A stretch of 64,000 nucleotides of DNA from a virus. Both the position numbers and the translations under genes were made by a program. The stretch spans positions 1-64,000 of IMG/VR virus record IMGVR_UViG_3300022928_001147; one strand, given 5' to 3'. Positions 1 through 64,000 of this stretch are shown one piece after another (within the stretch, counting starts at the first letter, position 1; each line of letters opens with the position of its first letter). The notes beneath the pieces are model-generated. The model did no database searches and was not told where the DNA came from. It saw only the letters and a list, made by a program, of their open reading frames with translations.

Positions 1-197
1 GTAAATTTTGGAGACGACCGGGGCATTTCAGGTTTAGCAGTCCTAAGTCTCTTCATCGTATTGAACTTGATCCTAATATTGAGCCCTGGACTTTATTTGT
101 ACCTGGTCCTAAGTTGAGAGAGTGGGGCTTTATCAAAGATGGCAATTGGGTGCAACACGAACAGTATTTGAAAGAGAAATATGAGCTCGAAAACTAA
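1..197 (+). CDS. C-terminal part of a conserved phage protein (5' end outside window)
   Basis: An open frame runs from base 3 to a TAA at 195-197, giving 64 residues with no start, so the gene begins before the window. The end contains PWTLFVPGP, REWGF and DGNWVQHEQY, an aromatic-rich pattern I associate with small conserved proteins of marine T4-like phages; this is memory of the family, not a search. The next gene starts inside it (17 bp overlap), the usual packing here. Function unknown. Confidence 0.6.
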   Translation, partial: KFWRRPGHFRFSSPKSLHRIELDPNIEPWTLFVPGPKLREWGFIKDGNWVQHEQYLKEKYELEN

Positions 198-528
198 TCC
201 GTACATTGGTACTATGGCAGGATTTAACGGATCCTATACTACCTATACTACCTCTAATACAAATACAGGAATAGGAGCGATTAGCTCTACAAGTATTGCA
301 GATGCTAAGATTACTATCGACGGTGGTGAGAATGGTAGTATGCGTGTCGATGTTCCGTTGCTAGTAAATGGCAGAGACGTTATGCGAGAGATTGACGAAA
401 TGCGTGATGCTATGCTATTATTAAAGCGTGACGTGGATATGGAATCTAAGTATCCTAAACTGCGAGAACTAAAAGATGCTTACGAGCGTCAGTTGGAAAA
501 ATATAAAACATTCGAGGCATTGAAATGA
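181..528 (+). CDS. Hypothetical phage protein with C-terminal coiled coil
   Basis: 115 residues. The first 45 are rich in Ser, Thr, Gly and Asn (low complexity). They are followed by a short beta-like stretch (KITIDGG, then VDVPLLVNGRDV) and a charged helix from about residue 65 to the end with heptad-like spacing. Small proteins of this build in T4-like phages are often virion or assembly components, but nothing proves it here. The start overlaps the preceding gene by 17 bp, and the stop shares ATGA with the next start. Transcription probably continues from upstream of the window. Confidence 0.6.
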   Translation: MSSKTNPYIGTMAGFNGSYTTYTTSNTNTGIGAISSTSIADAKITIDGGENGSMRVDVPLLVNGRDVMREIDEMRDAMLLLKRDVDMESKYPKLRELKDAYERQLEKYKTFEALK

Positions 529-1082
529 TTAAGAAACATTATTACAGTTGGCAAGACGTTGAGAAGATGTGTGTAAACATTGCTCTACAGATGTATAGAG
601 ATAACTGGCGTCCTGACTACATTGTAGGTATTACTAAAGGCGGCAATGTACCTGCTACTATCCTTTGTAATATGCTAGGCGTTCGCGGCGAAGCACTAAA
701 GGTTAGTTTGCGTGACGATGATCAAGGTCCAGAAAGTAACTTGTGGATGAGCGAAGATGCGTTTGGCTATGTTCCTGCAGAAGAACAAGAACAGCTAAAG
801 TGTCGATGGGATCTACACAAGCGTAAAAACATTCTTATTGTAGATGACATCAACGATACAGGTGCTACGTTTAACTGGATTAAACAGGATTGGATGAGCA
901 GTTGTTTACCTGGTGAAGATAATGCTTGGAATAGTGTCTGGGCAAATAATGTACGCTTTGCAGTTCTAACTGAAAACTTATCTAGCACATTTGACGGTGT
1001 GCGTTACAGTGTACACGAAGTTAACAAAGCAGAAGAAGACGTTTGGCTTGTATATCCTTGGGAGAATGTCAGTGAATATTGA
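525..1082 (+). CDS. Phosphoribosyltransferase-family protein
   Basis: 185 residues. The diagnostic PRPP-binding loop is present as ILIVDDINDTGAT (about residues 105-117): hydrophobic strand, two acidic residues, then the DTGAT turn. An earlier PDYIVGITKGGNVPA segment is the first strand and loop of the type I PRTase fold. Such proteins make or salvage nucleotides from PRPP and a base; the base cannot be told from the sequence, because the hood region is not distinctive. The length is normal for a small salvage PRTase. The gene is joined by ATGA to the gene before and overlaps the HIT gene by 17 bp. It could be a regulatory PRTase-fold protein rather than an enzyme. Confidence 0.85.
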   Translation: MIKKHYYSWQDVEKMCVNIALQMYRDNWRPDYIVGITKGGNVPATILCNMLGVRGEALKVSLRDDDQGPESNLWMSEDAFGYVPAEEQEQLKCRWDLHKRKNILIVDDINDTGATFNWIKQDWMSSCLPGEDNAWNSVWANNVRFAVLTENLSSTFDGVRYSVHEVNKAEEDVWLVYPWENVSEY

Positions 1083-1452
1083 TACACTTGAACTTGCTCG
1101 AACAGAAGGACGAGCACCTTGGACTAATGTAATCTATGATACACGAGACTTTGTAGTCTTTGAAGATGCATATCCTGTTACTGAAGGTCACACATTAGTT
1201 GTTCCCAAATCTAACACACAAGAAGAACTGCTCAAATGTTTTAAGTTTGCTACAGCAATGGGAAATGAAAACGTACAAGCAGAAAATAATATTACAGGTT
1301 ATAACATTGGCCTAAATATTGGTGCAAGTGCAGGACAAACTTGCATGTATCCTCATGTTCATCTTATCTTTAGACGAGATGGTGATACAAAAGATCCAAT
1401 CGGAGGCGTTCGAAACGTTATTCCAGGAATGGGAAATTATAAAGAACAATGA
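1066..1452 (+). CDS. HIT (histidine triad) family protein
   Basis: 128 residues from an ATG at 1066 with GGAG just upstream. A longer frame opens at 991 but lies inside the PRTase gene and looks out of frame before 1066. The C-terminal half has the HIT signature: GYNIGLNIG, then GQTCMYPHVHLI, then GGVRNVIP. In the usual triad H-x-H-x-H the first His is Tyr here, while the middle (nucleophilic) and last His remain. HIT proteins hydrolyse or transfer nucleoside phosphates. The GGVR-VIP tail matches the short bacterial HIT branch. It lies between a PRTase and an oxygenase, suggesting a small nucleotide-related cluster. Confidence 0.85.
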   Translation: MSVNIDTLELARTEGRAPWTNVIYDTRDFVVFEDAYPVTEGHTLVVPKSNTQEELLKCFKFATAMGNENVQAENNITGYNIGLNIGASAGQTCMYPHVHLIFRRDGDTKDPIGGVRNVIPGMGNYKEQ

Positions 1453-2003
1453 AAGAATTAGTTCATACTACTAAGGACGGATTAGAAATAACAGTTATTG
1501 ACGATCTGTTTGACTTTAATGTTAGAAGTATATGGATGAATGCTCTATATAATTCACATTATCATTTTAGTGTATCGTACGATAGCCAAGTCACTGATTT
1601 TAAAAGTACAAGCAATCTTGGCAGTTTATGGAATGCAAAGGATTGGGACGATTTTGGGTTAGCAAGACATCCAAATTGGAAATATGTTGAACCTTATCTC
1701 GAAAATAGAAAAATACAACGTGCATGGTTAAACTTACATACTGGTAAAGAACTTTACAGATACCATGCAGATCACAGTAATCAAACAGCAAAAAGTATTT
1801 TATTTTATCCAAATCTAAAATGGGAAAGTGAATGGGACGGTCAAACGATCTTTAAATCATTAGATTTACAAGAAGTAGAATACTGTGTCGAATATGTTCC
1901 AGGACGTATTGTGATCTTTGATAGTCGTATTCCGCACAAGGCAATACATCCTAACCACGAAGCACCAAATTTTAGAACAATAATTAATGCAGTTTTTTAT
2001 TAA
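1449..2003 (+). CDS. 2-oxoglutarate/Fe(II) oxygenase, prolyl-hydroxylase type
   Basis: 184 residues. The 2-His-1-carboxylate iron site is readable: H106 and D108 in YHADHS, H163 in SRIPHKA, with R176 in NFRTI as the 2-oxoglutarate anchor. Between them lies the family's LFYPN--W-SEWDG-T segment. This matches the P4H-like oxygenases common in marine myoviruses, which hydroxylate a protein side chain or small molecule using O2 and 2-oxoglutarate; the substrate is unknown. It overlaps the HIT gene by ATGA and is the last gene before a new sigma-70 promoter. Confidence 0.85.
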   Translation: MKELVHTTKDGLEITVIDDLFDFNVRSIWMNALYNSHYHFSVSYDSQVTDFKSTSNLGSLWNAKDWDDFGLARHPNWKYVEPYLENRKIQRAWLNLHTGKELYRYHADHSNQTAKSILFYPNLKWESEWDGQTIFKSLDLQEVEYCVEYVPGRIVIFDSRIPHKAIHPNHEAPNFRTIINAVFY

Positions 2004-2009
2004 TTACAC

Positions 2010-2038
2010 TTGACAAAACCTAAATAATCATGTATACT
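2010..2038 (+). promoter_or_regulatory. Sigma-70-type promoter for folE
   Basis: TTGACA at 2010-2015, 17 bp spacer, TATACT at 2033-2038, leading to folE with a GGAG site before its ATG. This is close to the bacterial consensus and implies reading by host RNA polymerase, likely early or middle in infection. Confidence 0.8.
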
Positions 2039-2051
2039 AACAGTTAGTATA
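2033..2051. promoter_or_regulatory. Perfect 9-bp palindrome over the folE promoter -10 (operator-like)
   Basis: TATACTAAC, one base, GTTAGTATA: a perfect inverted repeat whose left arm contains the -10 hexamer. Its position over the transcription start region is typical of a repressor or activator site. Related TAGTATATA sequences occur at the promoters near 8023 and 49925. The protein that binds is unknown. Confidence 0.5.
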
Positions 2052-2084
2052 TAAGACATCCACGTCATTAACTCGGAGAAATAA

Positions 2085-2771
2085 ATGAGCAAAGCAGAAC
2101 AAATTAAAGCCCGTTTGCAGGACGCAGACATTCGCTATTGGGCAGGCGACAACATCAGCGAAGTCCTACAAAAGGGCGATAAAGAAGAACTTATTGAAGG
2201 TGCAACACTTGCGTTTGAGCAAGTACTAGATGCACTAGTAATTGATCGTCACAATGATCCTAACTCGCACGGTACAGCGCGGCGTCTTGCTAAAATGTAC
2301 TTTAATGAGATTATGGCAGGACGCTATGATCCTATGCCTAGTGCAACAGCATTTCCTAATGATAGCGATGATCGTTACGATGGTATGCTTGTAGTTCGTT
2401 CAGAACTTAAAAGTATGTGTAGTCATCATCACCAGCCAGTAAGCGGTGTAGCGTACATCGGTATTATTGCAGCAGACAAACTAATCGGACTTAGCAAATA
2501 CACCCGCATTGCACAGTGGTGCGCTCGACGCGGCACACTGCAAGAAGAACTTGCAAATGATATTGCACGTGAGATTCAGAAAGCAACTGATGCAGAACAC
2601 CTAGGTGTTTATATTCAAGCAACACACGGTTGCTGTGAGAATCGTGGCATTATGGCACACAGCAGTTTGACACAAACAACTGTACTAAAAGGTGCGTTTA
2701 AAACAGATGCAGGTACTAAGAAAGAGTTCTTTGACAACATTAAACTACAGCAGGAGTTTGCACCACGATGA
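2085..2771 (+). CDS. folE: GTP cyclohydrolase I
   Basis: 228 residues, normal for bacterial FolE. It converts GTP to 7,8-dihydroneopterin triphosphate. Zinc ligands are C112 and H115 (SMCSHHH) and C183 (HGCCENRG). The conserved IGLSKYTRI-QW--R--LQEEL block follows the first zinc motif, as in active enzymes. With queE 280 bp downstream, the likely route is 7-deazaguanine (preQ0) synthesis rather than folate, as in many phages that put deazaguanine in DNA or feed host queuosine. The gene has its own sigma-70 promoter and GGAG ribosome site, and its stop overlaps the next start (ATGA). Confidence 0.95.
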   Translation: MSKAEQIKARLQDADIRYWAGDNISEVLQKGDKEELIEGATLAFEQVLDALVIDRHNDPNSHGTARRLAKMYFNEIMAGRYDPMPSATAFPNDSDDRYDGMLVVRSELKSMCSHHHQPVSGVAYIGIIAADKLIGLSKYTRIAQWCARRGTLQEELANDIAREIQKATDAEHLGVYIQATHGCCENRGIMAHSSLTQTTVLKGAFKTDAGTKKEFFDNIKLQQEFAPR

Positions 2772-2887
2772 ATAATTTAGGAAACTATGTTGCAATAATT
2801 ATGGCAAAGGTGTTTATACTAGCATTGTTTGCTATGGGTATGATCAGTTTAGGTATTGATCTTTATACAGGAAGGTTGCCGCTATGA
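2768..2887 (+). CDS. Small single-pass membrane protein, 39 residues
   Basis: ATG at 2768 overlaps the folE stop and the TGA at 2885-2887 overlaps the next start. It encodes 39 residues with one strongly hydrophobic stretch (about residues 8-30, VAIIMAKVFILALFAMGMIS) and a short polar tail. The two-sided overlap supports real translation. No homology recognised; possibly a small inner-membrane effector. Confidence 0.6.
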   Translation: MNNLGNYVAIIMAKVFILALFAMGMISLGIDLYTGRLPL

Positions 2888-3054
2888 AAGCTATAATTTA
2901 TATTATTACACTTCTAGTTATTATCGCAGTAGGTGTAGGCGGCTGGTATCTAAAGCGTGAAATCAATGCTTGGTTGTTCTATGACGGTGCAACACAAGAA
3001 GTTGTTTGTGAAATGGTTAAACCCGAATATTTAAAAGAAGGGGCGTGTAAATGA
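2884..3054 (+). CDS. Small membrane-anchored protein, 56 residues
   Basis: ATG at 2884, TGA at 3052-3054. The first 21 residues form a hydrophobic segment (AIIYIITLLVIIAVGVGG), followed by WYLKREINAW and a polar C-terminal domain with two Cys. It could be an uncleaved anchor or a secretion signal. It is linked by ATGA to both neighbours, so it is translated with folE and queE. No family recognised. Confidence 0.6.
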   Translation: MKAIIYIITLLVIIAVGVGGWYLKREINAWLFYDGATQEVVCEMVKPEYLKEGACK

Positions 3055-3923
3055 AACTACGCTATTCAGAAGCATTTTATAGTGTACAAGGCGAAGGTGC
3101 GTATGTAGGCGTACCTAGTGTATTTCTTCGTACATACGGTTGTAACTTCCGTTGTCAGAACTTTGGTCTGCCTCGTGGACGCGAAAAAACTAGATACAAT
3201 CCAGAAGTAGAAAAACTTATCAACGATAAAGTACACGAGACTACTAAAACATTTGAAGATTTGCCGCTGGTGTTTACCGGCTGCGATACTTACGCAAGCA
3301 TCTATCCTGAATTTAAAGATCTTGTTATGGACAAGACTATTGACGAAGTAGTAGATCATTTGCTATCACTTACTCCAGAAGGTAAGTGGACTATGGATAA
3401 TGGACAGGATGTCCATTTGATTCTCACTGGCGGAGAGCCGCTACTTGCTTGGCAGCGTTTGTATATTGAGTTGTTTGAGCATCCTAGAATGAAGGACTTA
3501 CGCAATGTTACATTTGAAACAAACACTACGCAATTCTTACACGCAGAGTTTGCAGACTATCTCAAAAATCGTGCAAGATTTAAAACAACGTTTAGCTGTT
3601 CACCCAAACTCTCCGTATCTGGAGAATCTTGGACAGACGCTATTAAGCCTGATGTTGCTGCCAATTACCGTTCTGTACTTAACGCTGATATGTACTTTAA
3701 ATTTGTTGTTGCTGACAGCATTGACGTTGAAGAAGTTGATCGCGCTGTTGAAGCATATCGGGCAAATGGTATTAACTGCCCTGTATACCTTATGCCAATG
3801 GGAGGACGTACTGAAGGTTATAACCTCACCGTACAGGAAGTTGCAAAACTTGCTATGGCCAAAGGATACAGATTCACTCCGAGACTCCACATTAGCTTAT
3901 TCGGAAATGCCTGGGGTACCTGA
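3051..3923 (+). CDS. queE: 7-carboxy-7-deazaguanine synthase, radical SAM
   Basis: 290 residues. QueE turns 6-carboxytetrahydropterin into 7-carboxy-7-deazaguanine. Seen: EAFYSVQGEG near the N-terminus (family hallmark), cluster Cys C31 and C35 in YGCNFRCQNFG, TGGEPLL for SAM binding, and a C-terminal PRLHISLFGN. The third cluster Cys is not at the canonical CxxxCxxC place (Phe there). A candidate is C78 in TGCDTYAS after an inserted stretch, a variant I recall from phage and some bacterial QueE. Co-transcribed with folE; queD is not in the window, though a QueC-like PP-loop protein is near 31.3-32.0 kb. Confidence 0.9.
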   Translation: MKLRYSEAFYSVQGEGAYVGVPSVFLRTYGCNFRCQNFGLPRGREKTRYNPEVEKLINDKVHETTKTFEDLPLVFTGCDTYASIYPEFKDLVMDKTIDEVVDHLLSLTPEGKWTMDNGQDVHLILTGGEPLLAWQRLYIELFEHPRMKDLRNVTFETNTTQFLHAEFADYLKNRARFKTTFSCSPKLSVSGESWTDAIKPDVAANYRSVLNADMYFKFVVADSIDVEEVDRAVEAYRANGINCPVYLMPMGGRTEGYNLTVQEVAKLAMAKGYRFTPRLHISLFGNAWGT

Positions 3924-3993
3924 TGAGGATTTAAAGATTCTCCGAGGTATACACACAGAAGAACAGTTTGATAAAATAAGGAAACAGATATGA
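3907..3993 (+). CDS. Possible 28-residue coupled small ORF
   Basis: ATG at 3907 lies inside the end of queE (17 bp overlap) and the TGA at 3991-3993 overlaps the next start. The product is charged (PDEDLKILRGIHTEEQFDKI). The longer frame reaching back to 3505 is an out-of-frame shadow of queE. Both ends show the overlap habit of true genes here, but so short a product may serve only to couple translation. Confidence 0.4.
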   Translation: MPGVPDEDLKILRGIHTEEQFDKIRKQI

Positions 3994-4385
3994 TGGGCTG
4001 GTGGAATAAACTAGTAAGAGACAAAAAGAAGCAAGAAGAAATACAGGCGCCTGTGGAATCTACCACTGAAGATCAGCGCAGAGCAATTCTTGCAAAAGAA
4101 AAAGAAGAAGCTACTGCGGCTGGCGAGGCTTGGGTAGCTGTACTTGATACACAAATTAATCCAGATAACATTAAGAACGGTTTCTTTGAGCTCGACTGGA
4201 ATAATCAGTTTATTGAAGAATTGCTTGATGCAGGTTACAGTGGTGAAACAAATGAAGCTATTGTAGATGCATGGTTTCGTACTATTGCTATGCAAATATT
4301 GGGTGAAGAAGGACTTGACACAGCGCGAGAAATGGGTTATATTAATGTAGTACCTATTAGTAAAGGCAAAAGCGAAGTATCATGA
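3990..4385 (+). CDS. Conserved hypothetical phage protein
   Basis: 131 residues. A basic N-terminus and a charged helix (residues 10-45) precede a domain containing FELDWNNQFIEELLDAGY and AIVDAWFRTIAMQI. The FELDWN-x-FI--L---GY-G-T pattern resembles a small protein next to the RNase H gene in marine T4-like phages (from memory). Two ATGs lie at 3990 and 3993; either could start. It ends in ATGA with the RNase H gene. Role unknown, perhaps in replication given the neighbour. Confidence 0.65.
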   Translation: MMGWWNKLVRDKKKQEEIQAPVESTTEDQRRAILAKEKEEATAAGEAWVAVLDTQINPDNIKNGFFELDWNNQFIEELLDAGYSGETNEAIVDAWFRTIAMQILGEEGLDTAREMGYINVVPISKGKSEVS

Positions 4386-5371
4386 GCACATATATTTTAG
4401 TAGACACAGCAAACACATTCTTTAGAGCTCGTCACGTAGTTCGTGGCGATATCGACACGAAAGTAGGCATGGCGCTACACATTACACTTAACAGTGTTAA
4501 GAAAGCATGGACTGACTTTAATGCAGATCACGTTGTATTCTGTTTAGAAGGTCGTAGCTGGCGTAAGGACTTTTACGAACCTTACAAGCGCAATCGACAA
4601 GTTGCACGTGACAAGTTGTCTCCTACAGAAGCAGAAGAAGATACAGCATTTTGGGAAATCTTTGACGAGTTTAAAAACTTTGTTACTGAGAAGACTAACT
4701 GTACTGTTATGCGTCATCCGCAACTAGAAGCAGATGATTTGATTGCAGGTTGGGTACAAATGCACCCTAATGACACTCATGTTATTATTAGTACAGATGG
4801 CGATTTTGCACAACTTATTGCACCTAACGTAAAACAGTATAACGGTGTTAGTAACACTATTATTACACACGAAGGGTACTTTGACGATAAGAAGCGTGAG
4901 CCTATTATTGATAAGAAGACTGGCGAGGCAAAGCCTGCACCTAATCCTAAATGGCAAATCTTTGAAAAGTGTATGCGTGGTGATACTAGTGATAATGTAT
5001 TTTCTGCTTATCCAGGTGTACGTGTTAAAGGTACTAAAAACAAAGTTGGTCTTACAGAAGCGTTTGAAGATAAAGAAACAAAAGGCTTTAACTGGAACAA
5101 CATGATGTTGCAGCGTTGGACTGATCATGAAGGTGTTGAACATCGTGTACTAGATGATTACAATCGTAATGTAGTGTTGTGTGATTTAACTGCACAACCT
5201 GCAGAGATTAGAGAACTAATTACTAGTACAATTAAAGAGCATGCTGTACCTAAGACAGTAGATCAAGTAGGCATGCGTCTTATGAAATTCTGCGCTAAGT
5301 GGGATATGCAACGTATTGCAGATCAAGCTACTTATTATGCAGAGCCACTAAATGCGAGGTATCCGGCATGA
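4382..5371 (+). CDS. rnh: T4-type RNase H / 5'-3' flap exonuclease
   Basis: 329 residues, near T4 RNase H length (305). It removes RNA primers and flaps during lagging-strand synthesis. Seen: first metal-binding Asp in LVDTANTFFRARH (about residue 8), LEADDLIAGW (acidic cluster, about 118-127), STDGDFAQLI, and a later MRGDTSDNV segment of the helix-hairpin region. These are the ordered acidic motifs of the FEN/PIN-like superfamily. ATGA overlaps with both neighbours place it in an operon of small conserved replication-associated genes. Confidence 0.9.
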   Translation: MSTYILVDTANTFFRARHVVRGDIDTKVGMALHITLNSVKKAWTDFNADHVVFCLEGRSWRKDFYEPYKRNRQVARDKLSPTEAEEDTAFWEIFDEFKNFVTEKTNCTVMRHPQLEADDLIAGWVQMHPNDTHVIISTDGDFAQLIAPNVKQYNGVSNTIITHEGYFDDKKREPIIDKKTGEAKPAPNPKWQIFEKCMRGDTSDNVFSAYPGVRVKGTKNKVGLTEAFEDKETKGFNWNNMMLQRWTDHEGVEHRVLDDYNRNVVLCDLTAQPAEIRELITSTIKEHAVPKTVDQVGMRLMKFCAKWDMQRIADQATYYAEPLNARYPA

Positions 5372-5826
5372 ATGCAAAAGAAATTATCAAGAATAAATTT
5401 TGGATTGTAGAAGATCAAGGTGTTAAATTTGGCACTATTAGTTTGAATGAAGATCAGTACATTCTAAGTACCCCAACAGGTACTAAGTTTTATCATAGTG
5501 AAAAGCAACTTACTAAAGCACTTGATAAAAAACTTAGTTGGACTGATTTAGAAATTACAGAAACATCAGCAAAAGAAGTACATGGTTATGCAACTAATAG
5601 TGTACCGTTTAATCCGATGTTTGATGTAAAACGCAAATTGCCGTTGTTTACTAAAAGTGACAAGAGCAAGAGTCTTTATTGTGCAGGCTACTACATTATC
5701 CAATTTGAAAAAGGCTGGGTTAAGAGCTTTTGTCCTAAATTGATTACTGTAGAACGTTACACTACTAAAGGTCCTTTTAAAACTGAAATTGAAATGCGTC
5801 AGGAGTTAAGCCGTGTCAACCGTTGA
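5368..5826 (+). CDS. Conserved hypothetical marine T4-like phage protein
   Basis: 152 residues from the ATG at 5368, which overlaps the RNase H stop; an earlier Met at 5299 lies inside RNase H. The most conserved-looking part is NPMFDVKRKLPLFTKSDKSK followed by CAGYYIIQF-KGWVKSFCPKL. I recall this block from cyanophage and pelagiphage genomes as an unnamed protein. No catalytic motif is evident. Confidence 0.7.
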   Translation: MNAKEIIKNKFWIVEDQGVKFGTISLNEDQYILSTPTGTKFYHSEKQLTKALDKKLSWTDLEITETSAKEVHGYATNSVPFNPMFDVKRKLPLFTKSDKSKSLYCAGYYIIQFEKGWVKSFCPKLITVERYTTKGPFKTEIEMRQELSRVNR

Positions 5827-6055
5827 ACCAATTAACACTAATCCTATTCAGCAGTTTATTAGTCAGGTCAAAAGTGCAGATGCAAGTAACCAGCGAGAAG
5901 TTAAATTAAATATTGAGCAAGCTCGTCGACTAGCATTTACACTTGGAGAAGTAATGACACGCTTAAACGGCGATTTAGAAGCCCTGCTAGTGAAGAAAAC
6001 TAGTGGTGCTGATGAAGTTATTTCTATTACAATGGACGGCGGAAACAAGTGGTAA
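5813..6055 (+). CDS. Conserved small phage protein, GTG start
   Basis: 80 residues from a GTG at 5813, 7 bases after AGGAG, which fixes the start; it overlaps the previous gene by 14 bp. The middle, REVKLNIEQARRLAFTLGEVMTRLNGDLEALL, is a likely amphipathic helical hairpin. Similar small proteins occur in the same order in marine T4-like phages, as I recall. Function unknown. Confidence 0.65.
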   Translation: MSTVEPINTNPIQQFISQVKSADASNQREVKLNIEQARRLAFTLGEVMTRLNGDLEALLVKKTSGADEVISITMDGGNKW

Positions 6056-6071
6056 TTTTGCTCTAAAAAGA

Positions 6072-6079
6072 GATAAATA
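6072..6079 (+). promoter_or_regulatory. T4-type late promoter (GATAAATA)
   Basis: GATAAATA, one mismatch from TATAAATA, 33 bases before the ATG at 6112 and after the stop at 6055. It is the same form as the octamers before the tail genes at 52.4 and 57.1 kb. No -35 match is needed for T4 late promoters. Confidence 0.45.
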
Positions 6080-6111
6080 TATGCGTAGTTAATTAAAGGA
6101 CAACGCATATT

Positions 6112-6399
6112 ATGAGCAGACCAAAGCCGACTATTTTAAAAGAGCATGTGGACAAGAAGACTTATAAGACCGAACAGGTGTTACAGTCTGATGCCATTTG
6201 GGCTGTGTTTTTTCAAAATCAGCCCTTTAATCTTAAAAGTGCAAATATGCTTACGAGCTATCCGGGCCCTAAGTATAAAAAGACCAGCTTTTCGAATCCT
6301 GGTCACGCATTCAATCTAGCTAAAAAGCTAAACAACTTATTCGATAGTGATGAATTTACTGTAGTTAAACTTACCGCAGGTGAAACGATTTTCGAATGA
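6112..6399 (+). CDS. Conserved hypothetical T4-like phage protein
   Basis: 95 residues. Contains PGPKYKKTSFSNPGHAFNLA (about residues 47-66), a block I recall from many marine T4-like phages, followed by KLNNLFDSDEFTV. Small basic protein without a known catalytic motif. A late-type octamer precedes it, and the stop overlaps the next start by 4 bp. Confidence 0.7.
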   Translation: MSRPKPTILKEHVDKKTYKTEQVLQSDAIWAVFFQNQPFNLKSANMLTSYPGPKYKKTSFSNPGHAFNLAKKLNNLFDSDEFTVVKLTAGETIFE

Positions 6400-6803
6400 A
6401 CTGGAAAGAAACATACACTAAGGTATTCCTTAAGGCTGCTGATAAAAGCATTAGCGAATTGGCCATTAAGGAATACCTTCCTGTTTGGTGGAAGAACACA
6501 AGAGCAAAAGACACTGGCGGTCTTAGATTAACAGACGAAGGATTTCGTTTTATTACAGAAGACATAGAATTAACTACTTATGAAGTTCCGTTTCCAGCTG
6601 ATTTTGAACTTACTACTAACGTAGTAATTTGGATGGATAACTTTATCGATTGTCCGTACTACTTAGGCAAGCATGGCATTATAGTAACAAACGAGAAAAA
6701 GGCCATGGAATTACACCTGTTCAGCGGCGACATACGCAAGTATGGACTAACAAAAGCACTAGGCAGGCATAAAAAAGATGATTTAGACACCAAAAGTGGT
6801 TGA
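6396..6803 (+). CDS. Conserved hypothetical phage protein
   Basis: 135 residues. It has EYLPVWWKNTR, GGLRLTDEGFRFI, and later DNFIDCPYY and MELHLFSGDIRKYG, a layout I recall from cyanophages as a conserved unnamed protein. The GLRLTDEGF motif resembles a short helix-turn DNA-binding or RNA-polymerase-associated segment, but this is weak. The TGA stop lies within the -35 of the next promoter. Confidence 0.65.
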   Translation: MNWKETYTKVFLKAADKSISELAIKEYLPVWWKNTRAKDTGGLRLTDEGFRFITEDIELTTYEVPFPADFELTTNVVIWMDNFIDCPYYLGKHGIIVTNEKKAMELHLFSGDIRKYGLTKALGRHKKDDLDTKSG

Positions 6804-6827
6804 CCTTTACTGCTACGATGCTATACT
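6800..6827 (+). promoter_or_regulatory. Sigma-70-type promoter for the MoxR gene
   Basis: TTGACC (6800-6805), 16 bp, TATACT (6822-6827). The TGA stop of the previous gene forms part of the -35 hexamer. An imperfect dyad, ACTAT-ATAC-ATAGT at 6825-6838, overlaps the -10, echoing the palindrome at the folE promoter. Confidence 0.65.
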
Positions 6828-6874
6828 ATATACATAGTTAGAAACAAGCACTGATAACTTTAAAGGAACACAAA

Positions 6875-7960
6875 ATGGAAAACTCCGCACTTCGTACCGT
6901 TACTCCTAACAGCGCAAAGAAAAGCATTGTACGTGCTTTTAAGAAAAAGCGTCCGCTGTTTATTTGGGGTCCTCCGGGCATTGGTAAATCAGACATCGTT
7001 CACCAGATTGGTGAGCAGATGGAAGCTAAGGTTATTGACATTCGTCTAAGCCTTTGGGAACCTACAGACATTAAAGGTATCCCTTACTTTGATCCAAATC
7101 AGAACAAAATGGTTTGGGGCGCTCCAAGCGAACTGCCTGATGCTGAAATGGCATCACAGCACAAATACATCATTCTTTTCCTAGACGAAATGAACTCGGC
7201 AGCGCCAGCAGTACAAGCGGCAGCATACCAGCTCATTCTTAACCGCAAGGTTGGACAATACACATTGCCCGACAACGTGTTGATTGTTGCCGCTGGTAAC
7301 CGCGAAGCAGATAAAGGTGTTACTTATCGTATGCCTGCTCCGTTGGCTAACCGTTTCGTTCACTTGGAATTAGCTGTTAACTTTGATGACTGGTTCCAAT
7401 GGGCAGTTGACAACAAAGTACACCGCGATGTTGTAGGTTACTTGACCTTCAGCAAGAAAGACTTGTATGACTTTGATCCTAAGTCACCAAGCCGTTCGTT
7501 CGCAACACCCCGTTCGTGGTCGTTTGTTTCAGAACTACTGGAAGATGACGATGATGACAACACTACTACCGATTTGGTTAGTGGCGCAGTAGGCGAAGGT
7601 CTTGCTGTGAAATTTATGGCGCACCGCAAAGTGTCGGCAACTATGCCTAATCCGACTGATATTTTGGACGGCAAAGTTAAAGAGATGAAGACAAAAGAGA
7701 TCAGTGCAATGTATTCCTTGACTGTCTCGCTCTGTTACGAACTGAAAGAAGCATGTGATAAAAATGACAAGAAGTTCGATGACAAAGTAAACAACTTCCT
7801 ACGCTTTGCAATGGATAACTTTGAAACTGAGTTGGTTGTTATGGGCATTAAACTTGCTCTTACACAATACTCACTACCGATTGACCCAGATGAAGTAGAA
7901 TGTTTTGATGAGTTTCACGAGCGTTTTGGTAAGTATATTACTGCCGCACAACGAGGCTAA
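6875..7960 (+). CDS. MoxR-type AAA+ ATPase
   Basis: 361 residues. Walker A GPPGIGKS (residues 32-39), Walker B IILFLDEMNSA (D104, E105), a sensor-1-like AAGNREADKG, and PLANRFVHLEL with the likely arginine finger. MoxR ATPases act with a VWA-domain partner to insert metals or remodel complexes, and the next gene is such a partner. The same pair occurs in cyanophages, as I recall. It has its own sigma-70 promoter and AAAGGA site. The phage client complex is unknown. Confidence 0.9.
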   Translation: MENSALRTVTPNSAKKSIVRAFKKKRPLFIWGPPGIGKSDIVHQIGEQMEAKVIDIRLSLWEPTDIKGIPYFDPNQNKMVWGAPSELPDAEMASQHKYIILFLDEMNSAAPAVQAAAYQLILNRKVGQYTLPDNVLIVAAGNREADKGVTYRMPAPLANRFVHLELAVNFDDWFQWAVDNKVHRDVVGYLTFSKKDLYDFDPKSPSRSFATPRSWSFVSELLEDDDDDNTTTDLVSGAVGEGLAVKFMAHRKVSATMPNPTDILDGKVKEMKTKEISAMYSLTVSLCYELKEACDKNDKKFDDKVNNFLRFAMDNFETELVVMGIKLALTQYSLPIDPDEVECFDEFHERFGKYITAAQRG

Positions 7961-7972
7961 CCATAAAAGAGC

Positions 7973-8000
7973 TGGGCAATCTCTTAAAAATGCCCATTTT
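7973..8000 (+). terminator. Possible rho-independent terminator after the MoxR gene
   Basis: TGGGCA, 12-base loop, TGCCCA, then a T run. The stem is only 6 bp and the loop is large, so this is a weak candidate. Its place between the MoxR stop and the next -35 fits. Confidence 0.4.
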
Positions 8001-8003
8001 TAC

Positions 8004-8032
8004 TTGACTTATGACCCTATCTAGTATATAAT
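8004..8032 (+). promoter_or_regulatory. Sigma-70-type promoter for the VWA gene
   Basis: TTGACT (8004-8009), 17 bp, TATAAT (8027-8032), inside a TAGTATATAAT sequence also found at the promoter near 49925 on the other strand. Confidence 0.8.
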
Positions 8033-8063
8033 ATATACATACAAAGAAACAGGAGATAGTACT

Positions 8064-9347
8064 ATGAGCGTAGAAGGCAAAAAACATTGGACACCCGATC
8101 CAGATATTACCCCTGAACAACTCAAAGCTATGCGAGTAGATGTACTCGATCGCATCATTGTAGCTCGTGTAGGCTTGCTGTTGCGTCATCCGTTCTTTGG
8201 CAATATGGCTACTCGTTTGCAAATTAAAAGTGCAGATGATTGGTTGCCCACTGCCGCTGTAGACGGACGTAATCTTTATTTTAACACTCAATTCTTTAAC
8301 GCAATGAGCAATAAAGAAATTGAGTTTGTTATTGCTCACGAAATTCTACACTGTGTATTTGATCACTTAGGACGTAGAGATGACCGTAATCCACAAATTT
8401 ATAACATTGCCGCTGACTACATTGTAAACAACTTGCTTGTTCGTGATCGTATTGGCGATAAGCCTAAGCTCGTAGATTGTTTCCAAGACTTTAAATATGA
8501 TGGTTGGACTTCTGAAGAAGTATACGATGACTTGTTTGAAGAAGCTAAAAAGAACGGCGAAGAATATTTGAAGCAACTTGGCGAACTGCTCGACGAGCAT
8601 ATCGACTGGGAAGGTGAAGGCGAAAGCGAAGGTAGTGGAGATAAAGACGGCAAAGAAAGCAAGAGTCGTCCTACTTACACTAAAGAAGAACTAAAGAAGA
8701 TCAAAGACGAGATCAAAGAAAATATGATTTCGGCAGCGCAAACATCAGGTGCAGGCAACACACCTGGCGAGATTCAGCGTATGATCAAAGAGCTTACTGA
8801 GCCTAAGATGAACTGGCGCGAACTATTGCGTCAGCAAATCCAAAGCACTGTCCGCAATGATTACACATTTAGTCGCCCTAGCCGTAAAGGTCAAATGACT
8901 GGTGCTATTTTGCCGGGCATGAACTTTGACGAAACTATTGACATTTGTATTGCATTAGATATGAGCGGGTCAATTGGTGATAGTCAGGCTCAAGACTTCC
9001 TAAGCGAAATCAAAGGTATTATGGACGAGTACAAAGATTATCAGATTAAATTGTGGTGCTTTGATACTAAAGTGTATAATGAGCAGGACTTTAGTGCAGA
9101 TGGCGGCGACAGCTTACTGGACTATGAGATCATGGGCGGTGGCGGCACTGACTTTGATGCTAACTGGGATTACATGAAGTATAATGATATTCAACCTAAG
9201 AAGTTTATCATGTTTACAGATGGGTATCCTTGGAATAGCTGGGGTGATGAAAACTACTGTGATACAATCTTTATCATTCACAGTCACCGTGACAAGAACT
9301 TGCAAGCACCTTTTGGTCTTACAGCACATTACGAGGACGTGGCTTGA
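8064..9347 (+). CDS. Metallopeptidase-like/VWA-domain protein, partner of MoxR
   Basis: 427 residues in three parts. Residues 65-170 hold a zincin-like motif, AHEILHCVFDH (H92, E93, H96, with H101 as possible third ligand), as in the DUF2201 N-terminal family. Residues 175-240 are a charged, Gly/Glu/Lys-rich linker. Residues from about 292 on are VWA-like with the MIDAS DMSGS (D299) and a later GGGTDF. Paired MoxR-VWA proteins are thought to work as a chaperone for metal-cofactor or macromolecular complexes. Own promoter and AGGAG site; the stop overlaps the next gene by 4 bp. Confidence 0.88.
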   Translation: MSVEGKKHWTPDPDITPEQLKAMRVDVLDRIIVARVGLLLRHPFFGNMATRLQIKSADDWLPTAAVDGRNLYFNTQFFNAMSNKEIEFVIAHEILHCVFDHLGRRDDRNPQIYNIAADYIVNNLLVRDRIGDKPKLVDCFQDFKYDGWTSEEVYDDLFEEAKKNGEEYLKQLGELLDEHIDWEGEGESEGSGDKDGKESKSRPTYTKEELKKIKDEIKENMISAAQTSGAGNTPGEIQRMIKELTEPKMNWRELLRQQIQSTVRNDYTFSRPSRKGQMTGAILPGMNFDETIDICIALDMSGSIGDSQAQDFLSEIKGIMDEYKDYQIKLWCFDTKVYNEQDFSADGGDSLLDYEIMGGGGTDFDANWDYMKYNDIQPKKFIMFTDGYPWNSWGDENYCDTIFIIHSHRDKNLQAPFGLTAHYEDVA

Positions 9348-9622
9348 AACTAAAAGAGCCCAATGCATTAAACTTTTTCGAGATGCGGAGAGTAAAGTTA
9401 CCTGCTCCGCATTTCGAATACATCCTTTTGCCTACTAGATATAATTTAGATCAAAGTCTAGTTAAATGGATAGAACAGAATCTCAGAGGTAGATTCTACG
9501 TAGGCAAGACTATTGCAATATCTAACAGCAATAGCATTGAGAACATGACCAAGGTCGGATTTGAGGAAGCTAAAGAGCTTTCTTATTTCACTTTGGCGTG
9601 TCCGTATTTAAAATATAATTAA
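9344..9622 (+). CDS. Conserved small phage protein
   Basis: 92 residues. Begins KLKEPNALNFFEMRRVKLP and has KWIEQNLRGRFYVGKTIAI. It follows the VWA gene with an ATGA overlap, so the two are co-translated. Looks like a compact alpha/beta domain; I recall similar proteins after the VWA gene in cyanophages. Function unknown. Confidence 0.65.
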   Translation: MKLKEPNALNFFEMRRVKLPAPHFEYILLPTRYNLDQSLVKWIEQNLRGRFYVGKTIAISNSNSIENMTKVGFEEAKELSYFTLACPYLKYN

Positions 9623-9654
9623 ATATAAAGACAACAAACATATAGGAGATATTT

Positions 9655-9876
9655 ATGTCTGAAGAAGTTAAAGAAGAAGCGGCAAAAGTACCCGAAGCAG
9701 CTAGTCCAGAATTAACAGTTAATGATCTAGCATCAATCAAACAAGTTATTGATGTAGCAAGTCAGCGTGGTGCATTTAAGCCAAACGAAATGGTAGCAGT
9801 TGGTACCATCTACAGCAAGCTGGAAACATTCCTAGCAGCAGTAGCAGCGCAACAAGAACCTTCTAAAGGAGAATAA
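9655..9876 (+). CDS. Conserved small acidic phage protein
   Basis: 73 residues with an acidic, Ala-rich N-terminus (to residue 22), then LTVNDLASIKQVIDVASQRGAFKPNEM and a helix to the C-terminus. The ASQRGAFK--EM segment is one I recall from cyanophage/pelagiphage small proteins of this neighbourhood. AGGAG lies 7 bases before the ATG. Unknown role. Confidence 0.65.
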   Translation: MSEEVKEEAAKVPEAASPELTVNDLASIKQVIDVASQRGAFKPNEMVAVGTIYSKLETFLAAVAAQQEPSKGE

Positions 9877-9878
9877 GA

Positions 9879-10514
9879 ATGGCAGATACTAAACATGTAG
9901 GTCGCATTGCTAAAACTAAGAAAAAATGTGGCGTAGTATATCGCGTAGTACCAGGCGAGCCCGAAAGTTGTGTTGTTGTAATGACCGAAAGTTTAGATGC
10001 AGCCGATCACGATTCGTTCATTAATTTAATCAACTCAGCTACTGCTCAAGATGCGTACGAGCTCGGCGAAGCGATGGCAAGAGCACAATTATCCGATGGC
10101 CGCAATATGCTTGCTGGATTCCATACTACGGGACGCATGCAGAAAGTTGCTACTAATCTAGTAGAAATGACGCCAAATAATAATGCATCCATTAATTTAG
10201 CAGAGCTTAACACTATTATTGCACAGCAAAGAGGCGTTACTGTAGCAGATCTTGCATTAGGTGGTGCAAAACCAGCAGTACAAGATACAGGCGTAGCTAA
10301 CGCAGCAGATGCTTATACTAACAATACATCATCTATGTCAGCGATGGACGAAGTAGTTACAACAGACGAAGGTATTATTACTGACGAGATGCTTGCAGCA
10401 AAATATCGTAGCGATGCAGATAGATTGAGCAAAGAAGCGGCAGCATTGCGTAGACAGGCAGAGGAATTGGTTCCTACTAAAAAAGCATCTAAGAAAACTG
10501 CCGAGAGTGCCTAA
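9879..10514 (+). CDS. Conserved phage protein (marine T4-like group)
   Basis: 211 residues. N-terminal beta-rich part (KHVGRI, VVYRVVPGEPESCVVV), then LSDGRNMLAGFH and KVATNLVEMTPNNNASINL, then a low-complexity linker and a Lys/Glu-rich helical tail (about 165-211). The PGEP and VEMTPN segments are family hallmarks I recall from cyanophages. The C-terminal tail looks like a coiled coil. AAAGGAG site. Role unknown. Confidence 0.7.
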   Translation: MADTKHVGRIAKTKKKCGVVYRVVPGEPESCVVVMTESLDAADHDSFINLINSATAQDAYELGEAMARAQLSDGRNMLAGFHTTGRMQKVATNLVEMTPNNNASINLAELNTIIAQQRGVTVADLALGGAKPAVQDTGVANAADAYTNNTSSMSAMDEVVTTDEGIITDEMLAAKYRSDADRLSKEAAALRRQAEELVPTKKASKKTAESA

Positions 10515-10818
10515 GAGTAAGAAACTTCCGCCGGCTGTTATCGATACTTGGCCCGAAATCTTTAATGAGATAGATGTTGATGTTGTGCCTATTGAATACT
10601 TGCACAGCATCAACGTTCGTTTTAAAGATGGAAAGACTTGGGAAATTGACATTAAAAAGACCCGAGAAAAACCAAATGTTGATGTAGAATCGGCATTAGA
10701 AGAACTGTTCGAACATTACGAAGACTCAATTGACAGTATCGACTTTAGATTAGATACTGAAAAAGTTAAGTTTGATATTAAAAAACGAACACATCAGTTC
10801 ATGAAGAAAAGGAAGTAA
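10507..10818 (+). CDS. Conserved small phage protein, GTG start
   Basis: 103 residues from a GTG at 10507 that overlaps the previous stop by 8 bp. Contains HSINVRFKDGKTWEIDI, then a helix (ESALEELFEHYEDSI) and a basic C-terminus. Compact alpha/beta protein; similar genes follow the preceding one in cyanophages, as I recall. Unknown function. Confidence 0.65.
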   Translation: MPKSKKLPPAVIDTWPEIFNEIDVDVVPIEYLHSINVRFKDGKTWEIDIKKTREKPNVDVESALEELFEHYEDSIDSIDFRLDTEKVKFDIKKRTHQFMKKRK

Positions 10819-10834
10819 TCTTTCTTGTCAAAGG

Positions 10835-10842
10835 CATAAATA
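10835..10842 (+). promoter_or_regulatory. T4-type late promoter (CATAAATA)
   Basis: CATAAATA, one mismatch from the T4 late octamer, 31 bases before the tail-fibre ATG. Late timing fits a virion gene. Confidence 0.5.
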
Positions 10843-10873
10843 CATATGAACAATACTATCCAGGAGTTTATAC

Positions 10874-12154
10874 ATGGCTTTACAAGTTAGACGCGGCACT
10901 AATGCAGAACGATTAGCAATTACACCATTAGCGGGCGAATTAATATTTACAACAGACACCAAACAGTTATACGTTGGTGACGGAACTACCACTGGCGGTA
11001 TTACTAGTATTGCAAACACAATTGATTCTGTACTAGCTGACACTAGTCCACAGTTAGGTGGTAATTTAGACTTAAACAGTTTTAATATTACTGGTACAGG
11101 TAATATAGATATTACTGGCACAATTACTGCAAGTGGCAATATTATTGCTAACGGTAACATTACACTAGGCAACGGAATTGGCGGAGATGTAATTACAATT
11201 GGAGGTACTGTTGCAGGTAACTTAATACCTAATGCTAATAATTCGTCGCTGTTAGGCGCTCCGGATGCATACTGGAGAGAAGCATGGATTGATCAACTCA
11301 ATATTGGAAATCAAATAACTGCTGACCGCATCAACGCTTCAATAATTGCAGATGATAGTACTGTAATGGTTGATGCAATAACAGGATCACTTACTGGTAG
11401 ATTAGTTGGCGATGTAGTGGGTAGTGTGTTTGCAGATGATAGTACTATAATTGTAGATGCAGTTAATGGTATCATATCTCCTGCTGCTATTGTTGGAGAT
11501 ATTGCAGTTGCATCTCTTACAACTGATTTGATGAAAATATCTTCACCTACATTAGTACTTGGTCCAAGCGATATTGCTGAAACTGTAACCTTTGAAATGC
11601 AAGGATTTAACCAAGGACCTACTGGGTTTGTAAGTAATTATCCGCAGATGCATTACGTTAACGAATCAAGTTATGGACTTTTTAGAGAAAATCCAAATTG
11701 GCTACACGGTGCTATCAAATTCGGTAAAGTCGATGCAGAAAATCCAATAAAATCGATTGCTGCAACAATCAGTAGTCGTGAAAGTCATTTAGAAATCAAA
11801 GTCGATCTTCCAGATGATCTAGATACTTACCCAATAACACATCAATTAAGATTGATGCGTGATACAGGTTATTTTGGTGTTGGTGTAGCTACTCCGTTAG
11901 CATCAATACATACACCAAAAGATGCATTGATTGGTAATGTTTTAATTGATGACAATTATATTACTAGTACTACATCAAACAGCAACTTAGAATTACGTGC
12001 AAACGGAACTGGTACTGTTCAATTAGTTGTTCCTACACAATCTACTGTAGGAGTTGCAGGTGCAGCAAGTGCATTGCCTGCAAGCCCAGACATTTATTTT
12101 AAAATAAACGTTAACGGCACTGATTATGTTGTTCCAGGATTTGCAGTAAGCTAA
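10874..12154 (+). CDS. Tail-fibre protein
   Basis: 426 residues. The N-terminus, LQVRRGTNAERLAITPLAGE followed by TDTKQLYVGDGTTTGG, is the attachment domain common to phage tail fibres and Mtd-like proteins. The body is beta-repetitive (DITGTI-ASGNIIANGNITLGN; repeated ADDSTV/ADDSTI segments near residues 157-197). The C-terminal part resembles the head of a receptor-binding fibre. It is the last structural gene before the enzyme island and is separated from the other tail genes by about 38 kb. Late-type octamer and AGGAG upstream. Confidence 0.88.
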   Translation: MALQVRRGTNAERLAITPLAGELIFTTDTKQLYVGDGTTTGGITSIANTIDSVLADTSPQLGGNLDLNSFNITGTGNIDITGTITASGNIIANGNITLGNGIGGDVITIGGTVAGNLIPNANNSSLLGAPDAYWREAWIDQLNIGNQITADRINASIIADDSTVMVDAITGSLTGRLVGDVVGSVFADDSTIIVDAVNGIISPAAIVGDIAVASLTTDLMKISSPTLVLGPSDIAETVTFEMQGFNQGPTGFVSNYPQMHYVNESSYGLFRENPNWLHGAIKFGKVDAENPIKSIAATISSRESHLEIKVDLPDDLDTYPITHQLRLMRDTGYFGVGVATPLASIHTPKDALIGNVLIDDNYITSTTSNSNLELRANGTGTVQLVVPTQSTVGVAGAASALPASPDIYFKINVNGTDYVVPGFAVS

Positions 12155-12167
12155 AATTGAGGCATAG

Positions 12168-12842
12168 ATGACAGCCGAATGGCAAATACATAAACCAGTT
12201 ATTGAACAATGGCCGGCTCGAAATGAACTTTATAATAGGTTATTTACTTTAGGTGATATAGTACCATTAAAGTTCATTTTAAATGCTGGCGAAATTCTTC
12301 ATCAATTAGAAGCATGGGAAACATCCTGGCAAAAGTATAATCCAAGAGATGGCGGTATTCCTAGATTTGGATTACCGTATACAAGTATAGACGGTAACGT
12401 TATTGATCCAATTAGTTTAGATAGCATACGTCAATATAACAAATTACATCAAACGCGATATGTAGAAGAAGACTTCTGTCATTTAACTGAAGTTGGAAAA
12501 GGCATACCGACTCTTCAACCTATTAATGAATTATTAGGTGACAGCATGTATCGTAGTCACTTTTTAAGATTAGGAAAAGGAGGATTTTTTCCTCCACATC
12601 GAGACGCTATATACAATACATCATTTAGACTTATTATGCCGTTAAACTTTTGTACAGGTACTACATTTTTTATGTACGAAGATAAACCTGTACATTTAGA
12701 AAATGGAAGATTATACTTAATGAATACTGTTAAAGTGCATAGTTTGTTTAGCATGACAAATTATATGACAATGCTAGTATTTAATGTAGGGTTGAACGAA
12801 AAAATTGTAAAAGATATGTACTTTAATTTAAACGGAATGTAA
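12168..12842 (+). CDS. Aspartyl/asparaginyl beta-hydroxylase-like oxygenase
   Basis: 224 residues. The second half has a cupin iron site: H144 and D146 in FPPHRDA, and H191 in VKVHSLF, framed by RLIMPLNF and MTMLVFNV strands. This matches Asp/Asn hydroxylase-type 2-oxoglutarate oxygenases. The Arg that normally binds 2-oxoglutarate near the last His is not obvious, so activity is uncertain. It follows the tail-fibre gene by 13 bp, so the fibre is a conceivable protein substrate (inference only). Confidence 0.7.
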   Translation: MTAEWQIHKPVIEQWPARNELYNRLFTLGDIVPLKFILNAGEILHQLEAWETSWQKYNPRDGGIPRFGLPYTSIDGNVIDPISLDSIRQYNKLHQTRYVEEDFCHLTEVGKGIPTLQPINELLGDSMYRSHFLRLGKGGFFPPHRDAIYNTSFRLIMPLNFCTGTTFFMYEDKPVHLENGRLYLMNTVKVHSLFSMTNYMTMLVFNVGLNEKIVKDMYFNLNGM

Positions 12843-12843
12843 A

Positions 12844-13323
12844 ATGCAAATAAAAGAAATATCGTTTAATGATATTTTACCTGTGTGGCAAAATCATTTA
12901 TGGCTAGACAGGACTAGCGAAATAAAAAGCATGAGTAGTATGACTTTATCAAGAACATACAACATGTCAATATATGAAATCTACAAACCTTACTTTTGTG
13001 CAATATATGACGACGATTCGATCGTAGGAGTTAATAGCTGTCATCAAACTGATATAGACGAATTTAGAAGTAGAGGAATATATATTTTCTCTCAATACAG
13101 ATCTAAAAATTATTCTTCTTTATTATTTGACTTTGTTAAAGAAAAAGCTATAGAGAATAATTGTACTACAATTTGGAGTTTACCAAGACTTAGTGCATTA
13201 AAAAGTTATACCAATTATGGGTTTAAAGAATGCAGCGAAGTAATAAATACTAATGTAGAGTTTGGCCCTAACGTATACGTTAAAATGATATTAGAAAAAG
13301 GACACGAAAATGTTAACATCTAA
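12844..13323 (+). CDS. GNAT-family N-acetyltransferase
   Basis: 159 residues. GNAT fold signs: GIYIFSQYRSKNYSSLLFD (motif A with the acetyl-CoA loop in degenerate Q-x-x-G form) and KSYTNYGFKEC near the end (the NYGF segment of motif B). Acetylates an amine on a protein, sugar or small molecule. Packed between the oxygenase and the di-iron protein, overlapping the latter by 14 bp. Substrate unknown. Confidence 0.75.
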   Translation: MQIKEISFNDILPVWQNHLWLDRTSEIKSMSSMTLSRTYNMSIYEIYKPYFCAIYDDDSIVGVNSCHQTDIDEFRSRGIYIFSQYRSKNYSSLLFDFVKEKAIENNCTTIWSLPRLSALKSYTNYGFKECSEVINTNVEFGPNVYVKMILEKGHENVNI

Positions 13324-14041
13324 AGAGTATGTAAAAAAATTAAAAAAAGAATGTGAGCCACTATTTCAGTTTGCTGAAAACGGTGTCCGAAAGTTTTTCG
13401 AAAAAGACCCAAGTAAAGAAGAATTAATTAATTACTTTGTTCCACGTGTAGTTAACGAACGCGGCAACTGTACAGGTATTGCCGCTCGTGTTGCAAACTT
13501 ACCAAACGATGCAACTCCTGAAGAGTTTTGGATGTTATCTAAGCAAGTATATGACGAAGCAAAACACTTCCGTATTGGTATGGATATTTTAACACATATC
13601 AATGGCGAACCAGTAGACGTTGGCGAAATTGTTACACGTATGAAAAATCGTACAAAAGAAAACGGTACAATGGGTCCTGCGCAATTAATGGAAAAATACG
13701 AATCTTCTACTGATCCTTTAGCACAAGCATTATACAGCTACATCGGAGAAGGCCGTGCTGCACGTAATTGGAGTATGATTGCTAAGACTGCCACTGATCC
13801 ATTACTTGCTAAAAAATACGACGAAATTGCAAAAGACGAACGATTCCATGCAAACATTGGACGCAAGAAGCTCGAAGAAATTTGTACTACTCAAGAAATG
13901 CAAGACAAGGCAGATGAATTAGCAAGAGAATTTATGGACGACCTTTACACTATTGGTCTTGCAAAGCGTCTTAAAAATAAACCAGAACTAGCTGATGCAG
14001 ACGGCTGTGTTAAAAGTCATTATCCGTTAGGAGCAAACTAA
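13310..14041 (+). CDS. Ferritin-like di-iron protein
   Basis: 243 residues, mostly helical. The complete four-helix metal set can be read: E50 (VNERGN), E83-x-x-H86 (YDEAKHF), E147 (IGEGRAARN), E177-x-x-H180 (KDERFHAN). Spacing fits the ferritin-like oxygenase superfamily (PaaA or desaturase-like) rather than storage ferritins. It probably activates O2 for hydroxylation or oxidation. AAGGA lies before the ATG. Two oxygen-using enzymes next to an amide-ligase-like gene suggest a small-molecule pathway. Confidence 0.75.
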   Translation: MLTSKEYVKKLKKECEPLFQFAENGVRKFFEKDPSKEELINYFVPRVVNERGNCTGIAARVANLPNDATPEEFWMLSKQVYDEAKHFRIGMDILTHINGEPVDVGEIVTRMKNRTKENGTMGPAQLMEKYESSTDPLAQALYSYIGEGRAARNWSMIAKTATDPLLAKKYDEIAKDERFHANIGRKKLEEICTTQEMQDKADELAREFMDDLYTIGLAKRLKNKPELADADGCVKSHYPLGAN

Positions 14042-14058
14042 ACTAGAATAAGTACTTG

Positions 14059-15357
14059 ATGCAGGTACTAAATAAAGAAAAGTTTACTCATTATAAAACA
14101 GACTTCGGCGATCTCTATATAGCAGGACATATGTCCCTAGAGGTATCCGAAGTTTCGTCGTCTTTAGATGCAGGAAATTTTCCAGAACATCTTAGAGGTA
14201 ATTTTGCATTAATATATTCATCACCTACTGTAAATTGTTATGCTGTAGATCATTTCAGTACAATCCCTTTATTTTATACAGACGATAATGTAGTAGGAAC
14301 ATACTACATAGATGTTCGAAATGCTATCGATGATTTAAAAATTAATGATGACGAACAAGAAATGATTGACTTACATGGCGGATATAATTTTGGAAAATTT
14401 ACCAATATTCAAGGATTATTTAGAGTAGAGCCATGTACGTATGTATGGAATGGGGTCGTTAAACGCTTTATAACGCTCTTACAGCGCGAACTAACTGAGT
14501 TCAGTGCTACACACTGCCAGAAGCTGTTTAAAGCTGCTATAGACCGTTGTACAGGTGAAAGCAACACGCTATTCTTAAGTGGCGGCAAAGACTCTAGCAC
14601 TCTTGCAGGTTGCATGAAGCACTGGAATTATAACTTTAATACTATTTCATTACACAGCCCAAATCAGCAATATTCCGAAAAAAAAATAGTAGAACGTCTT
14701 GATGAATTTTATAGTATCGATACTCAATATGTAGAAGTTGAATATTCTGGAAAAATACTCGGACAACTGAACGAACGATTTTTTAACTTTTGGATAGAAA
14801 ATCCGTTTGGTGCAAAACGTAGTGCAGTTAAACGAGTTGGGCTAGAAAATAATGTACAGATAACAGGCGAAGGCGGGCCGCTTGTATTTCAGCACAATAT
14901 GCCGTTAGCATATGCTATACAATCTCCGTCATCAACTATTAAAGATTACTGCAAAATATTAGCAATAGACACTATTACTAATCACAAAATAGCAAGCCCA
15001 AACGACAGTTATATATGGAATGATAAAGTACATTTAGTTGAAAAAATTGCAAATTTTTATTTAGATGAATACAACTCGTTTGGTGACGCAGATTACACAA
15101 ATAAACTGTTACATTTACAAACTGTTAGCACATGTGCATACAGAAACTTTGCATATAGCCAAGATGCTGAAATTACATGGACACATCCGTATTTTGATTG
15201 GGACTTTGTGTACTATGTATGTAATTTGCCACCTAAATATAAAATTGCTAAATCTTTATTTAAAGAAGCATTTGGAGATTTTATATCCACAATACCATGG
15301 GAGTATCCGAAGAATGGACTATCTATACCCTCAAAAAATAAGTATAGAAACAATTAA
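14059..15357 (+). CDS. Asparagine-synthetase-like protein (no catalytic Cys at N-terminus)
   Basis: 432 residues from the ATG at 14059. The N-terminal 130 residues resemble a class II glutaminase fold (RGNFALIYSSP, DHFSTIPLFY), but there is no Cys at position 2, so glutamine hydrolysis is unlikely. The C-terminal part has the ATP pyrophosphatase loop LFLSGGKDSSTLAG (about 173-186) and a TGEGGPL motif. This is the build of amide-forming members such as beta-lactam synthetase, where the glutaminase domain is dead. An ATP-dependent amide or adenylating step is likely; the substrate is unknown. Confidence 0.75.
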   Translation: MQVLNKEKFTHYKTDFGDLYIAGHMSLEVSEVSSSLDAGNFPEHLRGNFALIYSSPTVNCYAVDHFSTIPLFYTDDNVVGTYYIDVRNAIDDLKINDDEQEMIDLHGGYNFGKFTNIQGLFRVEPCTYVWNGVVKRFITLLQRELTEFSATHCQKLFKAAIDRCTGESNTLFLSGGKDSSTLAGCMKHWNYNFNTISLHSPNQQYSEKKIVERLDEFYSIDTQYVEVEYSGKILGQLNERFFNFWIENPFGAKRSAVKRVGLENNVQITGEGGPLVFQHNMPLAYAIQSPSSTIKDYCKILAIDTITNHKIASPNDSYIWNDKVHLVEKIANFYLDEYNSFGDADYTNKLLHLQTVSTCAYRNFAYSQDAEITWTHPYFDWDFVYYVCNLPPKYKIAKSLFKEAFGDFISTIPWEYPKNGLSIPSKNKYRNN

Positions 15358-15817
15358 TATTTCGAATGTAATCTTATTACCAAATAAACTCGCAGGCGAT
15401 TTGTATATGAAAGAATTCTACGATAAGTATGTAGATGTTATCGTATGTACAGCCGATGGCGAATATCCAATTGACTCTCGATTAAAAGAAAAAACGTTAA
15501 CAGCATTAGAAAACGATGTTAAGATTAATCTAATTGTTATCGGTGACCAAAGTCTTGTTGACAGAAAAATTGCTACAAAAAAATTGTTAATATTAGACGA
15601 TTTAATTATGATGGATTTTAGTACAAGTAGATTAGATATCATGAGTGCATTAGAATTAGATTCATATAAAATAACTAGCATAATTAAGAACTTTTGCACA
15701 CAAGGTAAGAAATTAAAAATAGGATACAATTTGAGCAATGTTATTAATTATAAAAAATACGACCCTTCTAAATTTAACAGTCTATATACATTAATGAGCG
15801 GAAAAGATGTTAATTAA
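15314..15817 (+). CDS. Hypothetical protein between asn-synthetase-like gene and tctB
   Basis: 167 residues if started at the ATG at 15314, which overlaps the upstream gene by 44 bp; an ATG at 15407 (MKEFYDKY) would avoid the overlap. It reads NVILLPNKLAGDLYMKEFYD, then alternating strands and helices (VDVIVCTADGEYP, NLIVIGDQSLVDRK, LLILDDLIMM), like a small Rossmann or receiver-like domain. No catalytic motif recognised. The stop overlaps the tctB start by 11 bp, tying it to the transporter. Confidence 0.5.
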   Translation: MDYLYPQKISIETINISNVILLPNKLAGDLYMKEFYDKYVDVIVCTADGEYPIDSRLKEKTLTALENDVKINLIVIGDQSLVDRKIATKKLLILDDLIMMDFSTSRLDIMSALELDSYKITSIIKNFCTQGKKLKIGYNLSNVINYKKYDPSKFNSLYTLMSGKDVN

Positions 15818-16229
15818 TCGAGAACTTGCTGTACTAATTTTATATAGCGTAATAGGTATTACATTTGGCATTGGAAGTTTACAATACGACATTGGTACAT
15901 TAGATAATATGCAAACAGGTTATTTTCCTGCGTTAATTAGCGGCATCTTAATTTTAATCGGTATACTTAATTATATTAAGAATTTTAAACGAAAAGATAA
16001 AGTCGTTATTCATATTAACATTCCAATACTGCTAATTGCAATTATTGTATTAACATTTGTTATTGCAAAATTGAGCGGATTACTATTAGCTAGCATATTT
16101 TTAGTATGGAGCAGTTCATATTTACATCCAGAATTTAATTTAAAGCACACATCTATAATAACAGCAGTAAGCATATTATTGTTATTAATTTTAAAATTTA
16201 CAGTATTAAGGGCATTGCCATTATGGTAG
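15807..16229 (+). CDS. tctB: Tripartite tricarboxylate transporter small membrane subunit
   Basis: 140 residues with four hydrophobic segments (about 6-28, 41-58, 72-95, 108-138). The start of the second half of the first pair, NMQTGYFPALISGILILIG, is the TctB signature of Gly-x-hydroxyphobic residues after the first loop. TctB pairs with TctA in the inner membrane for secondary uptake of tricarboxylates or other carboxylates. Overlaps tctA by 7 bp. A transporter of this family in a phage is unusual. Confidence 0.85.
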   Translation: MLINRELAVLILYSVIGITFGIGSLQYDIGTLDNMQTGYFPALISGILILIGILNYIKNFKRKDKVVIHINIPILLIAIIVLTFVIAKLSGLLLASIFLVWSSSYLHPEFNLKHTSIITAVSILLLLILKFTVLRALPLW

Positions 16230-17698
16230 AACAAATCTTAATAGGTGCAGATGTTGTTTTTACATTTGAAAGTCTTGGATACATTCTATTAGGGTGTCTA
16301 ATAGGCACGATAGTAGGCGTGCTGCCAGGCTTAGGTCCAGCAGCAGCTATTAGTATTGCTCTTCCGGCTACATTTTATATTAGTCCCATTTATGGATTAA
16401 TGATGTTAAGCGGTATTTATTATGGTACACAATATGGCGGTAGCATAACTAGTATCCTTTTAAAAATACCCGGTGAAACTTCTAGTGTAATGACTATTAT
16501 AGACGGGCATGCCATGACTATGCAGGGAAGAGCAGGAGTAGCAATCTTTGCTGCTGGCATGAGTAGTTTTACTGCTGGAATATTTACTACTTTCTTAATT
16601 GCATTTTTAAGCCCTGTGTTAGCTGATTTTGCATTTAGTTTCGGTCCGGCGGAATACACTATGTTAATGTTGTTAGGATTTATTAGTATAAGTGTTATTA
16701 CGACCGACGACATGCTTAAGAGCTTTGGAGTAGTATGCATAGGCATATTAGTAGGATGCATAGGAACTGATACTATCACAGGTTTTGAACGATTTAGTTT
16801 TAACAGTGCATATCTAATTGATGGTGTAGGATTTGCAAGTGTTGCTATTGGTCTGTTTGCTATTAGTGAAATATTTAAAAATATTATAGAGAAAATTAGT
16901 ATAAAGCCTTACACTGGCAAACTTAAACTGTTTCCATCTAAAGAAGATTTGAAAAGAATGATACCTCCTACTATTCGAGGTACATTATTAGGAAGCATAT
17001 TAGGGTTGTTGCCAGGTGGCGGAATAACAATAAGCGCATACGCCGGATATAGCTTAGAGAAAAAGGTTAGTAAAAATAAAGACGAAATGGGCAAAGGAGC
17101 CATTGAAGGAGTTTGCGCACCAGAAGCTGCAAATAATGCAAGCGCACAAGCAGGCTTTATTCCTTTATTAGCATTAGGACTTCCAGAAAACGCAGTCATG
17201 GCAATCATGCTAGGCGCATTTATGTTATACGGAATTGTGCCAGGCCCTATTATGATGTCTAATCAACCTGATATCTTTTGGGGACTAGTTATAAGTATGC
17301 TAGTAGGAAACTTCTTCCTAGTAATTTTAAACATTCCGTTAATCAGAGTATGGACTAATATTCTTAAAGTTCCGTACAATATGCTTTATCCAATTATTCT
17401 AGTAATATGTATACTAGGTGTATACACTATGAGAACAACCCTAGAAGATATATTATTACTAGCAGTATTTGGAATGTTAGGGTATGTATTAATGGCTTTA
17501 AAAATAAACTTTGTGCCATTTATGATAGGGTTTGTTCTTGGACCAAAGTTTGAAATTGTATTTCGTAGATCACTAGTACTAAATGATGGAAATTTTAGCA
17601 TTTTCGTTGATCGTCCAATATCATTAGCACTATTATGCATTTGTGTAATACTGGTGTTAATTGGCATAAATAAGTATATAAGAAACTTCAGGAGTTAA
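16223..17698 (+). CDS. tctA: Tripartite tricarboxylate transporter large membrane subunit
   Basis: 491 residues with about ten to twelve hydrophobic segments. The family motifs are intact: GTIVGVLPGLGPAAAISIALP near the N-terminus, GGSITSILLKIPGE, the inverted-repeat copy LGSILGLLPGGGITIS near residue 260, and EAANNASAQAGFIPLLALG. This is full length for TctA, so the channel subunit looks functional. It works with TctB and a periplasmic TctC receptor (found at 18.7-19.7 kb on the other strand). Confidence 0.92.
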   Translation: MVEQILIGADVVFTFESLGYILLGCLIGTIVGVLPGLGPAAAISIALPATFYISPIYGLMMLSGIYYGTQYGGSITSILLKIPGETSSVMTIIDGHAMTMQGRAGVAIFAAGMSSFTAGIFTTFLIAFLSPVLADFAFSFGPAEYTMLMLLGFISISVITTDDMLKSFGVVCIGILVGCIGTDTITGFERFSFNSAYLIDGVGFASVAIGLFAISEIFKNIIEKISIKPYTGKLKLFPSKEDLKRMIPPTIRGTLLGSILGLLPGGGITISAYAGYSLEKKVSKNKDEMGKGAIEGVCAPEAANNASAQAGFIPLLALGLPENAVMAIMLGAFMLYGIVPGPIMMSNQPDIFWGLVISMLVGNFFLVILNIPLIRVWTNILKVPYNMLYPIILVICILGVYTMRTTLEDILLLAVFGMLGYVLMALKINFVPFMIGFVLGPKFEIVFRRSLVLNDGNFSIFVDRPISLALLCICVILVLIGINKYIRNFRS

Positions 17699-17700
17699 CA

Positions 17701-18651
17701 ATGAGTAAGAAACTTACATGGGTTATAGCACATGAACCATATCACCTTTTTATTAATGCAGCACAGCAATTTTCAGAAGAAATTTTTACTGAAACTAACG
17801 GAGAATACGAAATTGAAGTATTAGGGTTATCAGATTGGGCTGAACGTCGTGGTATAGATATCAGTGTACATTTTAAAGATCGCGAACGAGTTGTGCAACT
17901 TGTAAACGATGGTACAATTGACATTGCTACAACTTATATCGAAACTCTAGGTAAGATTGAAAAAGATTTATATGTACTTGGCATGCCATTCTTGTTTAAT
18001 GACGACGATCATGCTACTGATGTTTTAGATGGTGTAATTGGTGAATCGTTATTATCAAAGTTAAGTGCTAAAAGTAATATTCAAGGTCTTGCGTTTACAT
18101 ACTCAGGTGGTTTTAGAATTATGCCAGGTAGCCAAGCACTTGAAACTTTTGAAGATTTCTACAATTTGCCTGTAGCATGTAGTCACAGTCCGGTGAGCTT
18201 TGATACATTTAAAGCAACAGGTGCTGATCCTAGGCCAATGGCTATTGATGCAGTTAAATCTGCTATTACTAACGGTGATGTGAAGGCAGGTTCTACTACA
18301 TATGCTCGTTTCTTTGCAAGTGGTTACAACGATGTTGCTGAAGTAATTAACGATACACAACATAGTTTATTTTTAACTTCAATGATCACTAACTCAAAAC
18401 TATGGAACGAGATGAGTTCAAAGACTAGAGCAATTTTTAAACAGGCTGCACTAAGTGCTGCTAAGTTAGAACGTGAAGAAAGTGTACGTGACAATACACG
18501 AGTTCAAGCAGAAGCTGCTAAGTCTGGAATTCCAACAATTATTATGCCAAGCAAGGAAAAGATTAAACTTGTTAATGCTACTAAATCAATTTATGACAAG
18601 TATTATACTTACTTTAGTAGCGGCCTTTTATCAAGTATTGAACGACATTGA
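17701..18651 (+). CDS. TRAP-type (DctP-like) solute-binding protein without signal peptide
   Basis: 316 residues. It aligns by eye with DctP-family receptors: WVIAHEPYHLFINAAQQFSE at the N-terminus, DGTIDIATTYIETLG, YVLGMPFLFND, and an MAIDAVKSAITNGDVKAGST segment. Normal receptors have a cleaved signal of 20-30 residues; here Lys-Lys-Leu-Thr-Trp leads straight into the mature fold, so export by Sec is unlikely. AGGAG sits 7 bases before the ATG, so the start is firm. It is 2 bp after tctA, though TTT transporters use TctC-type receptors. No dctQM is seen. Confidence 0.8.
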   Translation: MSKKLTWVIAHEPYHLFINAAQQFSEEIFTETNGEYEIEVLGLSDWAERRGIDISVHFKDRERVVQLVNDGTIDIATTYIETLGKIEKDLYVLGMPFLFNDDDHATDVLDGVIGESLLSKLSAKSNIQGLAFTYSGGFRIMPGSQALETFEDFYNLPVACSHSPVSFDTFKATGADPRPMAIDAVKSAITNGDVKAGSTTYARFFASGYNDVAEVINDTQHSLFLTSMITNSKLWNEMSSKTRAIFKQAALSAAKLEREESVRDNTRVQAEAAKSGIPTIIMPSKEKIKLVNATKSIYDKYYTYFSSGLLSSIERH

Positions 18652-18663
18652 AAATTTAGACAT

Positions 18664-18692
18664 TAAAAAAAGGCGCATTATGCGCCTTTTTT
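18664..18692. terminator. Strong bidirectional rho-independent terminator
   Basis: A run of A, then AGGCGCA, a 3-base loop TTA, TGCGCCT, then a run of T (18671-18687 stem-loop). The A and T tracts on both flanks make it work on both strands, serving the convergent TRAP-receptor and tctC genes. Confidence 0.92.
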
Positions 18693-18712
18693 ATTGAAGT
18701 TGATATAACTTC

Positions 18713-19684
18713 TTATTTTTTAGATCCGTACATTTCCATGTATGTCTTTTCCCAAGTTTTTCTATTAGCAATGTAATAAGTTCTCTGACCTTCTGGTCCG
18801 ATAAATGCATTATCTAAATTCAAGAACACTTTATCTCTTGCTTGCTTGGCAGCTTCTGTTTTTACAGCTTTAGTTATGGCAGCAACATACCAATCAACTG
18901 CTTCTTGCGGAGTACCTGCTTTTACGCTAATACCCATATCTACTGTCATAACAAAGTTTGGTATAACGCTAGACAATGTAGGAACATCTGGTAAGAATTC
19001 TAAACGTTCTGTTCCTGTAGTAGCTAAAAAGCGAACTTTTCCTGCCTGTTGTAAAGGAATAGCTGGACTTAGTCCACTAACAAATACGTCAGCCGAACCA
19101 CCAACTACGTCAGTAAGTGCTGCGGCTGGGTTTTTGTATTTTACAAATTTAATGTTTGATCCATCTGAGCCTACGCTTTGTGCAAGCAAACGTACAATTG
19201 CTTCTGAGTTAGGATACGTAGTAGCAATAACTACCTTTTCACCTGTTGCAATTGCATTTGCAAGATCATTAATTGTTTTAAATCGGCCAGCTTCAGAAAC
19301 AGTTACAGCAGTAGTGCTGTGCGCAATGCCTGAAATGTATACAAAGTCTTTGTCCCAATCCCATTTTGCAATCTCTGGAGATGAAATATCTGACAATACA
19401 AGACTTAAACTAGCAGTCAATGTAATGTTTTGTCCATCTGCTGGTAACGACAAGAAATGATTAGTTCCTTTAACACTAGCTGCGCCTGGTTTGTAATCAA
19501 TAATAAAATCTACACCAGTTTGTTCTTCTAATGTTGGAAGAATTGTTTTGAAAGTAGTATCATGTAGGCTTCCAGCAGGTGCAGTAATAGTAACTGTTAC
19601 TGGTCCATTAGGTTCCCATGCATGTGCAGATGATGCAAATGCAGCAATTGCAAAGGATGCAATCAATCCGTATAGTTTACTCAT
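18713..19684 (-). CDS. tctC: Tripartite tricarboxylate transporter substrate-binding protein
   Basis: 323 residues. A cleavable signal (LYGLIASFAIAAFASSAHA, cut after AHA) exports it to the periplasm. The mature protein has TctC/Bug features: VTITAPAGS-HD, DYKPGAASVKGTNHF, LPADGQ, FVKYKNPAAALTDVVGGSAD and LPDVPTLSSVIP. It should deliver a carboxylate ligand to TctAB. The usual PGGG-D--R start is changed, so the ligand may differ from citrate. Own promoter at 19716-19744; AGGAG before the ATG. It faces tctBA tail to tail across the terminator. Confidence 0.9.
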   Translation of the reverse strand: MSKLYGLIASFAIAAFASSAHAWEPNGPVTVTITAPAGSLHDTTFKTILPTLEEQTGVDFIIDYKPGAASVKGTNHFLSLPADGQNITLTASLSLVLSDISSPEIAKWDWDKDFVYISGIAHSTTAVTVSEAGRFKTINDLANAIATGEKVVIATTYPNSEAIVRLLAQSVGSDGSNIKFVKYKNPAAALTDVVGGSADVFVSGLSPAIPLQQAGKVRFLATTGTERLEFLPDVPTLSSVIPNFVMTVDMGISVKAGTPQEAVDWYVAAITKAVKTEAAKQARDKVFLNLDNAFIGPEGQRTYYIANRKTWEKTYMEMYGSKK

Positions 19685-19715
19685 TTATTTCTCCTATAGT
19701 TGTGTGAGTATGTAT

Positions 19716-19744
19716 ATATTAACACAGTTAACAATATTTGTCAA
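19716..19744 (-). promoter_or_regulatory. Sigma-70-type promoter for tctC
   Basis: On the minus strand TTGACA (19744-19739), 17 bp, TAATAT (19721-19716). The -35 hexamer overlaps the TGA stop of the upstream gene. Confidence 0.65.
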
Positions 19745-20454
19745 CCATGTTCGTCATCGTCTAGTACCCAATTGTGACCGTCTTGTGGATTTCCTTTAAT
19801 AACAGGATAATTGTCCTTTGCTAACGGAACTTCAAACGGGGCAATTCGATCAAACACTTCTTGATCTGTTAAGTACGATGTCATGCAGATATGATATCGA
19901 TCATATCCGCTGCCGTTAATAGCAGTATGTGCAATACGAGTATCAATAAAATAGTTGTCACCTGTTAACGGTGTATGCAAACTGTGATTTACATTATGTG
20001 CAGGAAACACCCACATATTCATTGTATTTGTAATAATAGGAAGATGGAACTTATAGTCAATGTCTCGATGTATTCGAAAACAATGTTTAGGTTTAAGTTT
20101 AAATATCCTTGTACGAATATACGGCACTGGAGATTCTTCTAACAGCTCTTCAAAGATTGTATTTTGAAACATGGGAGTTGTTTTTATAAAATCTGCTTCA
20201 ATGCGAGGATTGTCAGTGCGATCTTTGTGTAAGCTCGGCGTTGGGCCGCACCCGCTGTGATATACATTCACATCTGGTTTATCAAAATCATCAGGATGCG
20301 CTTGTATAGCAAACTGATCTTGAAAGCCGATAGTAAACCATCCCGCTTCTTCAATTTGCGGAATCATAGCATCCATTGCTTCCTTTAAATGTTTAGGATT
20401 TTTTCCTGTACTAAATCGCTTTACATATTTTGTTATAGGTTCTTGCATTACCAT
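19741..20454 (-). CDS. Aspartyl/asparaginyl beta-hydroxylase-like oxygenase
   Basis: 237 residues. Complete cupin iron site: H129 and D131 (RIHRDID), H176 (RIAHTAIN), and R186 (YDRYH) for 2-oxoglutarate. The frame RTRIFKLKPKH-F-IHRD matches Asp/Asn beta-hydroxylases of phage and marine bacteria. It should hydroxylate an Asp/Asn side chain or a related small molecule. Starts at 20454; a second ATG at 20448 is possible. Overlaps the oxygenase gene upstream by 7 bp. Confidence 0.8.
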   Translation of the reverse strand: MVMQEPITKYVKRFSTGKNPKHLKEAMDAMIPQIEEAGWFTIGFQDQFAIQAHPDDFDKPDVNVYHSGCGPTPSLHKDRTDNPRIEADFIKTTPMFQNTIFEELLEESPVPYIRTRIFKLKPKHCFRIHRDIDYKFHLPIITNTMNMWVFPAHNVNHSLHTPLTGDNYFIDTRIAHTAINGSGYDRYHICMTSYLTDQEVFDRIAPFEVPLAKDNYPVIKGNPQDGHNWVLDDDEHG

Positions 20455-21011
20455 ATATCCTTATTTGCACTTAGTTGAAATGCTGTTCTAACTCCTGTAA
20501 CATTTTCAACGCCGTGTAGTATAAGTGTATTTAATGCTACCCACGTATTAGTAGGAAACTTTATGGTTTCAACTACGTCTAGATTACTAAAATCGTTTGC
20601 ATGAACTTGACGACCTCTTACTAAATCTTTTCCATGTTCTTGGTACCATACTGTTTTAGCATCTTCGCCGCCTGGATCTAACAAGTACATTATAGCAATA
20701 TCTCGTTTAATATCAGTGTGAGGTGCTAGGTACGGTCCACGGTCTCCGTCACAAAATCGAATACCACAATCAAATGCTTCAGGATGAATATTTTCATGGC
20801 ACCAATTTGTAAAATCTTCATTAAGTGCTTGATAGTAATGAAACGTAAATCCTACTTGTTTTCCATCTTTAAGTACAACACGATCTTCGTATTTTTTGTG
20901 CAATCCGTGTAAGTCTACACCCCAAGATTTTTCTTGTATATGTTTGTTTGCTAGATCAAAAAATCTATCTGGTGGTGTTGGTAGGTCTTCTAAAATTTTA
21001 TAAATCCACAT
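20448..21011 (-). CDS. 2-oxoglutarate/Fe(II) oxygenase
   Basis: 187 residues from the ATG at 21011, chosen because GAGG lies 7 bases upstream; the frame stays open to 21044. Iron ligands: H98 and D100 (APHTDIKRD), H166 (LILHGVEN), with R175 (TGVRTAF) as the 2-oxoglutarate partner. The strand DIAIMYLLDPGGEDAKTVW is the typical beta-barrel core. Overlaps both neighbours (7 and 14 bp), so it is translated with a radical SAM enzyme and a second oxygenase: one oxidative operon. Confidence 0.8.
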   Translation of the reverse strand: MWIYKILEDLPTPPDRFFDLANKHIQEKSWGVDLHGLHKKYEDRVVLKDGKQVGFTFHYYQALNEDFTNWCHENIHPEAFDCGIRFCDGDRGPYLAPHTDIKRDIAIMYLLDPGGEDAKTVWYQEHGKDLVRGRQVHANDFSNLDVVETIKFPTNTWVALNTLILHGVENVTGVRTAFQLSANKDIW

Positions 21012-22122
21012 TAATTTTCCTCTTGGGTATTTTGCTGTCTGCACTGCTTACACAACTATTTGTTATACAAGGCATTGGAGAATCAAATAGTTTAAACCCT
21101 GTTTCGATATTGCCAAGAGGAACATCATGACATGAATATGATCGCTTAACGCTGCCGTCCGGCTCTCGTATTATAATACCACTGTATCCAGCATTACAAC
21201 TCCAACCTTTAAAATTGTTAAAGTTGAACGCATTAAATCGTTCCGCTTGATCCATGTACCATTTTTCGCCTTTTGAGTCTTTTAACTCAACTTGCATATG
21301 CCACGGTACGCTAGCATCATTTTTTCCCATAATATCTTTAGGTACTTGAAATGTTGGCTTAGGCCTATCTGCCCACTTACGCTTACTTTCTGTGTACGCA
21401 CGTTGTGGCATACCGTTATGCAAACGTTTTAAATTTTCTTCCGTGTAACCATCAACCACGCGGCTCGCAGTAGGATCTGATTGCGGCTTAAGAGTAACAT
21501 TGATTCCTTGTTCGTGAAAGAACAATGCGTTTTCCCAGTCTCTTTCAAACCAGTCCGGAACCATAACCATATTAATCGTAACTTGTACATCGTGCTCCTG
21601 ACAGAAGATTAACTTGTCTGCAAAGTCTTGCATCTTCTCACGTGTATTTAAATGTTCTGTATGTAGACTTGCTGTAATGCTTGCACGATGGAATGGTTTA
21701 ACTGCTTCTACGTATTCTTCAAACCAACTCATTGATCGACTACAGTTTGATGTCATATGAACACTTGTATAGTTAGTATTGTCAACATCATCAGCAAGAT
21801 GTTTTAGTATGTCCAAGTATCCAGGATGGAAAGTAGGCTCTCCTCCCGACAAGGAGAAGTGGAAAGAGTTGAAGCCGTTGTCTCTGGCTTGACGTTTGAT
21901 TTCATCCACTGTACGCAAGCAGAGCTCGGTAGGACGGTGGTCTTTACGATCGCTTCTCGCATATGGCCAACAGTAGGAGCAACGGTAGTTGCAGAATCTT
22001 CCAAGTAACCACGATACAGTAAAAAGATCGCGATAAAGCAGAGTACGTTGACCCACACTGACAATGTCATCAAAGGGAATCTTAGTAAAATCGTAGTTGC
22101 TCCATTTTAAATCTTCATTCAT
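20998..22122 (-). CDS. Radical SAM enzyme, family with C-terminal GW-C motif (copy 1)
   Basis: 374 residues. Fe4S4 Cys in FCNYRCSYCWP (about residues 44-51), SAM-binding SLSGGEPTFHP, and THTSN-like MTSNCSRSMSW. The C-terminal third has GWSCNAGY, then SCHD, then PCITNSC, suggesting an auxiliary cluster like a SPASM domain. It shares CNYxCSYC, GGEPT-hP and the GWxCNxG block with the genes at 28.1 and 43.7 kb. Transcribed from its own sigma-70 promoter into two oxygenase genes. Substrate unknown. Confidence 0.88.
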   Translation of the reverse strand: MNEDLKWSNYDFTKIPFDDIVSVGQRTLLYRDLFTVSWLLGRFCNYRCSYCWPYARSDRKDHRPTELCLRTVDEIKRQARDNGFNSFHFSLSGGEPTFHPGYLDILKHLADDVDNTNYTSVHMTSNCSRSMSWFEEYVEAVKPFHRASITASLHTEHLNTREKMQDFADKLIFCQEHDVQVTINMVMVPDWFERDWENALFFHEQGINVTLKPQSDPTASRVVDGYTEENLKRLHNGMPQRAYTESKRKWADRPKPTFQVPKDIMGKNDASVPWHMQVELKDSKGEKWYMDQAERFNAFNFNNFKGWSCNAGYSGIIIREPDGSVKRSYSCHDVPLGNIETGFKLFDSPMPCITNSCVSSADSKIPKRKINVDL

Positions 22123-22127
22123 AACTT

Positions 22128-22156
22128 ATAATAACATCATTATTATTAATTGTCAA
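22128..22156 (-). promoter_or_regulatory. Sigma-70-type promoter for the radical SAM/oxygenase operon
   Basis: Minus strand: TTGACA (22156-22151), 17 bp, TATTAT (22133-22128). The -35 contains the TGA stop of the nitroreductase gene. Confidence 0.7.
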
Positions 22157-22818
22157 ATAATAATTCTTCGTTGTCCTATTTTGTCATAAGTGTTGCTAGT
22201 GTTAATTCCATCAGTGTGTAATGTGTGTGTGTCGTACAAGGGATATCCTATTCCTAACATTAACAGCAAATTGTATCTATTTAATTTATGTGCCTTAAGT
22301 ACCTTTTTAGGAAATGCGTCTTCCCAAAAACACTTACAAAAACCAGACTTTAATCCTAAACTATTTGCAGCTATTGCTATTGCCCCTGCAGATAATCCAA
22401 CTTCTAAGGATGTTAGCACTCTATACGAACCTTTAGATAATGCGTTTCCATGATCTCTATAAAATTTAGTACTACTATCTCTATCTTCTTCTCTCATAAA
22501 AAATAAAAATAGTATATTAGAGTTAGTTTGAGGATTTTGCATTCTTCCTTGTTTTATAGCACTGCTGAGACTCTTAGATATTTGAGAAAGTTCATCGTCA
22601 CTATTCCGTGCTGCGTTAGCAAATTGTTGTATAACATCTCTATCTTTAATACATACAATATCAAAACTATTCAAGTTTTGTTTGGTAGGTGTATTATAAC
22701 CAACATCTATGAGCCAATTAATAGTTTCAAGATCTATTTCTTTAGAGAGGTCCCAATTGCGTTGACAACGCTGACTACTATTTACAGCAGATAAAAACTC
22801 ATCCTGATCTAAACTCAT
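22153..22818 (-). CDS. Nitroreductase-family flavoprotein
   Basis: 221 residues. N-terminal QRNWDLSKEIDLETINWLID, then YNTPTKQNLNSFDIV (FMN-contact region), and the second-half motifs EVGLSAGAIAIAANSLGL and LMLGIGYP give the nitroreductase layout. Such enzymes use FMN and NAD(P)H; members of biosynthetic clusters oxidise azolines or reduce ring systems. Good Shine-Dalgarno (AGGAG). It sits at the head of the radical SAM gene set. Confidence 0.8.
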   Translation of the reverse strand: MSLDQDEFLSAVNSSQRCQRNWDLSKEIDLETINWLIDVGYNTPTKQNLNSFDIVCIKDRDVIQQFANAARNSDDELSQISKSLSSAIKQGRMQNPQTNSNILFLFFMREEDRDSSTKFYRDHGNALSKGSYRVLTSLEVGLSAGAIAIAANSLGLKSGFCKCFWEDAFPKKVLKAHKLNRYNLLLMLGIGYPLYDTHTLHTDGINTSNTYDKIGQRRIII

Positions 22819-22828
22819 ATACTATCTC

Positions 22829-23593
22829 CTATTGTGTTTTACAATTAACCATTTTTAAATATATTTCCGCAAATGTAGCATGTGCAGATTTTCCGGGATG
22901 TAATAAGTCCCTTGCAGTTGCGTCGTTTACTACTGTTTTTTCTGTCTCTGTATCATTAAGATCTAGAACATACAATGGAATATTATTACTCTGACATAAA
23001 AATTTAATAGCATCTAAATTTCTAAGTTTATTTATATATGCTTCTTCTCTAGTAAAGAATCCAGATATAATATCTCTATGAGAAAAAACGCTGCTATTAG
23101 CTTTAACTTGAGACCATTGTTTACAGTAATAAAGTTCTCGCCTATCACTAAGGGGAAGCAAAAGGAACACTCTTTTTATATTTGCAAAGTTAATAAATCC
23201 TTTTAATACTCTATAACAAGTTTCGGGGCCGGCGCCTGGCACACCTAAGTTATAAAGTTTATAATCATTTAATTTTTTATTAACCAATGTCGGCCATATA
23301 TCTTTATAATTAACTTCTTCGCCTAATGTATAACTACAGCCTATGTATGCATTACATTCATCACCTTTAACAAAATCTTTATTTGATCTATATCCAAAGT
23401 TATTAAGTTTGTATGTTATACTATCTTCTTGCCAGTCTTTCATCTCGTTAGGTCTAGAAAGTTTGTTTTCATTAAACAGCTCGCGCTGATTTTTAAATAA
23501 AAAGTTAACTTCTTTTTTATAAAATACAGAAGAAACTATTGTATTTTGTCTTAATAAATCGTAGTCAAATGTATGTTCGTTAGGTAATATCAT
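22829..23593 (-). CDS. SGNH-hydrolase-like protein
   Basis: 254 residues. Block I is degenerate: YIGCSYTLGEEV supplies the nucleophile Ser (about residue 87). NLGVPGAGPET supplies the oxyanion Gly, and LLHPGKSAH gives the His near the C-terminus. Members are esterases or O-acetyl transferases/esterases of sugars and lipids. No signal peptide, so cytoplasmic. It overlaps the radical SAM gene downstream by 4 bp and shares its transcript. Confidence 0.75.
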   Translation of the reverse strand: MILPNEHTFDYDLLRQNTIVSSVFYKKEVNFLFKNQRELFNENKLSRPNEMKDWQEDSITYKLNNFGYRSNKDFVKGDECNAYIGCSYTLGEEVNYKDIWPTLVNKKLNDYKLYNLGVPGAGPETCYRVLKGFINFANIKRVFLLLPLSDRRELYYCKQWSQVKANSSVFSHRDIISGFFTREEAYINKLRNLDAIKFLCQSNNIPLYVLDLNDTETEKTVVNDATARDLLHPGKSAHATFAEIYLKMVNCKTQ

Positions 23594-24654
23594 TTTATTT
23601 CCTGCAAATGCGGTATTAGTTCTTTTAATTGTTGATTTCGCATATTATCTAATTCATAAGTGTATTTGTAGAATTTATCTAATAGCAAAGGATCAAATTT
23701 AGTTTGTATTATCTTTGACAATCTACTATTTTTCATAATTTCTAGTACATAGTCTTTGGCAGATTCTGATAATATATTTATTGCTAGAAAACTAGGTCGG
23801 ACAACTAAATTTGTACTCCAGGTGCAGTTGTGTTCATTAGCAAACTCTGTTAATTTATAATACTGGTGTATGTTATAATTTTGCAAAGTAGTGTGTAATA
23901 CAATTTTATTACTAATATGTTTTTTAAAAATGTTTAAATTTTCTACAAAGGTTTCCCAACTAGAGTTTCTTATGTAAGTGTATACTTCTTCAATTCCGTC
24001 AAAACTTAGCACAAGATTAAATTCTTTAAATTTACTAACTTTATTGATCCAACGGGGTATGCGAGTGCCGTTACTTACTACTTCTATTGAAATTTTATTA
24101 GCGTTGGGTAATTCAAGTAATTGCTCTATAAAATATTCTGTGCGAGGCATTATAAAAGGCTCGCCTCCTTTTAATTCTATAAAAAATTCTTTATTGCTAG
24201 CACGAATAAAAGATAATATTTTTTCTATATCTTCTTTTGATAATTCATGCACTGCGGTTCTTGCTGTTTGAAAATGTATACCTTTAGCTGCTAGTATCTT
24301 TGCTTCAGGTATCCAGCTGGTACTGTTTCCAGGTGTACACATTCTACAATTTAGATTGCAGTGATTACCGCAGTTAATATCTAACCTAAATTGATTAGAA
24401 GTTATCCATTCGTCATAACTGTCTCGGCGACTAGTACCGTTAGTTTCTTCGTGTGTTTTGCATAAAGAACAATTAGAATGCCACTGTGTTTGCATAGTAG
24501 TTATAATATCTTTATGTTGTGCTAACTCAAACACATCTTCTAGTCTTTCTAGCTCGCTCACATGAATTAGTTTGTCTGCACTTTGACAACAGATACGAAC
24601 AAACCCTTGCGGGTCTATTTGTATATTTTGTGTAAGTGCTTTACATGATATCAT
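23590..24654 (-). CDS. Radical SAM enzyme, N-terminal CC/CxxC twitch-type (paralogue 1 of 8)
   Basis: 354 residues. Order: N-terminal auxiliary-cluster half with GFVRICCQ (about residues 17-24) and CSLCK (about 62-66), then core CNLNCRMCTPGNSTSW (about 98-113), SAM-binding ELKGGEPF, and SNGTRIP. The C-terminus ends LDNMRNQQLKELIP, the tail that marks this paralogue set. The reaction is not known; SPASM/twitch enzymes typically modify peptides or sugars. Translationally coupled on both sides by ATGA. Confidence 0.85.
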   Translation of the reverse strand: MISCKALTQNIQIDPQGFVRICCQSADKLIHVSELERLEDVFELAQHKDIITTMQTQWHSNCSLCKTHEETNGTSRRDSYDEWITSNQFRLDINCGNHCNLNCRMCTPGNSTSWIPEAKILAAKGIHFQTARTAVHELSKEDIEKILSFIRASNKEFFIELKGGEPFIMPRTEYFIEQLLELPNANKISIEVVSNGTRIPRWINKVSKFKEFNLVLSFDGIEEVYTYIRNSSWETFVENLNIFKKHISNKIVLHTTLQNYNIHQYYKLTEFANEHNCTWSTNLVVRPSFLAINILSESAKDYVLEIMKNSRLSKIIQTKFDPLLLDKFYKYTYELDNMRNQQLKELIPHLQEIK

Positions 24655-25817
24655 TGTTTAAATATAGGAAATGTTGCAATTAAATTTTCATTGCGTGATT
24701 TGTCTAATGCAGTGTGATGCTGCCAAAACTTATCCCATAACTCCTTAGTGTATTCATCTTGTTTTACAAATGCTAGTATACTACTGATGCAACTGTAGTC
24801 ATACTTATCTAACTTATTAACAACTTTATTTTTTAAATCTGTTGGAAGTACACTTGCACTTAGATGTTCTGGATAGCGAACAAATGTAATTTCAGTTTCA
24901 ATGCCCATACTATCAAACCATTCTAATGCTTCAGGTATGTAATATACATTAGTGTTTTGTACTGTAATTTTAGCAACAATACGAATGTTAGGATATTTTT
25001 TAAGTTGTAATATATTGTCTTGTATTTGCTGCCATTTACTACCGCAGCGAATATAATCGTTTTGTTCCTTGTTCCCGTCAAGACTTACTGCAAGTTTTAC
25101 TGCTTTAAATTTACTCCAGTAATCTAATACGTTATATTTTTTAAATTTTAACATGCTTAAATTAGTAGCATAACTTAAAAATATTTCGTCTGCTCTGTCA
25201 ATTACTTTATCTAGAACCATATAATGTTTTTCGTCAAATAACGGCTCGCCACCTGCGAAATTTAATTCTAACACTTCAGTTAGATCAAGCCCTTCTATAA
25301 ATGCATCTTCATAGCCTAAATAAGGTTTTTTAGTAAGACCGAGATTGACTATATGTTCTTGCCAGTCTATAGGTTGCAAGTCACTAATCTTGTCCCATTC
25401 TTTAAACCAACTGGTACTATCATGAACGCTGCACATACGGCAAGCAAAGTTGCACAAGTTGCTTAGTTTAAGTTCAAGCCATTTTACTCCTGTTGACAAA
25501 CTGCCGTCTGGCGACATTATAGAAACTGCATGCTCATATTCGTCGAGCATTTTCTTACTTCGTTTGTTAAGATATTTTTGTCTTAAACTATCTACCCCTG
25601 CATCTTCGTCTTTATAACATACTTCACAATGCTTATTTCTGATGCCGTTAACCATATCGAGCCGTACTTGTTTTATAGTATCACAATTCCAAGCCTCTGT
25701 TAATGACATAGAGTTAGTATTTCCGATTCTAGGAAGACTACGACAACACAGTTTTATACTGCCGTCAGTCTTAGTACTTTGATGTACAAACGGTGCAGGA
25801 CAGATAGTTTTACTCAT
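24651..25817 (-). CDS. Radical SAM enzyme, twitch-type (paralogue 2 of 8)
   Basis: 388 residues. N-terminal CPAPFVHQSTKTDGS followed by LCCRS, then CEVCYKDED, core CNFACRMCSVHDSTSW, and NFAGGEPLFD. The tail has LDKSRNENLIATFP. Tail and core match the neighbour at 23.6 kb, so these are tandem paralogues from duplication, diverged enough to have different substrates. ATGA at both borders. Confidence 0.85.
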   Translation of the reverse strand: MSKTICPAPFVHQSTKTDGSIKLCCRSLPRIGNTNSMSLTEAWNCDTIKQVRLDMVNGIRNKHCEVCYKDEDAGVDSLRQKYLNKRSKKMLDEYEHAVSIMSPDGSLSTGVKWLELKLSNLCNFACRMCSVHDSTSWFKEWDKISDLQPIDWQEHIVNLGLTKKPYLGYEDAFIEGLDLTEVLELNFAGGEPLFDEKHYMVLDKVIDRADEIFLSYATNLSMLKFKKYNVLDYWSKFKAVKLAVSLDGNKEQNDYIRCGSKWQQIQDNILQLKKYPNIRIVAKITVQNTNVYYIPEALEWFDSMGIETEITFVRYPEHLSASVLPTDLKNKVVNKLDKYDYSCISSILAFVKQDEYTKELWDKFWQHHTALDKSRNENLIATFPIFKQ

Positions 25818-26410
25818 GTGTTCTCCATATACAATTGCTTGTTTTTAGGACGCAAAGGATCATTCTCGTTCCATCTATCACTTACTCGTAATTTAAATGT
25901 TATTCCATAAGTTTTAGCTAATGCTTGTGCTGCTTCTATTTGATGTTCATTAAAACTAAAAGGTATAAATTGCCAAACAATATCTTTGCCTAATATTGCA
26001 CCTAATTTCATTGCTGCCATACTGCTATCAAAGTCTATATTTTTTCTATACATATGTGCAGTATTTTTCAGGCCATCTACGCCAAATACAACTTTACCAT
26101 GTGTATAACTATTATAAAATTCTTTCCACCAGTCTAATTTTTTACCACTTCCATTAGTTGCCATAATAAAAAATACATTTTGTGTGTCAAAGAATTTTAT
26201 TATATCAATCAACTTTGGATGATATATCGGATCTCCTAGATTGCCGCTTAACAATACTTTTTTATAATTACCAGACTGAATAACTGTTTTGATAACATCA
26301 ACAGGTAAATCAGTTATTTGTATATTGCCTTTAAGATCTGTGCGCGGACACTTAGGACATTCTAACAAACATCTACGTGTTAATTCAAAATGCACTTTTT
26401 CACTATACAT
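25814..26410 (-). CDS. Radical SAM core enzyme lacking its SPASM half
   Basis: 198 residues from ATG 26410 (a TTG at 26419 is possible). Core CLLECPKCPRTD near the N-terminus, LSGNLGDPIYHP in place of GGEP (the SPASM-type variant), ATNGS, and VVFGVDGLKNT. Full-length relatives at 39.1 and 40.1 kb are about 350 residues and end in a SPASM-like Cys domain; this one stops at about residue 198. That domain lies in the gene just before it (26403-26699), so the two may form a two-protein enzyme. Overlap 8 bp. Confidence 0.8.
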   Translation of the reverse strand: MYSEKVHFELTRRCLLECPKCPRTDLKGNIQITDLPVDVIKTVIQSGNYKKVLLSGNLGDPIYHPKLIDIIKFFDTQNVFFIMATNGSGKKLDWWKEFYNSYTHGKVVFGVDGLKNTAHMYRKNIDFDSSMAAMKLGAILGKDIVWQFIPFSFNEHQIEAAQALAKTYGITFKLRVSDRWNENDPLRPKNKQLYMENT

Positions 26411-26699
26411 CTTCGACAACCTTTGTTAACGGATTCTTTAAATTATCTGCAATTGCTCCGCAATGTGTTTTACAAGTAGGTCCAGCAGATTCAGGATTAG
26501 CTATTAAATTGTCTATCCAGTTTTTTAAATGTACATTAACAATTTCATCATAGGGCGTTTTTGTTATATCAAATTTATCACATTCAAACTGTTGATATTC
26601 GTTACGCTCAGGCCTATCACTGAGAAAACAACAAGGACGCACATGCCCTGTTGCAGTAATAAACTGATCTTTCCCTCTTGCACATTTAGGATAAATCAT
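26403..26699 (-). CDS. Stand-alone SPASM-like domain protein
   Basis: 98 residues. Cys pattern: YPKCARGKD, VRPCCFLSD, then FECDKF and PTCKTHCG. This matches the C-terminal SPASM domain of the radical SAM proteins at 39.1 kb (ECFSRE...WPCCF...CKDRLLRCSQTC) and 40.1 kb. There is no CxxxCxxC core. It precedes the core gene in the operon, reversing the usual core-then-SPASM order. Function inferred: supplies auxiliary clusters in trans. Confidence 0.75.
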   Translation of the reverse strand: MIYPKCARGKDQFITATGHVRPCCFLSDRPERNEYQQFECDKFDITKTPYDEIVNVHLKNWIDNLIANPESAGPTCKTHCGAIADNLKNPLTKVVEDV

Positions 26700-27322
26700 T
26701 GTTTCTCCAATATAAAAAACAAATTTTCAGGATATTCAGTAAGTTTGAAATTATAATTTTTAGCAAATTCTTTCACAGCAATTTCAAGTTCGGGCCAATC
26801 CTTGTTTTTATAGTCGTCGCCACATATAACTTTCGTATCTTTAAAATATTCTAAAACTTTTTTTGTGTGTTCGTAGGTGTGTTCCGAATCGAGATATATA
26901 GCATCATATGTCGAACAATACTTTTTATAAATGTACTGGTGTGTAGACATCGACGTAACATTAGATAACAATTTATATTTAGGATGATGCTCCATTACAA
27001 AATTCCAGACTTCTTTATGAGACATATTTTTTAACATATTAACTATGTTCGACCAGATATCCAAATTTTTGCCAAATTTGGGCATTCTATCAGAACGAAC
27101 AAAATCAGGAATTTCTGATGCATCAACATTAAAGGAATCTAACACGTCGTATGTGGTATCGTCAGGCAAAACGTCTAACCACGCCCAAGTACTCCTTCCA
27201 AAAAGCACACCAATTTCTAAAAACTTTGCATTTTTAGGTAGTAGTTTTGCAACTTCTGCGTATCGCTGATGCTGATATATACTTGTAAATCCAGGGACTT
27301 GTCTTGCTTGAATTATTTCCAT
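26696..27322 (-). CDS. Class I SAM methyltransferase-like protein (copy A)
   Basis: 208 residues. Motif I is AKFLEIGVLFGRSTWAW; later YDAIYLDSEHTYEHTKK and KVICGDDYKN are the acidic post-motifs of the methyltransferase-24 style family. Substrate unknown. A near-paralogue lies 113 bp upstream at 27.4-28.1 kb, and the 3' ends of the two genes are very alike at DNA level, a recent tandem duplication. Start ATG lies in the end of a 41-codon mini-ORF. Confidence 0.75.
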   Translation of the reverse strand: MEIIQARQVPGFTSIYQHQRYAEVAKLLPKNAKFLEIGVLFGRSTWAWLDVLPDDTTYDVLDSFNVDASEIPDFVRSDRMPKFGKNLDIWSNIVNMLKNMSHKEVWNFVMEHHPKYKLLSNVTSMSTHQYIYKKYCSTYDAIYLDSEHTYEHTKKVLEYFKDTKVICGDDYKNKDWPELEIAVKEFAKNYNFKLTEYPENLFFILEKQ

Positions 27323-27438
27323 TTAGTAGTCCTCACGTCACTATCAGCTCCGCCGCTTAAACGAATTCCTATTCCTTTATGCTGTGCAGCATCTAAAGGA
27401 ATATTAATAGTAGAATTATTATAACGATACACAGTCAT
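27313..27438 (-). pseudogene. 41-residue chimeric mini-ORF: PP-loop start joined to radical SAM end
   Basis: ATG at 27438, overlapping the previous stop, to TAA at 27313-27315. It reads like the N-terminus of a PP-loop protein through GIGIRLSGGADS, then ends DVRTTKWK. That end matches DVRATKWR, the end of the radical SAM gene at 28.1 kb, which also overlaps a methyltransferase start in the same way. The simplest reading is a deletion that fused a PP-loop gene start to the last eight codons of a lost radical SAM copy, keeping the GAGG ribosome site of the next gene. It may still be translated. Confidence 0.7.
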
Positions 27439-28067
27439 TGATTTTCCAATATAAAAAATAAATTTTTACGATGTTCAGTAAGTTTAAAATTATATTTTTT
27501 AGCAAATTCTTTTACAGCTTTTTCTACGCCTGGCCAATCTGGATTACCATAATCGTCCCCACATATAACTTTAGTATTTTTAAAGTGCTCTAGAGTTTGC
27601 ATTACACCGTCATAAGATTGATTAGCATCTATAAATATAGCATCGTAATTAACTCCGTATTCGTCTTGAATATACTGCTGAAGACGCATTGTCAATACAA
27701 ATTTAACTATATGAAACTTAGGATGATGTTGTAATACAAAATTCCAAACTTCTCTATGAGACATCGTTTTTAATAAATTAGCTATACCTTCCCAGCAATC
27801 TAAATGATTTCCAGGAGTTGACGGTTTTCTACCAGCATTTTTATTAAATTCTGGTATATCTTCTGGTCCAATATCAAATTTGTCCAATGCATCATAGTGT
27901 GCATCTCCAGGCAATGCATCTAACCACGCCCAAGAGCTCCTACCAAGGGAAACTCCTATTTCTAAAAATCTAGGTTTCTCAGGTAATAAGTCAACTACAT
28001 CTTTATATAATTTGTGTTGATACATGCTAGTAAACCCAGGCACATATCGTGCTAAAGTTATCTCCAT
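27435..28067 (-). CDS. Class I SAM methyltransferase-like protein (copy B)
   Basis: 210 residues. Same architecture as copy A: PRFLEIGVSLGRSSWAW, YDAIFIDANQSYDG and KVICGDDYGN. Start ATG inside the end of the radical SAM gene upstream (10 bp overlap); stop shares ATGA with the chimeric mini-ORF. The N-terminal VPGFTSMYQHK-Y is common to both copies. Different acidic and linker residues suggest related but not identical substrates. Confidence 0.75.
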   Translation of the reverse strand: MEITLARYVPGFTSMYQHKLYKDVVDLLPEKPRFLEIGVSLGRSSWAWLDALPGDAHYDALDKFDIGPEDIPEFNKNAGRKPSTPGNHLDCWEGIANLLKTMSHREVWNFVLQHHPKFHIVKFVLTMRLQQYIQDEYGVNYDAIFIDANQSYDGVMQTLEHFKNTKVICGDDYGNPDWPGVEKAVKEFAKKYNFKLTEHRKNLFFILENQ

Positions 28068-29101
28068 TTTGTTGCCCTTACATCATGGCTACAGAAACAA
28101 TGCTTGACTTTGCACACTGTGGGTTCTACAGTCCAATCAAAAGTTGTACAATTATCAGTTAAATAATTGCCAAACACTTTTCCCTGTCTACAACTAGCAT
28201 CGGCACTAACCATTCCATTAGAACCTATATAGAGAACATCTATACCTACATTACACTTCCAGCCAGTCCAAGAATTTTCACCCGATGCGGCCATTGCTTC
28301 AGGTATAGATTTAATATAATCTGTTTCATTATATCGAAATGTAATACCACTGCCCATACTTGTAGACTGTTTGCGTATAATAGTGTTGTCTTGGCGCAAC
28401 CATTCTAACTGTTCTTGAGTATAAGTCACCATCCTTAAATGACTTCCTATATCGTCACTTTTATAATTTTCTCTAATTGGTTTTTTAGCAAGTACAGCAA
28501 ACGTACCTTTTTCTTTTAGCAATTCGTATGTTTCAACAACATACTCCCATTTACTAGCAAGTGCAAGAACAAGAGCTCCTGTTTTAACACCTTTCGAATC
28601 TAATAGATTACACACTTCTAAACAATGATCTTTGTCTGCAAATTCAGGATGAAAGCTATATACGATATCAGAAAACATTCCGCCATACTGGTCCCACCAA
28701 CGCACTGACCTTGCTCCGTTGGTAACTAGTCTTACATAATTGTTATCGTACTTTTTAAGTTCTGTAACAAATTTCTCAATGTCTTTCCATACTGTAACTT
28801 CACCGCCTATAAGTTCCCATACTATAGAAGTCTTGTGTTCTTTGTATACTCGATTAATTTCAGCAACAATTTCTAGTGCCTTTTCTACAGGGGGCCAAGG
28901 ATTAGTAGCACCGTAGTGCTCAGGTGTACAATAGCTACATTTATAAGTGCAAGTATTTCCTAGCGCCCAATTAATACTAAGTGTATTTGACTTTCTGTTA
29001 TAACTTTTAATTACATCAACAGGAAGCTCGCCAGCAGCAACTCTTGTTCTAAAATCGTCACGCTGATCTCCCCACAATGTTATTAAGTTGTTATATTCCA
29101 T
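28058..29101 (-). CDS. Radical SAM enzyme, GW-C family (copy 2)
   Basis: 347 residues from the ATG at 29101, which has GAAGGG upstream. Core CTYKCSYCTPEHYG, SAM motif ELIGGEVTVW, TNGARSVRWW and a C-terminal GWKCNVGI, with HCFCSHD near the end. It parallels the genes at 21.0 and 43.7 kb. Last codons DVRATKWR overlap the methyltransferase start. Confidence 0.85.
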   Translation of the reverse strand: MEYNNLITLWGDQRDDFRTRVAAGELPVDVIKSYNRKSNTLSINWALGNTCTYKCSYCTPEHYGATNPWPPVEKALEIVAEINRVYKEHKTSIVWELIGGEVTVWKDIEKFVTELKKYDNNYVRLVTNGARSVRWWDQYGGMFSDIVYSFHPEFADKDHCLEVCNLLDSKGVKTGALVLALASKWEYVVETYELLKEKGTFAVLAKKPIRENYKSDDIGSHLRMVTYTQEQLEWLRQDNTIIRKQSTSMGSGITFRYNETDYIKSIPEAMAASGENSWTGWKCNVGIDVLYIGSNGMVSADASCRQGKVFGNYLTDNCTTFDWTVEPTVCKVKHCFCSHDVRATKWR

Positions 29102-30500
29102 CAAAAATACCCTTCATTTCTGGAAAAGTTTCATAAAAACTATTTCCTCTATGTGCATCGTTGAGTTCTAAGAATTCTTTCATTTCAGGTAGTCGAACAC
29201 TCCAGTCCTCGCTTTCCATAAATTTTAACATGCCTTCTAAACGACTGATGCCATAACTTGCTGCGAGCCAATCGTCTTTAGTAACTTTGCCTTTATGCCA
29301 TTCAGGAATACCTTTTTCCCAGTTAGCTTCCCACCATGGATAAAATTCTTCATACTTTTTGCGACATGCTGCTTTAAATTCTTTAGGCAAGACTTTAACA
29401 TTAAGATGAGGTGGATGATAAACAAAGTGATAATTTACCGCACCTGCACCAAACGGCCACATGTTGATTTTCTTGAATCCTTCTTCTAACTTCCAACGAA
29501 TAAAATCAGGAATGTAATAGATGTTTAATGCTTGTACTGCACATGCAATTGTAATTTCAGTGTTTGACGGCGTTTGTGTGTCTAAAATGTGAAACACTTC
29601 TTTAGTTCGTTCCCATTTACTAGGATAGCGTATATAGTCATTCATTTCGTGTATACTGTCTACACTATAATGGAACCGCACAAGTTTAAACTCTTTCCAG
29701 AGATCAAACAAATCTTCACGCCATTCTACACCATTTGAGTTGTAGCGTAATTCAAGGTTTTTAGCATAGCCCATTTTAATAGCATGTTCAAGAATCTCAT
29801 AGTGTTCTTCAATAATAAGACTTTCGCCGCCAGCAAAATAAATTTGTTGCATGCTTGGCATCTGTTCATAGAACTGTTTCCAAAATGTAGGATTTTGTTT
29901 ATGCCAATTGTAACTACTACCATTGTAGCTGCCTTTGTCCTGCCATTGCATTGTTTCTTTTAGACTTGCATTTTCTACAGCAGGAAAGATTGCTTTATAA
30001 TCTTTGATCCATCCCGAGCTGTCGTGCGGGCTACACATAATACATGCTAATTGGCACTTAGTTCCGAATCGCAAATCAATATATGCAAGCTGGGGAGGAA
30101 CACTTCCGTCTTCTTTAGTATCAGCAATTAATTTATCAACATCAACACGCTGACTCCAATACTTAGTTTCCCACATACGCTTTGAATTATGTCCAGCAGC
30201 TTCTTCTTTGTAGCATTTTAAACAACTAGGCGGTTTTTCTCCTGCAAGCATTTGCTTACGCACGTTTTTCATATATGTGCTGTTCCAAGCAGTTTCAAAA
30301 TCGCTTACGTTTAAGTTGTTAGGTTTGCCGTCTTCTGTTTTAAGAATACCAACTTGGCCGCCGTGTTCTTTGTCATTAGTTGCACCTACACTGCTTGCAT
30401 TTGCAGTACAGCATACTCGCATACTACCATCTGGTCGAGTACTAAGATGCACCCACGGCAATAAACAAAATGTGTTAGAGGGTAATTTGTGATCAGACAT
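29091..30500 (-). CDS. Radical SAM enzyme, twitch-type (paralogue 3 of 8)
   Basis: 469 residues, the longest of the set. FCLLPWVHLSTRPDGS followed by RVCCTA, then CLKCYKEEAAGHNS, core CQLACIMCSPHDSSGW and YFAGGESLI. The extra length is an insertion around residue 180 and a longer C-terminal helical region ending in YETFPEMKGIF. First Cys pair and core fit the eight-member paralogue pattern. ATG at 30500 lies in the tail of a mini-ORF whose codons carry its AAAAGG site. Confidence 0.85.
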   Translation of the reverse strand: MSDHKLPSNTFCLLPWVHLSTRPDGSMRVCCTANASSVGATNDKEHGGQVGILKTEDGKPNNLNVSDFETAWNSTYMKNVRKQMLAGEKPPSCLKCYKEEAAGHNSKRMWETKYWSQRVDVDKLIADTKEDGSVPPQLAYIDLRFGTKCQLACIMCSPHDSSGWIKDYKAIFPAVENASLKETMQWQDKGSYNGSSYNWHKQNPTFWKQFYEQMPSMQQIYFAGGESLIIEEHYEILEHAIKMGYAKNLELRYNSNGVEWREDLFDLWKEFKLVRFHYSVDSIHEMNDYIRYPSKWERTKEVFHILDTQTPSNTEITIACAVQALNIYYIPDFIRWKLEEGFKKINMWPFGAGAVNYHFVYHPPHLNVKVLPKEFKAACRKKYEEFYPWWEANWEKGIPEWHKGKVTKDDWLAASYGISRLEGMLKFMESEDWSVRLPEMKEFLELNDAHRGNSFYETFPEMKGIFDGI

Positions 30501-30585
30501 ATTTTTTAAACCTTTTATTTAAATTTAGTAAGTTGGTTTTTCTAATGTTATCTACTGTATTGTAACATAATGGCGGTTTATTCAT
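30493..30585 (-). pseudogene. 30-residue mini-ORF: isolated tail of a twitch-type radical SAM gene
   Basis: ATG at 30585 overlaps the stop of the SGNH gene; TGA at 30493-30495 overlaps the next start. The product ends VDNIRKTNLLNLNKRFKKYV, matching the tail LDAVRQTNLVDIDERFKDYV at the end of the gene at 35.9 kb. No core, SAM or cluster motif is left. Either a relic of a deleted gene whose 3' end was kept for translation coupling, or a stand-alone tail peptide. I prefer the relic. Confidence 0.65.
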
Positions 30586-31186
30586 TAATTCTCTCTTTGA
30601 TTTCTTGATAAAGGAGTCGCCCAAACTCTTTATGACCAGCTGGTCCTGGGTGGCTATTATCCAATGCTTTCGGATGCTCTCGACGTATTTTATTAATACT
30701 TGTTCTACACAATTGAACATCATTCCAATTAAAATCGTGTTTATACATCCCAGATCCAAAAGCATGAAAATTTAATATGTTTCGTTTAGTTAAAAAATAA
30801 TGAGCATAATTAAGTCTAGTGTACATGTCTACCTTCATATCATAAAAATCATGGACATTGCGGTAAAAAAATCTAGATGTTTTGTCGGTTTGCCAAGCAT
30901 TAATATGTTTTATACCATCTTCAGTTATAATACAATACCTGTCAAAATGAGACCATAATACAACTACCATGTCTTCATCTTGATAATTAAAATTTTGTAG
31001 GTTGTATAAAATTTCTTTATTACTTGATCCAGATACTGCACAATTAACAAGTTCTCTGTTAAGACGATTTGCAACTTCATTCGGCCATGCAAACTTGCTT
31101 GGCAGACTTCCATTATGGCCATTTTCCCAACAATCTTCTAAACCAGTGCCGTATGTTAAACTGCATCCAAATGTAATTAACCTCAT
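30578..31186 (-). CDS. SGNH-hydrolase-like protein (second)
   Basis: 202 residues from ATG 31186 (GAAGAG site upstream; a TTG at 31201 is less likely). Seen: LITFGCSLTYGTG with nucleophile Ser, a GSSN block, and SHPGPAGH with the C-terminal His. Spacing fits the SGNH/GDSL fold. The predicted role is de- or trans-acylation of a sugar or small molecule. It follows a second mini-ORF by 4 bp. Confidence 0.75.
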   Translation of the reverse strand: MRLITFGCSLTYGTGLEDCWENGHNGSLPSKFAWPNEVANRLNRELVNCAVSGSSNKEILYNLQNFNYQDEDMVVVLWSHFDRYCIITEDGIKHINAWQTDKTSRFFYRNVHDFYDMKVDMYTRLNYAHYFLTKRNILNFHAFGSGMYKHDFNWNDVQLCRTSINKIRREHPKALDNSHPGPAGHKEFGRLLYQEIKERINE

Positions 31187-31190
31187 AAAT

Positions 31191-31295
31191 TTACTCTTCA
31201 AATAATTCTTTATATTCGGACACTATGTCAAGTATAGTTTGATTTCTATTTTTGTCTTTCGATGGTAATTTTCTATCAGCTATATTATTTTTCAT
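31191..31295 (-). pseudogene. 34-residue mini-ORF: isolated tail of a twitch-type radical SAM gene
   Basis: ATG at 31295 overlaps the PP-loop stop; TAA at 31191-31193. It ends KNRNQTILDIVSEYKELFEE, almost the tail of the gene at 32.0 kb (LRNQNILDIVPEYKGLFNEFL). Its final codons, GAAGAG, look like the ribosome site of the SGNH gene that follows. As at 30.5 kb, only the 3' end of a lost paralogue seems to remain. Confidence 0.65.
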
Positions 31296-32040
31296 AGTTT
31301 TTATTTGCCCATTCTCTTTCGTAACACCACCAACATATAGGAGATGTCTTACAAGTTGTTGTAAAATTATCTGTTGCTTCTCTAAGTCCTTCGCAGCTTC
31401 TTGTAATAGATAACATATCTTGCAAAATGCCAAATCGATCTGCTAAGGAAAATACTATTCTTTTATCAAAATTTCTAAAAGGTTCTATTTCATGACCAAA
31501 CTGTTTAGTGTTATGATACACTGACCTTGAATTAGCTATTGCTCCAATTATTAGAGGTACTTGTCTATTTTTTTCAGGATTATGTTTTTCTTCGCCTATA
31601 TGTACATCTGGATTTTTTGTTACTCCGTTATACGAAACAACATCAGTGTCTAAATTATAATCTTTAATAATTTTTAATAATAACTCATCCTGTGCGTTAC
31701 TATAAATTTTTCCAGTATCGTTATCTAACCACCAATTGTCAACGTCGAGTCGTTGTGTAGGTTTTACATCTAAATTAGGAAATTTGTCTTTGACATAATC
31801 TAATATAGTGTCAACTACAGGATACGGATTTGCTTTATCCATAGCTGGATCATTATTAGGATTGTTTATCTTTCTCACAGTTAAAGGATAAATCGACGGT
31901 GATAAGTTATTTTCGTTCAACAGAAATGCAATAGTGTATAACATTACTGCACTATCAAATCCGCCACTTAGCCGTACGATTATATTAGAACAATCAAGTT
32001 TAAAGGCCACCTTTCCATAAGCAGTTTTATAAAAATTCAT
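31285..32040 (-). CDS. PP-loop ATPase, QueC/ExsB-like
   Basis: 251 residues from ATG 32040 (AAAGGA upstream). The PP-loop is IIVRLSGGFDSAVMLY near the N-terminus. The C-terminal CKTSPICWWCYERE recalls the zinc-binding Cys cluster of QueC, which makes preQ0 with ATP. QueC normally has four such Cys in a longer CxGxxxxCxxCxxR form; here three are visible, so this may instead be another adenylating or tRNA-thiolating-type enzyme. With folE and queE in the window, QueC is the attractive option but not proven. Its N-terminus overlaps the radical SAM gene by 14 bp. Confidence 0.65.
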   Translation of the reverse strand: MNFYKTAYGKVAFKLDCSNIIVRLSGGFDSAVMLYTIAFLLNENNLSPSIYPLTVRKINNPNNDPAMDKANPYPVVDTILDYVKDKFPNLDVKPTQRLDVDNWWLDNDTGKIYSNAQDELLLKIIKDYNLDTDVVSYNGVTKNPDVHIGEEKHNPEKNRQVPLIIGAIANSRSVYHNTKQFGHEIEPFRNFDKRIVFSLADRFGILQDMLSITRSCEGLREATDNFTTTCKTSPICWWCYEREWANKNYEK

Positions 32041-33334
32041 TAAATAATCCTTTATATTCTGGAACAATATCCAAAATATTTTGGTTTCTTAAATTGTCTA
32101 ATTTAACTGTGTAATCAATAAAGTTTGACAATTTGTCGCTTTCGTCTTTCCCTTGCATGTAGTTACTTATACTATCAAGTATCTTGCAAGCACGTTTATT
32201 GGTAGCATCGTCAAAATTATCAAATGTTGTCTTACATTTTTCATAATGTGCAACTATGTCATCTTTAATATCCTGAGGCAATACTCTTACACTGCTGTAC
32301 CAAGGCTTGTGACACATATGATGTGACATAATTTTAATATTCTTTCCTGCTCCTATGCGTTTGAATTCTTGTTTGACTATCCAGTTAATAAATTCTGGAA
32401 TGTGATATACGTTTAAGTTTGTAACAGTACACGCTATCCAAGCATCTACATTAGGAAGAGTATCAACTATTTTTAAATTCTTTTCTATTGCACTCCATTT
32501 AGCAGGGTAACGTTGGTATTCTAATACTTTCCCCATACCGTCGATGCTTGCACCAATTTTTATTCTTTTAAACTTTTCCCATAACACTAATACCTTAGTA
32601 GGAATGTTAGTTAAATTAGTATTGTATTCTATAGTTATGCGATGAGCATTATTACTATCAATACACTTTTGTAAAAACTCATAATGGCGTTCTATCATTA
32701 GAGGTTCGCCACCTGCCATGTAAACATGTTCAATGTTTTTTATGTTCGATTCAATATGTTCCCAGAAAGTTGTACTATAGTGCCAATCATACGCATCTGT
32801 AACCCATCTGCCATTCTCATTTTTCTCAAGTGTAACCTTGCCATGTGTGTCATCCCATTTATTACCGTACATGTTAACCCAGTCTTTATACCAAGTATGG
32901 CTATCTTCAGGGCCGCACATTCGACAAGCTAAATTACATAAATTTCCAAAGCGTAAATCGTAATACACTAACGGATTTTTATCAATATTAATTTCTCCGT
33001 CTACTGTTGTCGAATCAATAATTGAATCAATTGATGTATTCCATATATCATTTTCGTACATCCGTCTACTTCTTAGTCCGCTCTCTTCTTCTTGTTGACA
33101 GCGTGTACAATCGGGGTGCCATTTGCCTTCAAGCATTGTCTTGCGAACGTCTTTAATCAATGCTGCATTGCGGGCTTCGTCTAAAGAATCTGAACCTGCG
33201 TTATAAGGAACGCCATTGTCTTTCTTTAATGTACCACGGCCGGGTGTAGAGTTCATTTGACAGCAGACTCTTACTGTTCCGTTATTTTGTACTGCTTGAA
33301 AGTTCCAAGGAATAGGACAAAATGTTTTAGGCAT
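32027..33334 (-). CDS. Radical SAM enzyme, twitch-type (paralogue 4 of 8)
   Basis: 435 residues. FCPIPWNFQ, VRVCCQMN, CTRCQQEEESG, core CNLACRMCGPEDSHTW, SAM motif YMAGGEPLM, and the tail LDNLRNQNILDIVPEYKGLF. The clear N-terminal CC...CxxC and the DxxRxxN tail tie it to the paralogue family. Its start overlaps the next paralogue by 8 bp, part of an unbroken run of five such genes to 38.2 kb. Confidence 0.87.
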   Translation of the reverse strand: MPKTFCPIPWNFQAVQNNGTVRVCCQMNSTPGRGTLKKDNGVPYNAGSDSLDEARNAALIKDVRKTMLEGKWHPDCTRCQQEEESGLRSRRMYENDIWNTSIDSIIDSTTVDGEINIDKNPLVYYDLRFGNLCNLACRMCGPEDSHTWYKDWVNMYGNKWDDTHGKVTLEKNENGRWVTDAYDWHYSTTFWEHIESNIKNIEHVYMAGGEPLMIERHYEFLQKCIDSNNAHRITIEYNTNLTNIPTKVLVLWEKFKRIKIGASIDGMGKVLEYQRYPAKWSAIEKNLKIVDTLPNVDAWIACTVTNLNVYHIPEFINWIVKQEFKRIGAGKNIKIMSHHMCHKPWYSSVRVLPQDIKDDIVAHYEKCKTTFDNFDDATNKRACKILDSISNYMQGKDESDKLSNFIDYTVKLDNLRNQNILDIVPEYKGLFNEFL

Positions 33335-34607
33335 TCCAATATTCCTTAAATTCAGGATAGTAATCTAATACATTTGTATTGTTATACGCATCTTGAACTT
33401 GCATATTGCGAATAAAAGAGTCCCAATCTTTATCATATAGGTCTTCTGCATTCATATAATTAATTAATTTTTTTCCTATCACAGGAATTCTACGCTGATA
33501 GTAGTCTATTAAAGAATGCTTTTGCGTATATTGCAGTGCAATTGTTTCTAAATTTTCAATAAACTCATTGTACTCTTGAGTAATTTGTTCTTTAAGTGCT
33601 TTAGGCAATATTCTCGGATTTAATGATGACGGATATTGCACTAAACTTGCATGTACTCTAACATTAAGTTGCATAAAGTATTTAAATACGTCAACAATTC
33701 TCGTCATATTTAATACACTGGTAGTACATGTTGCTTGCAAGAATACATTATCAAGTGTTTTGTTTATTTGTTTAATGTTTTCTTCAACTTTATCAATGTT
33801 TCCGTTAACTCGAATATACGGATATATGTCAGGTGTAGCATCAATACTAACTAACACTCCTACATTTTTAAATTTTTTCCATAACGGCAATACGTTATTA
33901 CCTTTATGTTCTAATGTCGATAAGTTGCTGTTGTAGTTTAATACAATATTTTCTGCATAGTCTTCTAAACCTTCTAAAAATTTATAATGTTTTTCATGAT
34001 ATAAAGGTTCGCCGCCTGTGATTAGAATTTCTTGTAAGTGAGGTGCTAATATTTCTATTTCATCAATAATGTCAGTATTCAATTTTACAGAAGGTTTATT
34101 AGAATCCTTAACTAATTCGGCCATTTCAGGAGACCTTGCTGCTGCTTTACTCCATAATGAACTGTATACTGGGCTGCAATGCCTACACATTAGATTGCAA
34201 GTATTATCAAACCGTATTTCAACACTTTTTAGTTGTTCAATTGAGTACGAAAAATCATCATTAATAGTACTTCTAACATAAGTTTCTAATTGCTTAGGCA
34301 CTACATCATTTTTTGATTCGTTAAATACAATTTGATCATTTTCAATTTTCCAAGATTGTAGGGTTTCCTGTCTTGTACTCATTACTCCGCTCGATTCTAA
34401 GTCCCAACAGCTTCTGCATCCTTCTGATTTAATACCCGAAAGTAATTCTTGTCTTAACTTTTTTGTTTCATCGTTATTGAAAATTTCAGTTAATGAAGAT
34501 GTTGTGCTGTTTCCAAGTGTAGTCTGGCCGCGCCAACATGCACACACTCTTCCTTCGTGTTTTAAATTTTGATGTACAAACGGCATTATACAAAACGTAT
34601 CACTCAT
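33327..34607 (-). CDS. Radical SAM enzyme, twitch-type (paralogue 5 of 8)
   Basis: 426 residues. FCIMPFVHQNLKHEG, VCACWRGQ (here the doublet CC is CxCW), CRSCWDLESSG, core CNLMCRHCSPVYSSLW and ITGGEPLYH. The change of the first doublet may alter the auxiliary cluster. Tail AYNNTNVLDYYPEFKEYW is the same kind as in the other copies but with DxxRxxN eroded. ATGA junction to the next gene. Confidence 0.85.
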   Translation of the reverse strand: MSDTFCIMPFVHQNLKHEGRVCACWRGQTTLGNSTTSSLTEIFNNDETKKLRQELLSGIKSEGCRSCWDLESSGVMSTRQETLQSWKIENDQIVFNESKNDVVPKQLETYVRSTINDDFSYSIEQLKSVEIRFDNTCNLMCRHCSPVYSSLWSKAAARSPEMAELVKDSNKPSVKLNTDIIDEIEILAPHLQEILITGGEPLYHEKHYKFLEGLEDYAENIVLNYNSNLSTLEHKGNNVLPLWKKFKNVGVLVSIDATPDIYPYIRVNGNIDKVEENIKQINKTLDNVFLQATCTTSVLNMTRIVDVFKYFMQLNVRVHASLVQYPSSLNPRILPKALKEQITQEYNEFIENLETIALQYTQKHSLIDYYQRRIPVIGKKLINYMNAEDLYDKDWDSFIRNMQVQDAYNNTNVLDYYPEFKEYWNA

Positions 34608-35878
34608 TTAATATTTCCTTTAATTTCATTGTACTTATATCCTAAATTTTTCTCTAAGTATTGATATAACTCAGGAATTTGTTTTTCTAAACTTTGAGAT
34701 CTTAATAAATCTACATCTTTGGTATATTTTATAAACACATCTGTTTCTTTATTTGAAGTACTACCATTTAAATATTGTATAATCTTGTTGTGATGTCTCC
34801 TAATAATCTTTTGTTCGTTGATAGGTCTATTGATACTATCTATATACGATTTAAACTTTTCAACTATTAAATGTTTAGCAGGTAATATATCTATCGCAAT
34901 GTAACTTGGTGAATATACCGTGTTCATAACAACTTTTCCCGGACCATCATTAATTGTAATTAATCCTTTATTTGAACGTTGATCTATCCAATATTCTAAT
35001 AACGTGGACATATTAAAAATATTATATGCGCAAAGTGTAGGTGTTAATATAACTGCAACATTATCATGATTACATTCAAAATCTAACCAACTATCAATGC
35101 TCGATTGTACATCTAGCCAATTTGAATTTTGTCTTACATAATCATTAACTTCACCAGTGCCGTCGATTGACATCCATATTTCTGCTTTTTTAAATTTAGC
35201 TAATGTAGACATTAATTTTTCTTTCGGAGACCAACTTGAGTTTGTAAAGATTTCAAGAGTAATTTGTTTATGGTGCCCGCCTTCTATTATAACATCTAAG
35301 AATTTTACAAAATCAGGGTGTAGCATAGGTTCGCCACCTGTAAATTTTATATGCACTGTGTTTTTAAAATCTTCAGGCTTCCAATTAAATCCTATATTAA
35401 ATCGTTGAGAATACAATTCTCTATCGGGATAGTGTTTTACTAATTCCTTATCATCTTCAAACCAAGATGTTGATAGTTGAGAATTGCAAGTACGGCATGC
35501 TAAATTACAATAATTACCAAATGTAACTTCAAGAAATTTTAATGAAATAGTGTCTTCGTTTACAGTAGAATCAACATTGTAATCATCATTATATCCTGTT
35601 CGCATACTTTGATTTGTAATTAAATCTTCTTTGTAGCATTTTGCACACCCTGACAATTTTTCTCCATTTAGCATAGCCTGTCGTAATTGTTCGAACGGCT
35701 GTGATGCTAAAATGTCGTCAACATTTTTAAAATCACTTAATTTTTTATTAGAAAAATCAATAAATTTATCTTCGCCTGTATCATGCATGAGAAATCGGCA
35801 ACACGGTTTAACTAATCCGTTTGGTTTTACTGAAAAATGCATCCACGGAAGTACACACAATGTATCCTTTTTAGACAT
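34604..35878 (-). CDS. Radical SAM enzyme, twitch-type (paralogue 6 of 8)
   Basis: 424 residues. LCVLPWMHFSVKPNG followed by KPCCRF, CAKCYKEDL, core CNLACRTCNSQLSTSW and KFTGGEPML. Tail VDLLRSQSLEKQIPELYQYL extended by about 15 residues. The position of the CC and core matches the other copies. Starts by an 8-bp overlap with the gene upstream (ATGTCTAA). Confidence 0.86.
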   Translation of the reverse strand: MSKKDTLCVLPWMHFSVKPNGLVKPCCRFLMHDTGEDKFIDFSNKKLSDFKNVDDILASQPFEQLRQAMLNGEKLSGCAKCYKEDLITNQSMRTGYNDDYNVDSTVNEDTISLKFLEVTFGNYCNLACRTCNSQLSTSWFEDDKELVKHYPDRELYSQRFNIGFNWKPEDFKNTVHIKFTGGEPMLHPDFVKFLDVIIEGGHHKQITLEIFTNSSWSPKEKLMSTLAKFKKAEIWMSIDGTGEVNDYVRQNSNWLDVQSSIDSWLDFECNHDNVAVILTPTLCAYNIFNMSTLLEYWIDQRSNKGLITINDGPGKVVMNTVYSPSYIAIDILPAKHLIVEKFKSYIDSINRPINEQKIIRRHHNKIIQYLNGSTSNKETDVFIKYTKDVDLLRSQSLEKQIPELYQYLEKNLGYKYNEIKGNIK

Positions 35879-37013
35879 AATCTTTAAACCTCTCGTCGAT
35901 ATCTACTAAGTTAGTTTGGCGGACAGCATCTAAACTGTTATTAAATTCTTTAAATGCATTATACGCTTCCTCACTGTAGCTAACAGAATTAAGAAGCGAC
36001 ATAATATCATTTACATCATAATTATTATTATTTCCCCAAGCAGTTATATCAGCTTTTGCTTGCTCAAGATGTGCAGGAAGTACTGCACTTACTTCTGAAG
36101 TATAAGATTCACTTAGATCAAACATGGTACCAAAACTGTATCCGTTATCTTGTAATTCTTTAAACCAAGCCAACAAGTCAGTTATATGAAATATATTATA
36201 TGGCATTAATACAATGTTAAAACCGTAATGTTTTGCCATGTCCTTTTTAAATATTTCTTCAATAGTTTTCTTTGTTTTGCTCCAATTTGCATTTGTTCTA
36301 ACATATTCATAAGCTGCGCCAACAGCATCAATACTAAAGACTACATGGATGTCATCAAATTGTTCCATTATCTTTCTAAATTTAGAATTAAGATTTGTAC
36401 CATTAGTAGTAAAGCGCAATGATGGCAATTCAGTATAATTTTCTAAAATTGCCTCAAGAAATTCTACAACTAACGGATCAATAGTAGGTTCTCCACCTAA
36501 TATTTTAATCTGTTTTAATTGTATAGAACTTGTAAAATTTTTAAACTCGTCAAAGTTTTTTACAATTTTCTCCGGAGCAGTAAACCATTTTTGTAAATGA
36601 GCGTGTTGTTGAAATTCAGTAGTTATTTGACTACTTGCATTAGGCACACACATTCTGCATTTTAAGTTACAATGATTGCTGGGACGGTAGTCTAAAAACA
36701 TTGGGCCCTTTGTTGTATTACCAAATTCAATATCAAGCTCTACATCAACTTTGCTGAAATGTTTATCCCATATCCATGTTTCGTCTTTAAGATTTTTTTC
36801 TACCTTATTTTTACAAAACTTACACTTATCAGGCCACTGCTGTGCAAGAAGTTGTTTGCGCATATCTTGCATCTCGTCACTTACCCAGTACTCATCAGGA
36901 GTAAGTGTTTTATACTTTTCTTTTTTAGCTACACAACAGGGTGCATACTCATTATAGCCTGTCGAATACATTCCAATAAACGGAGCGTAGCATAGTGGCT
37001 TATCTTGGATCAT
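35871..37013 (-). CDS. Radical SAM enzyme, twitch-type (paralogue 7 of 8)
   Basis: 380 residues. Begins LCYAPFIGMYSTGYNEYAPCC, CKFCKNKVEK, core CNLKCRMCVPNASSQI, and KILGGEPTIDP. C-terminal LDAVRQTNLVDIDERFKDYV is the best match to the mini-ORF tail at 30.5 kb. Overlaps the next gene by 14 bp. Confidence 0.86.
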   Translation of the reverse strand: MIQDKPLCYAPFIGMYSTGYNEYAPCCVAKKEKYKTLTPDEYWVSDEMQDMRKQLLAQQWPDKCKFCKNKVEKNLKDETWIWDKHFSKVDVELDIEFGNTTKGPMFLDYRPSNHCNLKCRMCVPNASSQITTEFQQHAHLQKWFTAPEKIVKNFDEFKNFTSSIQLKQIKILGGEPTIDPLVVEFLEAILENYTELPSLRFTTNGTNLNSKFRKIMEQFDDIHVVFSIDAVGAAYEYVRTNANWSKTKKTIEEIFKKDMAKHYGFNIVLMPYNIFHITDLLAWFKELQDNGYSFGTMFDLSESYTSEVSAVLPAHLEQAKADITAWGNNNNYDVNDIMSLLNSVSYSEEAYNAFKEFNNSLDAVRQTNLVDIDERFKDYV

Positions 37014-38187
37014 ACTTGTCGAGTCCCATTTCTTGGAAACTATACTTCCAGTCTATTTTTCTTACAGCATCTAAGTCATCTAAATATTGCATTAATGTTG
37101 TACCGTGCTCTTCCCACAAATCTTTTTCCATCATATGATTAATATAAAAAGGAAAATCTTCGCGGTCTCGCTCTTTAAAGTCATAATTATTAATCTTGTT
37201 TAGTATAACATCTTTTATGTCTTTGGGCAAGTTCTGTGCGCTCATATGTATAGGCCATTCTACATGATTACAGAATAAAAACTTGATATTTGGAAATTCT
37301 TTTCGAATTATGTCATAAGTTTCTACAAGATAGAACATACTTACATTAGAACAAGTCCATTGTACACCTACATCGAAGTTAGGTTTTCCTTTAATAAACT
37401 TATCTATTAATCGTAGCTGTTCAACATACACATCCCACTTAATTGGAAATCTAAAATATTCGCCTGCTCGCTCTAGTGCATCAACGCTTAAACGTAATAC
37501 TACTGATTTAAACTTGCTCAACTGTTCCAATCTGTCTTCTGTAATTAATGTACCATTACTAACATATGCTAAATTTACATCTTTAGCATATTCTGTTTCA
37601 GATAAATCTTTTAAAAATTCATTATGTCGTTTATTAGCAAAACTTTCGCCGCCAAGAAAATTATAGCGTTTTGTTTGATGCCATGTATTCCGTAAATGGT
37701 TCCAAAAGCCGTGTTCTTGTTCGATCCATTTATTGTTAATTTGATAATTTTCAGTGTTAGGATACTTGTCTAATAGCGCCTTGTCTTCTTGCCACTTGCT
37801 GCTTGCTCCTGTGCCACAGTGGATACATTTTAGATTACAAATCATACCAGTACGAACATCGATGTGAGGTGGCTCATATGGCACGCTTCCGTCATCTGCT
37901 GTTTGATCTATAAGATGCTTATATTGATCATACCAAAATCCGTTTTCATCCATACGTTTACTAATGCCATCAAGACTTTCTACGTACTTACATCGCTTAC
38001 AATTTTCAGGCCATTCGCCGTTTAAGAAATCTTTTCTAATTTCTTTAAAATATTCGCTGTTCCATTCAGTTGATATGTCACTGTCTTTAAGTTTTGTTGG
38101 AGTTTTTACGCCGCTGTAACCACATACTCGAGGTCGACCAAACGTATTAGTACTAAAATTTATCCAGGGAAGTATGCATGGTTTCAT
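37000..38187 (-). CDS. Radical SAM enzyme, twitch-type (paralogue 8 of 8)
   Basis: 395 residues. N-terminal CILPWINFSTNTFGRPRVCG has one Cys where the others have CC, then CKRCKYVESLDG, core CNLKCIHCGTGASSKW, and NFLGGESFANK. Tail LDAVRKIDWKYSFQE. First gene of the five-gene run. A TATAAATA octamer lies 5 bases before its ATG. Confidence 0.86.
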   Translation of the reverse strand: MKPCILPWINFSTNTFGRPRVCGYSGVKTPTKLKDSDISTEWNSEYFKEIRKDFLNGEWPENCKRCKYVESLDGISKRMDENGFWYDQYKHLIDQTADDGSVPYEPPHIDVRTGMICNLKCIHCGTGASSKWQEDKALLDKYPNTENYQINNKWIEQEHGFWNHLRNTWHQTKRYNFLGGESFANKRHNEFLKDLSETEYAKDVNLAYVSNGTLITEDRLEQLSKFKSVVLRLSVDALERAGEYFRFPIKWDVYVEQLRLIDKFIKGKPNFDVGVQWTCSNVSMFYLVETYDIIRKEFPNIKFLFCNHVEWPIHMSAQNLPKDIKDVILNKINNYDFKERDREDFPFYINHMMEKDLWEEHGTTLMQYLDDLDAVRKIDWKYSFQEMGLDKYDPR

Positions 38188-38192
38188 AATGA

Positions 38193-38200
38193 TATTTATA
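38193..38200 (-). promoter_or_regulatory. Perfect late octamer TATAAATA just before the radical SAM run
   Basis: Exact T4 late octamer on the minus strand, only 5 bases before the ATG at 38187. T4 late start sites lie about 6 bases after the octamer, so the mRNA would begin at or near the ATG (leaderless) or the match is fortuitous. Confidence 0.4.
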
Positions 38201-39081
38201 TGCGTAGTTTATATATAAGTAGTATTATGAGAGACAGTGTAAACAGAGAATATACCGCAGAATGGTTGCAACATGAGCGACCGCAACCAATGTATGATAG
38301 TGATATCAATAAATTTTATGATAATTTTTATCAAAATAATCCAGTACACACTCAAGACTTAGACAATATTTTTAAGTCTAAATTTACGCAATGGATTAGT
38401 GATCACAAATTTAGTAAATTTGAAGGTCTAGATGCGTTTCCTAGACTAGATATTATAAATGGCTGTACACAATTCATTGACGATCTATATCAGCGATGCG
38501 GAACATTACAAATATTCGAAAACGATTACAAATATCACTGGCGATTAAATCCTAATATAGTATATACTACTATTGAGACATTAGATCCGTCTAAAGAATT
38601 GCTTATTTCAATGCCGTTTCCGTATTACGGAGACGAACACCCTGACATGCAAGCAATATTAAATGAATGCCAGCGACTGCATATTCCTGTACACATCGAC
38701 GGTGCATGGATAAGTTGTATCCGCGACATTCATTTTAATTTTGATCATCCGGCTATTAAAACTGTAGGTATTAGTTTGAGTAAAGGTGGCATGGGCGGCA
38801 ATCGTATAGGTGTAAGATATGCTAGAAACACGCCCGAAGGTGCTGTAACTATCATGAATGACTTTAATATGAACAGTCAGGCACTTGTTAGCATGGGAAT
38901 TAAGTTTATCGACGAGATAGGTCCTGAATACTTCTGGAGAAAGTATGAATTAGAGTATAAACAAATATTAGTTGACTTCAATCTAGAAGGTACAAAAGCA
39001 ATACACTTAGCTAAATCTAAAGACGGAAAGCCAATTGGTGTTAGACCGTTGTTACGAGCATTAAAAACTAAAAAATTATAG
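38200..39081 (+). CDS. PLP-dependent aminotransferase-like protein (fold type I)
   Basis: 293 residues. Readable PLP residues: D167 in HIPVHIDGAW (pyridine N contact) and K195 in GISLSKGGMGGNRIGVRY (Schiff-base Lys). NGCTQFIDDLY near residue 88 is the usual phosphate-helix start. It is short for a class I/II aminotransferase (about 390), missing most of the C-terminal domain, so it may be a dedicated cluster enzyme or defective. Start ATG 38200 or 38227. Tail-to-tail with the next gene (6 bp overlap). Confidence 0.65.
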   Translation: MRSLYISSIMRDSVNREYTAEWLQHERPQPMYDSDINKFYDNFYQNNPVHTQDLDNIFKSKFTQWISDHKFSKFEGLDAFPRLDIINGCTQFIDDLYQRCGTLQIFENDYKYHWRLNPNIVYTTIETLDPSKELLISMPFPYYGDEHPDMQAILNECQRLHIPVHIDGAWISCIRDIHFNFDHPAIKTVGISLSKGGMGGNRIGVRYARNTPEGAVTIMNDFNMNSQALVSMGIKFIDEIGPEYFWRKYELEYKQILVDFNLEGTKAIHLAKSKDGKPIGVRPLLRALKTKKL

Positions 39082-40113
39082 TTTCTCTACGGTGTGGTTT
39101 CCTATCGAAATACTATTTTTTGTGCAAGTCTGTGAACAACGTAGTAATCTATCTTTGCATCCCGTACCGTGTATTTCTGTTTGCCAGCTATCATACAAAT
39201 CTTCAGTATAAAATTTAGAATTTAAAATATCGCTAAATGTATAATAGTGTACATTATTCCAATTCTTACCGTAGTTACCTTCAAACCGTTGCTTAGTTTC
39301 ATCTAATGTTCCTAAATGTATCCAACTCGAATTATGTAAAAAACAGCACGGCCAGACGTTGCCGTTAAATCCAATAAAGTACATTGCAGATTCTCGAGAA
39401 AAACATTCTATCTTATTACCTGCACTTTTTTGTTCGGCTTTCACTATTAGTCGTTGCCAAGTTGGTTTCCATTCTGGACGTACAAAACCGTTATCAATTT
39501 CTATTGCACTTACTGACTGTGCCCTATCATGTCTATATTTAAATGACCTAAAATTCATTTCTGCTGCTAATTCTTTTGCTTCTTCGATTTGATGTGCATT
39601 CCAATCGAATACAATATATTGCCACGCTGCATTGCCTCCTGCTGCTATAAAAGCAGCAGCATTTTCCATAATTTTGTTCCAGTTAGATCCCCGACGGTAT
39701 AAATGGTTAGTGTCAGACAATCCGTCTATATTAAATTTTACTTTAGAATGTGGTATATCTTTAGTTAGTTTTGCAACTTCTTTCCAAAATTCAGGAGTAC
39801 GCAAACTTCCATTAGTATGTACATCTGCAGGTATTTCTTTTTTTCGTAAAAATTTTAACATATCTAAGAACTGAGGATGCATAGCAGGATCATCTATTGT
39901 TCCACAAAATTCTATTATTTCTAATTCATTACATACAGGGTCTTCAATTATGTCTTTAAACTTTTCTAAAGTCAAGAATTCGTTTTTAGGAATAAGAGGA
40001 TTACCTTTCATGCTGTACGTTTGTTCGTCAGTTCTTGAACAGCCTGTACAGTTTAAATTACAGTTAGAACTAATTTCAAACTGCAATACTTTTGGTTTTC
40101 TTACATAATGCAT
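39076..40113 (-). CDS. Radical SAM/SPASM enzyme
   Basis: 345 residues. Core CNLNCTGCSRTDEQ near residue 18, EFCGTIDDPAMHP in the SAM-binding place, VKFNIDGL and HLYRRGSNW. C-terminal SPASM: IECFSRE, VWPCCFLHN, GCKDRLLRCSQTC. No N-terminal CC motif, so it belongs to a different family from the twitch paralogues. Adjoins a sister gene by a TAATG overlap. Likely acts on a peptide or carbohydrate. Confidence 0.87.
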   Translation of the reverse strand: MHYVRKPKVLQFEISSNCNLNCTGCSRTDEQTYSMKGNPLIPKNEFLTLEKFKDIIEDPVCNELEIIEFCGTIDDPAMHPQFLDMLKFLRKKEIPADVHTNGSLRTPEFWKEVAKLTKDIPHSKVKFNIDGLSDTNHLYRRGSNWNKIMENAAAFIAAGGNAAWQYIVFDWNAHQIEEAKELAAEMNFRSFKYRHDRAQSVSAIEIDNGFVRPEWKPTWQRLIVKAEQKSAGNKIECFSRESAMYFIGFNGNVWPCCFLHNSSWIHLGTLDETKQRFEGNYGKNWNNVHYYTFSDILNSKFYTEDLYDSWQTEIHGTGCKDRLLRCSQTCTKNSISIGNHTVEKL

Positions 40114-41177
40114 TATTTAAATTGCTCCGCAAACGGATCAAACTCAGCGCCGCATTTCATAGCACAGACTTTTAGTTTGCCATCACTGCAACTTGGTTTA
40201 TTCCAACTGTCTTGTATCCTATCAAACACACCTGTAGCAAATACTTGTTCAAGACCGTTACGTGCATCGAGTGCTTCTTTGTCAATAAAGTTCCAAATCT
40301 GTTCTACTTTAGGATCCTTATGCCACCATTTGTACATGCGGCCAGCAGTCCAACAACATGGCATTGCAAGTCCTTCTGCTGTGATAAACAAACTGTTGTC
40401 TTTTTTAACTTTACAAATGACAGGAGCAGCATCATAATATGCATCCATGCTGCCGTATTTGTTAATAATTACGTCTTGTTTTTTTAATGCAGCATTTTGA
40501 TATTTTTCATCAGGTTTTTTAAGTTCAGCTGTATCATTACCTTTACGATCTTTAGCTTGATGATTATCTTTAGGATCAACTTTAGATGTTACAAAGCGAC
40601 CTGTTTTCTTTTTTATAAACTTTTCGCAGCCCCATTCAGTAGCAAGGGCTTCTGCTTCTTCTACTTGATGCTGATTGTGTTCAAATATTAAAAAGTCCCA
40701 ACGTGCTCTACCGCCAGCATCGATAAACGCTCGCATATTGCGTTCTACGTTGTCCCAATTAACACCTTGGCGATAGATGTGATTAGTATCCCTGAGGCCG
40801 TCAACGCTGAAAATAACAGCACCCATTCTACCAAAAGTAGCAGCCAATTCTCTCCACCATGTTTCATTTTTTGCTCCTGCATTTGTATTCATCGAGAGCC
40901 ACATGTTAGGATTGTGTTCTCTAAAATATTTGAATATTTCAAGCGTATCACGAGCAACAATAGGATCACCTAAGTTACCGCACATATACATAGTATTAAG
41001 TTGTTGTATAAACTCAGGAAGAAATATCTTTTTACAATCTTCTAGTGTAAGTTCATCTAAATTAATATGTGGATTTAATCCTTCTCCGTTCATATTACGA
41101 TCGCACATAGGACAACTAGCCTGACAATTTTGTGTAACTTCTAAGTGAATTGATCTTATGTCTTCGTAGTTATACAT
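40113..41177 (-). CDS. Radical SAM/SPASM enzyme
   Basis: 354 residues. Core CQASCPMCDRNMNGEG, CGNLGDPIVARD, IFSVDGLRDTNHIYRQ, and SPASM-like C-terminus VICKVKKD, AMPCCWTAG, KPSCSDGKLKVCAMKCGAEF. Sister of the next gene, from duplication. Late-type promoter 37 bases upstream of the ATG. Confidence 0.87.
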   Translation of the reverse strand: MYNYEDIRSIHLEVTQNCQASCPMCDRNMNGEGLNPHINLDELTLEDCKKIFLPEFIQQLNTMYMCGNLGDPIVARDTLEIFKYFREHNPNMWLSMNTNAGAKNETWWRELAATFGRMGAVIFSVDGLRDTNHIYRQGVNWDNVERNMRAFIDAGGRARWDFLIFEHNQHQVEEAEALATEWGCEKFIKKKTGRFVTSKVDPKDNHQAKDRKGNDTAELKKPDEKYQNAALKKQDVIINKYGSMDAYYDAAPVICKVKKDNSLFITAEGLAMPCCWTAGRMYKWWHKDPKVEQIWNFIDKEALDARNGLEQVFATGVFDRIQDSWNKPSCSDGKLKVCAMKCGAEFDPFAEQFK

Positions 41178-41207
41178 TCAGAACCTTCGTATTAAATAAT
41201 ATGCGCA

Positions 41208-41221
41208 CATAAATATTTATA
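41208..41221. promoter_or_regulatory. Overlapping divergent T4-type late promoters
   Basis: Plus strand CATAAATA (41208-41215) and minus strand TATAAATA (41221-41214) share bases in the palindromic core ATAAATATTTAT. They lie 33 bases before the plus-strand ATG at 41248 and 37 before the minus-strand ATG at 41177. Both flanking operons should be late and probably compete. Confidence 0.6.
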
Positions 41222-41247
41222 GAAAACAAGTAGGATTTCAATTCATT

Positions 41248-41568
41248 ATGAATATATACACAATTTATGCTGACATAGTCGAAGGTAGTGATCCGAAGAC
41301 TTTTGTGTTGAACATGAAAACGTTTTTAGATGCATTGCCTACTCTACAAGCATACAGAATTACTAGAATGAAACTAGGGTTCCGTAGTATGGACTTACCT
41401 GAATTTAGAATTGATATGGAATTTTTAAATATGCAGGATCTAGACGATGCAATGACACATGTAATACGCAACGACAATGACATAGAAACCCATCATGTAG
41501 CATTTAACAGTATGGTAGATATGGAAACTATTCAACATTTTTTATATAGGGATTATCCAGATGAGTAA
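41248..41568 (+). CDS. DUF6614-like small protein
   Basis: 106 residues of alternating strands and helices: IYTIYADIVEG, YRITRMKLGFRSMDLPEFRI, and VAFNSMVDMETIQHFLYRDYPD. This resembles the DUF6614 family (dimeric alpha-beta barrel-like) by memory. It overlaps the amidinotransferase start by 8 bp, so the two act together. Catalytic residues not evident. Confidence 0.65.
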   Translation: MNIYTIYADIVEGSDPKTFVLNMKTFLDALPTLQAYRITRMKLGFRSMDLPEFRIDMEFLNMQDLDDAMTHVIRNDNDIETHHVAFNSMVDMETIQHFLYRDYPDE

Positions 41569-42769
41569 AGTTAACAGTTGGGACGAGTTTCAACCTTTAC
41601 AAGAATTATTAGTAGGTAGCGTATACGACAGTTCATTCTTTGACGAGGTTAAAAATGTTAGAGCACGAGATGCTCTTAAAAAAATTATCGACGACACGCA
41701 AGAAGATATTGATAACTTTATCGAAACTATGCACAGTCATAACATAAAAACTTATCAAGCAAGTCCTAAAGAATTGGGATATAAAGATAGTATTATGGAC
41801 TATGTTAACGAAGATGGAGAATTAGGGTACAAAAGAAACGTCGGTGATAGCAGTGAAGAAAAAGATGGATTTTGGAAAACTGGTGTGACACCTAGTTTAA
41901 TTCCAAATCCTCCATTGCAGCCACGCGATGATGCAATCGTAATGGGCAATAAGTTAGTAGTAACAGATCCGTATACCTTTGCTACTAAAAAACTTATACC
42001 TAAATATATTGAGTGGTTTGGTGAAGAAAGTTTAGACTTGTCAATTGCAAATCAACAATATTCGTTTAAGCGCAGTGATAAAAATATGCGCAATCTATTG
42101 TTAAGAAATAATATAGAGCCTACAGCAGAAAATATTTTAAAATACCAAAGCGAGCAAGACTGCCAATTAGGGTCCTTTTGCAGTCCAAACTTAACAAGAA
42201 TAGGCAAAACTTGTTTAGTTGATACTTGGCAGGTACCAGGAGTCATTGACGAATTTTTATCAATCGAACATCCAGAATTTAATTATAAACCTATTTCAAT
42301 TGGTGGCCATAATGATGCAGTGTTCAGTGTTATTAAACCTGGATTAGTTGTAGCAACACAGTATCTCGAACCGTACAAAGACATTTTTAAAGGCTGGGAT
42401 ATTATTTGGTTTGACGATCCGAGATGGGACCATGTTAAAAATTGGCTAAGACTTAAACACAAGAATCAAGGAAAATGGTGGGTGCCAGGAGAGGAAAGCA
42501 ACGACGAGTTTACGCACTTCGTCGAAAGTTTCTTGCCTAATTGGACAGGCATGGTCGAAGAAACAATTTTCGATGTTAACTGTCTTGTAGTAGACGATAA
42601 GCATGTTGTAGTAAACAGCGACAACCCTTACTTGTTAGAAAATTTACGCAAGCACAATATGGAACCTATTGTTTGTCCATTACGTCATAGATTTTTCTGG
42701 GACGGTGGATGGCACTGCTTAACCCTTGACATTAAACGTAAAGGTGGGCAAACTGACTATGGAGTCTGA
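41561..42769 (+). CDS. Amidinotransferase (glycine/inosamine amidinotransferase type)
   Basis: 402 residues, close to GATM/StrB-like length. Active-site pieces in order: QPRDDAIVMGN (Asp), SIGGHNDAVFS (His), and GGWHCLTLDI with C386. These match enzymes that transfer the amidino group of arginine to an amine. In secondary metabolism it makes guanidino groups; in phage the acceptor is unknown. Preceded by the DUF6614-like gene and followed by an overlapping gene, with a late-type promoter upstream. Confidence 0.87.
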   Translation: MSKVNSWDEFQPLQELLVGSVYDSSFFDEVKNVRARDALKKIIDDTQEDIDNFIETMHSHNIKTYQASPKELGYKDSIMDYVNEDGELGYKRNVGDSSEEKDGFWKTGVTPSLIPNPPLQPRDDAIVMGNKLVVTDPYTFATKKLIPKYIEWFGEESLDLSIANQQYSFKRSDKNMRNLLLRNNIEPTAENILKYQSEQDCQLGSFCSPNLTRIGKTCLVDTWQVPGVIDEFLSIEHPEFNYKPISIGGHNDAVFSVIKPGLVVATQYLEPYKDIFKGWDIIWFDDPRWDHVKNWLRLKHKNQGKWWVPGEESNDEFTHFVESFLPNWTGMVEETIFDVNCLVVDDKHVVVNSDNPYLLENLRKHNMEPIVCPLRHRFFWDGGWHCLTLDIKRKGGQTDYGV

Positions 42770-43244
42770 TATTTCATCATGGATTATAGATCGACTGTCT
42801 GTTTCTCTTCCTACTTTTAATAACATGCCTGCTTGCCCATTTGCAAAGCAGGCATTATTAAGAAATCGAGTTAAAATTATTCAGCTTGATAATAAACATG
42901 ATTTTGAAGCGCAGTTAGATAAATTAACAACTATGTGGCCTGAAGATATCGAAGTAGTAGTATTAGGCACGGCTCCAAATAACATTTCTTCAGAAGAATT
43001 AACAGAACTCACTGAAACAGCAAATTCTACATTTCTTAAACAAAGAGGGTATCTTGCATTAGAAGATCATCCTCAAGAATTAGAATATGTTGAAGACTTT
43101 TGTGTAAATGAAGGAAACTGGGCTCTTATATTATTGCAAGCAAGCTCTAAGATAACCGAAGCTCGAGAAGTGTTATCGAGTCGCGGATATTACAAGAATT
43201 GGGACGACGACTATTACAAGCAAGTTGTTTTAGAGAGGGCCTAA
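42759..43244 (+). CDS. Conserved hypothetical with PACPFA motif
   Basis: 161 residues from ATG 42759 (a Met at 42726 lies within the amidinotransferase). SWIIDRLSVSLPTFNNMPACPFAKQALL recalls a DUF6875-like family often near oxidative or amidino enzymes. The overlap with the amidinotransferase is 11 bp. Its end overlaps the converging gene by 15 bp. Function unknown. Confidence 0.6.
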   Translation: MESDISSWIIDRLSVSLPTFNNMPACPFAKQALLRNRVKIIQLDNKHDFEAQLDKLTTMWPEDIEVVVLGTAPNNISSEELTELTETANSTFLKQRGYLALEDHPQELEYVEDFCVNEGNWALILLQASSKITEAREVLSSRGYYKNWDDDYYKQVVLERA

Positions 43245-43655
43245 TTCTTCATACCCTTGTATCATTGTCTTATAGTGTGCAACCTCTCCTAAGTACAAGT
43301 ATTCAACTCCCTTACTCTTGTAATATGCACATTCATGTTCTATACTTTTAATACCTAAATATAAATTCGGATTATGATAGGTCCAAGCAAATTGATAGTC
43401 TTCTACATGTTTATCATTGTATATTCCAATCATGTTAAATGCTACTAATTCATTATTATCGTAATAGGCAATAATATCATTATTAAAATATTCTTTGTCG
43501 AAAATAGGCATAACACTCTCAAAGTTTTTATATTGACAGTATTTTTTATAGATGTTATTAAGCTGAACAACATCAATTTCATCTTTGCTTAAAAGTTTTG
43601 CGTTAGGCAAAAGGCTATAAGATGTTTCTTTTAAATTTATTCTACAGTATTTCAT
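43230..43655 (-). CDS. GNAT-fold protein like the C-terminal part of Ate/Bpt aminoacyl-transferases
   Basis: 141 residues. ELVAFNMIGIYND, FAWTYHNPNLYLGIKSIEHECAYYKSKG and EYLYLGEVAHYKTMIQGYEELGPL match the YYYLGYxI--c--M-YKa pattern of arginyl/leucyl-tRNA-protein transferases. The usual N-terminal Cys domain is absent. It may move an amino acid or acyl group from tRNA or CoA to a peptide or sugar. Last gene of its operon; overlaps a radical SAM stop by 4 bp. Confidence 0.6.
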   Translation of the reverse strand: MKYCRINLKETSYSLLPNAKLLSKDEIDVVQLNNIYKKYCQYKNFESVMPIFDKEYFNNDIIAYYDNNELVAFNMIGIYNDKHVEDYQFAWTYHNPNLYLGIKSIEHECAYYKSKGVEYLYLGEVAHYKTMIQGYEELGPL

Positions 43656-44551
43656 TTATTTGTTTTGTAAATTTGAACATCTGTTCCACAAACACAAGAT
43701 GTTTTAGTGCAAATTTCAGGCGCAGTAGGTAATTTATAAGTCGAGTATATATTTCCATATGGTTTTACAATTTTACAAGTTGCTCCGTAAATGTTTCCAT
43801 TTGGTTCAATATTTAAATTGTCTAATCCCATATTACATTTCCATCCAAAATAATTATTTGAACTGTTTATTAAATGTTCGCTTGTTGTTGTTTTTTCTCC
43901 ATCGACAAGGAAATCGTATCTAATAATAGATCTAATTTTAGATCGCGAAAACTTGATTTTAGCAAACTCTAACATTTCCGTAGTATAAGTAGGCAATATG
44001 CCAGTTCCATTGTGCCAGTCAGCTATCAGTTTTATTCTAACATTTATAAGCAATTTAGATTCTAATAATCTATTATAAAACTTTTTAATTTTTTCAAATT
44101 GACTCGGTGGCATCATTAGTACACATGAAATTCTGTACCGTGTATGGAGTTCTTCAAATACTTCTATAAAATGATCTTCGCTTGCAGTTTCTGTATGAAA
44201 ACTAAATCCTAATTCGTCAATAGGAGCATTAAATTTTTTCCAATAGTTTAAAGTACGACTACCGTTAGTAGTAAAAATAATTGCAGTAGGTTGCTTACTT
44301 GAGTTTACAAGATCATCACAAAACTCATGCAGTTTAGGCCATAGTGTAGGTTCGCCGCCCATAATATCAAATATTAACGGACGATATTTTCTAAATTCAT
44401 TAGACAAGTTTAAAAGAGAAGTATAATCTTCTGTCCATCTATACTTTCCGTTGTAATGGTACTCTGTGCAATAACTACAAGAATAATTACAAACTGTAGT
44501 GCAAGTGTAAGTAATACGCTTCCATTGAGGAATTATCTTAAGTTCATTCAT
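43652..44551 (-). CDS. Radical SAM enzyme, GW-C family (copy 3)
   Basis: 299 residues. Core VCNYSCSYCTEYHYNG, DIMGGEPTLWP, TNGSRTLNYW, and C-terminal GWKCNMGLDNLNIEPNG then SCVCGTD. Same layout as the genes at 21.0 and 28.1 kb but shorter. It sits in a glycosyltransferase operon, pointing to glycan or surface modification. Start overlaps the preceding gene by 8 bp. Confidence 0.86.
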   Translation of the reverse strand: MNELKIIPQWKRITYTCTTVCNYSCSYCTEYHYNGKYRWTEDYTSLLNLSNEFRKYRPLIFDIMGGEPTLWPKLHEFCDDLVNSSKQPTAIIFTTNGSRTLNYWKKFNAPIDELGFSFHTETASEDHFIEVFEELHTRYRISCVLMMPPSQFEKIKKFYNRLLESKLLINVRIKLIADWHNGTGILPTYTTEMLEFAKIKFSRSKIRSIIRYDFLVDGEKTTTSEHLINSSNNYFGWKCNMGLDNLNIEPNGNIYGATCKIVKPYGNIYSTYKLPTAPEICTKTSCVCGTDVQIYKTNK

Positions 44552-44768
44552 CGAGTATTAACTTTATGTCTTTTCCTGGTCCAGTTTTGCTAGGCAAGTC
44601 ACCGTATTGATCTACATACCAGCTAATAACAGCTTTGTACCAGTTTTGACTATTATGGTGTGCTTGTTTATTAAACTGCCAAATATTATTGTTTGTAGCT
44701 TGCATTGTACTTAGCGCTCTTGCACTTTCCTTTTGCAATTCTCGAAGTGTTAAATTACTTGTATCCAA
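44544..44768 (-). CDS. Small hypothetical protein, probably TTG start
   Basis: 74 residues if begun at the TTG at 44768 (AGAGG is 10 bases upstream). An ATG at 44705 would give 53 residues. Helical (LTLRELQKESARALSTMQ) followed by WQFNKQAHHNSQNWYKAVI and a short tail. Overlaps both neighbours. No family recognised. Confidence 0.5.
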   Translation of the reverse strand: MDTSNLTLRELQKESARALSTMQATNNNIWQFNKQAHHNSQNWYKAVISWYVDQYGDLPSKTGPGKDIKLILDE

Positions 44769-47364
44769 TTAACATAAACCTCTTATATTTTTCAAGTTGT
44801 AATTCTCCAGAATATAACAAGTTAGTCATAGGTGCTATACTGTTAAATTCTTCAATGTCTTTAACACAGTTTACGTGTTCTTCTATTTCATAATAATTAT
44901 TACTTTGTAGTATAACTAGCTTACCAGACGGTATCATATTATACCATTCTACAAATTTTTCAATATGTTCGCAGCTTGTGTTGATAATAGTATCTGGGCT
45001 ATCTTTTAATTCTTCAATACTACCATTACTTTTAACTGTATTATAGATATGTCTGCTGTAATCGATATCCATAATATCTTTAGTCTGTGCTTTAAATTTC
45101 CAGTTATCTAATACTAGCAGTTTATTAAATGTTTCTGCAATAGTCCAGACAGTAGGATCAATGTCAAAACTGCGAACAGAGTTGAATTTAATATTGTTTT
45201 CTACAAACATTGGGATAATTGTTGCATACCAACCGGCGCAAAGATATATAAGACCTAAGTCTAAATCTAAGTCATTTAATGTATCAGTTAACCATTTTTT
45301 ACTTAACAGTTGACCTCTACTTAAACAGTCTTTATCAAAGTTAGGAACTGTTTCGTACAACGTTTTTAATGGTTTTACAAATAAACTGTTAGTATGGTTA
45401 TCTAAAACTTTCCACAATGAATTTATATCATTGTTAAGAAGTTTAAACTCAGACGACACTTCCGGTAATAATCTTGCAAGACTATATAAATTTTTCTCAA
45501 GTACTGCTTTACGTAAGTCGTCATCTGCATTTACTAATCTAAAAATGCTATGTAAATTTTCCTCAAGTACTGCTTTTCTAAGTTCTTCATTATTTGCTAA
45601 TTTAAAAATACTAGACAAATCTTTATCATTATACATACGGCGTACATTTGAAATGTCACCTTCGTATAATAATTCAAATCTATCTAATAAGTCTATTATG
45701 TCGTTGTTAGCAGTAGTTGATTCTATGGGAGTTATGTTAGTTTCGTTATCAAGTAGCTGCGATGATTGTTTAAATTGCTCTTCTAGCCATTCAAAGTCAT
45801 TTATTTTTTTAAGAGCTTCAATGTCACCTTGACTTTCTCTTCCGTAAGCAGTTCCTGCTGTTGCTCCCTTAATAGCCCATTCTCCGTAAGGACGCTCTTT
45901 TCCAACTGTTTGCCACACATGTAATCTTTTTTCTGTTTCTTCATTCTTTTGTCTGTCAATTACTTTACTGCTTAATTTAGCACATTCTCTAAATGCACTA
46001 CGCCAAGTACTAAACTCGTCTGTATTAAATGCTGTGATGTTGCTTACAACTTTAATAGGTTTAAAATGACGACTAATACTTGTAGTCATATCAGGCTTAC
46101 TTATATCCATGTTAATAGTTAGTGTCCTTGGAAGAAGTTTAATTCCGCCGTAGCCGTATTCTAAATCATTAATCGGATTTTTACTACGCCAAACTTTCAC
46201 ATATTCTTTTTCATCTACAGGACTTACGTAATCAAAATTAAAGTCGTCTGTTATTTGTGCATCACCGTCTACAATCCAGATCATTTCTGTAGTACATATC
46301 TTTGCAGCTTCAATATGTGCCTGATGAATTCCCTTTACTCCGTCGACACGTTTTGCTCGAGGAAATTTTTCTTTTAAGGCATTATAATTTTCCTCTGCGT
46401 TGGACTCGTTATATGTTATCATTACAATATCATATTCTTTTGTAGCTTCAATTTCGGACTTTAAAAAGTCTTGAACGACCCTGACTGGAGGAATATACAT
46501 ACTCTTAAAGAATTTACTATGACTAGGAAGATACGGATCAATTGGAATATCTATACCTAATTCGTTATTAAGCAATGTGCCTAAACGAGAAATTTCTTGC
46601 GGAAGCATTTCTTCAGTAATTTTAGAATACTTATCTTCCCACATCTTATTAAGATATTCAAAGTCACGTACATTGACAAAGTCCCAATCAGTACAGTTAG
46701 TTAAATAACAACCTTCACGAGCACCATAAATTGCCCATAGACCGTTCTCAACATCTGTTCCAATTGTTTGCCAAATTTTAAGTCGTTCAAAATTTTTCTT
46801 ATGCACACGTTTCGTAAATTCTTGTCCTGAAAGTTTTTCGCCCTCGTAAAGACTCATCTTTACACCTTCGCGAAATCCTGCTCTCCAAGCCTGCCACGGT
46901 GTTGCATTATTATACACAGAACTATATGTTTTGTTAACTTGTAAATATTGTAAATCCCAACAAAAGTCAACTTGTGATTGAGGGTTTGATGATTCTGCAT
47001 TTTCATGTGTTTTCATGTTTAAAACAATGTGCTTCGGCCAACATTTAATTCCGCCGTTGCCGTATGTTAATCCATTTACAACATTATATCCGCTCCAGCT
47101 AATTACACAATTTTCTACATCAACATCGTCTCTAAAATGCAACTCTTCATTAATAAAGTTTTGGTGTACAATATTGTCACCGTCTATAGTAATAAATCGA
47201 TCAGTTTCACTTAGATTTGCACAAGCCTTATGTGCAGCGTCACTACCTTCTACACCATGTACACGTTTTGCCCAGGGCACTTTAGTAAGCAAGTCAGCAT
47301 AATTTTTTTCAGCGTTTGGTTCATCGTAACTCAAATATATAATATCGTAATCAATAATTTTCAT
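44755..47364 (-). CDS. Two glycosyltransferase-like modules fused to a methyltransferase-like domain
   Basis: 869 residues. Modules 1 and 2 (about 1-270 and 320-560) repeat the same plan: YDIIYLSYDEPNAEKNY and YDIVMITYNESNAEENY, AKRVHGVEGSDAAH and AKRVDGVKGIHQAH, then TIDGD or IVDGD acidic sites, and WQAWRAGFREG or STWRSAFRECA. A middle region has near-repeats of RKAVLE-NL-S of 22 residues. The last 180 residues resemble a class I methyltransferase (LIYLCAGWYATII). AGGAG before the ATG. Likely glycan building and methylation. Confidence 0.75.
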   Translation of the reverse strand: MKIIDYDIIYLSYDEPNAEKNYADLLTKVPWAKRVHGVEGSDAAHKACANLSETDRFITIDGDNIVHQNFINEELHFRDDVDVENCVISWSGYNVVNGLTYGNGGIKCWPKHIVLNMKTHENAESSNPQSQVDFCWDLQYLQVNKTYSSVYNNATPWQAWRAGFREGVKMSLYEGEKLSGQEFTKRVHKKNFERLKIWQTIGTDVENGLWAIYGAREGCYLTNCTDWDFVNVRDFEYLNKMWEDKYSKITEEMLPQEISRLGTLLNNELGIDIPIDPYLPSHSKFFKSMYIPPVRVVQDFLKSEIEATKEYDIVMITYNESNAEENYNALKEKFPRAKRVDGVKGIHQAHIEAAKICTTEMIWIVDGDAQITDDFNFDYVSPVDEKEYVKVWRSKNPINDLEYGYGGIKLLPRTLTINMDISKPDMTTSISRHFKPIKVVSNITAFNTDEFSTWRSAFRECAKLSSKVIDRQKNEETEKRLHVWQTVGKERPYGEWAIKGATAGTAYGRESQGDIEALKKINDFEWLEEQFKQSSQLLDNETNITPIESTTANNDIIDLLDRFELLYEGDISNVRRMYNDKDLSSIFKLANNEELRKAVLEENLHSIFRLVNADDDLRKAVLEKNLYSLARLLPEVSSEFKLLNNDINSLWKVLDNHTNSLFVKPLKTLYETVPNFDKDCLSRGQLLSKKWLTDTLNDLDLDLGLIYLCAGWYATIIPMFVENNIKFNSVRSFDIDPTVWTIAETFNKLLVLDNWKFKAQTKDIMDIDYSRHIYNTVKSNGSIEELKDSPDTIINTSCEHIEKFVEWYNMIPSGKLVILQSNNYYEIEEHVNCVKDIEEFNSIAPMTNLLYSGELQLEKYKRFMLIGYK

Positions 47365-47367
47365 GCA

Positions 47368-47922
47368 TTACTCCTGTACATTATGTATGTGTTTAACATG
47401 ATGAGAGTTACATAAAAGGCTTACAGACATTTTACTGACTTCTTTATTATAACTTTTTAATTTAAGTTCGTTGTGTAATACAACTAATTTTAAATCAACA
47501 CTTAACGTATCTAGCAATATAAATCTATTAGTAGGATCAACTACGTAATAAGTTTTTATAGTGTTATTGCTTTGTGCAAATAAAGAACACAACTCAGAGT
47601 CCATAGTATTAGTAATTGTCCAGCTACCATTAGATAAATCTTGATTTATAATTATTGCGTTTTCAGCAGTAGATTGTTTAGCAATAATTCCTTTAGGTTG
47701 AGTTATGTCTAAAGATAAATCTAAATCTCTTGGAACAATTTGTTTTTTACCTTTTATTTTTATATTATCAATTACAATGTAATCAAAAAATTGTTTTGTT
47801 AAGTTAGAAAATTCTTCATAAGTTTTTAAATCAACTTCAAAATAATTGGGGCCGAACGAATTATCAATTATATTAGTAACCGAAAGGACGCTTCCACTAT
47901 CATCGTAATACATGTAAAACAT
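47368..47922 (-). CDS. Hypothetical protein in glycosyltransferase operon
   Basis: 184 residues from ATG 47922, with AGAGGAG upstream; the frame opens earlier at 47943 inside the preceding gene. Beta-rich with no motif I can name (SVTNIIDNSFGPNYFEVDL, NGSWTITNTMDSEL). It sits between two glycosyltransferase-type genes. Could be a virion decoration or capsule-related protein. Confidence 0.5.
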   Translation of the reverse strand: MFYMYYDDSGSVLSVTNIIDNSFGPNYFEVDLKTYEEFSNLTKQFFDYIVIDNIKIKGKKQIVPRDLDLSLDITQPKGIIAKQSTAENAIIINQDLSNGSWTITNTMDSELCSLFAQSNNTIKTYYVVDPTNRFILLDTLSVDLKLVVLHNELKLKSYNKEVSKMSVSLLCNSHHVKHIHNVQE

Positions 47923-48716
47923 TAAACACGCTCCTCTAACCATTTTAACATTTCTAAAGTTAAAAACTCATCTTCTACATAATGTAATACACCTGATTGT
48001 TTAAAACCGTTAATGTAAATATTATCTCCAAAATCAACTGATAGATCATTAGTCCATTTCGAAGGCACTGGTTCTATATTTTGTACATGCGGCTTCATGT
48101 GTGTAAATATTAAATTACTAGTATAATCAATATCTAAAATCTTTAATGCAATAGCTGCACTAACATCAACACTATTCCACGCTTGCATGCTTAAAGGAGT
48201 ATACGTTTTATAAAATACTTCCCAATTATTCATTATTACTTCTAGTAAATTAAAAAATGCTGTTGTATTGCTAGACTTTTTAAATTGATACATGCCAGTA
48301 TATATGTTTGGTAAATTATTATCGTCAAAAGTCTTTCGATAGTATCTACTTGTTACTGTAGTATTTCGGTATGTATTAACTGTTGTTGTAAATGCAAGTT
48401 CATTTGTAGAAAAATTAATAGGATCTAATACTAACATATCTGCATCAAATACTGTAGTATTACTATACGGAGTTAATTGAGATAACTTCCACCTGTTATC
48501 AATTTTCCAATTTTTATTTTCCGCTAAATCAACACCAGGTATAGATATAACTTGATCAAACACATTTTTATATTTTGACGATATTTTATCGTTGGTTATA
48601 ATACTAATGTTTGTGTTAGGAGAATGTGAAAGAACACTAAGTGCTAATGCATACGCCTGTTCTACATAATTTGTAGTATCATTGTTTTGTGCAAGTACGC
48701 ATATTCCATTACTCAT
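47922..48716 (-). CDS. Glycosyltransferase-like protein (GT-A, DxD)
   Basis: 264 residues from ATG 48716 (AAGGAG upstream). NGICVLAQNNDTTNYVEQAYALA at the start, NISIITNDKI, and the metal-binding TTVFDADMLVLDP (DxD). Similar in order to the next gene, from duplication. Probable transfer of a sugar from UDP- or other nucleotide-sugar; the acceptor may be a phage or host surface glycan. Confidence 0.7.
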   Translation of the reverse strand: MSNGICVLAQNNDTTNYVEQAYALALSVLSHSPNTNISIITNDKISSKYKNVFDQVISIPGVDLAENKNWKIDNRWKLSQLTPYSNTTVFDADMLVLDPINFSTNELAFTTTVNTYRNTTVTSRYYRKTFDDNNLPNIYTGMYQFKKSSNTTAFFNLLEVIMNNWEVFYKTYTPLSMQAWNSVDVSAAIALKILDIDYTSNLIFTHMKPHVQNIEPVPSKWTNDLSVDFGDNIYINGFKQSGVLHYVEDEFLTLEMLKWLEERV

Positions 48717-49557
48717 GTGTAAACTCCTTATCAATAAAAGAGTTTAAACTAAATTTATTCATTACATGCACTGTTGCATCAGTAAGTTTTACTGGAATGT
48801 AATCATACGACTTATGTGCTAAGAGTTTAATAACATTATTATCGACGTTTACTAATACATCTTGATCAGTTGAAACCCACATATCACTAGGTAATTGTTT
48901 AGGCCACTCAGTGCTATTTTCAAATCCTCGCATCATATGTACTGCAATACTAAATGCAAAATCATTTCTAAATTTAGTCTCAGTTATATCATACACTGTT
49001 CTATAATAATTATAGTTATCTTTAATATGACTCACTAAATCAAATACTGTTTTTGCTGCGTTACTTTTTGTAAAATATAATATAGTAGCCCAGTACATAG
49101 AAATAGATCTATTACTCACTCTATCAAAACTAGGTTCAACTCCTTGATTAATTAGATTATAATGATTAGCAATCATAAAATCTTCAGCAGTATCAAAGCA
49201 TGATAATAGTTTGTTATTTGAGATTAATAAATCCGTGTCGATTACAATTGTTTTATCAAAAGCACTTAACGCATATGCACTATTGCGCGAAGAATTTTTC
49301 CATTCTAACCGTTTACTAGAATATAGTCCATCGTTAAATGTTTTGGTTGCATTATTAGAAGGAGCAGGAACATACGTTACAATATCAATATAATTTTTAT
49401 AAAAAGGATATGCAGATTCAATGTAATCAACTGCATCTGTAATTAATTGTACTGGAAGGTTTAAATATTGTTTTACACGCTTTGCACAATATATTGCTTG
49501 TTTTACATAATCAATATTTTTATTATTAAACGCAAAGAGTACTACGCCGTTGGTCAT
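48709..49557 (-). CDS. Glycosyltransferase-like protein (GT-A, DxD)
   Basis: 282 residues. NGVVLFAFNNKNIDYVKQAI, LPVQLITDAVDY, and TIVIDTDLLIS with DxD. Clear paralogue of the next gene, with a different C-terminal part (TDATVHVMNKF). Joined by ATGA to the preceding gene and overlapping the next by 8 bp. Confidence 0.7.
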   Translation of the reverse strand: MTNGVVLFAFNNKNIDYVKQAIYCAKRVKQYLNLPVQLITDAVDYIESAYPFYKNYIDIVTYVPAPSNNATKTFNDGLYSSKRLEWKNSSRNSAYALSAFDKTIVIDTDLLISNNKLLSCFDTAEDFMIANHYNLINQGVEPSFDRVSNRSISMYWATILYFTKSNAAKTVFDLVSHIKDNYNYYRTVYDITETKFRNDFAFSIAVHMMRGFENSTEWPKQLPSDMWVSTDQDVLVNVDNNVIKLLAHKSYDYIPVKLTDATVHVMNKFSLNSFIDKEFTHE

Positions 49558-49901
49558 AAGTCAACTAATCCTTGAACAGACTTATTCTTTCTAATTGTTT
49601 CATAATCAGTGGCGTACTTGTGCGATGCAGATGTGTATACACTTAGTAATTCTTTTACAAATTCATCAATGTTGCTTATAACAAAAGGAATGTCATTATC
49701 GTCTAATACTACTAGACCTTCATCTTGTATCTCTGATAACAAATGACAAAAGTTAATTAATTCTCGAGTTACTGTAAACTTATGTCCATGAGTATAATGT
49801 ACAAGATTCTCCTTATACTGTGCAAGAAAAATACGTTTTTGATTGTTTTGTGTTTCTAAAAAGTTAGAAAACTCTAATGCTTTAGCTAATCGTTGGTCCA
49901 T
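49554..49901 (-). CDS. Hypothetical phage protein, first gene of the glycosyltransferase operon
   Basis: 115 residues, mostly helical: RLAKALEFSNFLETQNNQKR, FTVTRELINFCHLLSEIQ, VVLDDNDIPFVISNIDEF. GGAG upstream. Conserved-looking in marine T4-like phages by memory. It leads the operon from a consensus promoter, so it may regulate or chaperone. Function unknown. Confidence 0.6.
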   Translation of the reverse strand: MDQRLAKALEFSNFLETQNNQKRIFLAQYKENLVHYTHGHKFTVTRELINFCHLLSEIQDEGLVVLDDNDIPFVISNIDEFVKELLSVYTSASHKYATDYETIRKNKSVQGLVDL

Positions 49902-49922
49902 GGAGACTCCTCATATAGTAGT

Positions 49923-49951
49923 ATTATATACTATATTTTAGAGTCTGTCAA
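49923..49951 (-). promoter_or_regulatory. Consensus sigma-70 promoter for the glycosyltransferase operon
   Basis: Minus strand TTGACA (49951-49946), 17 bp, TATAAT (49928-49923): a perfect match. TAGTATATAAT spans the -10 as at 8023. It drives 49.9 to 43.2 kb. Confidence 0.85.
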
Positions 49952-49957
49952 GTAAAA

Positions 49958-50890
49958 TTAGAAAGTGTTAGAAGCAGTATTAATAGCAACAGTAGGTGCT
50001 GCTACTTGGACGTTTGTACCAGTTGGACGAATATAGCTCATTGAACTTGTTAGTGTACCTTTGACAGTTTCGTCAACTGCTGCCCCAGCTGGACCAGCAC
50101 CGACTACAGGTTTTACATCGCCGGCATCGTCGTCTCTGTATATCATACGAATACGAACACCATTGGTAATAGATCGAGCTTCAATTTGATAGTCGTTTTC
50201 TGCGTATGGTGTAGTACCTGTTCGGGCTAAAATATATCTTGCAGTTGTATCAAGATCATAATATCCATCACTTGTGATTGTTCCGTTAGCTCCTGTTTTA
50301 GTAACGTTTACATAATCCATTGTAACAGTACCTACTGTAGACACCATTGTTTGCCAGTCTAGAGTTTTTGCTTCAGTTCCAGTGTATGCTAAACTACTTA
50401 CAAATACAAGTTTGCCGCCCGCATTAAAAAATGCCTTTACATCATTTGCAGATGCCCAAGTAAAGTTTACATCATGTATCTGAGTACCTTGCCATCCAGA
50501 TGCTTTAGTTTTACTACTTCCACTAACAGTTGTAAATTGTCCTGTTCCTAAAGTAAATCTATTGCCTGCATCTTTTATAAAATTAACTACTGTTTCAAGC
50601 GCATCATGAACACTCTTAGTTATGTTTTCGCCTACACTAACTGTAACAAGTGCGGGATCCGGAGCACTACCGACTTGGTGAGTGTATGCTTTAGTAGCAT
50701 CAGTTTTAAGTGCATTCCAGGCAGTCGCAGTAATTTTATCACCTGGACTTATTGCAGGTGCAGTAATTGCCTGATTGTATCCTGCTGCGGTGGTGCCGGT
50801 TCCTGTAGGGGTTCCCATAACAAGGTTAATACCTGATCTTAACGTTGTATATTCTGCTTCAGTAATTAACTGGCCTACATTTACTGTCAT
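49958..50890 (-). CDS. Virion structural protein, tail-associated
   Basis: 310 residues. Repeated helical-loop N-terminal halves (LITEAEYTTLRSGINLVMG and NITKSVHDALETVVNFIKD, each in a V-VG---T or V-VGE context) are followed by a beta-rich C-terminal domain (NGVRIRMIYRDDDAG). The order is typical of a tail or fibre-attachment protein. TATAAATA lies 23 bases upstream. Confidence 0.7.
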   Translation of the reverse strand: MTVNVGQLITEAEYTTLRSGINLVMGTPTGTGTTAAGYNQAITAPAISPGDKITATAWNALKTDATKAYTHQVGSAPDPALVTVSVGENITKSVHDALETVVNFIKDAGNRFTLGTGQFTTVSGSSKTKASGWQGTQIHDVNFTWASANDVKAFFNAGGKLVFVSSLAYTGTEAKTLDWQTMVSTVGTVTMDYVNVTKTGANGTITSDGYYDLDTTARYILARTGTTPYAENDYQIEARSITNGVRIRMIYRDDDAGDVKPVVGAGPAGAAVDETVKGTLTSSMSYIRPTGTNVQVAAPTVAINTASNTF

Positions 50891-50912
50891 GGATATTCCT
50901 CTTTATTGTACT

Positions 50913-50920
50913 TATTTATA
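50913..50920 (-). promoter_or_regulatory. T4 late promoter (TATAAATA)
   Basis: Exact T4 late octamer on the minus strand, 23 bases before the ATG at 50890, in the gap after the fibre gene. Confidence 0.75.
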
Positions 50921-52427
50921 CTTTTAAAACACACTCAACTAACTTTTCAGATTCTTCTAAGTTAGATTCTAGAGCAACACCTACTAATGATCCTCCGTTA
51001 ATTGCTGTACTTGCACAACCGTTATTGTCAACATATACTGCCTGACCTTTTTTAACAGCGCCAATAACACGAACAGGTAAACGTCCTTTAAGACCGATAT
51101 ACTGGCCTTCTGCGTCACTGTTCATCATAACAGCAGGATCTGTAGAAACTACACCGATAGCAATATCGCCTACGTTTGCTGCTTCAACATCATGGTCATC
51201 ATGAGAGCATACTGTAACTACAGTACCGGGTACTAATTCTTCAGCAGTTGAATATTTTTCTGCTAAGTCAGCATATCGAGCACTTGTTGCTGTACCTTGG
51301 AAAAGTACCGCATTTAAGTTTCCGCTTGCATCACGCACAGCAACGCTATTAGCTGTTCCTGTACCGATTGTGTCAACTGCTCCAACTCGTACATTGCCGC
51401 CGACGATAAGTGCAGAAGCCTTTTCAGAAGTTCCGTATATATTAGTTGCATACACTGCACTAAATTTTTCAGTAGCACTACCTATTGCAACATTTTCTAC
51501 TGTAGTTCCTGTTAATATTCCTGGCTTAACTAAACCAGGTTCTAAAGTAATAATATTTTTGTTAGTGCCGCCAGTTTGTTTTGTTCTAAAACGAATTTCA
51601 TCGCCCTGTGCATTTTGGATAACTGCTTGGTTATCGTTTTCTACATATAGTTTAAGATCTAAACCTGCGCCAATTGCAATACCTGCATCAGTTTGAAAGT
51701 TAGTAATTTCTGTAAATACGCTAGGCTGTCCTGGAGTTGCAGTAACGTATTCACTTGCAGATTTTCCGTTTAATTTGTCAGCGTTAGACGCAGTACCATA
51801 AAAACGTGTCGAATCACTAGTAATTCCGCCCGTTGCGCTAAGAGTATTTTTAAGAGTTACACCTGATCGTATTACATCAAACCCTGATATAGCATTTTCA
51901 GCATCATTACTGTCAATTGTAAATTCACTTGGACTAATAACAAATATTACTTCATCATTAACTGTAGCAGCAATTATGCTTCTACTAACTGCAAGAGTGT
52001 CGCGAACTGTTCTACTTTGCATTTGTGTAATGCCAGAACCTGCGTCTTGTGGACCAATTAGTACAAAATCAGATCCGTTATATGAATATAACTGTTCATT
52101 AATTGTATCCCACCAAAAGTCGCCAGTAGCAAGACCTGCCGGAGCAGTAGCACTAATTTCTGCGCCACCAGTTGTGCGCCACTTTGTACCGTCATTAAAT
52201 TTTAATTTGCTGTTTGCACTATCAAACCAAATTTGACCTGTAATTGCCCTCGGAGGCTGATTAGCTCCTGCAAAGTTTTCAAGCAAGAATACAAAATTTT
52301 CGTTTTGTATCTCACCGTAGCCTGCATAATTTTTACCAACTAGTTTAAGATCAGTTGTTTGATCTAATGTACCATCTTGTACAATTGTTAACTGGTTAGT
52401 GTTGTATTTGTTAATTGTATACGCCAT
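50916..52427 (-). CDS. Tail fibre with C-terminal peptidase_G2/chaperone-like domain
   Basis: 503 residues. The N-terminal 145 are the attachment module also in the next two genes (LVGKNYAGYGEIQNENFVFL, ITGQIWFDS, GDFWWDTINEQLY). The C-terminal 135 have ARYADLAEKYSTAEELVPGT, IAIGVVSTDP and LKGRLPVRVIGAVKKGQ, the autoproteolytic chaperone type that trims fibres during folding. Middle is a collagen-like/beta repetitive shaft. Late-type octamer upstream. Confidence 0.82.
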   Translation of the reverse strand: MAYTINKYNTNQLTIVQDGTLDQTTDLKLVGKNYAGYGEIQNENFVFLLENFAGANQPPRAITGQIWFDSANSKLKFNDGTKWRTTGGAEISATAPAGLATGDFWWDTINEQLYSYNGSDFVLIGPQDAGSGITQMQSRTVRDTLAVSRSIIAATVNDEVIFVISPSEFTIDSNDAENAISGFDVIRSGVTLKNTLSATGGITSDSTRFYGTASNADKLNGKSASEYVTATPGQPSVFTEITNFQTDAGIAIGAGLDLKLYVENDNQAVIQNAQGDEIRFRTKQTGGTNKNIITLEPGLVKPGILTGTTVENVAIGSATEKFSAVYATNIYGTSEKASALIVGGNVRVGAVDTIGTGTANSVAVRDASGNLNAVLFQGTATSARYADLAEKYSTAEELVPGTVVTVCSHDDHDVEAANVGDIAIGVVSTDPAVMMNSDAEGQYIGLKGRLPVRVIGAVKKGQAVYVDNNGCASTAINGGSLVGVALESNLEESEKLVECVLKV

Positions 52428-52452
52428 AATTTAAATAACCCCTTGCTATTAG

Positions 52453-52460
52453 TATTTATC
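52453..52460 (-). promoter_or_regulatory. T4-type late promoter (GATAAATA)
   Basis: GATAAATA on the minus strand, 26 bases before the ATG at 52427. Confidence 0.55.
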
Positions 52461-52465
52461 GCAAG

Positions 52466-54358
52466 TTACGGATAACTGTTCGTACTGACAAATGTCCACA
52501 CCGAACCTGTAACTGTAAACTCCATTGTGTATCTTGCTGGTGTTAACACCACTGACCCTGTTGCTGGATTTGCAGCAACAATATCCTGTATAACTGATTC
52601 ATTTTGTGTGCCTGCACTATCAACTGCTATATTAGACTTTTGTAATACTCCAGTTCCATTTGTAGTTACAGTTACATTAATACCTGTAACTGTTGCGCCT
52701 GCATAACTAGTACAATGAATTTTAGCAACTGTTCCTTCTCTTGCACTGCTTGCAGGACTAATGCTTTCTAATATGTTTCGCACGTCTGCAATAGGACCAT
52801 TTCCAAATCCTGCTGGATTTGGGCTAGTTAATCCTGTAATATCTAAAGTAAGCGCCACAGGTGCTGTTAATATCTCAGTATCAACATATTCTTTATTTGT
52901 AACATCAGTAGCATCAGTCGGAGTTGCTACTCCAGCAATTTTTTGATTGTTGATTGTAATAGTGCCTGTAGAATTAATATCTAACGGCACTGTTGAAGAA
53001 ATACTACCTAAACTTGCATCTCCAGAAACCGTTAACGCACCTAATGTACCAATTGAAGTCAGACCAGCGGCTGTTGCAACTGTATCACCTAGTCGTGTTT
53101 TAGAAAGTACTTGTGTATTTTCGATTCTGTATTCTTTACCAGTAGTTAAATCAACATCTTGATTAAATGTCCAATTTCCTGTTGATTGTAACCAAGATAA
53201 CGTTTTATCAGTTGCACCTTTTAATGTAATGCCGCCGCCGTTTGCAGTAGTATCTGTTGGCGTATCCGTTGTTCCTAATTCTATGTTAGGATCTTCTACT
53301 GTCATTGTTGCTGTATTAACAGTAGTAGTAGTTCCTTCAATAACTAAATTGCCTTCTACTGTAAGATCACCAGTAAATTTTCCTGACCCTGTAACATCAA
53401 GTTCAACAGTAGGAGTATCTTGATATAAACCAAATCTACGTGTGCTAGTGTCTAATGTAAATGCATCAATAAAATCACTTCCTTGAGGGACTCTAATTGA
53501 AAAATCGTAATTTAATTGTTTAAGTTCTATAGCTGTAGTAGTGCCGCTATTTACTGTTCTAAAAGCAGCATATTGCGAATCTCCGTATCCTACTATAACA
53601 CCTTCATCACCTTTAACAAATAAACCGCCTTCCATTTGCTGATCAACTGCATTATTGTCTACATCACGTTCGTTAGTTGCAACAAATGCCGAAGGCAAAT
53701 ACGAGTTTCCTTGACTGTCAATTAAGTTTTCTGCGTTTAATGCAGTACCTTGATACTTAAAATCAGCAATTTCAGTTGGATTAAAACCAACATTAATTTT
53801 TCTACCATACGCATATGGTAAAATAACTGATGCTGTATTAGGAGTAAATTCAAATCGACTATATATTCCTGCAAGTATTCCGCCTATATACAATGTCAAA
53901 ACAGTTCTAATTTGGTTACTAGTATCTACCATTGTAACTGCTTCTACACCGGTTTTTCCTTGTGTTGAGTTATACTGCGGACCAACTAATACTAAGTCCG
54001 AACCGTCCCAAAAGTACAATTTATTTTCAGCATTGTCAATCCATAGATCACCTGATACTAAGTTTGTAGGTTGATTACTACTTACTGTAGGAGACCCTGC
54101 TGTTCTAAAACTCGAACCGTCATATATTTTTAATCTATTTTCGCCAGTATCGTACCATAGTTGTCCCTTTAAAGGATTACTAGGAGCACTAGTTGCTGCA
54201 AAATTTTCAATTATTTTAACAAAATTTTCGTTAAATGCTTCGCCAAACCCTTTATAATTTCGACCTACTAATGTAATATCTGTAGATACTGTATCAATTA
54301 CACCGTCTGTAAGTTCTACTAGCAACTCGCCGTTTGTTTTGTTTATTTTATAGCTCAT
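52466..54358 (-). CDS. Tail-fibre protein, shared N-terminal module
   Basis: 630 residues. N-terminus as in the neighbours (LVGRNYKGFGEAFNENFVKI, PLKGQLWYDTGENRLKIYDG, GDLWIDNAENKLYFWDG). Then a beta shaft (TKYEYRIENT, GTTTTVNTATMTVEDPN) and a C-terminal knob (PASSAREGTVAKIHC). Stop/start overlap of 4 bp with the next gene, so the three fibres are one transcript. Confidence 0.8.
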   Translation of the reverse strand: MSYKINKTNGELLVELTDGVIDTVSTDITLVGRNYKGFGEAFNENFVKIIENFAATSAPSNPLKGQLWYDTGENRLKIYDGSSFRTAGSPTVSSNQPTNLVSGDLWIDNAENKLYFWDGSDLVLVGPQYNSTQGKTGVEAVTMVDTSNQIRTVLTLYIGGILAGIYSRFEFTPNTASVILPYAYGRKINVGFNPTEIADFKYQGTALNAENLIDSQGNSYLPSAFVATNERDVDNNAVDQQMEGGLFVKGDEGVIVGYGDSQYAAFRTVNSGTTTAIELKQLNYDFSIRVPQGSDFIDAFTLDTSTRRFGLYQDTPTVELDVTGSGKFTGDLTVEGNLVIEGTTTTVNTATMTVEDPNIELGTTDTPTDTTANGGGITLKGATDKTLSWLQSTGNWTFNQDVDLTTGKEYRIENTQVLSKTRLGDTVATAAGLTSIGTLGALTVSGDASLGSISSTVPLDINSTGTITINNQKIAGVATPTDATDVTNKEYVDTEILTAPVALTLDITGLTSPNPAGFGNGPIADVRNILESISPASSAREGTVAKIHCTSYAGATVTGINVTVTTNGTGVLQKSNIAVDSAGTQNESVIQDIVAANPATGSVVLTPARYTMEFTVTGSVWTFVSTNSYP

Positions 54359-56460
54359 GCTACGACTCCTGTGTAGATAATATAATTAATAGTTTGGAAT
54401 GGGTTCATAATGTCAATAGGTGCACCAACTTCACTAAAATCACTACCTGCAGGAACAAGCACATCGCCACTGTTAGGCAATCTCTGTGATAAGTCTTCTG
54501 GACCAGTCTGTAAAGTTGATCCTTGAACCCCTGTCGGTAACTCGTCTCGACCGTCTACTTCTCTGTGTGCATAGAATTGCTGACCAGTAGCCGACTTCAT
54601 ATCGTGTTGGTGTTCTGGTAAGTTTTCTAAATCTATTGTAGTTGTATCAGTGCCATCAACAGCGCCTAGTACGCTTGCATTTGATCCTCTATTTCTAGTA
54701 TCCGGATCATCAACCGGCGGAGTAAGGCCGCCCATTAACAAGTTACCTAGTGGGAATCTGCCTCTTAGATCAGGAAGATTAAAGTATCCAGCGCTTGGAG
54801 TAGGACCGTAATTTAAATCAATTAATACAAATAAATCGTTATATGTGCCTTGAGAAAGTTCTTGCCCGTTACAGAATTTCCATCCTGGAGGTTCTGAAAG
54901 ACCAGCGTAAGGCATAATGCTGCCTATAGGTGTTAATCCTACAATGCTATTAAACAATGTTGATCTTGATATACGTTTTAAACCTTTATCTGACCCAGTT
55001 GTTCTGTCAATTAAAAATTCATCGCTAGACAAACTATTAGGTTCAGATGTTTTTTCACTAATAACTGTATTTTTTAATCTTAAAGTAAACTCTTTTACGC
55101 CGCCGCCTGTTTGTCCGTCAAATGCTTTTTCAACAGTTTCAACATCACCTTGCATTCTAAATGTAGTTGAACTTGTTAATTTGTCAGCGCTTCCAGCTTT
55201 GCCGCTAACGTTACCACTAACTTGGCCTTCTAAGTTTCCTAAGAAAGTAGTTGCATAAATTTTACGCCATCTTAAATCACTTCTACCAATGTTTCTAGTG
55301 TTGTTAAGATCAGGTAATATCAAATCACTAGCAGTAGTATCAACAACTAAATCATTATTACCTAATGTAATACTTTTTTGTACTCTAATCGAATCTCCGA
55401 CATTAATTGACTTAGCAATGCCTGCACCACCTTTGACAACTAATGCACCATTGCTAATTGTAGTACTCTGTGTAACGTCATTTGTTGTAACAATTCCGCT
55501 AATTTTAACATTACCTGTAACATCTAGTGCTTCATCAGGAGCTTCGTTATTAATACCAACTCTTAAACTTGAATCCACTCGCAGTACAGTATTACTATTT
55601 CCTGCGTTTCTAACTCTAAAGTCAATATTTGAGCCTTCGATGTTATGCTGTATAACGCCTGCGCTACCTTCAACTCCGATATTAAGTTCTGCATTAATAC
55701 CATATGCAATACCGCTGTTATTTTGTACATTTAATGGAAATACAGTAGTCGATTCTACGTCACTTCTTAAGAAATTAGCGGCCGGTATTGGTAAATTACT
55801 AACAATTAAACTTTCTGCCTTCTCAGCAGTACCATAGAATTTAACATTGTTAACGCCGTCGGCGTCAGTATCTCTATTTGCTAAGTTAATTCCAGGACGA
55901 ATTTGCACGCCTGCAAATCCATTAATTGTTGCTTTAGGTGTAAATGTATCAAATGCAATAATAGCAACAATGTTAGCATTAACTTGAATTTCAATGATTG
56001 TATATTCTGCATTATCTTGGCCAACAACAGTATTAGGTTGTGCACCAGTTGTTAATCCTTGACTAAAACTTGGACCAACAAGTATCCAGTTAGAACCAGT
56101 AAACAAGTACAATTGCTGATTGTCGGTGTCTGCCCATAGATCACCTGCTAATGCTTGGGTAGTATCAGGCTCTGTAGTGCTCTTTTTAAGTCCGCTTGCT
56201 GATATCCAGATTGTTCCATCGTATATTAGCAATTGTTCTGTACTATTATTGTACCATAATTGACCTTCGATCGCATTTGACGGTTCTGTAGGACTTGCGA
56301 AGTTTTCTAATAAATGTAGTAAATCTTCGGCAATTGCAGCACCGTAACCTGTACTGTTTCTGCCAGGTAATTTAATACTAGTGTCAGTGTTAATTGTCTG
56401 ATCTTCGACTACAATAGGGTCTTTTTCAGCACTATCAGTAAATTGTATTGTATATGCCAT
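54355..56460 (-). CDS. Tail fibre with phage tail-collar domain
   Basis: 701 residues. Shared N-terminal module (LPGRNSTGYGAAIAEDLLHL, AIEGQLWYNNSTEQLLIYDG), a shaft, and a C-terminal tail-collar domain: IGSIMPYAGLSEPPGWKFC-G, YNDLFVLIDLNYG, and FNLPDLRGRFPLG. Collar domains of this type join or cap short fibres. Start after TAGATGG, 4 bp after the next gene's stop. Confidence 0.88.
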   Translation of the reverse strand: MAYTIQFTDSAEKDPIVVEDQTINTDTSIKLPGRNSTGYGAAIAEDLLHLLENFASPTEPSNAIEGQLWYNNSTEQLLIYDGTIWISASGLKKSTTEPDTTQALAGDLWADTDNQQLYLFTGSNWILVGPSFSQGLTTGAQPNTVVGQDNAEYTIIEIQVNANIVAIIAFDTFTPKATINGFAGVQIRPGINLANRDTDADGVNNVKFYGTAEKAESLIVSNLPIPAANFLRSDVESTTVFPLNVQNNSGIAYGINAELNIGVEGSAGVIQHNIEGSNIDFRVRNAGNSNTVLRVDSSLRVGINNEAPDEALDVTGNVKISGIVTTNDVTQSTTISNGALVVKGGAGIAKSINVGDSIRVQKSITLGNNDLVVDTTASDLILPDLNNTRNIGRSDLRWRKIYATTFLGNLEGQVSGNVSGKAGSADKLTSSTTFRMQGDVETVEKAFDGQTGGGVKEFTLRLKNTVISEKTSEPNSLSSDEFLIDRTTGSDKGLKRISRSTLFNSIVGLTPIGSIMPYAGLSEPPGWKFCNGQELSQGTYNDLFVLIDLNYGPTPSAGYFNLPDLRGRFPLGNLLMGGLTPPVDDPDTRNRGSNASVLGAVDGTDTTTIDLENLPEHQHDMKSATGQQFYAHREVDGRDELPTGVQGSTLQTGPEDLSQRLPNSGDVLVPAGSDFSEVGAPIDIMNPFQTINYIIYTGVVA

Positions 56461-56464
56461 CTAA

Positions 56465-57079
56465 TTATGCCCCATTAAAACCAGTTAAACTCTGTACCCT
56501 AACTGTATAATCAATTTGAATCAATCTATTGAGTGACTTTTGTACAGGATGGAATACAACGTGTGTTAGTAACCTGCCGTTGCCGTCAGCACTATATGCT
56601 TTTAACCCTAATTCGTCAAATACATAAAGGCTATCAGCATTAGTAGCAGTATCAAACGCATCTTGTCCATTAGGTTCACCGTAATCTAGCAAGCAAGTTA
56701 CTAAAATATCAGTATAATTTGTGCCGCTAACGTGGCGAGTTTCAATTTTATTACGTGCAGGATCAAGATTATTTACACTTCGATCATCTACTACTTTAGT
56801 AAATGTTTCGTTGTACAAACTAGCATTTGTACCAGTACTATTAGGTGTCAAATATGTAATAATACCAGTAGGGTCAACACTAGTGCCGCCGTTTCCAAAG
56901 CCCATTTGATAAATCCATCCTGTACCAGCATTGCCTAAACTTTCTGCAAGGCTAATACTCATATTTTCATAATGAATAGCATTGCGTTTGTCTACAATTA
57001 CTTCACCAGTTTCTGGATTGTGTATTTTAATGTGTCCTTGTAGCAGCACACCGCTTTGTTCGTTTAATTTATCTGTCAT
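56465..57079 (-). CDS. Virion structural protein, baseplate- or fibre-associated
   Basis: 204 residues from the ATG at 57079; the frame opens earlier (57163) across the giant gene's end, but AGGA stands before 57079. GHIKIHNPETGEVIVDKRNAI and YQMGFGNGGTSVDPTG are the pattern of proteins at the end of giant baseplate genes in marine T4-like phages (from memory). Late-type octamer 20 bases upstream. Confidence 0.7.
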   Translation of the reverse strand: MTDKLNEQSGVLLQGHIKIHNPETGEVIVDKRNAIHYENMSISLAESLGNAGTGWIYQMGFGNGGTSVDPTGIITYLTPNSTGTNASLYNETFTKVVDDRSVNNLDPARNKIETRHVSGTNYTDILVTCLLDYGEPNGQDAFDTATNADSLYVFDELGLKAYSADGNGRLLTHVVFHPVQKSLNRLIQIDYTVRVQSLTGFNGA

Positions 57080-57098
57080 AGTTCCTATCCTGCTGTTG

Positions 57099-57106
57099 TA
57101 TTTATC
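57099..57106 (-). promoter_or_regulatory. T4-type late promoter (GATAAATA) inside the giant gene's end
   Basis: GATAAATA on the minus strand, 20 bases before the ATG at 57079, overlapping the stop codon region of the giant gene. Confidence 0.55.
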
Positions 57107-60100
57107 GCGGCAGGTCAACTGTTGCTGCACGTAAGAATCTACTGATGTCAGAATCTGATTCACCTAATGGTGTTCCAGGTACATTCCATAGTATTCCTTG
57201 ACGTCTAACAACAATAACCTTAACGTTTTCGGTCGGTGTTTCTGTTAATGTTAATGTAGTACCGTCTACACTAAATTCCGCTGGCAATGTAACATCGCCT
57301 TCTGGGCTATCTTGCGCAGTAAGAGTAGTAAAATTGTAGCTACTAATTGCGTTTTTACGCAAACGTCTGCCACCTACAAATACTTCAAACTCGTTTATAC
57401 TACTTGGCTCAAAGTCTAGTGTGTAGTCTGCCGTTGTACCATTTGCTAAGAATTGTGTAGTTAATGTTTCGTCTTTGTATGGCATAGTTGCTGTAGGACC
57501 TTGGTTGTAAACATTTTCACCTGCTAAGTAAATTGCTTTAACACCAGTACCTAACGTACCTCTGCGTAATTGACTCAATACATTTCCATTTCTTACAAAA
57601 TATTCGATACGCTCGCCTGCAATAAACAATATTCCAGGAACACTACTTGTTGGACTTGGTTCAGGAAGATTAGATCCATCTGTTACTGTAATACTTTGAT
57701 CGTACCAGTTTAGATCAGCAGCAAGCATAACACCATTTCTATCGTCAAGACGCTTGTAATGTGTTCTATTAAGCATATCTTTAAACTGACTCCATCCATA
57801 CTTGTCAACTAATATAGGATCTGCAAAATGTAGCAATTCAATTACATCATTTTCTTCAATGCCTATATCAATTTTAACATAACGTTTGTTATCAGTTACA
57901 TAATAATGTACACTTGGTATTAGTAATTCGCCGTTTAGTGTAACCCATACATATTGTGCATCAAGTGCAGGCTTTGATAATTCAATTAGTCCAGCAGTTA
58001 AATGATTATATCTATACCAGTCGTCTGTCCCAACTGTTAGAGATACTCTGTCTACAACATCATACTGCTGTCTATCAAAGCCTTGCGAGTCATGGTTGCT
58101 AAACTGATACACTGTTATGATATCGCCTTCGTTGTATGCGCTATCAAGATGTAATATGCCAGGTGTTGATACAAACTCGTTATTTGTATCAAAATATCCA
58201 TAACGGTATTCGCCATCATTAGTAACATACACATTTAATATGTCACCGTCTTGTTGATTAACTCTAGCCTTTAGTCTAATAGTACTACCTGTGCTGTTTG
58301 ATTTTGATCCGGTAAACGTCCATTCAGTATTATAAGTTAATTCTACGTTATTTAAAAATACTTTTATTTGCCTGTTATCGATCGTTCCTGCTGGAATTTG
58401 GAATTCTTCTAACTGATATTCACGCTTAGATGCCGTTGTTACAAATCGGCGTGTATACCCTGCATTAAGGATTTTGTTGTTAACTTTCACAACACTAAAC
58501 CAAGCACTTGGTTCATTATTAAATGGTGTTTGGTTTAGTGCAAATTCTACAGTGCTGCCATCAGCAGTAAATGTATCAATTGACACTTCACTAAAGTTTT
58601 GTGTTTCGCCTTTAAAGAATGCATAACTTATTACACTACCTGCTTCTGGCGGTGTAGCTAATGATATTACAGCATTATTAGGATAATCATAAGTATCATC
58701 ACTTTGTTCAACTACATTATTTAATGCTTCACCATTTACAGTAATAAAGTACTGTAGCTCAGTATCAAATCTTACATTAGTTAAGAATTTATTAGTTGTA
58801 CCGTCAGCAATAATATTATCAATATCAAGGATGTCAGTACCGCTTACTCCTAGTACTGCTAGATGTACTTTTGCGTTTAATGCAGGTGCAGTATTGAATG
58901 TAATAGTCTTAGCAGCATAATCTACAGTATATGCATCAGCTGATATAATATTAAATCCTACTTTTACAAACAAACTATTTGCTTGCAGTGGCGTAGTGTC
59001 TAAACTAAACGTTGTAGTTACACCATCACCTGTATAATTTCTTGACGTAATCTGACTGCTACCAGCTTGCGGTCTTTCATAAACTTTAATATCAACTGTG
59101 TCGAGCAGTTGTCCTGGTACTAATTCTTCCGGGCCTGCACTTGTAGTTTGTGTTACAAATCCGTCACCGTCGATAGTAATGTCTTCAGCTCTTAGACCAG
59201 TTGCAGTTGAATAATTTAATGCTCCGCCTGTCAATATAGTATCGTAGCTGTTAGGATCAGGCAAATATGTACCATCACTAGTTGTCTTTCTAATGATGAT
59301 AATATCACCTGCTTGGTTAGCAAGATCAAGGCCATCATTATCAAGGAACACTACTTGTGTTACACCATCGCCTGTAATACTCTGACATATTGCGTTCGGA
59401 TTTGTTACAGGGTTAACTGTACCGTAGTTAATATCATCTACTCTTACACCATTTTTATAAACGTTATAAACAACTCCACTTGCTAATGGCGCTGCAAGAT
59501 CAAGACTTATAGTCGAACCGTCAAGTTCGAATATTTCATCTTCAAACGATGTGTCATAGCTATCCCAAGTTTCTTCATACCATCCTTCAGAATCCCATCC
59601 TCGGCCGCCGCTAAAGTCAAAGCTCTTAACTTCTACTCCGCCATAATCAAGACCAGTCATAAGTTGATTTAAATCGTTACCAGGCATTCCTGTAGTAGGT
59701 GTATAATAATTATTAATTCTGTCTTGAGCTTGCATTAAGTTGATAGATTTTTTATATTCAACTCTTATTAGTTTATTAGCTTCTGGAGCATTAGTAAATT
59801 CAATTTGCCCGTAATAACGATCATACCCTTTGGTAGTATCAAGTACATTAGTATAAGTGTACTCGCTATTTAATGCCTCTTGATTGCTAACAAATACCTT
59901 TACATTTGATTTTAATAAATCCATTGGCCAAACTAAATCAAACTCAAATTTATTGCCACTTGCTGTAAATGTCTCAGTATGATTCAATACTGTATAAACA
60001 TATGTTCCTGTAGTCCTGTCAAACTTAACAATAGTGTGCATTCCTCTAACAGGACTTTCGCCTATTTGAACACTGTAAGTAGCAGCTTCGCCATCATCTT

Positions 60101-63100
60101 CAATATTGTTTAATTCTGATATCGTAGGAGCAGTGTAATAACCATTACCTGAACTTATTACATCAACTTTAGTTACTGTGCCGTTAGTTCCAATATGTGC
60201 TTTTAATATTGCGCCCGAGCCGCTATCACTTGACAACAACAGCACAGGAGCACTCCTATATCCGCTACCAGGATTAACTACTTCAACTTTTACAACTTTG
60301 TATCCATTATTGTCTAACCAATTTTTATTTGGATATGTTTCAATATTAGCATTTACTCCAACTAAAACACCGTCTTGCACTTTTACAGATTGTGGAAGAA
60401 TTTTTCCTTCAACTGTATCGTATGCCGGAGGTAAGTCAAAATCAGTAACTACAGTACTTGTGTTGTCAAGTCCTTGATATGCGCTTAGGTACTCTCTAAT
60501 TTTAGTGCCAAACGGTTTAACTTCTTTAATGTATGATTCGTAGCTTGGAAGATTATCGTTGTTAAACGTGATATCTTCTCGTAGCATTCCAACATTATGT
60601 TTAGCTTTAATAAAACTAGTTTTAAACGCCCAGTCAATATAAGTCTGTTCGCTAAATGCATAGCGCAGGCTTGCAAAGAATAATGCATTAAAGTCAACTA
60701 ATAAATCATCAATGAACAAATCATTTTTAATAGATTCTAAAATAGTTCTAAGTTCAATAACTGGCTCACTATCGTAAATTTTTGTATCAAAACTTATAGT
60801 ATCAAACCCTGTAGACGATTCAGCTGAATCATACAATGTAGATTTAAATTGAATTGTTCCGTCTTGTCTGCCTACTGTTTTATAATTTATAGTATAATCT
60901 TCAGTATCTTGACTATCTATTTTCTCCAACAATAGCCATCCGCCTGAACCTATTGTAGATATTTTAATAACATCACCAATAGCGTCATTTAATGCAGTAA
61001 GCTCATAGCTATTATCAATTAGATAATCAATTTCAGTTAACTCGCTATATCCAGTAGCATACCAGTCTGCATAATCCCAATACAATCTTACATTATAGCT
61101 TTGACTTTTTATTCTGTTCCATGATCTTGATTCACTAATTCTTTCGTAAATTGCCCATTTACCTTGAATCGTAGTATCACTGTTAACTAATACAGTAAAT
61201 CTTCTTACAGTTAACGTAGGAGTATCATTATAATTTTCTCCAGATTGAATAACATTAACTCCATTTACTCGACCTAAATTATCAATAGTCGTTTGTAGTT
61301 CTGCTCCCGAACCCTCGCCAGTAATAGTTACAGTAGGTGGAACTCTATAACCTCTACCTGGGTCTACAATATTAACTGTTATAATTTTACCATTAACTAC
61401 TACAGGCGTTAACACAGCTTGTGTTGCCTTTGCAACACCAACAAATGCTAAATCATCTATTGTATCAACTTCTGCATCCCATTGCGCAGAAACTGCTGTT
61501 GGAGCAGGGTCGGCATTAAACAATGTGGTAAAGATCTTGTCATCTACAATTAAGTTTTCCTTAAGAATAAGATTAGTTCTTTCAACAAACTGTTTTAATG
61601 CTTCGGCTCTATTAATAAACCAACTCTGTCTCGGTTTGTTAAGTGAACCGTACTTTTGCTTAGTGCTTAAACTTGGATCAGGAACAACACGATATTGTTC
61701 GTCATATCCAATTAAACTATCGTACCATTTTCTAATAATATCTCTGTTAGGCTGACTTGTTTCTAGTCCTTCTGATATAATCTGATATTGATTATGAACG
61801 TTTTGATTTTGATTATCAATAGTCCAGAATTGTGTACTTAACGCAACGTCAGTTCCCTTGATAAATCTTTCAACATTATACATTACAAAGCTGCTCGGAC
61901 TAATTAAGCCAACAAATGTATATCCTTTAGCAACTGGATCAGCAATATAATCAGCAACATCACTGATATTAATATTTCTAAATTCTACATCTGGAATAGT
62001 TTTCTTGTTAGCGACCCAGAAATAATAAGTTGTCTTAAATGTACCTGCTATACTGTCGTACTTGCGCTTAGTACTGTAAGTACTATCTCCATATAAACTT
62101 GTTCCGCTATAACCTTTTGCGAATCCATTTTCAGTATCAGCTTGAGCATCCCATACGCTAGGTAACACGGTTGATTCTACCCACTCGAAGACATCGATAC
62201 TATTACCTTGGAATAATTTACTCCAGTTTTGTGTGCTATAAATTACATCTCCTTGATACGGGTTGTAGAATTTAGCGTTAGTTAGATTCCACCATACTTC
62301 GCCTACGTGTTCACTGCCCCAACTATTAGTTACATCAATAGTAGTACCAGAAACAGTAGAAGTGTCATATAATGCAGGATCGTAATATGTTTTAAATGTT
62401 AATTCTTGTTCAGCAACCCCTGCAACTTTTCCTTGAATTGGATCAATATAATCTAAGTAAGTTAATAACTGATTGTCCTTTGTATCGTATAGGAACATCT
62501 TTTTAATTTTATCAATATCAACTGTTGGTTTAGCAACTCTATGCGTAGTCCACATTGTACTAAATTTGTTGTTAGAAAAATCTAATACTTGTCCAATTCT
62601 AGATCCATCAATTTTATTAGGTAATCCAACATATAAGTGATTATTTTTAGCAAGTATATTTCTGCCAAAGTAATTTACGTCAGCATCTGCTATTTGTACT
62701 GTTTGTGCAAGTATCATCGCTGACGATACTTTTTCGTAAACATATACAACTCCTACGTCAGCAATTATATTTTTAAAACTTGTAAAATTGCCGTCAAACA
62801 CAGTTTGGTAATTGTCAAAATATGTCTTAGCATCTGAATCTGCATTTCTAGCAGAGATATGTAGTTTCTCACCGTCAAACTGTAATTTCCAGCCAAACAT
62901 CTCTGCACGCTCATTTTTAGGACTATTTAATATTTGTGATAATTCAAATACTCCATTAACTTGCTTGTATATATAAACTACACCTTGATCAGCAAGGAGG
63001 TCATCATTTAACGGAGCACTAATTGCAATCACAGTTCCGTCGTCTGATATTGCTATTGCTTGACCAAATGCCGATGTTTTATCAGGTGCTTCTAACTCTT

Positions 63101-64000
63101 GTGACTTTTCAAACTGCCCATTGTTTGATCTGTAAACTACAACTTGATTAGGTTTAGTAACATCATATAATGCATTTACAATTAATACTTCTCCAGATGT
63201 TGCAACATCAAATTGCGATGCAATTTCTTCTAAACCTGTTTGATCTAATACTACATTGCTATTTGATCCTACACGCAAACCTGTAGAATTTGGAATGTAT
63301 CCAACGTAATCAACTAAGTCTGGCGTTAATATCCAATCGTTAGAATTAAATGCTCCCGCAGCAAGATTAGTTTTTGCAATATATAAATTATTATTTAGAT
63401 ATACTATATCATTTGTAAAGTAGTTAGCTCCTGTACTAAATGTACCTTTAAAAGTTTTATTCTTTGCATAATCCCAGTTGTATGTTAATCCGTTTTCTTC
63501 ACCTTTCTTAATGAAGTACAATCTGCCCGGTAAGCTGGTGCTTTTAGTACCTTCGGCATGAACAAATCCTCTATACAAATCGTTGTATTTGGTAATCTTT
63601 ACACTACTACCAAGTTTAAGGTTAGATTGCTTTTCAGGAACTGTATAGCTTGCTACAGGATTGTATCTACCAGGAGCAGCTCTTGAATAAAGTGTATATA
63701 ATCCTTCATTAGTAAGACTACTAGGAGTCCCAGTTGCTTCGGCAGTGATTTGGTATACTTGAGTCCATTCATTATTAGATGCACTTGGAGTATTAGCTAG
63801 TCTAGGAATACCTAATACTGTTCCAGAAGTATAGAACCAATATTCTATATCTAATAATCTTGAAGTTAAAGTTATTGCTATATCTGCGCCGGCATCAAAT
63901 ACTAACAGTTTACCTATGCCTTCGCTCGGTAATCCTAAACTTACATATTGTACTTGGCCTATTGTTCTGTCGGCTTGATATGTAGGGCTAGGATCTCCTG
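57102..64000 (-). CDS. Giant virion structural protein, 5' end outside window
   Basis: At least 2,298 residues. The frame stays open without stop to the window edge (a TTG at 63578 is not the true start), so the N-terminus is missing. Modular: FG-GAP-like stretches (FGQAIAISDDGTVIAISAP, AEMFGWKLQFDGEKLHIS), paired repeats PGRGYRVPPTVTITGEGSGA and PGSGYRSAPVLLLSSDSGSGA, and many beta-sandwich-like repeats (DGVTTTFSLDTTP-, DGTTADYTLDFEP-). Likely a baseplate or long tail-fibre protein. No enzymatic motif seen. Confidence 0.82.
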   Translation of the reverse strand, partial: GDPSPTYQADRTIGQVQYVSLGLPSEGIGKLLVFDAGADIAITLTSRLLDIEYWFYTSGTVLGIPRLANTPSASNNEWTQVYQITAEATGTPSSLTNEGLYTLYSRAAPGRYNPVASYTVPEKQSNLKLGSSVKITKYNDLYRGFVHAEGTKSTSLPGRLYFIKKGEENGLTYNWDYAKNKTFKGTFSTGANYFTNDIVYLNNNLYIAKTNLAAGAFNSNDWILTPDLVDYVGYIPNSTGLRVGSNSNVVLDQTGLEEIASQFDVATSGEVLIVNALYDVTKPNQVVVYRSNNGQFEKSQELEAPDKTSAFGQAIAISDDGTVIAISAPLNDDLLADQGVVYIYKQVNGVFELSQILNSPKNERAEMFGWKLQFDGEKLHISARNADSDAKTYFDNYQTVFDGNFTSFKNIIADVGVVYVYEKVSSAMILAQTVQIADADVNYFGRNILAKNNHLYVGLPNKIDGSRIGQVLDFSNNKFSTMWTTHRVAKPTVDIDKIKKMFLYDTKDNQLLTYLDYIDPIQGKVAGVAEQELTFKTYYDPALYDTSTVSGTTIDVTNSWGSEHVGEVWWNLTNAKFYNPYQGDVIYSTQNWSKLFQGNSIDVFEWVESTVLPSVWDAQADTENGFAKGYSGTSLYGDSTYSTKRKYDSIAGTFKTTYYFWVANKKTIPDVEFRNINISDVADYIADPVAKGYTFVGLISPSSFVMYNVERFIKGTDVALSTQFWTIDNQNQNVHNQYQIISEGLETSQPNRDIIRKWYDSLIGYDEQYRVVPDPSLSTKQKYGSLNKPRQSWFINRAEALKQFVERTNLILKENLIVDDKIFTTLFNADPAPTAVSAQWDAEVDTIDDLAFVGVAKATQAVLTPVVVNGKIITVNIVDPGRGYRVPPTVTITGEGSGAELQTTIDNLGRVNGVNVIQSGENYNDTPTLTVRRFTVLVNSDTTIQGKWAIYERISESRSWNRIKSQSYNVRLYWDYADWYATGYSELTEIDYLIDNSYELTALNDAIGDVIKISTIGSGGWLLLEKIDSQDTEDYTINYKTVGRQDGTIQFKSTLYDSAESSTGFDTISFDTKIYDSEPVIELRTILESIKNDLFIDDLLVDFNALFFASLRYAFSEQTYIDWAFKTSFIKAKHNVGMLREDITFNNDNLPSYESYIKEVKPFGTKIREYLSAYQGLDNTSTVVTDFDLPPAYDTVEGKILPQSVKVQDGVLVGVNANIETYPNKNWLDNNGYKVVKVEVVNPGSGYRSAPVLLLSSDSGSGAILKAHIGTNGTVTKVDVISSGNGYYTAPTISELNNIEDDGEAATYSVQIGESPVRGMHTIVKFDRTTGTYVYTVLNHTETFTASGNKFEFDLVWPMDLLKSNVKVFVSNQEALNSEYTYTNVLDTTKGYDRYYGQIEFTNAPEANKLIRVEYKKSINLMQAQDRINNYYTPTTGMPGNDLNQLMTGLDYGGVEVKSFDFSGGRGWDSEGWYEETWDSYDTSFEDEIFELDGSTISLDLAAPLASGVVYNVYKNGVRVDDINYGTVNPVTNPNAICQSITGDGVTQVVFLDNDGLDLANQAGDIIIIRKTTSDGTYLPDPNSYDTILTGGALNYSTATGLRAEDITIDGDGFVTQTTSAGPEELVPGQLLDTVDIKVYERPQAGSSQITSRNYTGDGVTTTFSLDTTPLQANSLFVKVGFNIISADAYTVDYAAKTITFNTAPALNAKVHLAVLGVSGTDILDIDNIIADGTTNKFLTNVRFDTELQYFITVNGEALNNVVEQSDDTYDYPNNAVISLATPPEAGSVISYAFFKGETQNFSEVSIDTFTADGSTVEFALNQTPFNNEPSAWFSVVKVNNKILNAGYTRRFVTTASKREYQLEEFQIPAGTIDNRQIKVFLNNVELTYNTEWTFTGSKSNSTGSTIRLKARVNQQDGDILNVYVTNDGEYRYGYFDTNNEFVSTPGILHLDSAYNEGDIITVYQFSNHDSQGFDRQQYDVVDRVSLTVGTDDWYRYNHLTAGLIELSKPALDAQYVWVTLNGELLIPSVHYYVTDNKRYVKIDIGIEENDVIELLHFADPILVDKYGWSQFKDMLNRTHYKRLDDRNGVMLAADLNWYDQSITVTDGSNLPEPSPTSSVPGILFIAGERIEYFVRNGNVLSQLRRGTLGTGVKAIYLAGENVYNQGPTATMPYKDETLTTQFLANGTTADYTLDFEPSSINEFEVFVGGRRLRKNAISSYNFTTLTAQDSPEGDVTLPAEFSVDGTTLTLTETPTENVKVIVVRRQGILWNVPGTPLGESDSDISRFLRAATVDLPR

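Follow-up and report, generated by a model that had tools for sequence, protein, structure and literature searches.

An island of fourteen radical SAM enzymes around a conserved core in a T4-like phage, and its possible role in surface-glycoconjugate tailoring

Why does a T4-like phage carry fourteen radical SAM (rSAM) enzymes in one place? The question is raised by the stretch of 64,000 nucleotides analysed here (the window), positions 1 to 64,000 of the 81,494-base virus record IMGVR_UViG_3300022928_001147. A first-pass annotation had described fourteen rSAM genes of three families, besides queE, in translationally coupled operons. A profile search of the record gave 15 PF04055 matches, 14 in 20998-44551 and QueE at 3051, and all 14 island genes have an intact open frame and the CxxxCxxC motif, which bears out the count and removes the concern that the cores were mistranslated. 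Overlap of 25 of 34 neighbouring gene pairs and a coding fraction of 98.7% in 19741-49901 indicate that the coupling is real. Contigs 3300022922_000794 and 3300020051_000017 cover window positions 3970-50937 and 28948-64000, respectively, at 99.94-100% identity with no break. Both suspected junctions are thus spanned by two independent assemblies (identity at least 99.94%), so the contig did not arise by joining phage and bacterial DNA. The phage is marine, and its contractile tail has T4-type baseplate proteins.

The division of the rSAM genes into eight N-twitch, three GW-C and three SPASM-like members stands, with the SPASM-like domain of the 25814 gene in a separate ORF. The curated cut-off of the N-twitch profile NF033640 is 170 bits, and eight island proteins exceed it (194-420 bits).

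23590..24654, minus strand: N-twitch rSAM (NF033640, 193.7 bits)
24651..25817, minus strand: N-twitch rSAM (339 bits)
29091..30500, minus strand: core N-twitch rSAM s1 (419.5 bits), highly conserved between phages
32027..33334, minus strand: N-twitch rSAM s3 (397.5 bits), modelled (AF2 pLDDT 95.9)
33327..34607, minus strand: N-twitch rSAM s13 (315 bits)
34604..35878, minus strand: N-twitch rSAM s18 (299.6 bits)
35871..37013, minus strand: N-twitch rSAM s17 (232.1 bits)
37000..38187, minus strand: N-twitch rSAM s14 (297.5 bits)
20998..22122, minus strand: core GW-C rSAM s2 (PF04055, 61.3 bits)
28058..29104, minus strand: GW-C rSAM s65 (PF04055, 39.2 bits)
43652..44551, minus strand: GW-C rSAM s10 (PF04055, 34.1 bits; CNYSCSYC)
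40113..41177, minus strand: core SPASM-type rSAM s0 (PF04055, 36.7 bits)
39076..40113, minus strand: SPASM-type rSAM s8 (PF04055, 52.4 bits)
25814..26699, minus strand: SPASM-type rSAM with reversed domain order, a SPASM-like ORF (26403-26699) upstream of a core-only ORF (25814-26419)

Six cysteines, C24, C76, C79, C133, C137 and C140, are invariant across 50 twitch sequences and comprise the CxxxCxxC motif and the N-terminal auxiliary-cluster cysteines. The SPASM-type proteins 39076 and 40113 have C-terminal cysteines, and no SPASM-domain match was listed for either in the NCBIfam search. ORF 26403 scores 19.9 bits against PF13186 (cut-off 21.5); the same split pair occurs in locus L080, and a fused 339-aa version in L049. 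In an alignment, the GW-C proteins share an invariant GW.CN motif region and a C-terminal cysteine. Their weak similarity to viperin, MoaA and QueE, together with FolE and QueE at 2085-3923 and a PP-loop gene that is distantly QueC-like, would fit modification of nucleic acid or maturation of a cofactor, for example 7-deazaguanine-type DNA modification or tRNA modification. However, QueE lies outside the island slot in these phages, no DNA-modification transferase was seen, and every island match is far under the equivalog cut-offs (for viperin, MoaA and STM4011 at most ~40 bits, against 180-284), so that this explanation is very improbable.

The closest relative of each twitch gene in the window is always in another phage, never a paralogue in the window, and multiple members occurred in just 22 of 722 locus-subfamily combinations. 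A recent expansion of a single twitch gene within the island is therefore ruled out. The toolkit is non-redundant, with one gene per subfamily per island as a rule, and island gene content is uncoupled from phage lineage. NF033640 is a family with no assigned function; compared with the family as a whole, the island members divide into many old subfamilies, usually one per island.

A conserved core is observed, which consists of s0, s1 and s2 and the following two genes.

44755..47364, minus strand: core c0-c2, two GT-A glycosyltransferase-like domains fused to a class I methyltransferase-like domain, 869 aa (AF2, Foldseek, DGD motif)
44544..44768, minus strand: core c3, conserved 74-aa protein, in 32 loci, mostly immediately after c2

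Relatives of c0-c2 were found in 44-46 loci, and the gene order c0-c2-c3-s0-s1 recurs. Of the 66 loci with full flanks, 57 contain s0 and 54 contain s1; the two occur together in 52. The s1 gene has relatives in 247 IMG/VR loci, the best 80 of the 247 at 83-100% amino acid identity, and s2 is 73-89% identical in five other phage contigs. The core is better conserved between phages than their baseplate genes. The second GT domain of 44755 was modelled with an AF2 pLDDT of 89.9, and all of its top Foldseek matches are glycosyltransferases (TarP, RmlT, WrtF, SunS). The GT-A fold with its DxD motif has a Foldseek probability of ~0.99 but a TM of only ~0.35; the DGD is near-invariant.

Around the core lie variable tailoring and partner genes.

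19741..21044, minus strand: two putative 2-oxoglutarate/Fe oxygenases, no Pfam match
22153..22818, minus strand: nitroreductase-family protein (PF00881, 36.9 bits)
22829..23593, minus strand: SGNH-hydrolase-like protein, motif only (cluster c21, in 17 loci)
26696-27322 and 27435-28067, minus strand: two paralogous methyltransferase genes (PF13578 for 26696)
27323-27434: PP-loop gene relic (SGGADS) in the gap between the methyltransferase genes
30578..31201, minus strand: SGNH/GDSL hydrolase-like protein (PF00657, 23.4 bits, slightly below cut-off)
31285..32067, minus strand: PP-loop ATPase-like protein (c7; SGGFDS), adjoining an rSAM gene in 89%
38200..39081, plus strand: PLP/aminotransferase-like protein (c32), no Pfam match, adjoining an rSAM gene in 92%
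41248, plus strand, in block 41248..43244: DUF6614 protein
41561-42769, plus strand: amidinotransferase-like protein, C-terminal match to HsvA/SxtG/AGAT
42726-43244, plus strand: conserved partner of the amidinotransferase-like gene
43230..43655, minus strand: GNAT/ATE_C-like protein (PF04377, E 9e-5, below cut-off)

The block 41248..43244 shows the ordered adjacency c23-c25-c28. The enzyme mix of the first-pass annotation stands. The nitroreductase and one methyltransferase score above Pfam cut-offs; for the SGNH hydrolases, the PP-loop and PLP-like proteins and the oxygenases, the assignment comes from motifs or from weak or relatives' matches, and the amidinotransferase-like match covers residues 336-400 only (E 1.9e-9, including GGWHC). 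In relatives' islands, a carbamoyltransferase and clusters matching the Asp/Asn hydroxylase PF05118 recur. The amidinotransferase (related to HsvA, SxtG and StrB), the relatives' carbamoyltransferase and the PP-loop, PLP-like and SPASM-type enzymes look like tailoring genes of natural-product pathways, as would be expected if the phage produced a small bioactive molecule during infection by a secondary-metabolite or RiPP-like pathway. This is improbable, because the island has no small precursor gene, its single gap of more than 100 bp being the one with the PP-loop relic, and no export gene was identified in it. A classical RiPP cluster in the island is rejected, since it has no intact linked precursor gene and a narrow profile gave no significant PqqD match.

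The island occupies a fixed slot, flanked by MoxR/VWA on the left, and by a giant virion protein and baseplate genes on the right, with tail-fibre genes from 49958 onward. The slot adjoins fibre or baseplate genes in this phage and in G057, G045, G070 and G062.

47922..49557, minus strand: two GT8-like proteins (c35) in the tail-fibre-side flank, position conserved, no Pfam match
49923..49951, minus strand: perfect sigma-70 consensus promoter TTGACA-N17-TATAAT ahead of the minus-strand run (1 found against 0.12 expected per window)

The promoter, which stands in the same place before c56/c0 in relatives, weakly suggests transcription by a host-type RNA polymerase and hence possibly early expression. 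General sigma-70 scans were of little use, with 123 sites in one half, where 90 were expected, and 92 in the other, where the expectation was 94; only the perfect site is informative. The T4-type late promoter TATAAATA occurs below chance expectation and is uninformative. A nucleotide search of the left flank against cultured phages gave no match. The nearest relatives of TctA (50%) are in Alpha- and Betaproteobacteria, a weak host hint.

The annotation had taken the rSAM density to be the most unusual trait of the window. The fourteen genes are real, but they are no oddity of this phage, because in many uncultured aquatic phages a single fixed slot beside the tail-fibre/baseplate genes is crowded with members of these three families. 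By our own count, 24 of 30 contigs retrieved with an unrelated phage gene carry at least three PF04055 matches. The highest number of rSAM matches is 22, on a 72-kb contig. Hundreds of further uncultured phages share the core radical enzymes, and phages with 11-12 rSAM genes have been published. Among cultured phages, Vibrio phage K566 has four twitch genes.

Brief mentions of phage rSAM clusters date from 2010, 2017 and 2020 and assign them no function. Campylobacter phages CP220 and CPt10 have an interchangeable module with A2- and A3-like enzymes; in CP220 five rSAM genes are accompanied by an amidinotransferase and by two NDP-sugar-transferase-like genes, with baseplate-spike genes nearby (Timms 2010, PMC2853527). 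In contrast to the fourteen-rSAM island, this module, with no assigned function, has no twitch-type member and no match to c0, c2 or c3. The T4-like 183-kb genome TARA_ERS488813_N000010 has 12 rSAM genes, which the relevant part of its description treats solely as Fe-S metabolism, without island analysis (Nishimura 2017, PMC5332604). In pelagimyophages, the host recognition cluster between VrlC and gp14 is a hypervariable stretch next to the tail fibres that carries rSAM cassettes as well as GT8-type glycosyltransferases (Zaragoza-Solas 2020, PMC7029224). The present island is likewise hypervariable and adjoins tail-fibre and baseplate genes, whereas that paper mentions the rSAMs only briefly and describes neither core nor families. 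What is new here is the conserved core, the non-redundant toolkit with lineage-uncoupled content, and core relatives on Bdellovibrionota chromosomes.

Bdellovibrionota is a phylum of predatory bacteria. Four of its loci combine relatives of s1 (59-61%) and s2 (58-68%) with c0- and/or c2-like genes, and related rSAM genes there are in polysaccharide-type loci. Other rSAM loci of the phylum, read by eye, contain DegT-like aminotransferases, GTs, SGNH membrane proteins and Wzm/Wzt-like exporter genes. Halobacteriovorax also has an rSAM locus. Some 'cellular' matches in marine MAGs resemble binned phage contigs and were left out of the evidence. Some Bdellovibrionota twitch enzymes have PqqD-like genes as neighbours, along with short proteins similar to the S74 fibre-chaperone domain, and Bdellovibrio prey recognition uses S74 fibres (PMC10769870). 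The best Foldseek matches of the 32027 model are CteB, SuiB and SkfB, followed by anSME, all of which modify proteins or peptides; identity to these SPASM maturases is ~12-19% and TM ~0.33, the auxiliary-cluster domain of the model is N-terminal, and no precursor or RRE gene was found in the phage islands. In view of these folds and of the Bdellovibrionota neighbours, the main rival is that the rSAM enzymes modify fibre or adhesin proteins post-translationally (crosslinks, epimerised or hydroxylated residues), thereby diversifying or protecting the receptor-binding tips; the fibre genes beside the slot and the recurring Asp/Asn-hydroxylase-like genes would fit as well. However, rSAM barrels resemble each other, so that fold rank says little on substrate. 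Moreover, a search of the phage island loci gave no PqqD-like or S74-like gene (for PqqD/RRE, nothing significant with a narrow profile), PqqD-like genes occurring only in the Bdellovibrionota loci, and a glycosyltransferase-like gene heads the core. We thus consider fibre-protein modification unlikely, though the strongest of the alternatives.

We favour, with a probability of about 0.5, the reading that the island is a modular surface-glycoconjugate tailoring cassette in a hypervariable host-recognition slot. It draws on the core gene order, the slot beside fibre and baseplate genes, the structural matches of the GT model, the likeness to CP220, the Bdellovibrionota loci, the pelagimyophage clusters, and the carbamoyltransferase and Asp/Asn hydroxylases of relatives' islands. 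The core would build and modify a glycoconjugate: the glycosyltransferase may move a sugar to a cytoplasmic acceptor, either a lipid-linked host glycan or a virion protein, and the rSAM enzymes may create carbon-centred radicals on the acceptor or on the sugar nucleotide. Tailoring enzymes would complete the group, with the other rSAM genes and the amidino-, methyl-, amino-, PP-loop, SGNH, nitroreductase and oxygenase genes as exchangeable decorators, each for a different modification. By altering the infected cell's or the virion's surface, the product could affect how receptors are used or keep out competing phages. Points against the glycan reading are the lack of an evident nucleotide-sugar synthesis pathway in the island, the peptide-modifying neighbours of the twitch model, the PqqD-like genes in Bdellovibrionota and the low TM of the GT domain. 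The interpretation of the first-pass annotation is partly supported: its biosynthetic or protein/glycan-modification pathway stands; core/variable structure, fixed slot, separate SPASM domain, PP-loop relic and bacterial counterpart go beyond it.

More tentatively, an undescribed biosynthetic system, common to large aquatic phages and Bdellovibrionota and with a GT-A glycosyltransferase, a methyltransferase and three rSAM enzymes acting together as its core, might produce surface glycoconjugates or glycoproteins of a new, radical-modified class. Phages would diversify this product by swapping decorating enzymes in one slot, as part of a chemical arms race fought at the cell surface. The rSAM-rich phage islands have been noticed for more than 15 years without any function, and the minimal core is now a small gene set to express and assay; the Bdellovibrionota counterpart makes related genes accessible outside phages. 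Such islands further provide a large and so far untapped collection of diverse radical enzymes. If the glycan reading is true, phages remodel a surface by oxygen-sensitive radical chemistry.

The window comes from a linear IMG/VR virus record of 81,494 bases, of which it forms bases 1-64000. A search with the radical SAM (rSAM) profile PF04055 gave 15 matches in the record: QueE and 14 inside the island at 20998-44551. The fourteen island genes of three families proposed in the first-pass annotation are borne out. All 14 have an open intact frame and CxxxCxxC; 8 are N-twitch enzymes above the curated cut-off (NF033640, 170 bits), 3 are SPASM-like and 3 carry an invariant GW.CN region. Translational coupling, also claimed there, was confirmed by overlap in 25 of 34 neighbouring pairs, and the coding fraction of 19741-49901 is 98.7%. 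In the SPASM-type enzyme at 25814-26699 the domain order is reversed, a SPASM-like ORF (26403) lying upstream of a separate core ORF (25814); one compared locus (L080) has a like split pair and another (L049) a fused version.

The same annotation had raised the possibility of a chimera with breaks at 12.2 and 49.9 kb. No break was found, and other assemblies cross at 99.94-100% identity: contig 3300022922_000794 (window 3970-50937) is unbroken at both positions and contig 3300020051_000017 (window 28948-64000) at 49.9 kb. Continuity of these two contigs across the suspected junctions rules out an assembly artefact or phage-bacterial chimera. The right flank of the island codes for fibre/collar proteins, one giant virion protein and, from the baseplate, wedge subunits and a gp5-like hub; the phage therefore has a contractile tail with baseplate proteins of T4 type. 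The gene for the giant protein (~4,950 aa) occupies 57102-63578 and extends past the window end, reaching position 71951 or so in the record.

When 744 phage rSAMs were clustered, 26 subfamilies had at least five members, and just 22 of 722 locus-subfamily combinations held several members at a locus. A FastTree tree built from 307 twitch enzymes placed every window paralogue nearest to other phages' enzymes (0.34-2.1 substitutions per site), with window paralogues at least 2.9 apart. The island rSAM set is a non-redundant toolkit with a core. Of 66 loci, 57 contain subfamily s0 (40113), 54 contain s1 (29091) and 37 contain s2 (20998). The most frequent ordered pairs are c0-c2, c2-c3 and s0-s1; the series runs from the glycosyltransferase through the methyltransferase-bearing protein and the 74-aa protein to the rSAMs. 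The conserved glycosyltransferase domain (45730-46479; model pLDDT 89.9) has a near-invariant DGD motif, and its top structural matches are glycosyltransferases (low TM, probability near 0.99). Core enzymes are better conserved than flanking genes: between contig G070 and the window, identity is 81% for s1 and 87% for s2, against 49.5% for the VWA gene and 33% for the baseplate wedge. For s1, relatives turned up at 247 IMG/VR loci; the 80 best of these share 83-100% identity. Strong constraint and horizontal spread would both give such a pattern.

The rSAM island is not unique to this phage. An unrelated phage gene (8064) was used to retrieve 30 contigs; of these, 28 had an rSAM match above the cut-off, and 24 carried three or more matches by our count (maximum 16). 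These contigs are fragments, and a lone match may be QueE. With the amidinotransferase as query, the contigs obtained had up to 22 matches. All three families occurred together in 34 of 39 loci found with a twitch pattern (about 20 kb flank), a sample picked by twitch genes that therefore informs on co-occurrence, not prevalence. Few relatives were seen among cultured phages.

In the window's phage and in four contigs (G057, G045, G070, G062) an rSAM island has a MoxR/VWA module on one side and the fibre/baseplate module on the other; additional rSAM genes occur outside this slot in some contigs. G045 shares 79% VWA identity with the window, yet rSAM subfamilies are barely common (Jaccard 0.04), whereas G062, at 51%, overlaps more (0.32). 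Thus, rSAM content does not follow phage relatedness. The slot is fixed and hypervariable. A PP-loop ATPase gene relic (SGGADS motif; 27323-27434), flanked by two paralogous methyltransferase genes, is a record of gene turnover in the island. The PHROGs label of 8064-9347, HNH endonuclease (phrog_1314), is probably wrong, as the product has VWA (DMSGS) and HEILH motifs and its gene adjoins a MoxR ATPase.

A single perfect TTGACA-N17-TATAAT precedes the minus-strand run (0.12 expected per window). The same site stands before protein cluster c56 in 5 of 8 cases (3 of the 5 from one phage) and before c0 in 7 of 57. This sigma-70-type sequence suggests host-type transcription, possibly early.

Left of the island, at 15807-19684, the phage carries genes of tripartite transporters (TctB, TctA, a DctP-type binding protein, TctC). 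A pattern search for TctA in other IMG/VR contigs found it only in the same phage; its nearest relatives (50%) are Agrobacterium/Cupriavidus plasmid genes. An asparagine-synthase-domain protein (PF00733; 14056-15357) lies close by. FolE (GTP cyclohydrolase) and QueE at 2085-3923 possibly belong to a 7-deazaguanine pathway.

Within the scan made, cellular twitch enzymes were concentrated in Bdellovibrionota and Marinifilaceae. The cut-off was exceeded in 30 of 114 sampled Bdellovibrionota genomes, with up to 42 matches in single genomes. Four Bdellovibrionota loci (L221, L222, L223, L225; L223 in a 936-kb contig) combine c0- and/or c2-like genes with relatives of s1 (59-61% identity) and s2 (58-68%). 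At others, related rSAMs lie amid genes resembling DegT aminotransferases, glycosyltransferases, SGNH membrane proteins and Wzm/Wzt-type exporters, these neighbours being assigned by eye apart from those scored with our own profiles. Short contigs of two unrelated marine MAGs (L267 in G098, L271 in G100) share a nearly identical rSAM layout and are probably phage DNA binned into MAGs.

Because a glycosyltransferase heads the core, the slot lies beside fibres and the bacterial relatives have a polysaccharide-type setting, we give a probability of roughly 0.5 to the island being a surface-glycoconjugate tailoring cassette, whose substrate, product and benefit we infer. That the rSAMs instead modify protein, namely the fibre, seems less likely to us but is the main alternative. 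For protein speak the structures nearest to the 32027 twitch model (pLDDT 95.9), which are the peptide-modifying SPASM maturases CteB, SuiB, SkfB and anSME with BlsE interspersed (low TM), and PqqD-like and S74-chaperone-like genes, likewise assigned by eye or with our own profiles, at some Bdellovibrionota rSAM loci:

PqqD-like protein adjacent to a short protein (leader-like N-terminus, S74-like region), both near a twitch rSAM, Bdellovibrionota
L286, 1032-1878
L289, 15914-16756
L287, 10739-11539

Phage rSAM clusters were remarked on in 2010 (PMC2853527), 2017 (PMC5332604) and 2020 (PMC7029224); the literature searched, mostly without subscription journals and without preprints, yielded no functional study of them. 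Campylobacter phages CP220/CPt10 have the same gene syntax as the island, and this likeness points to a general strategy.
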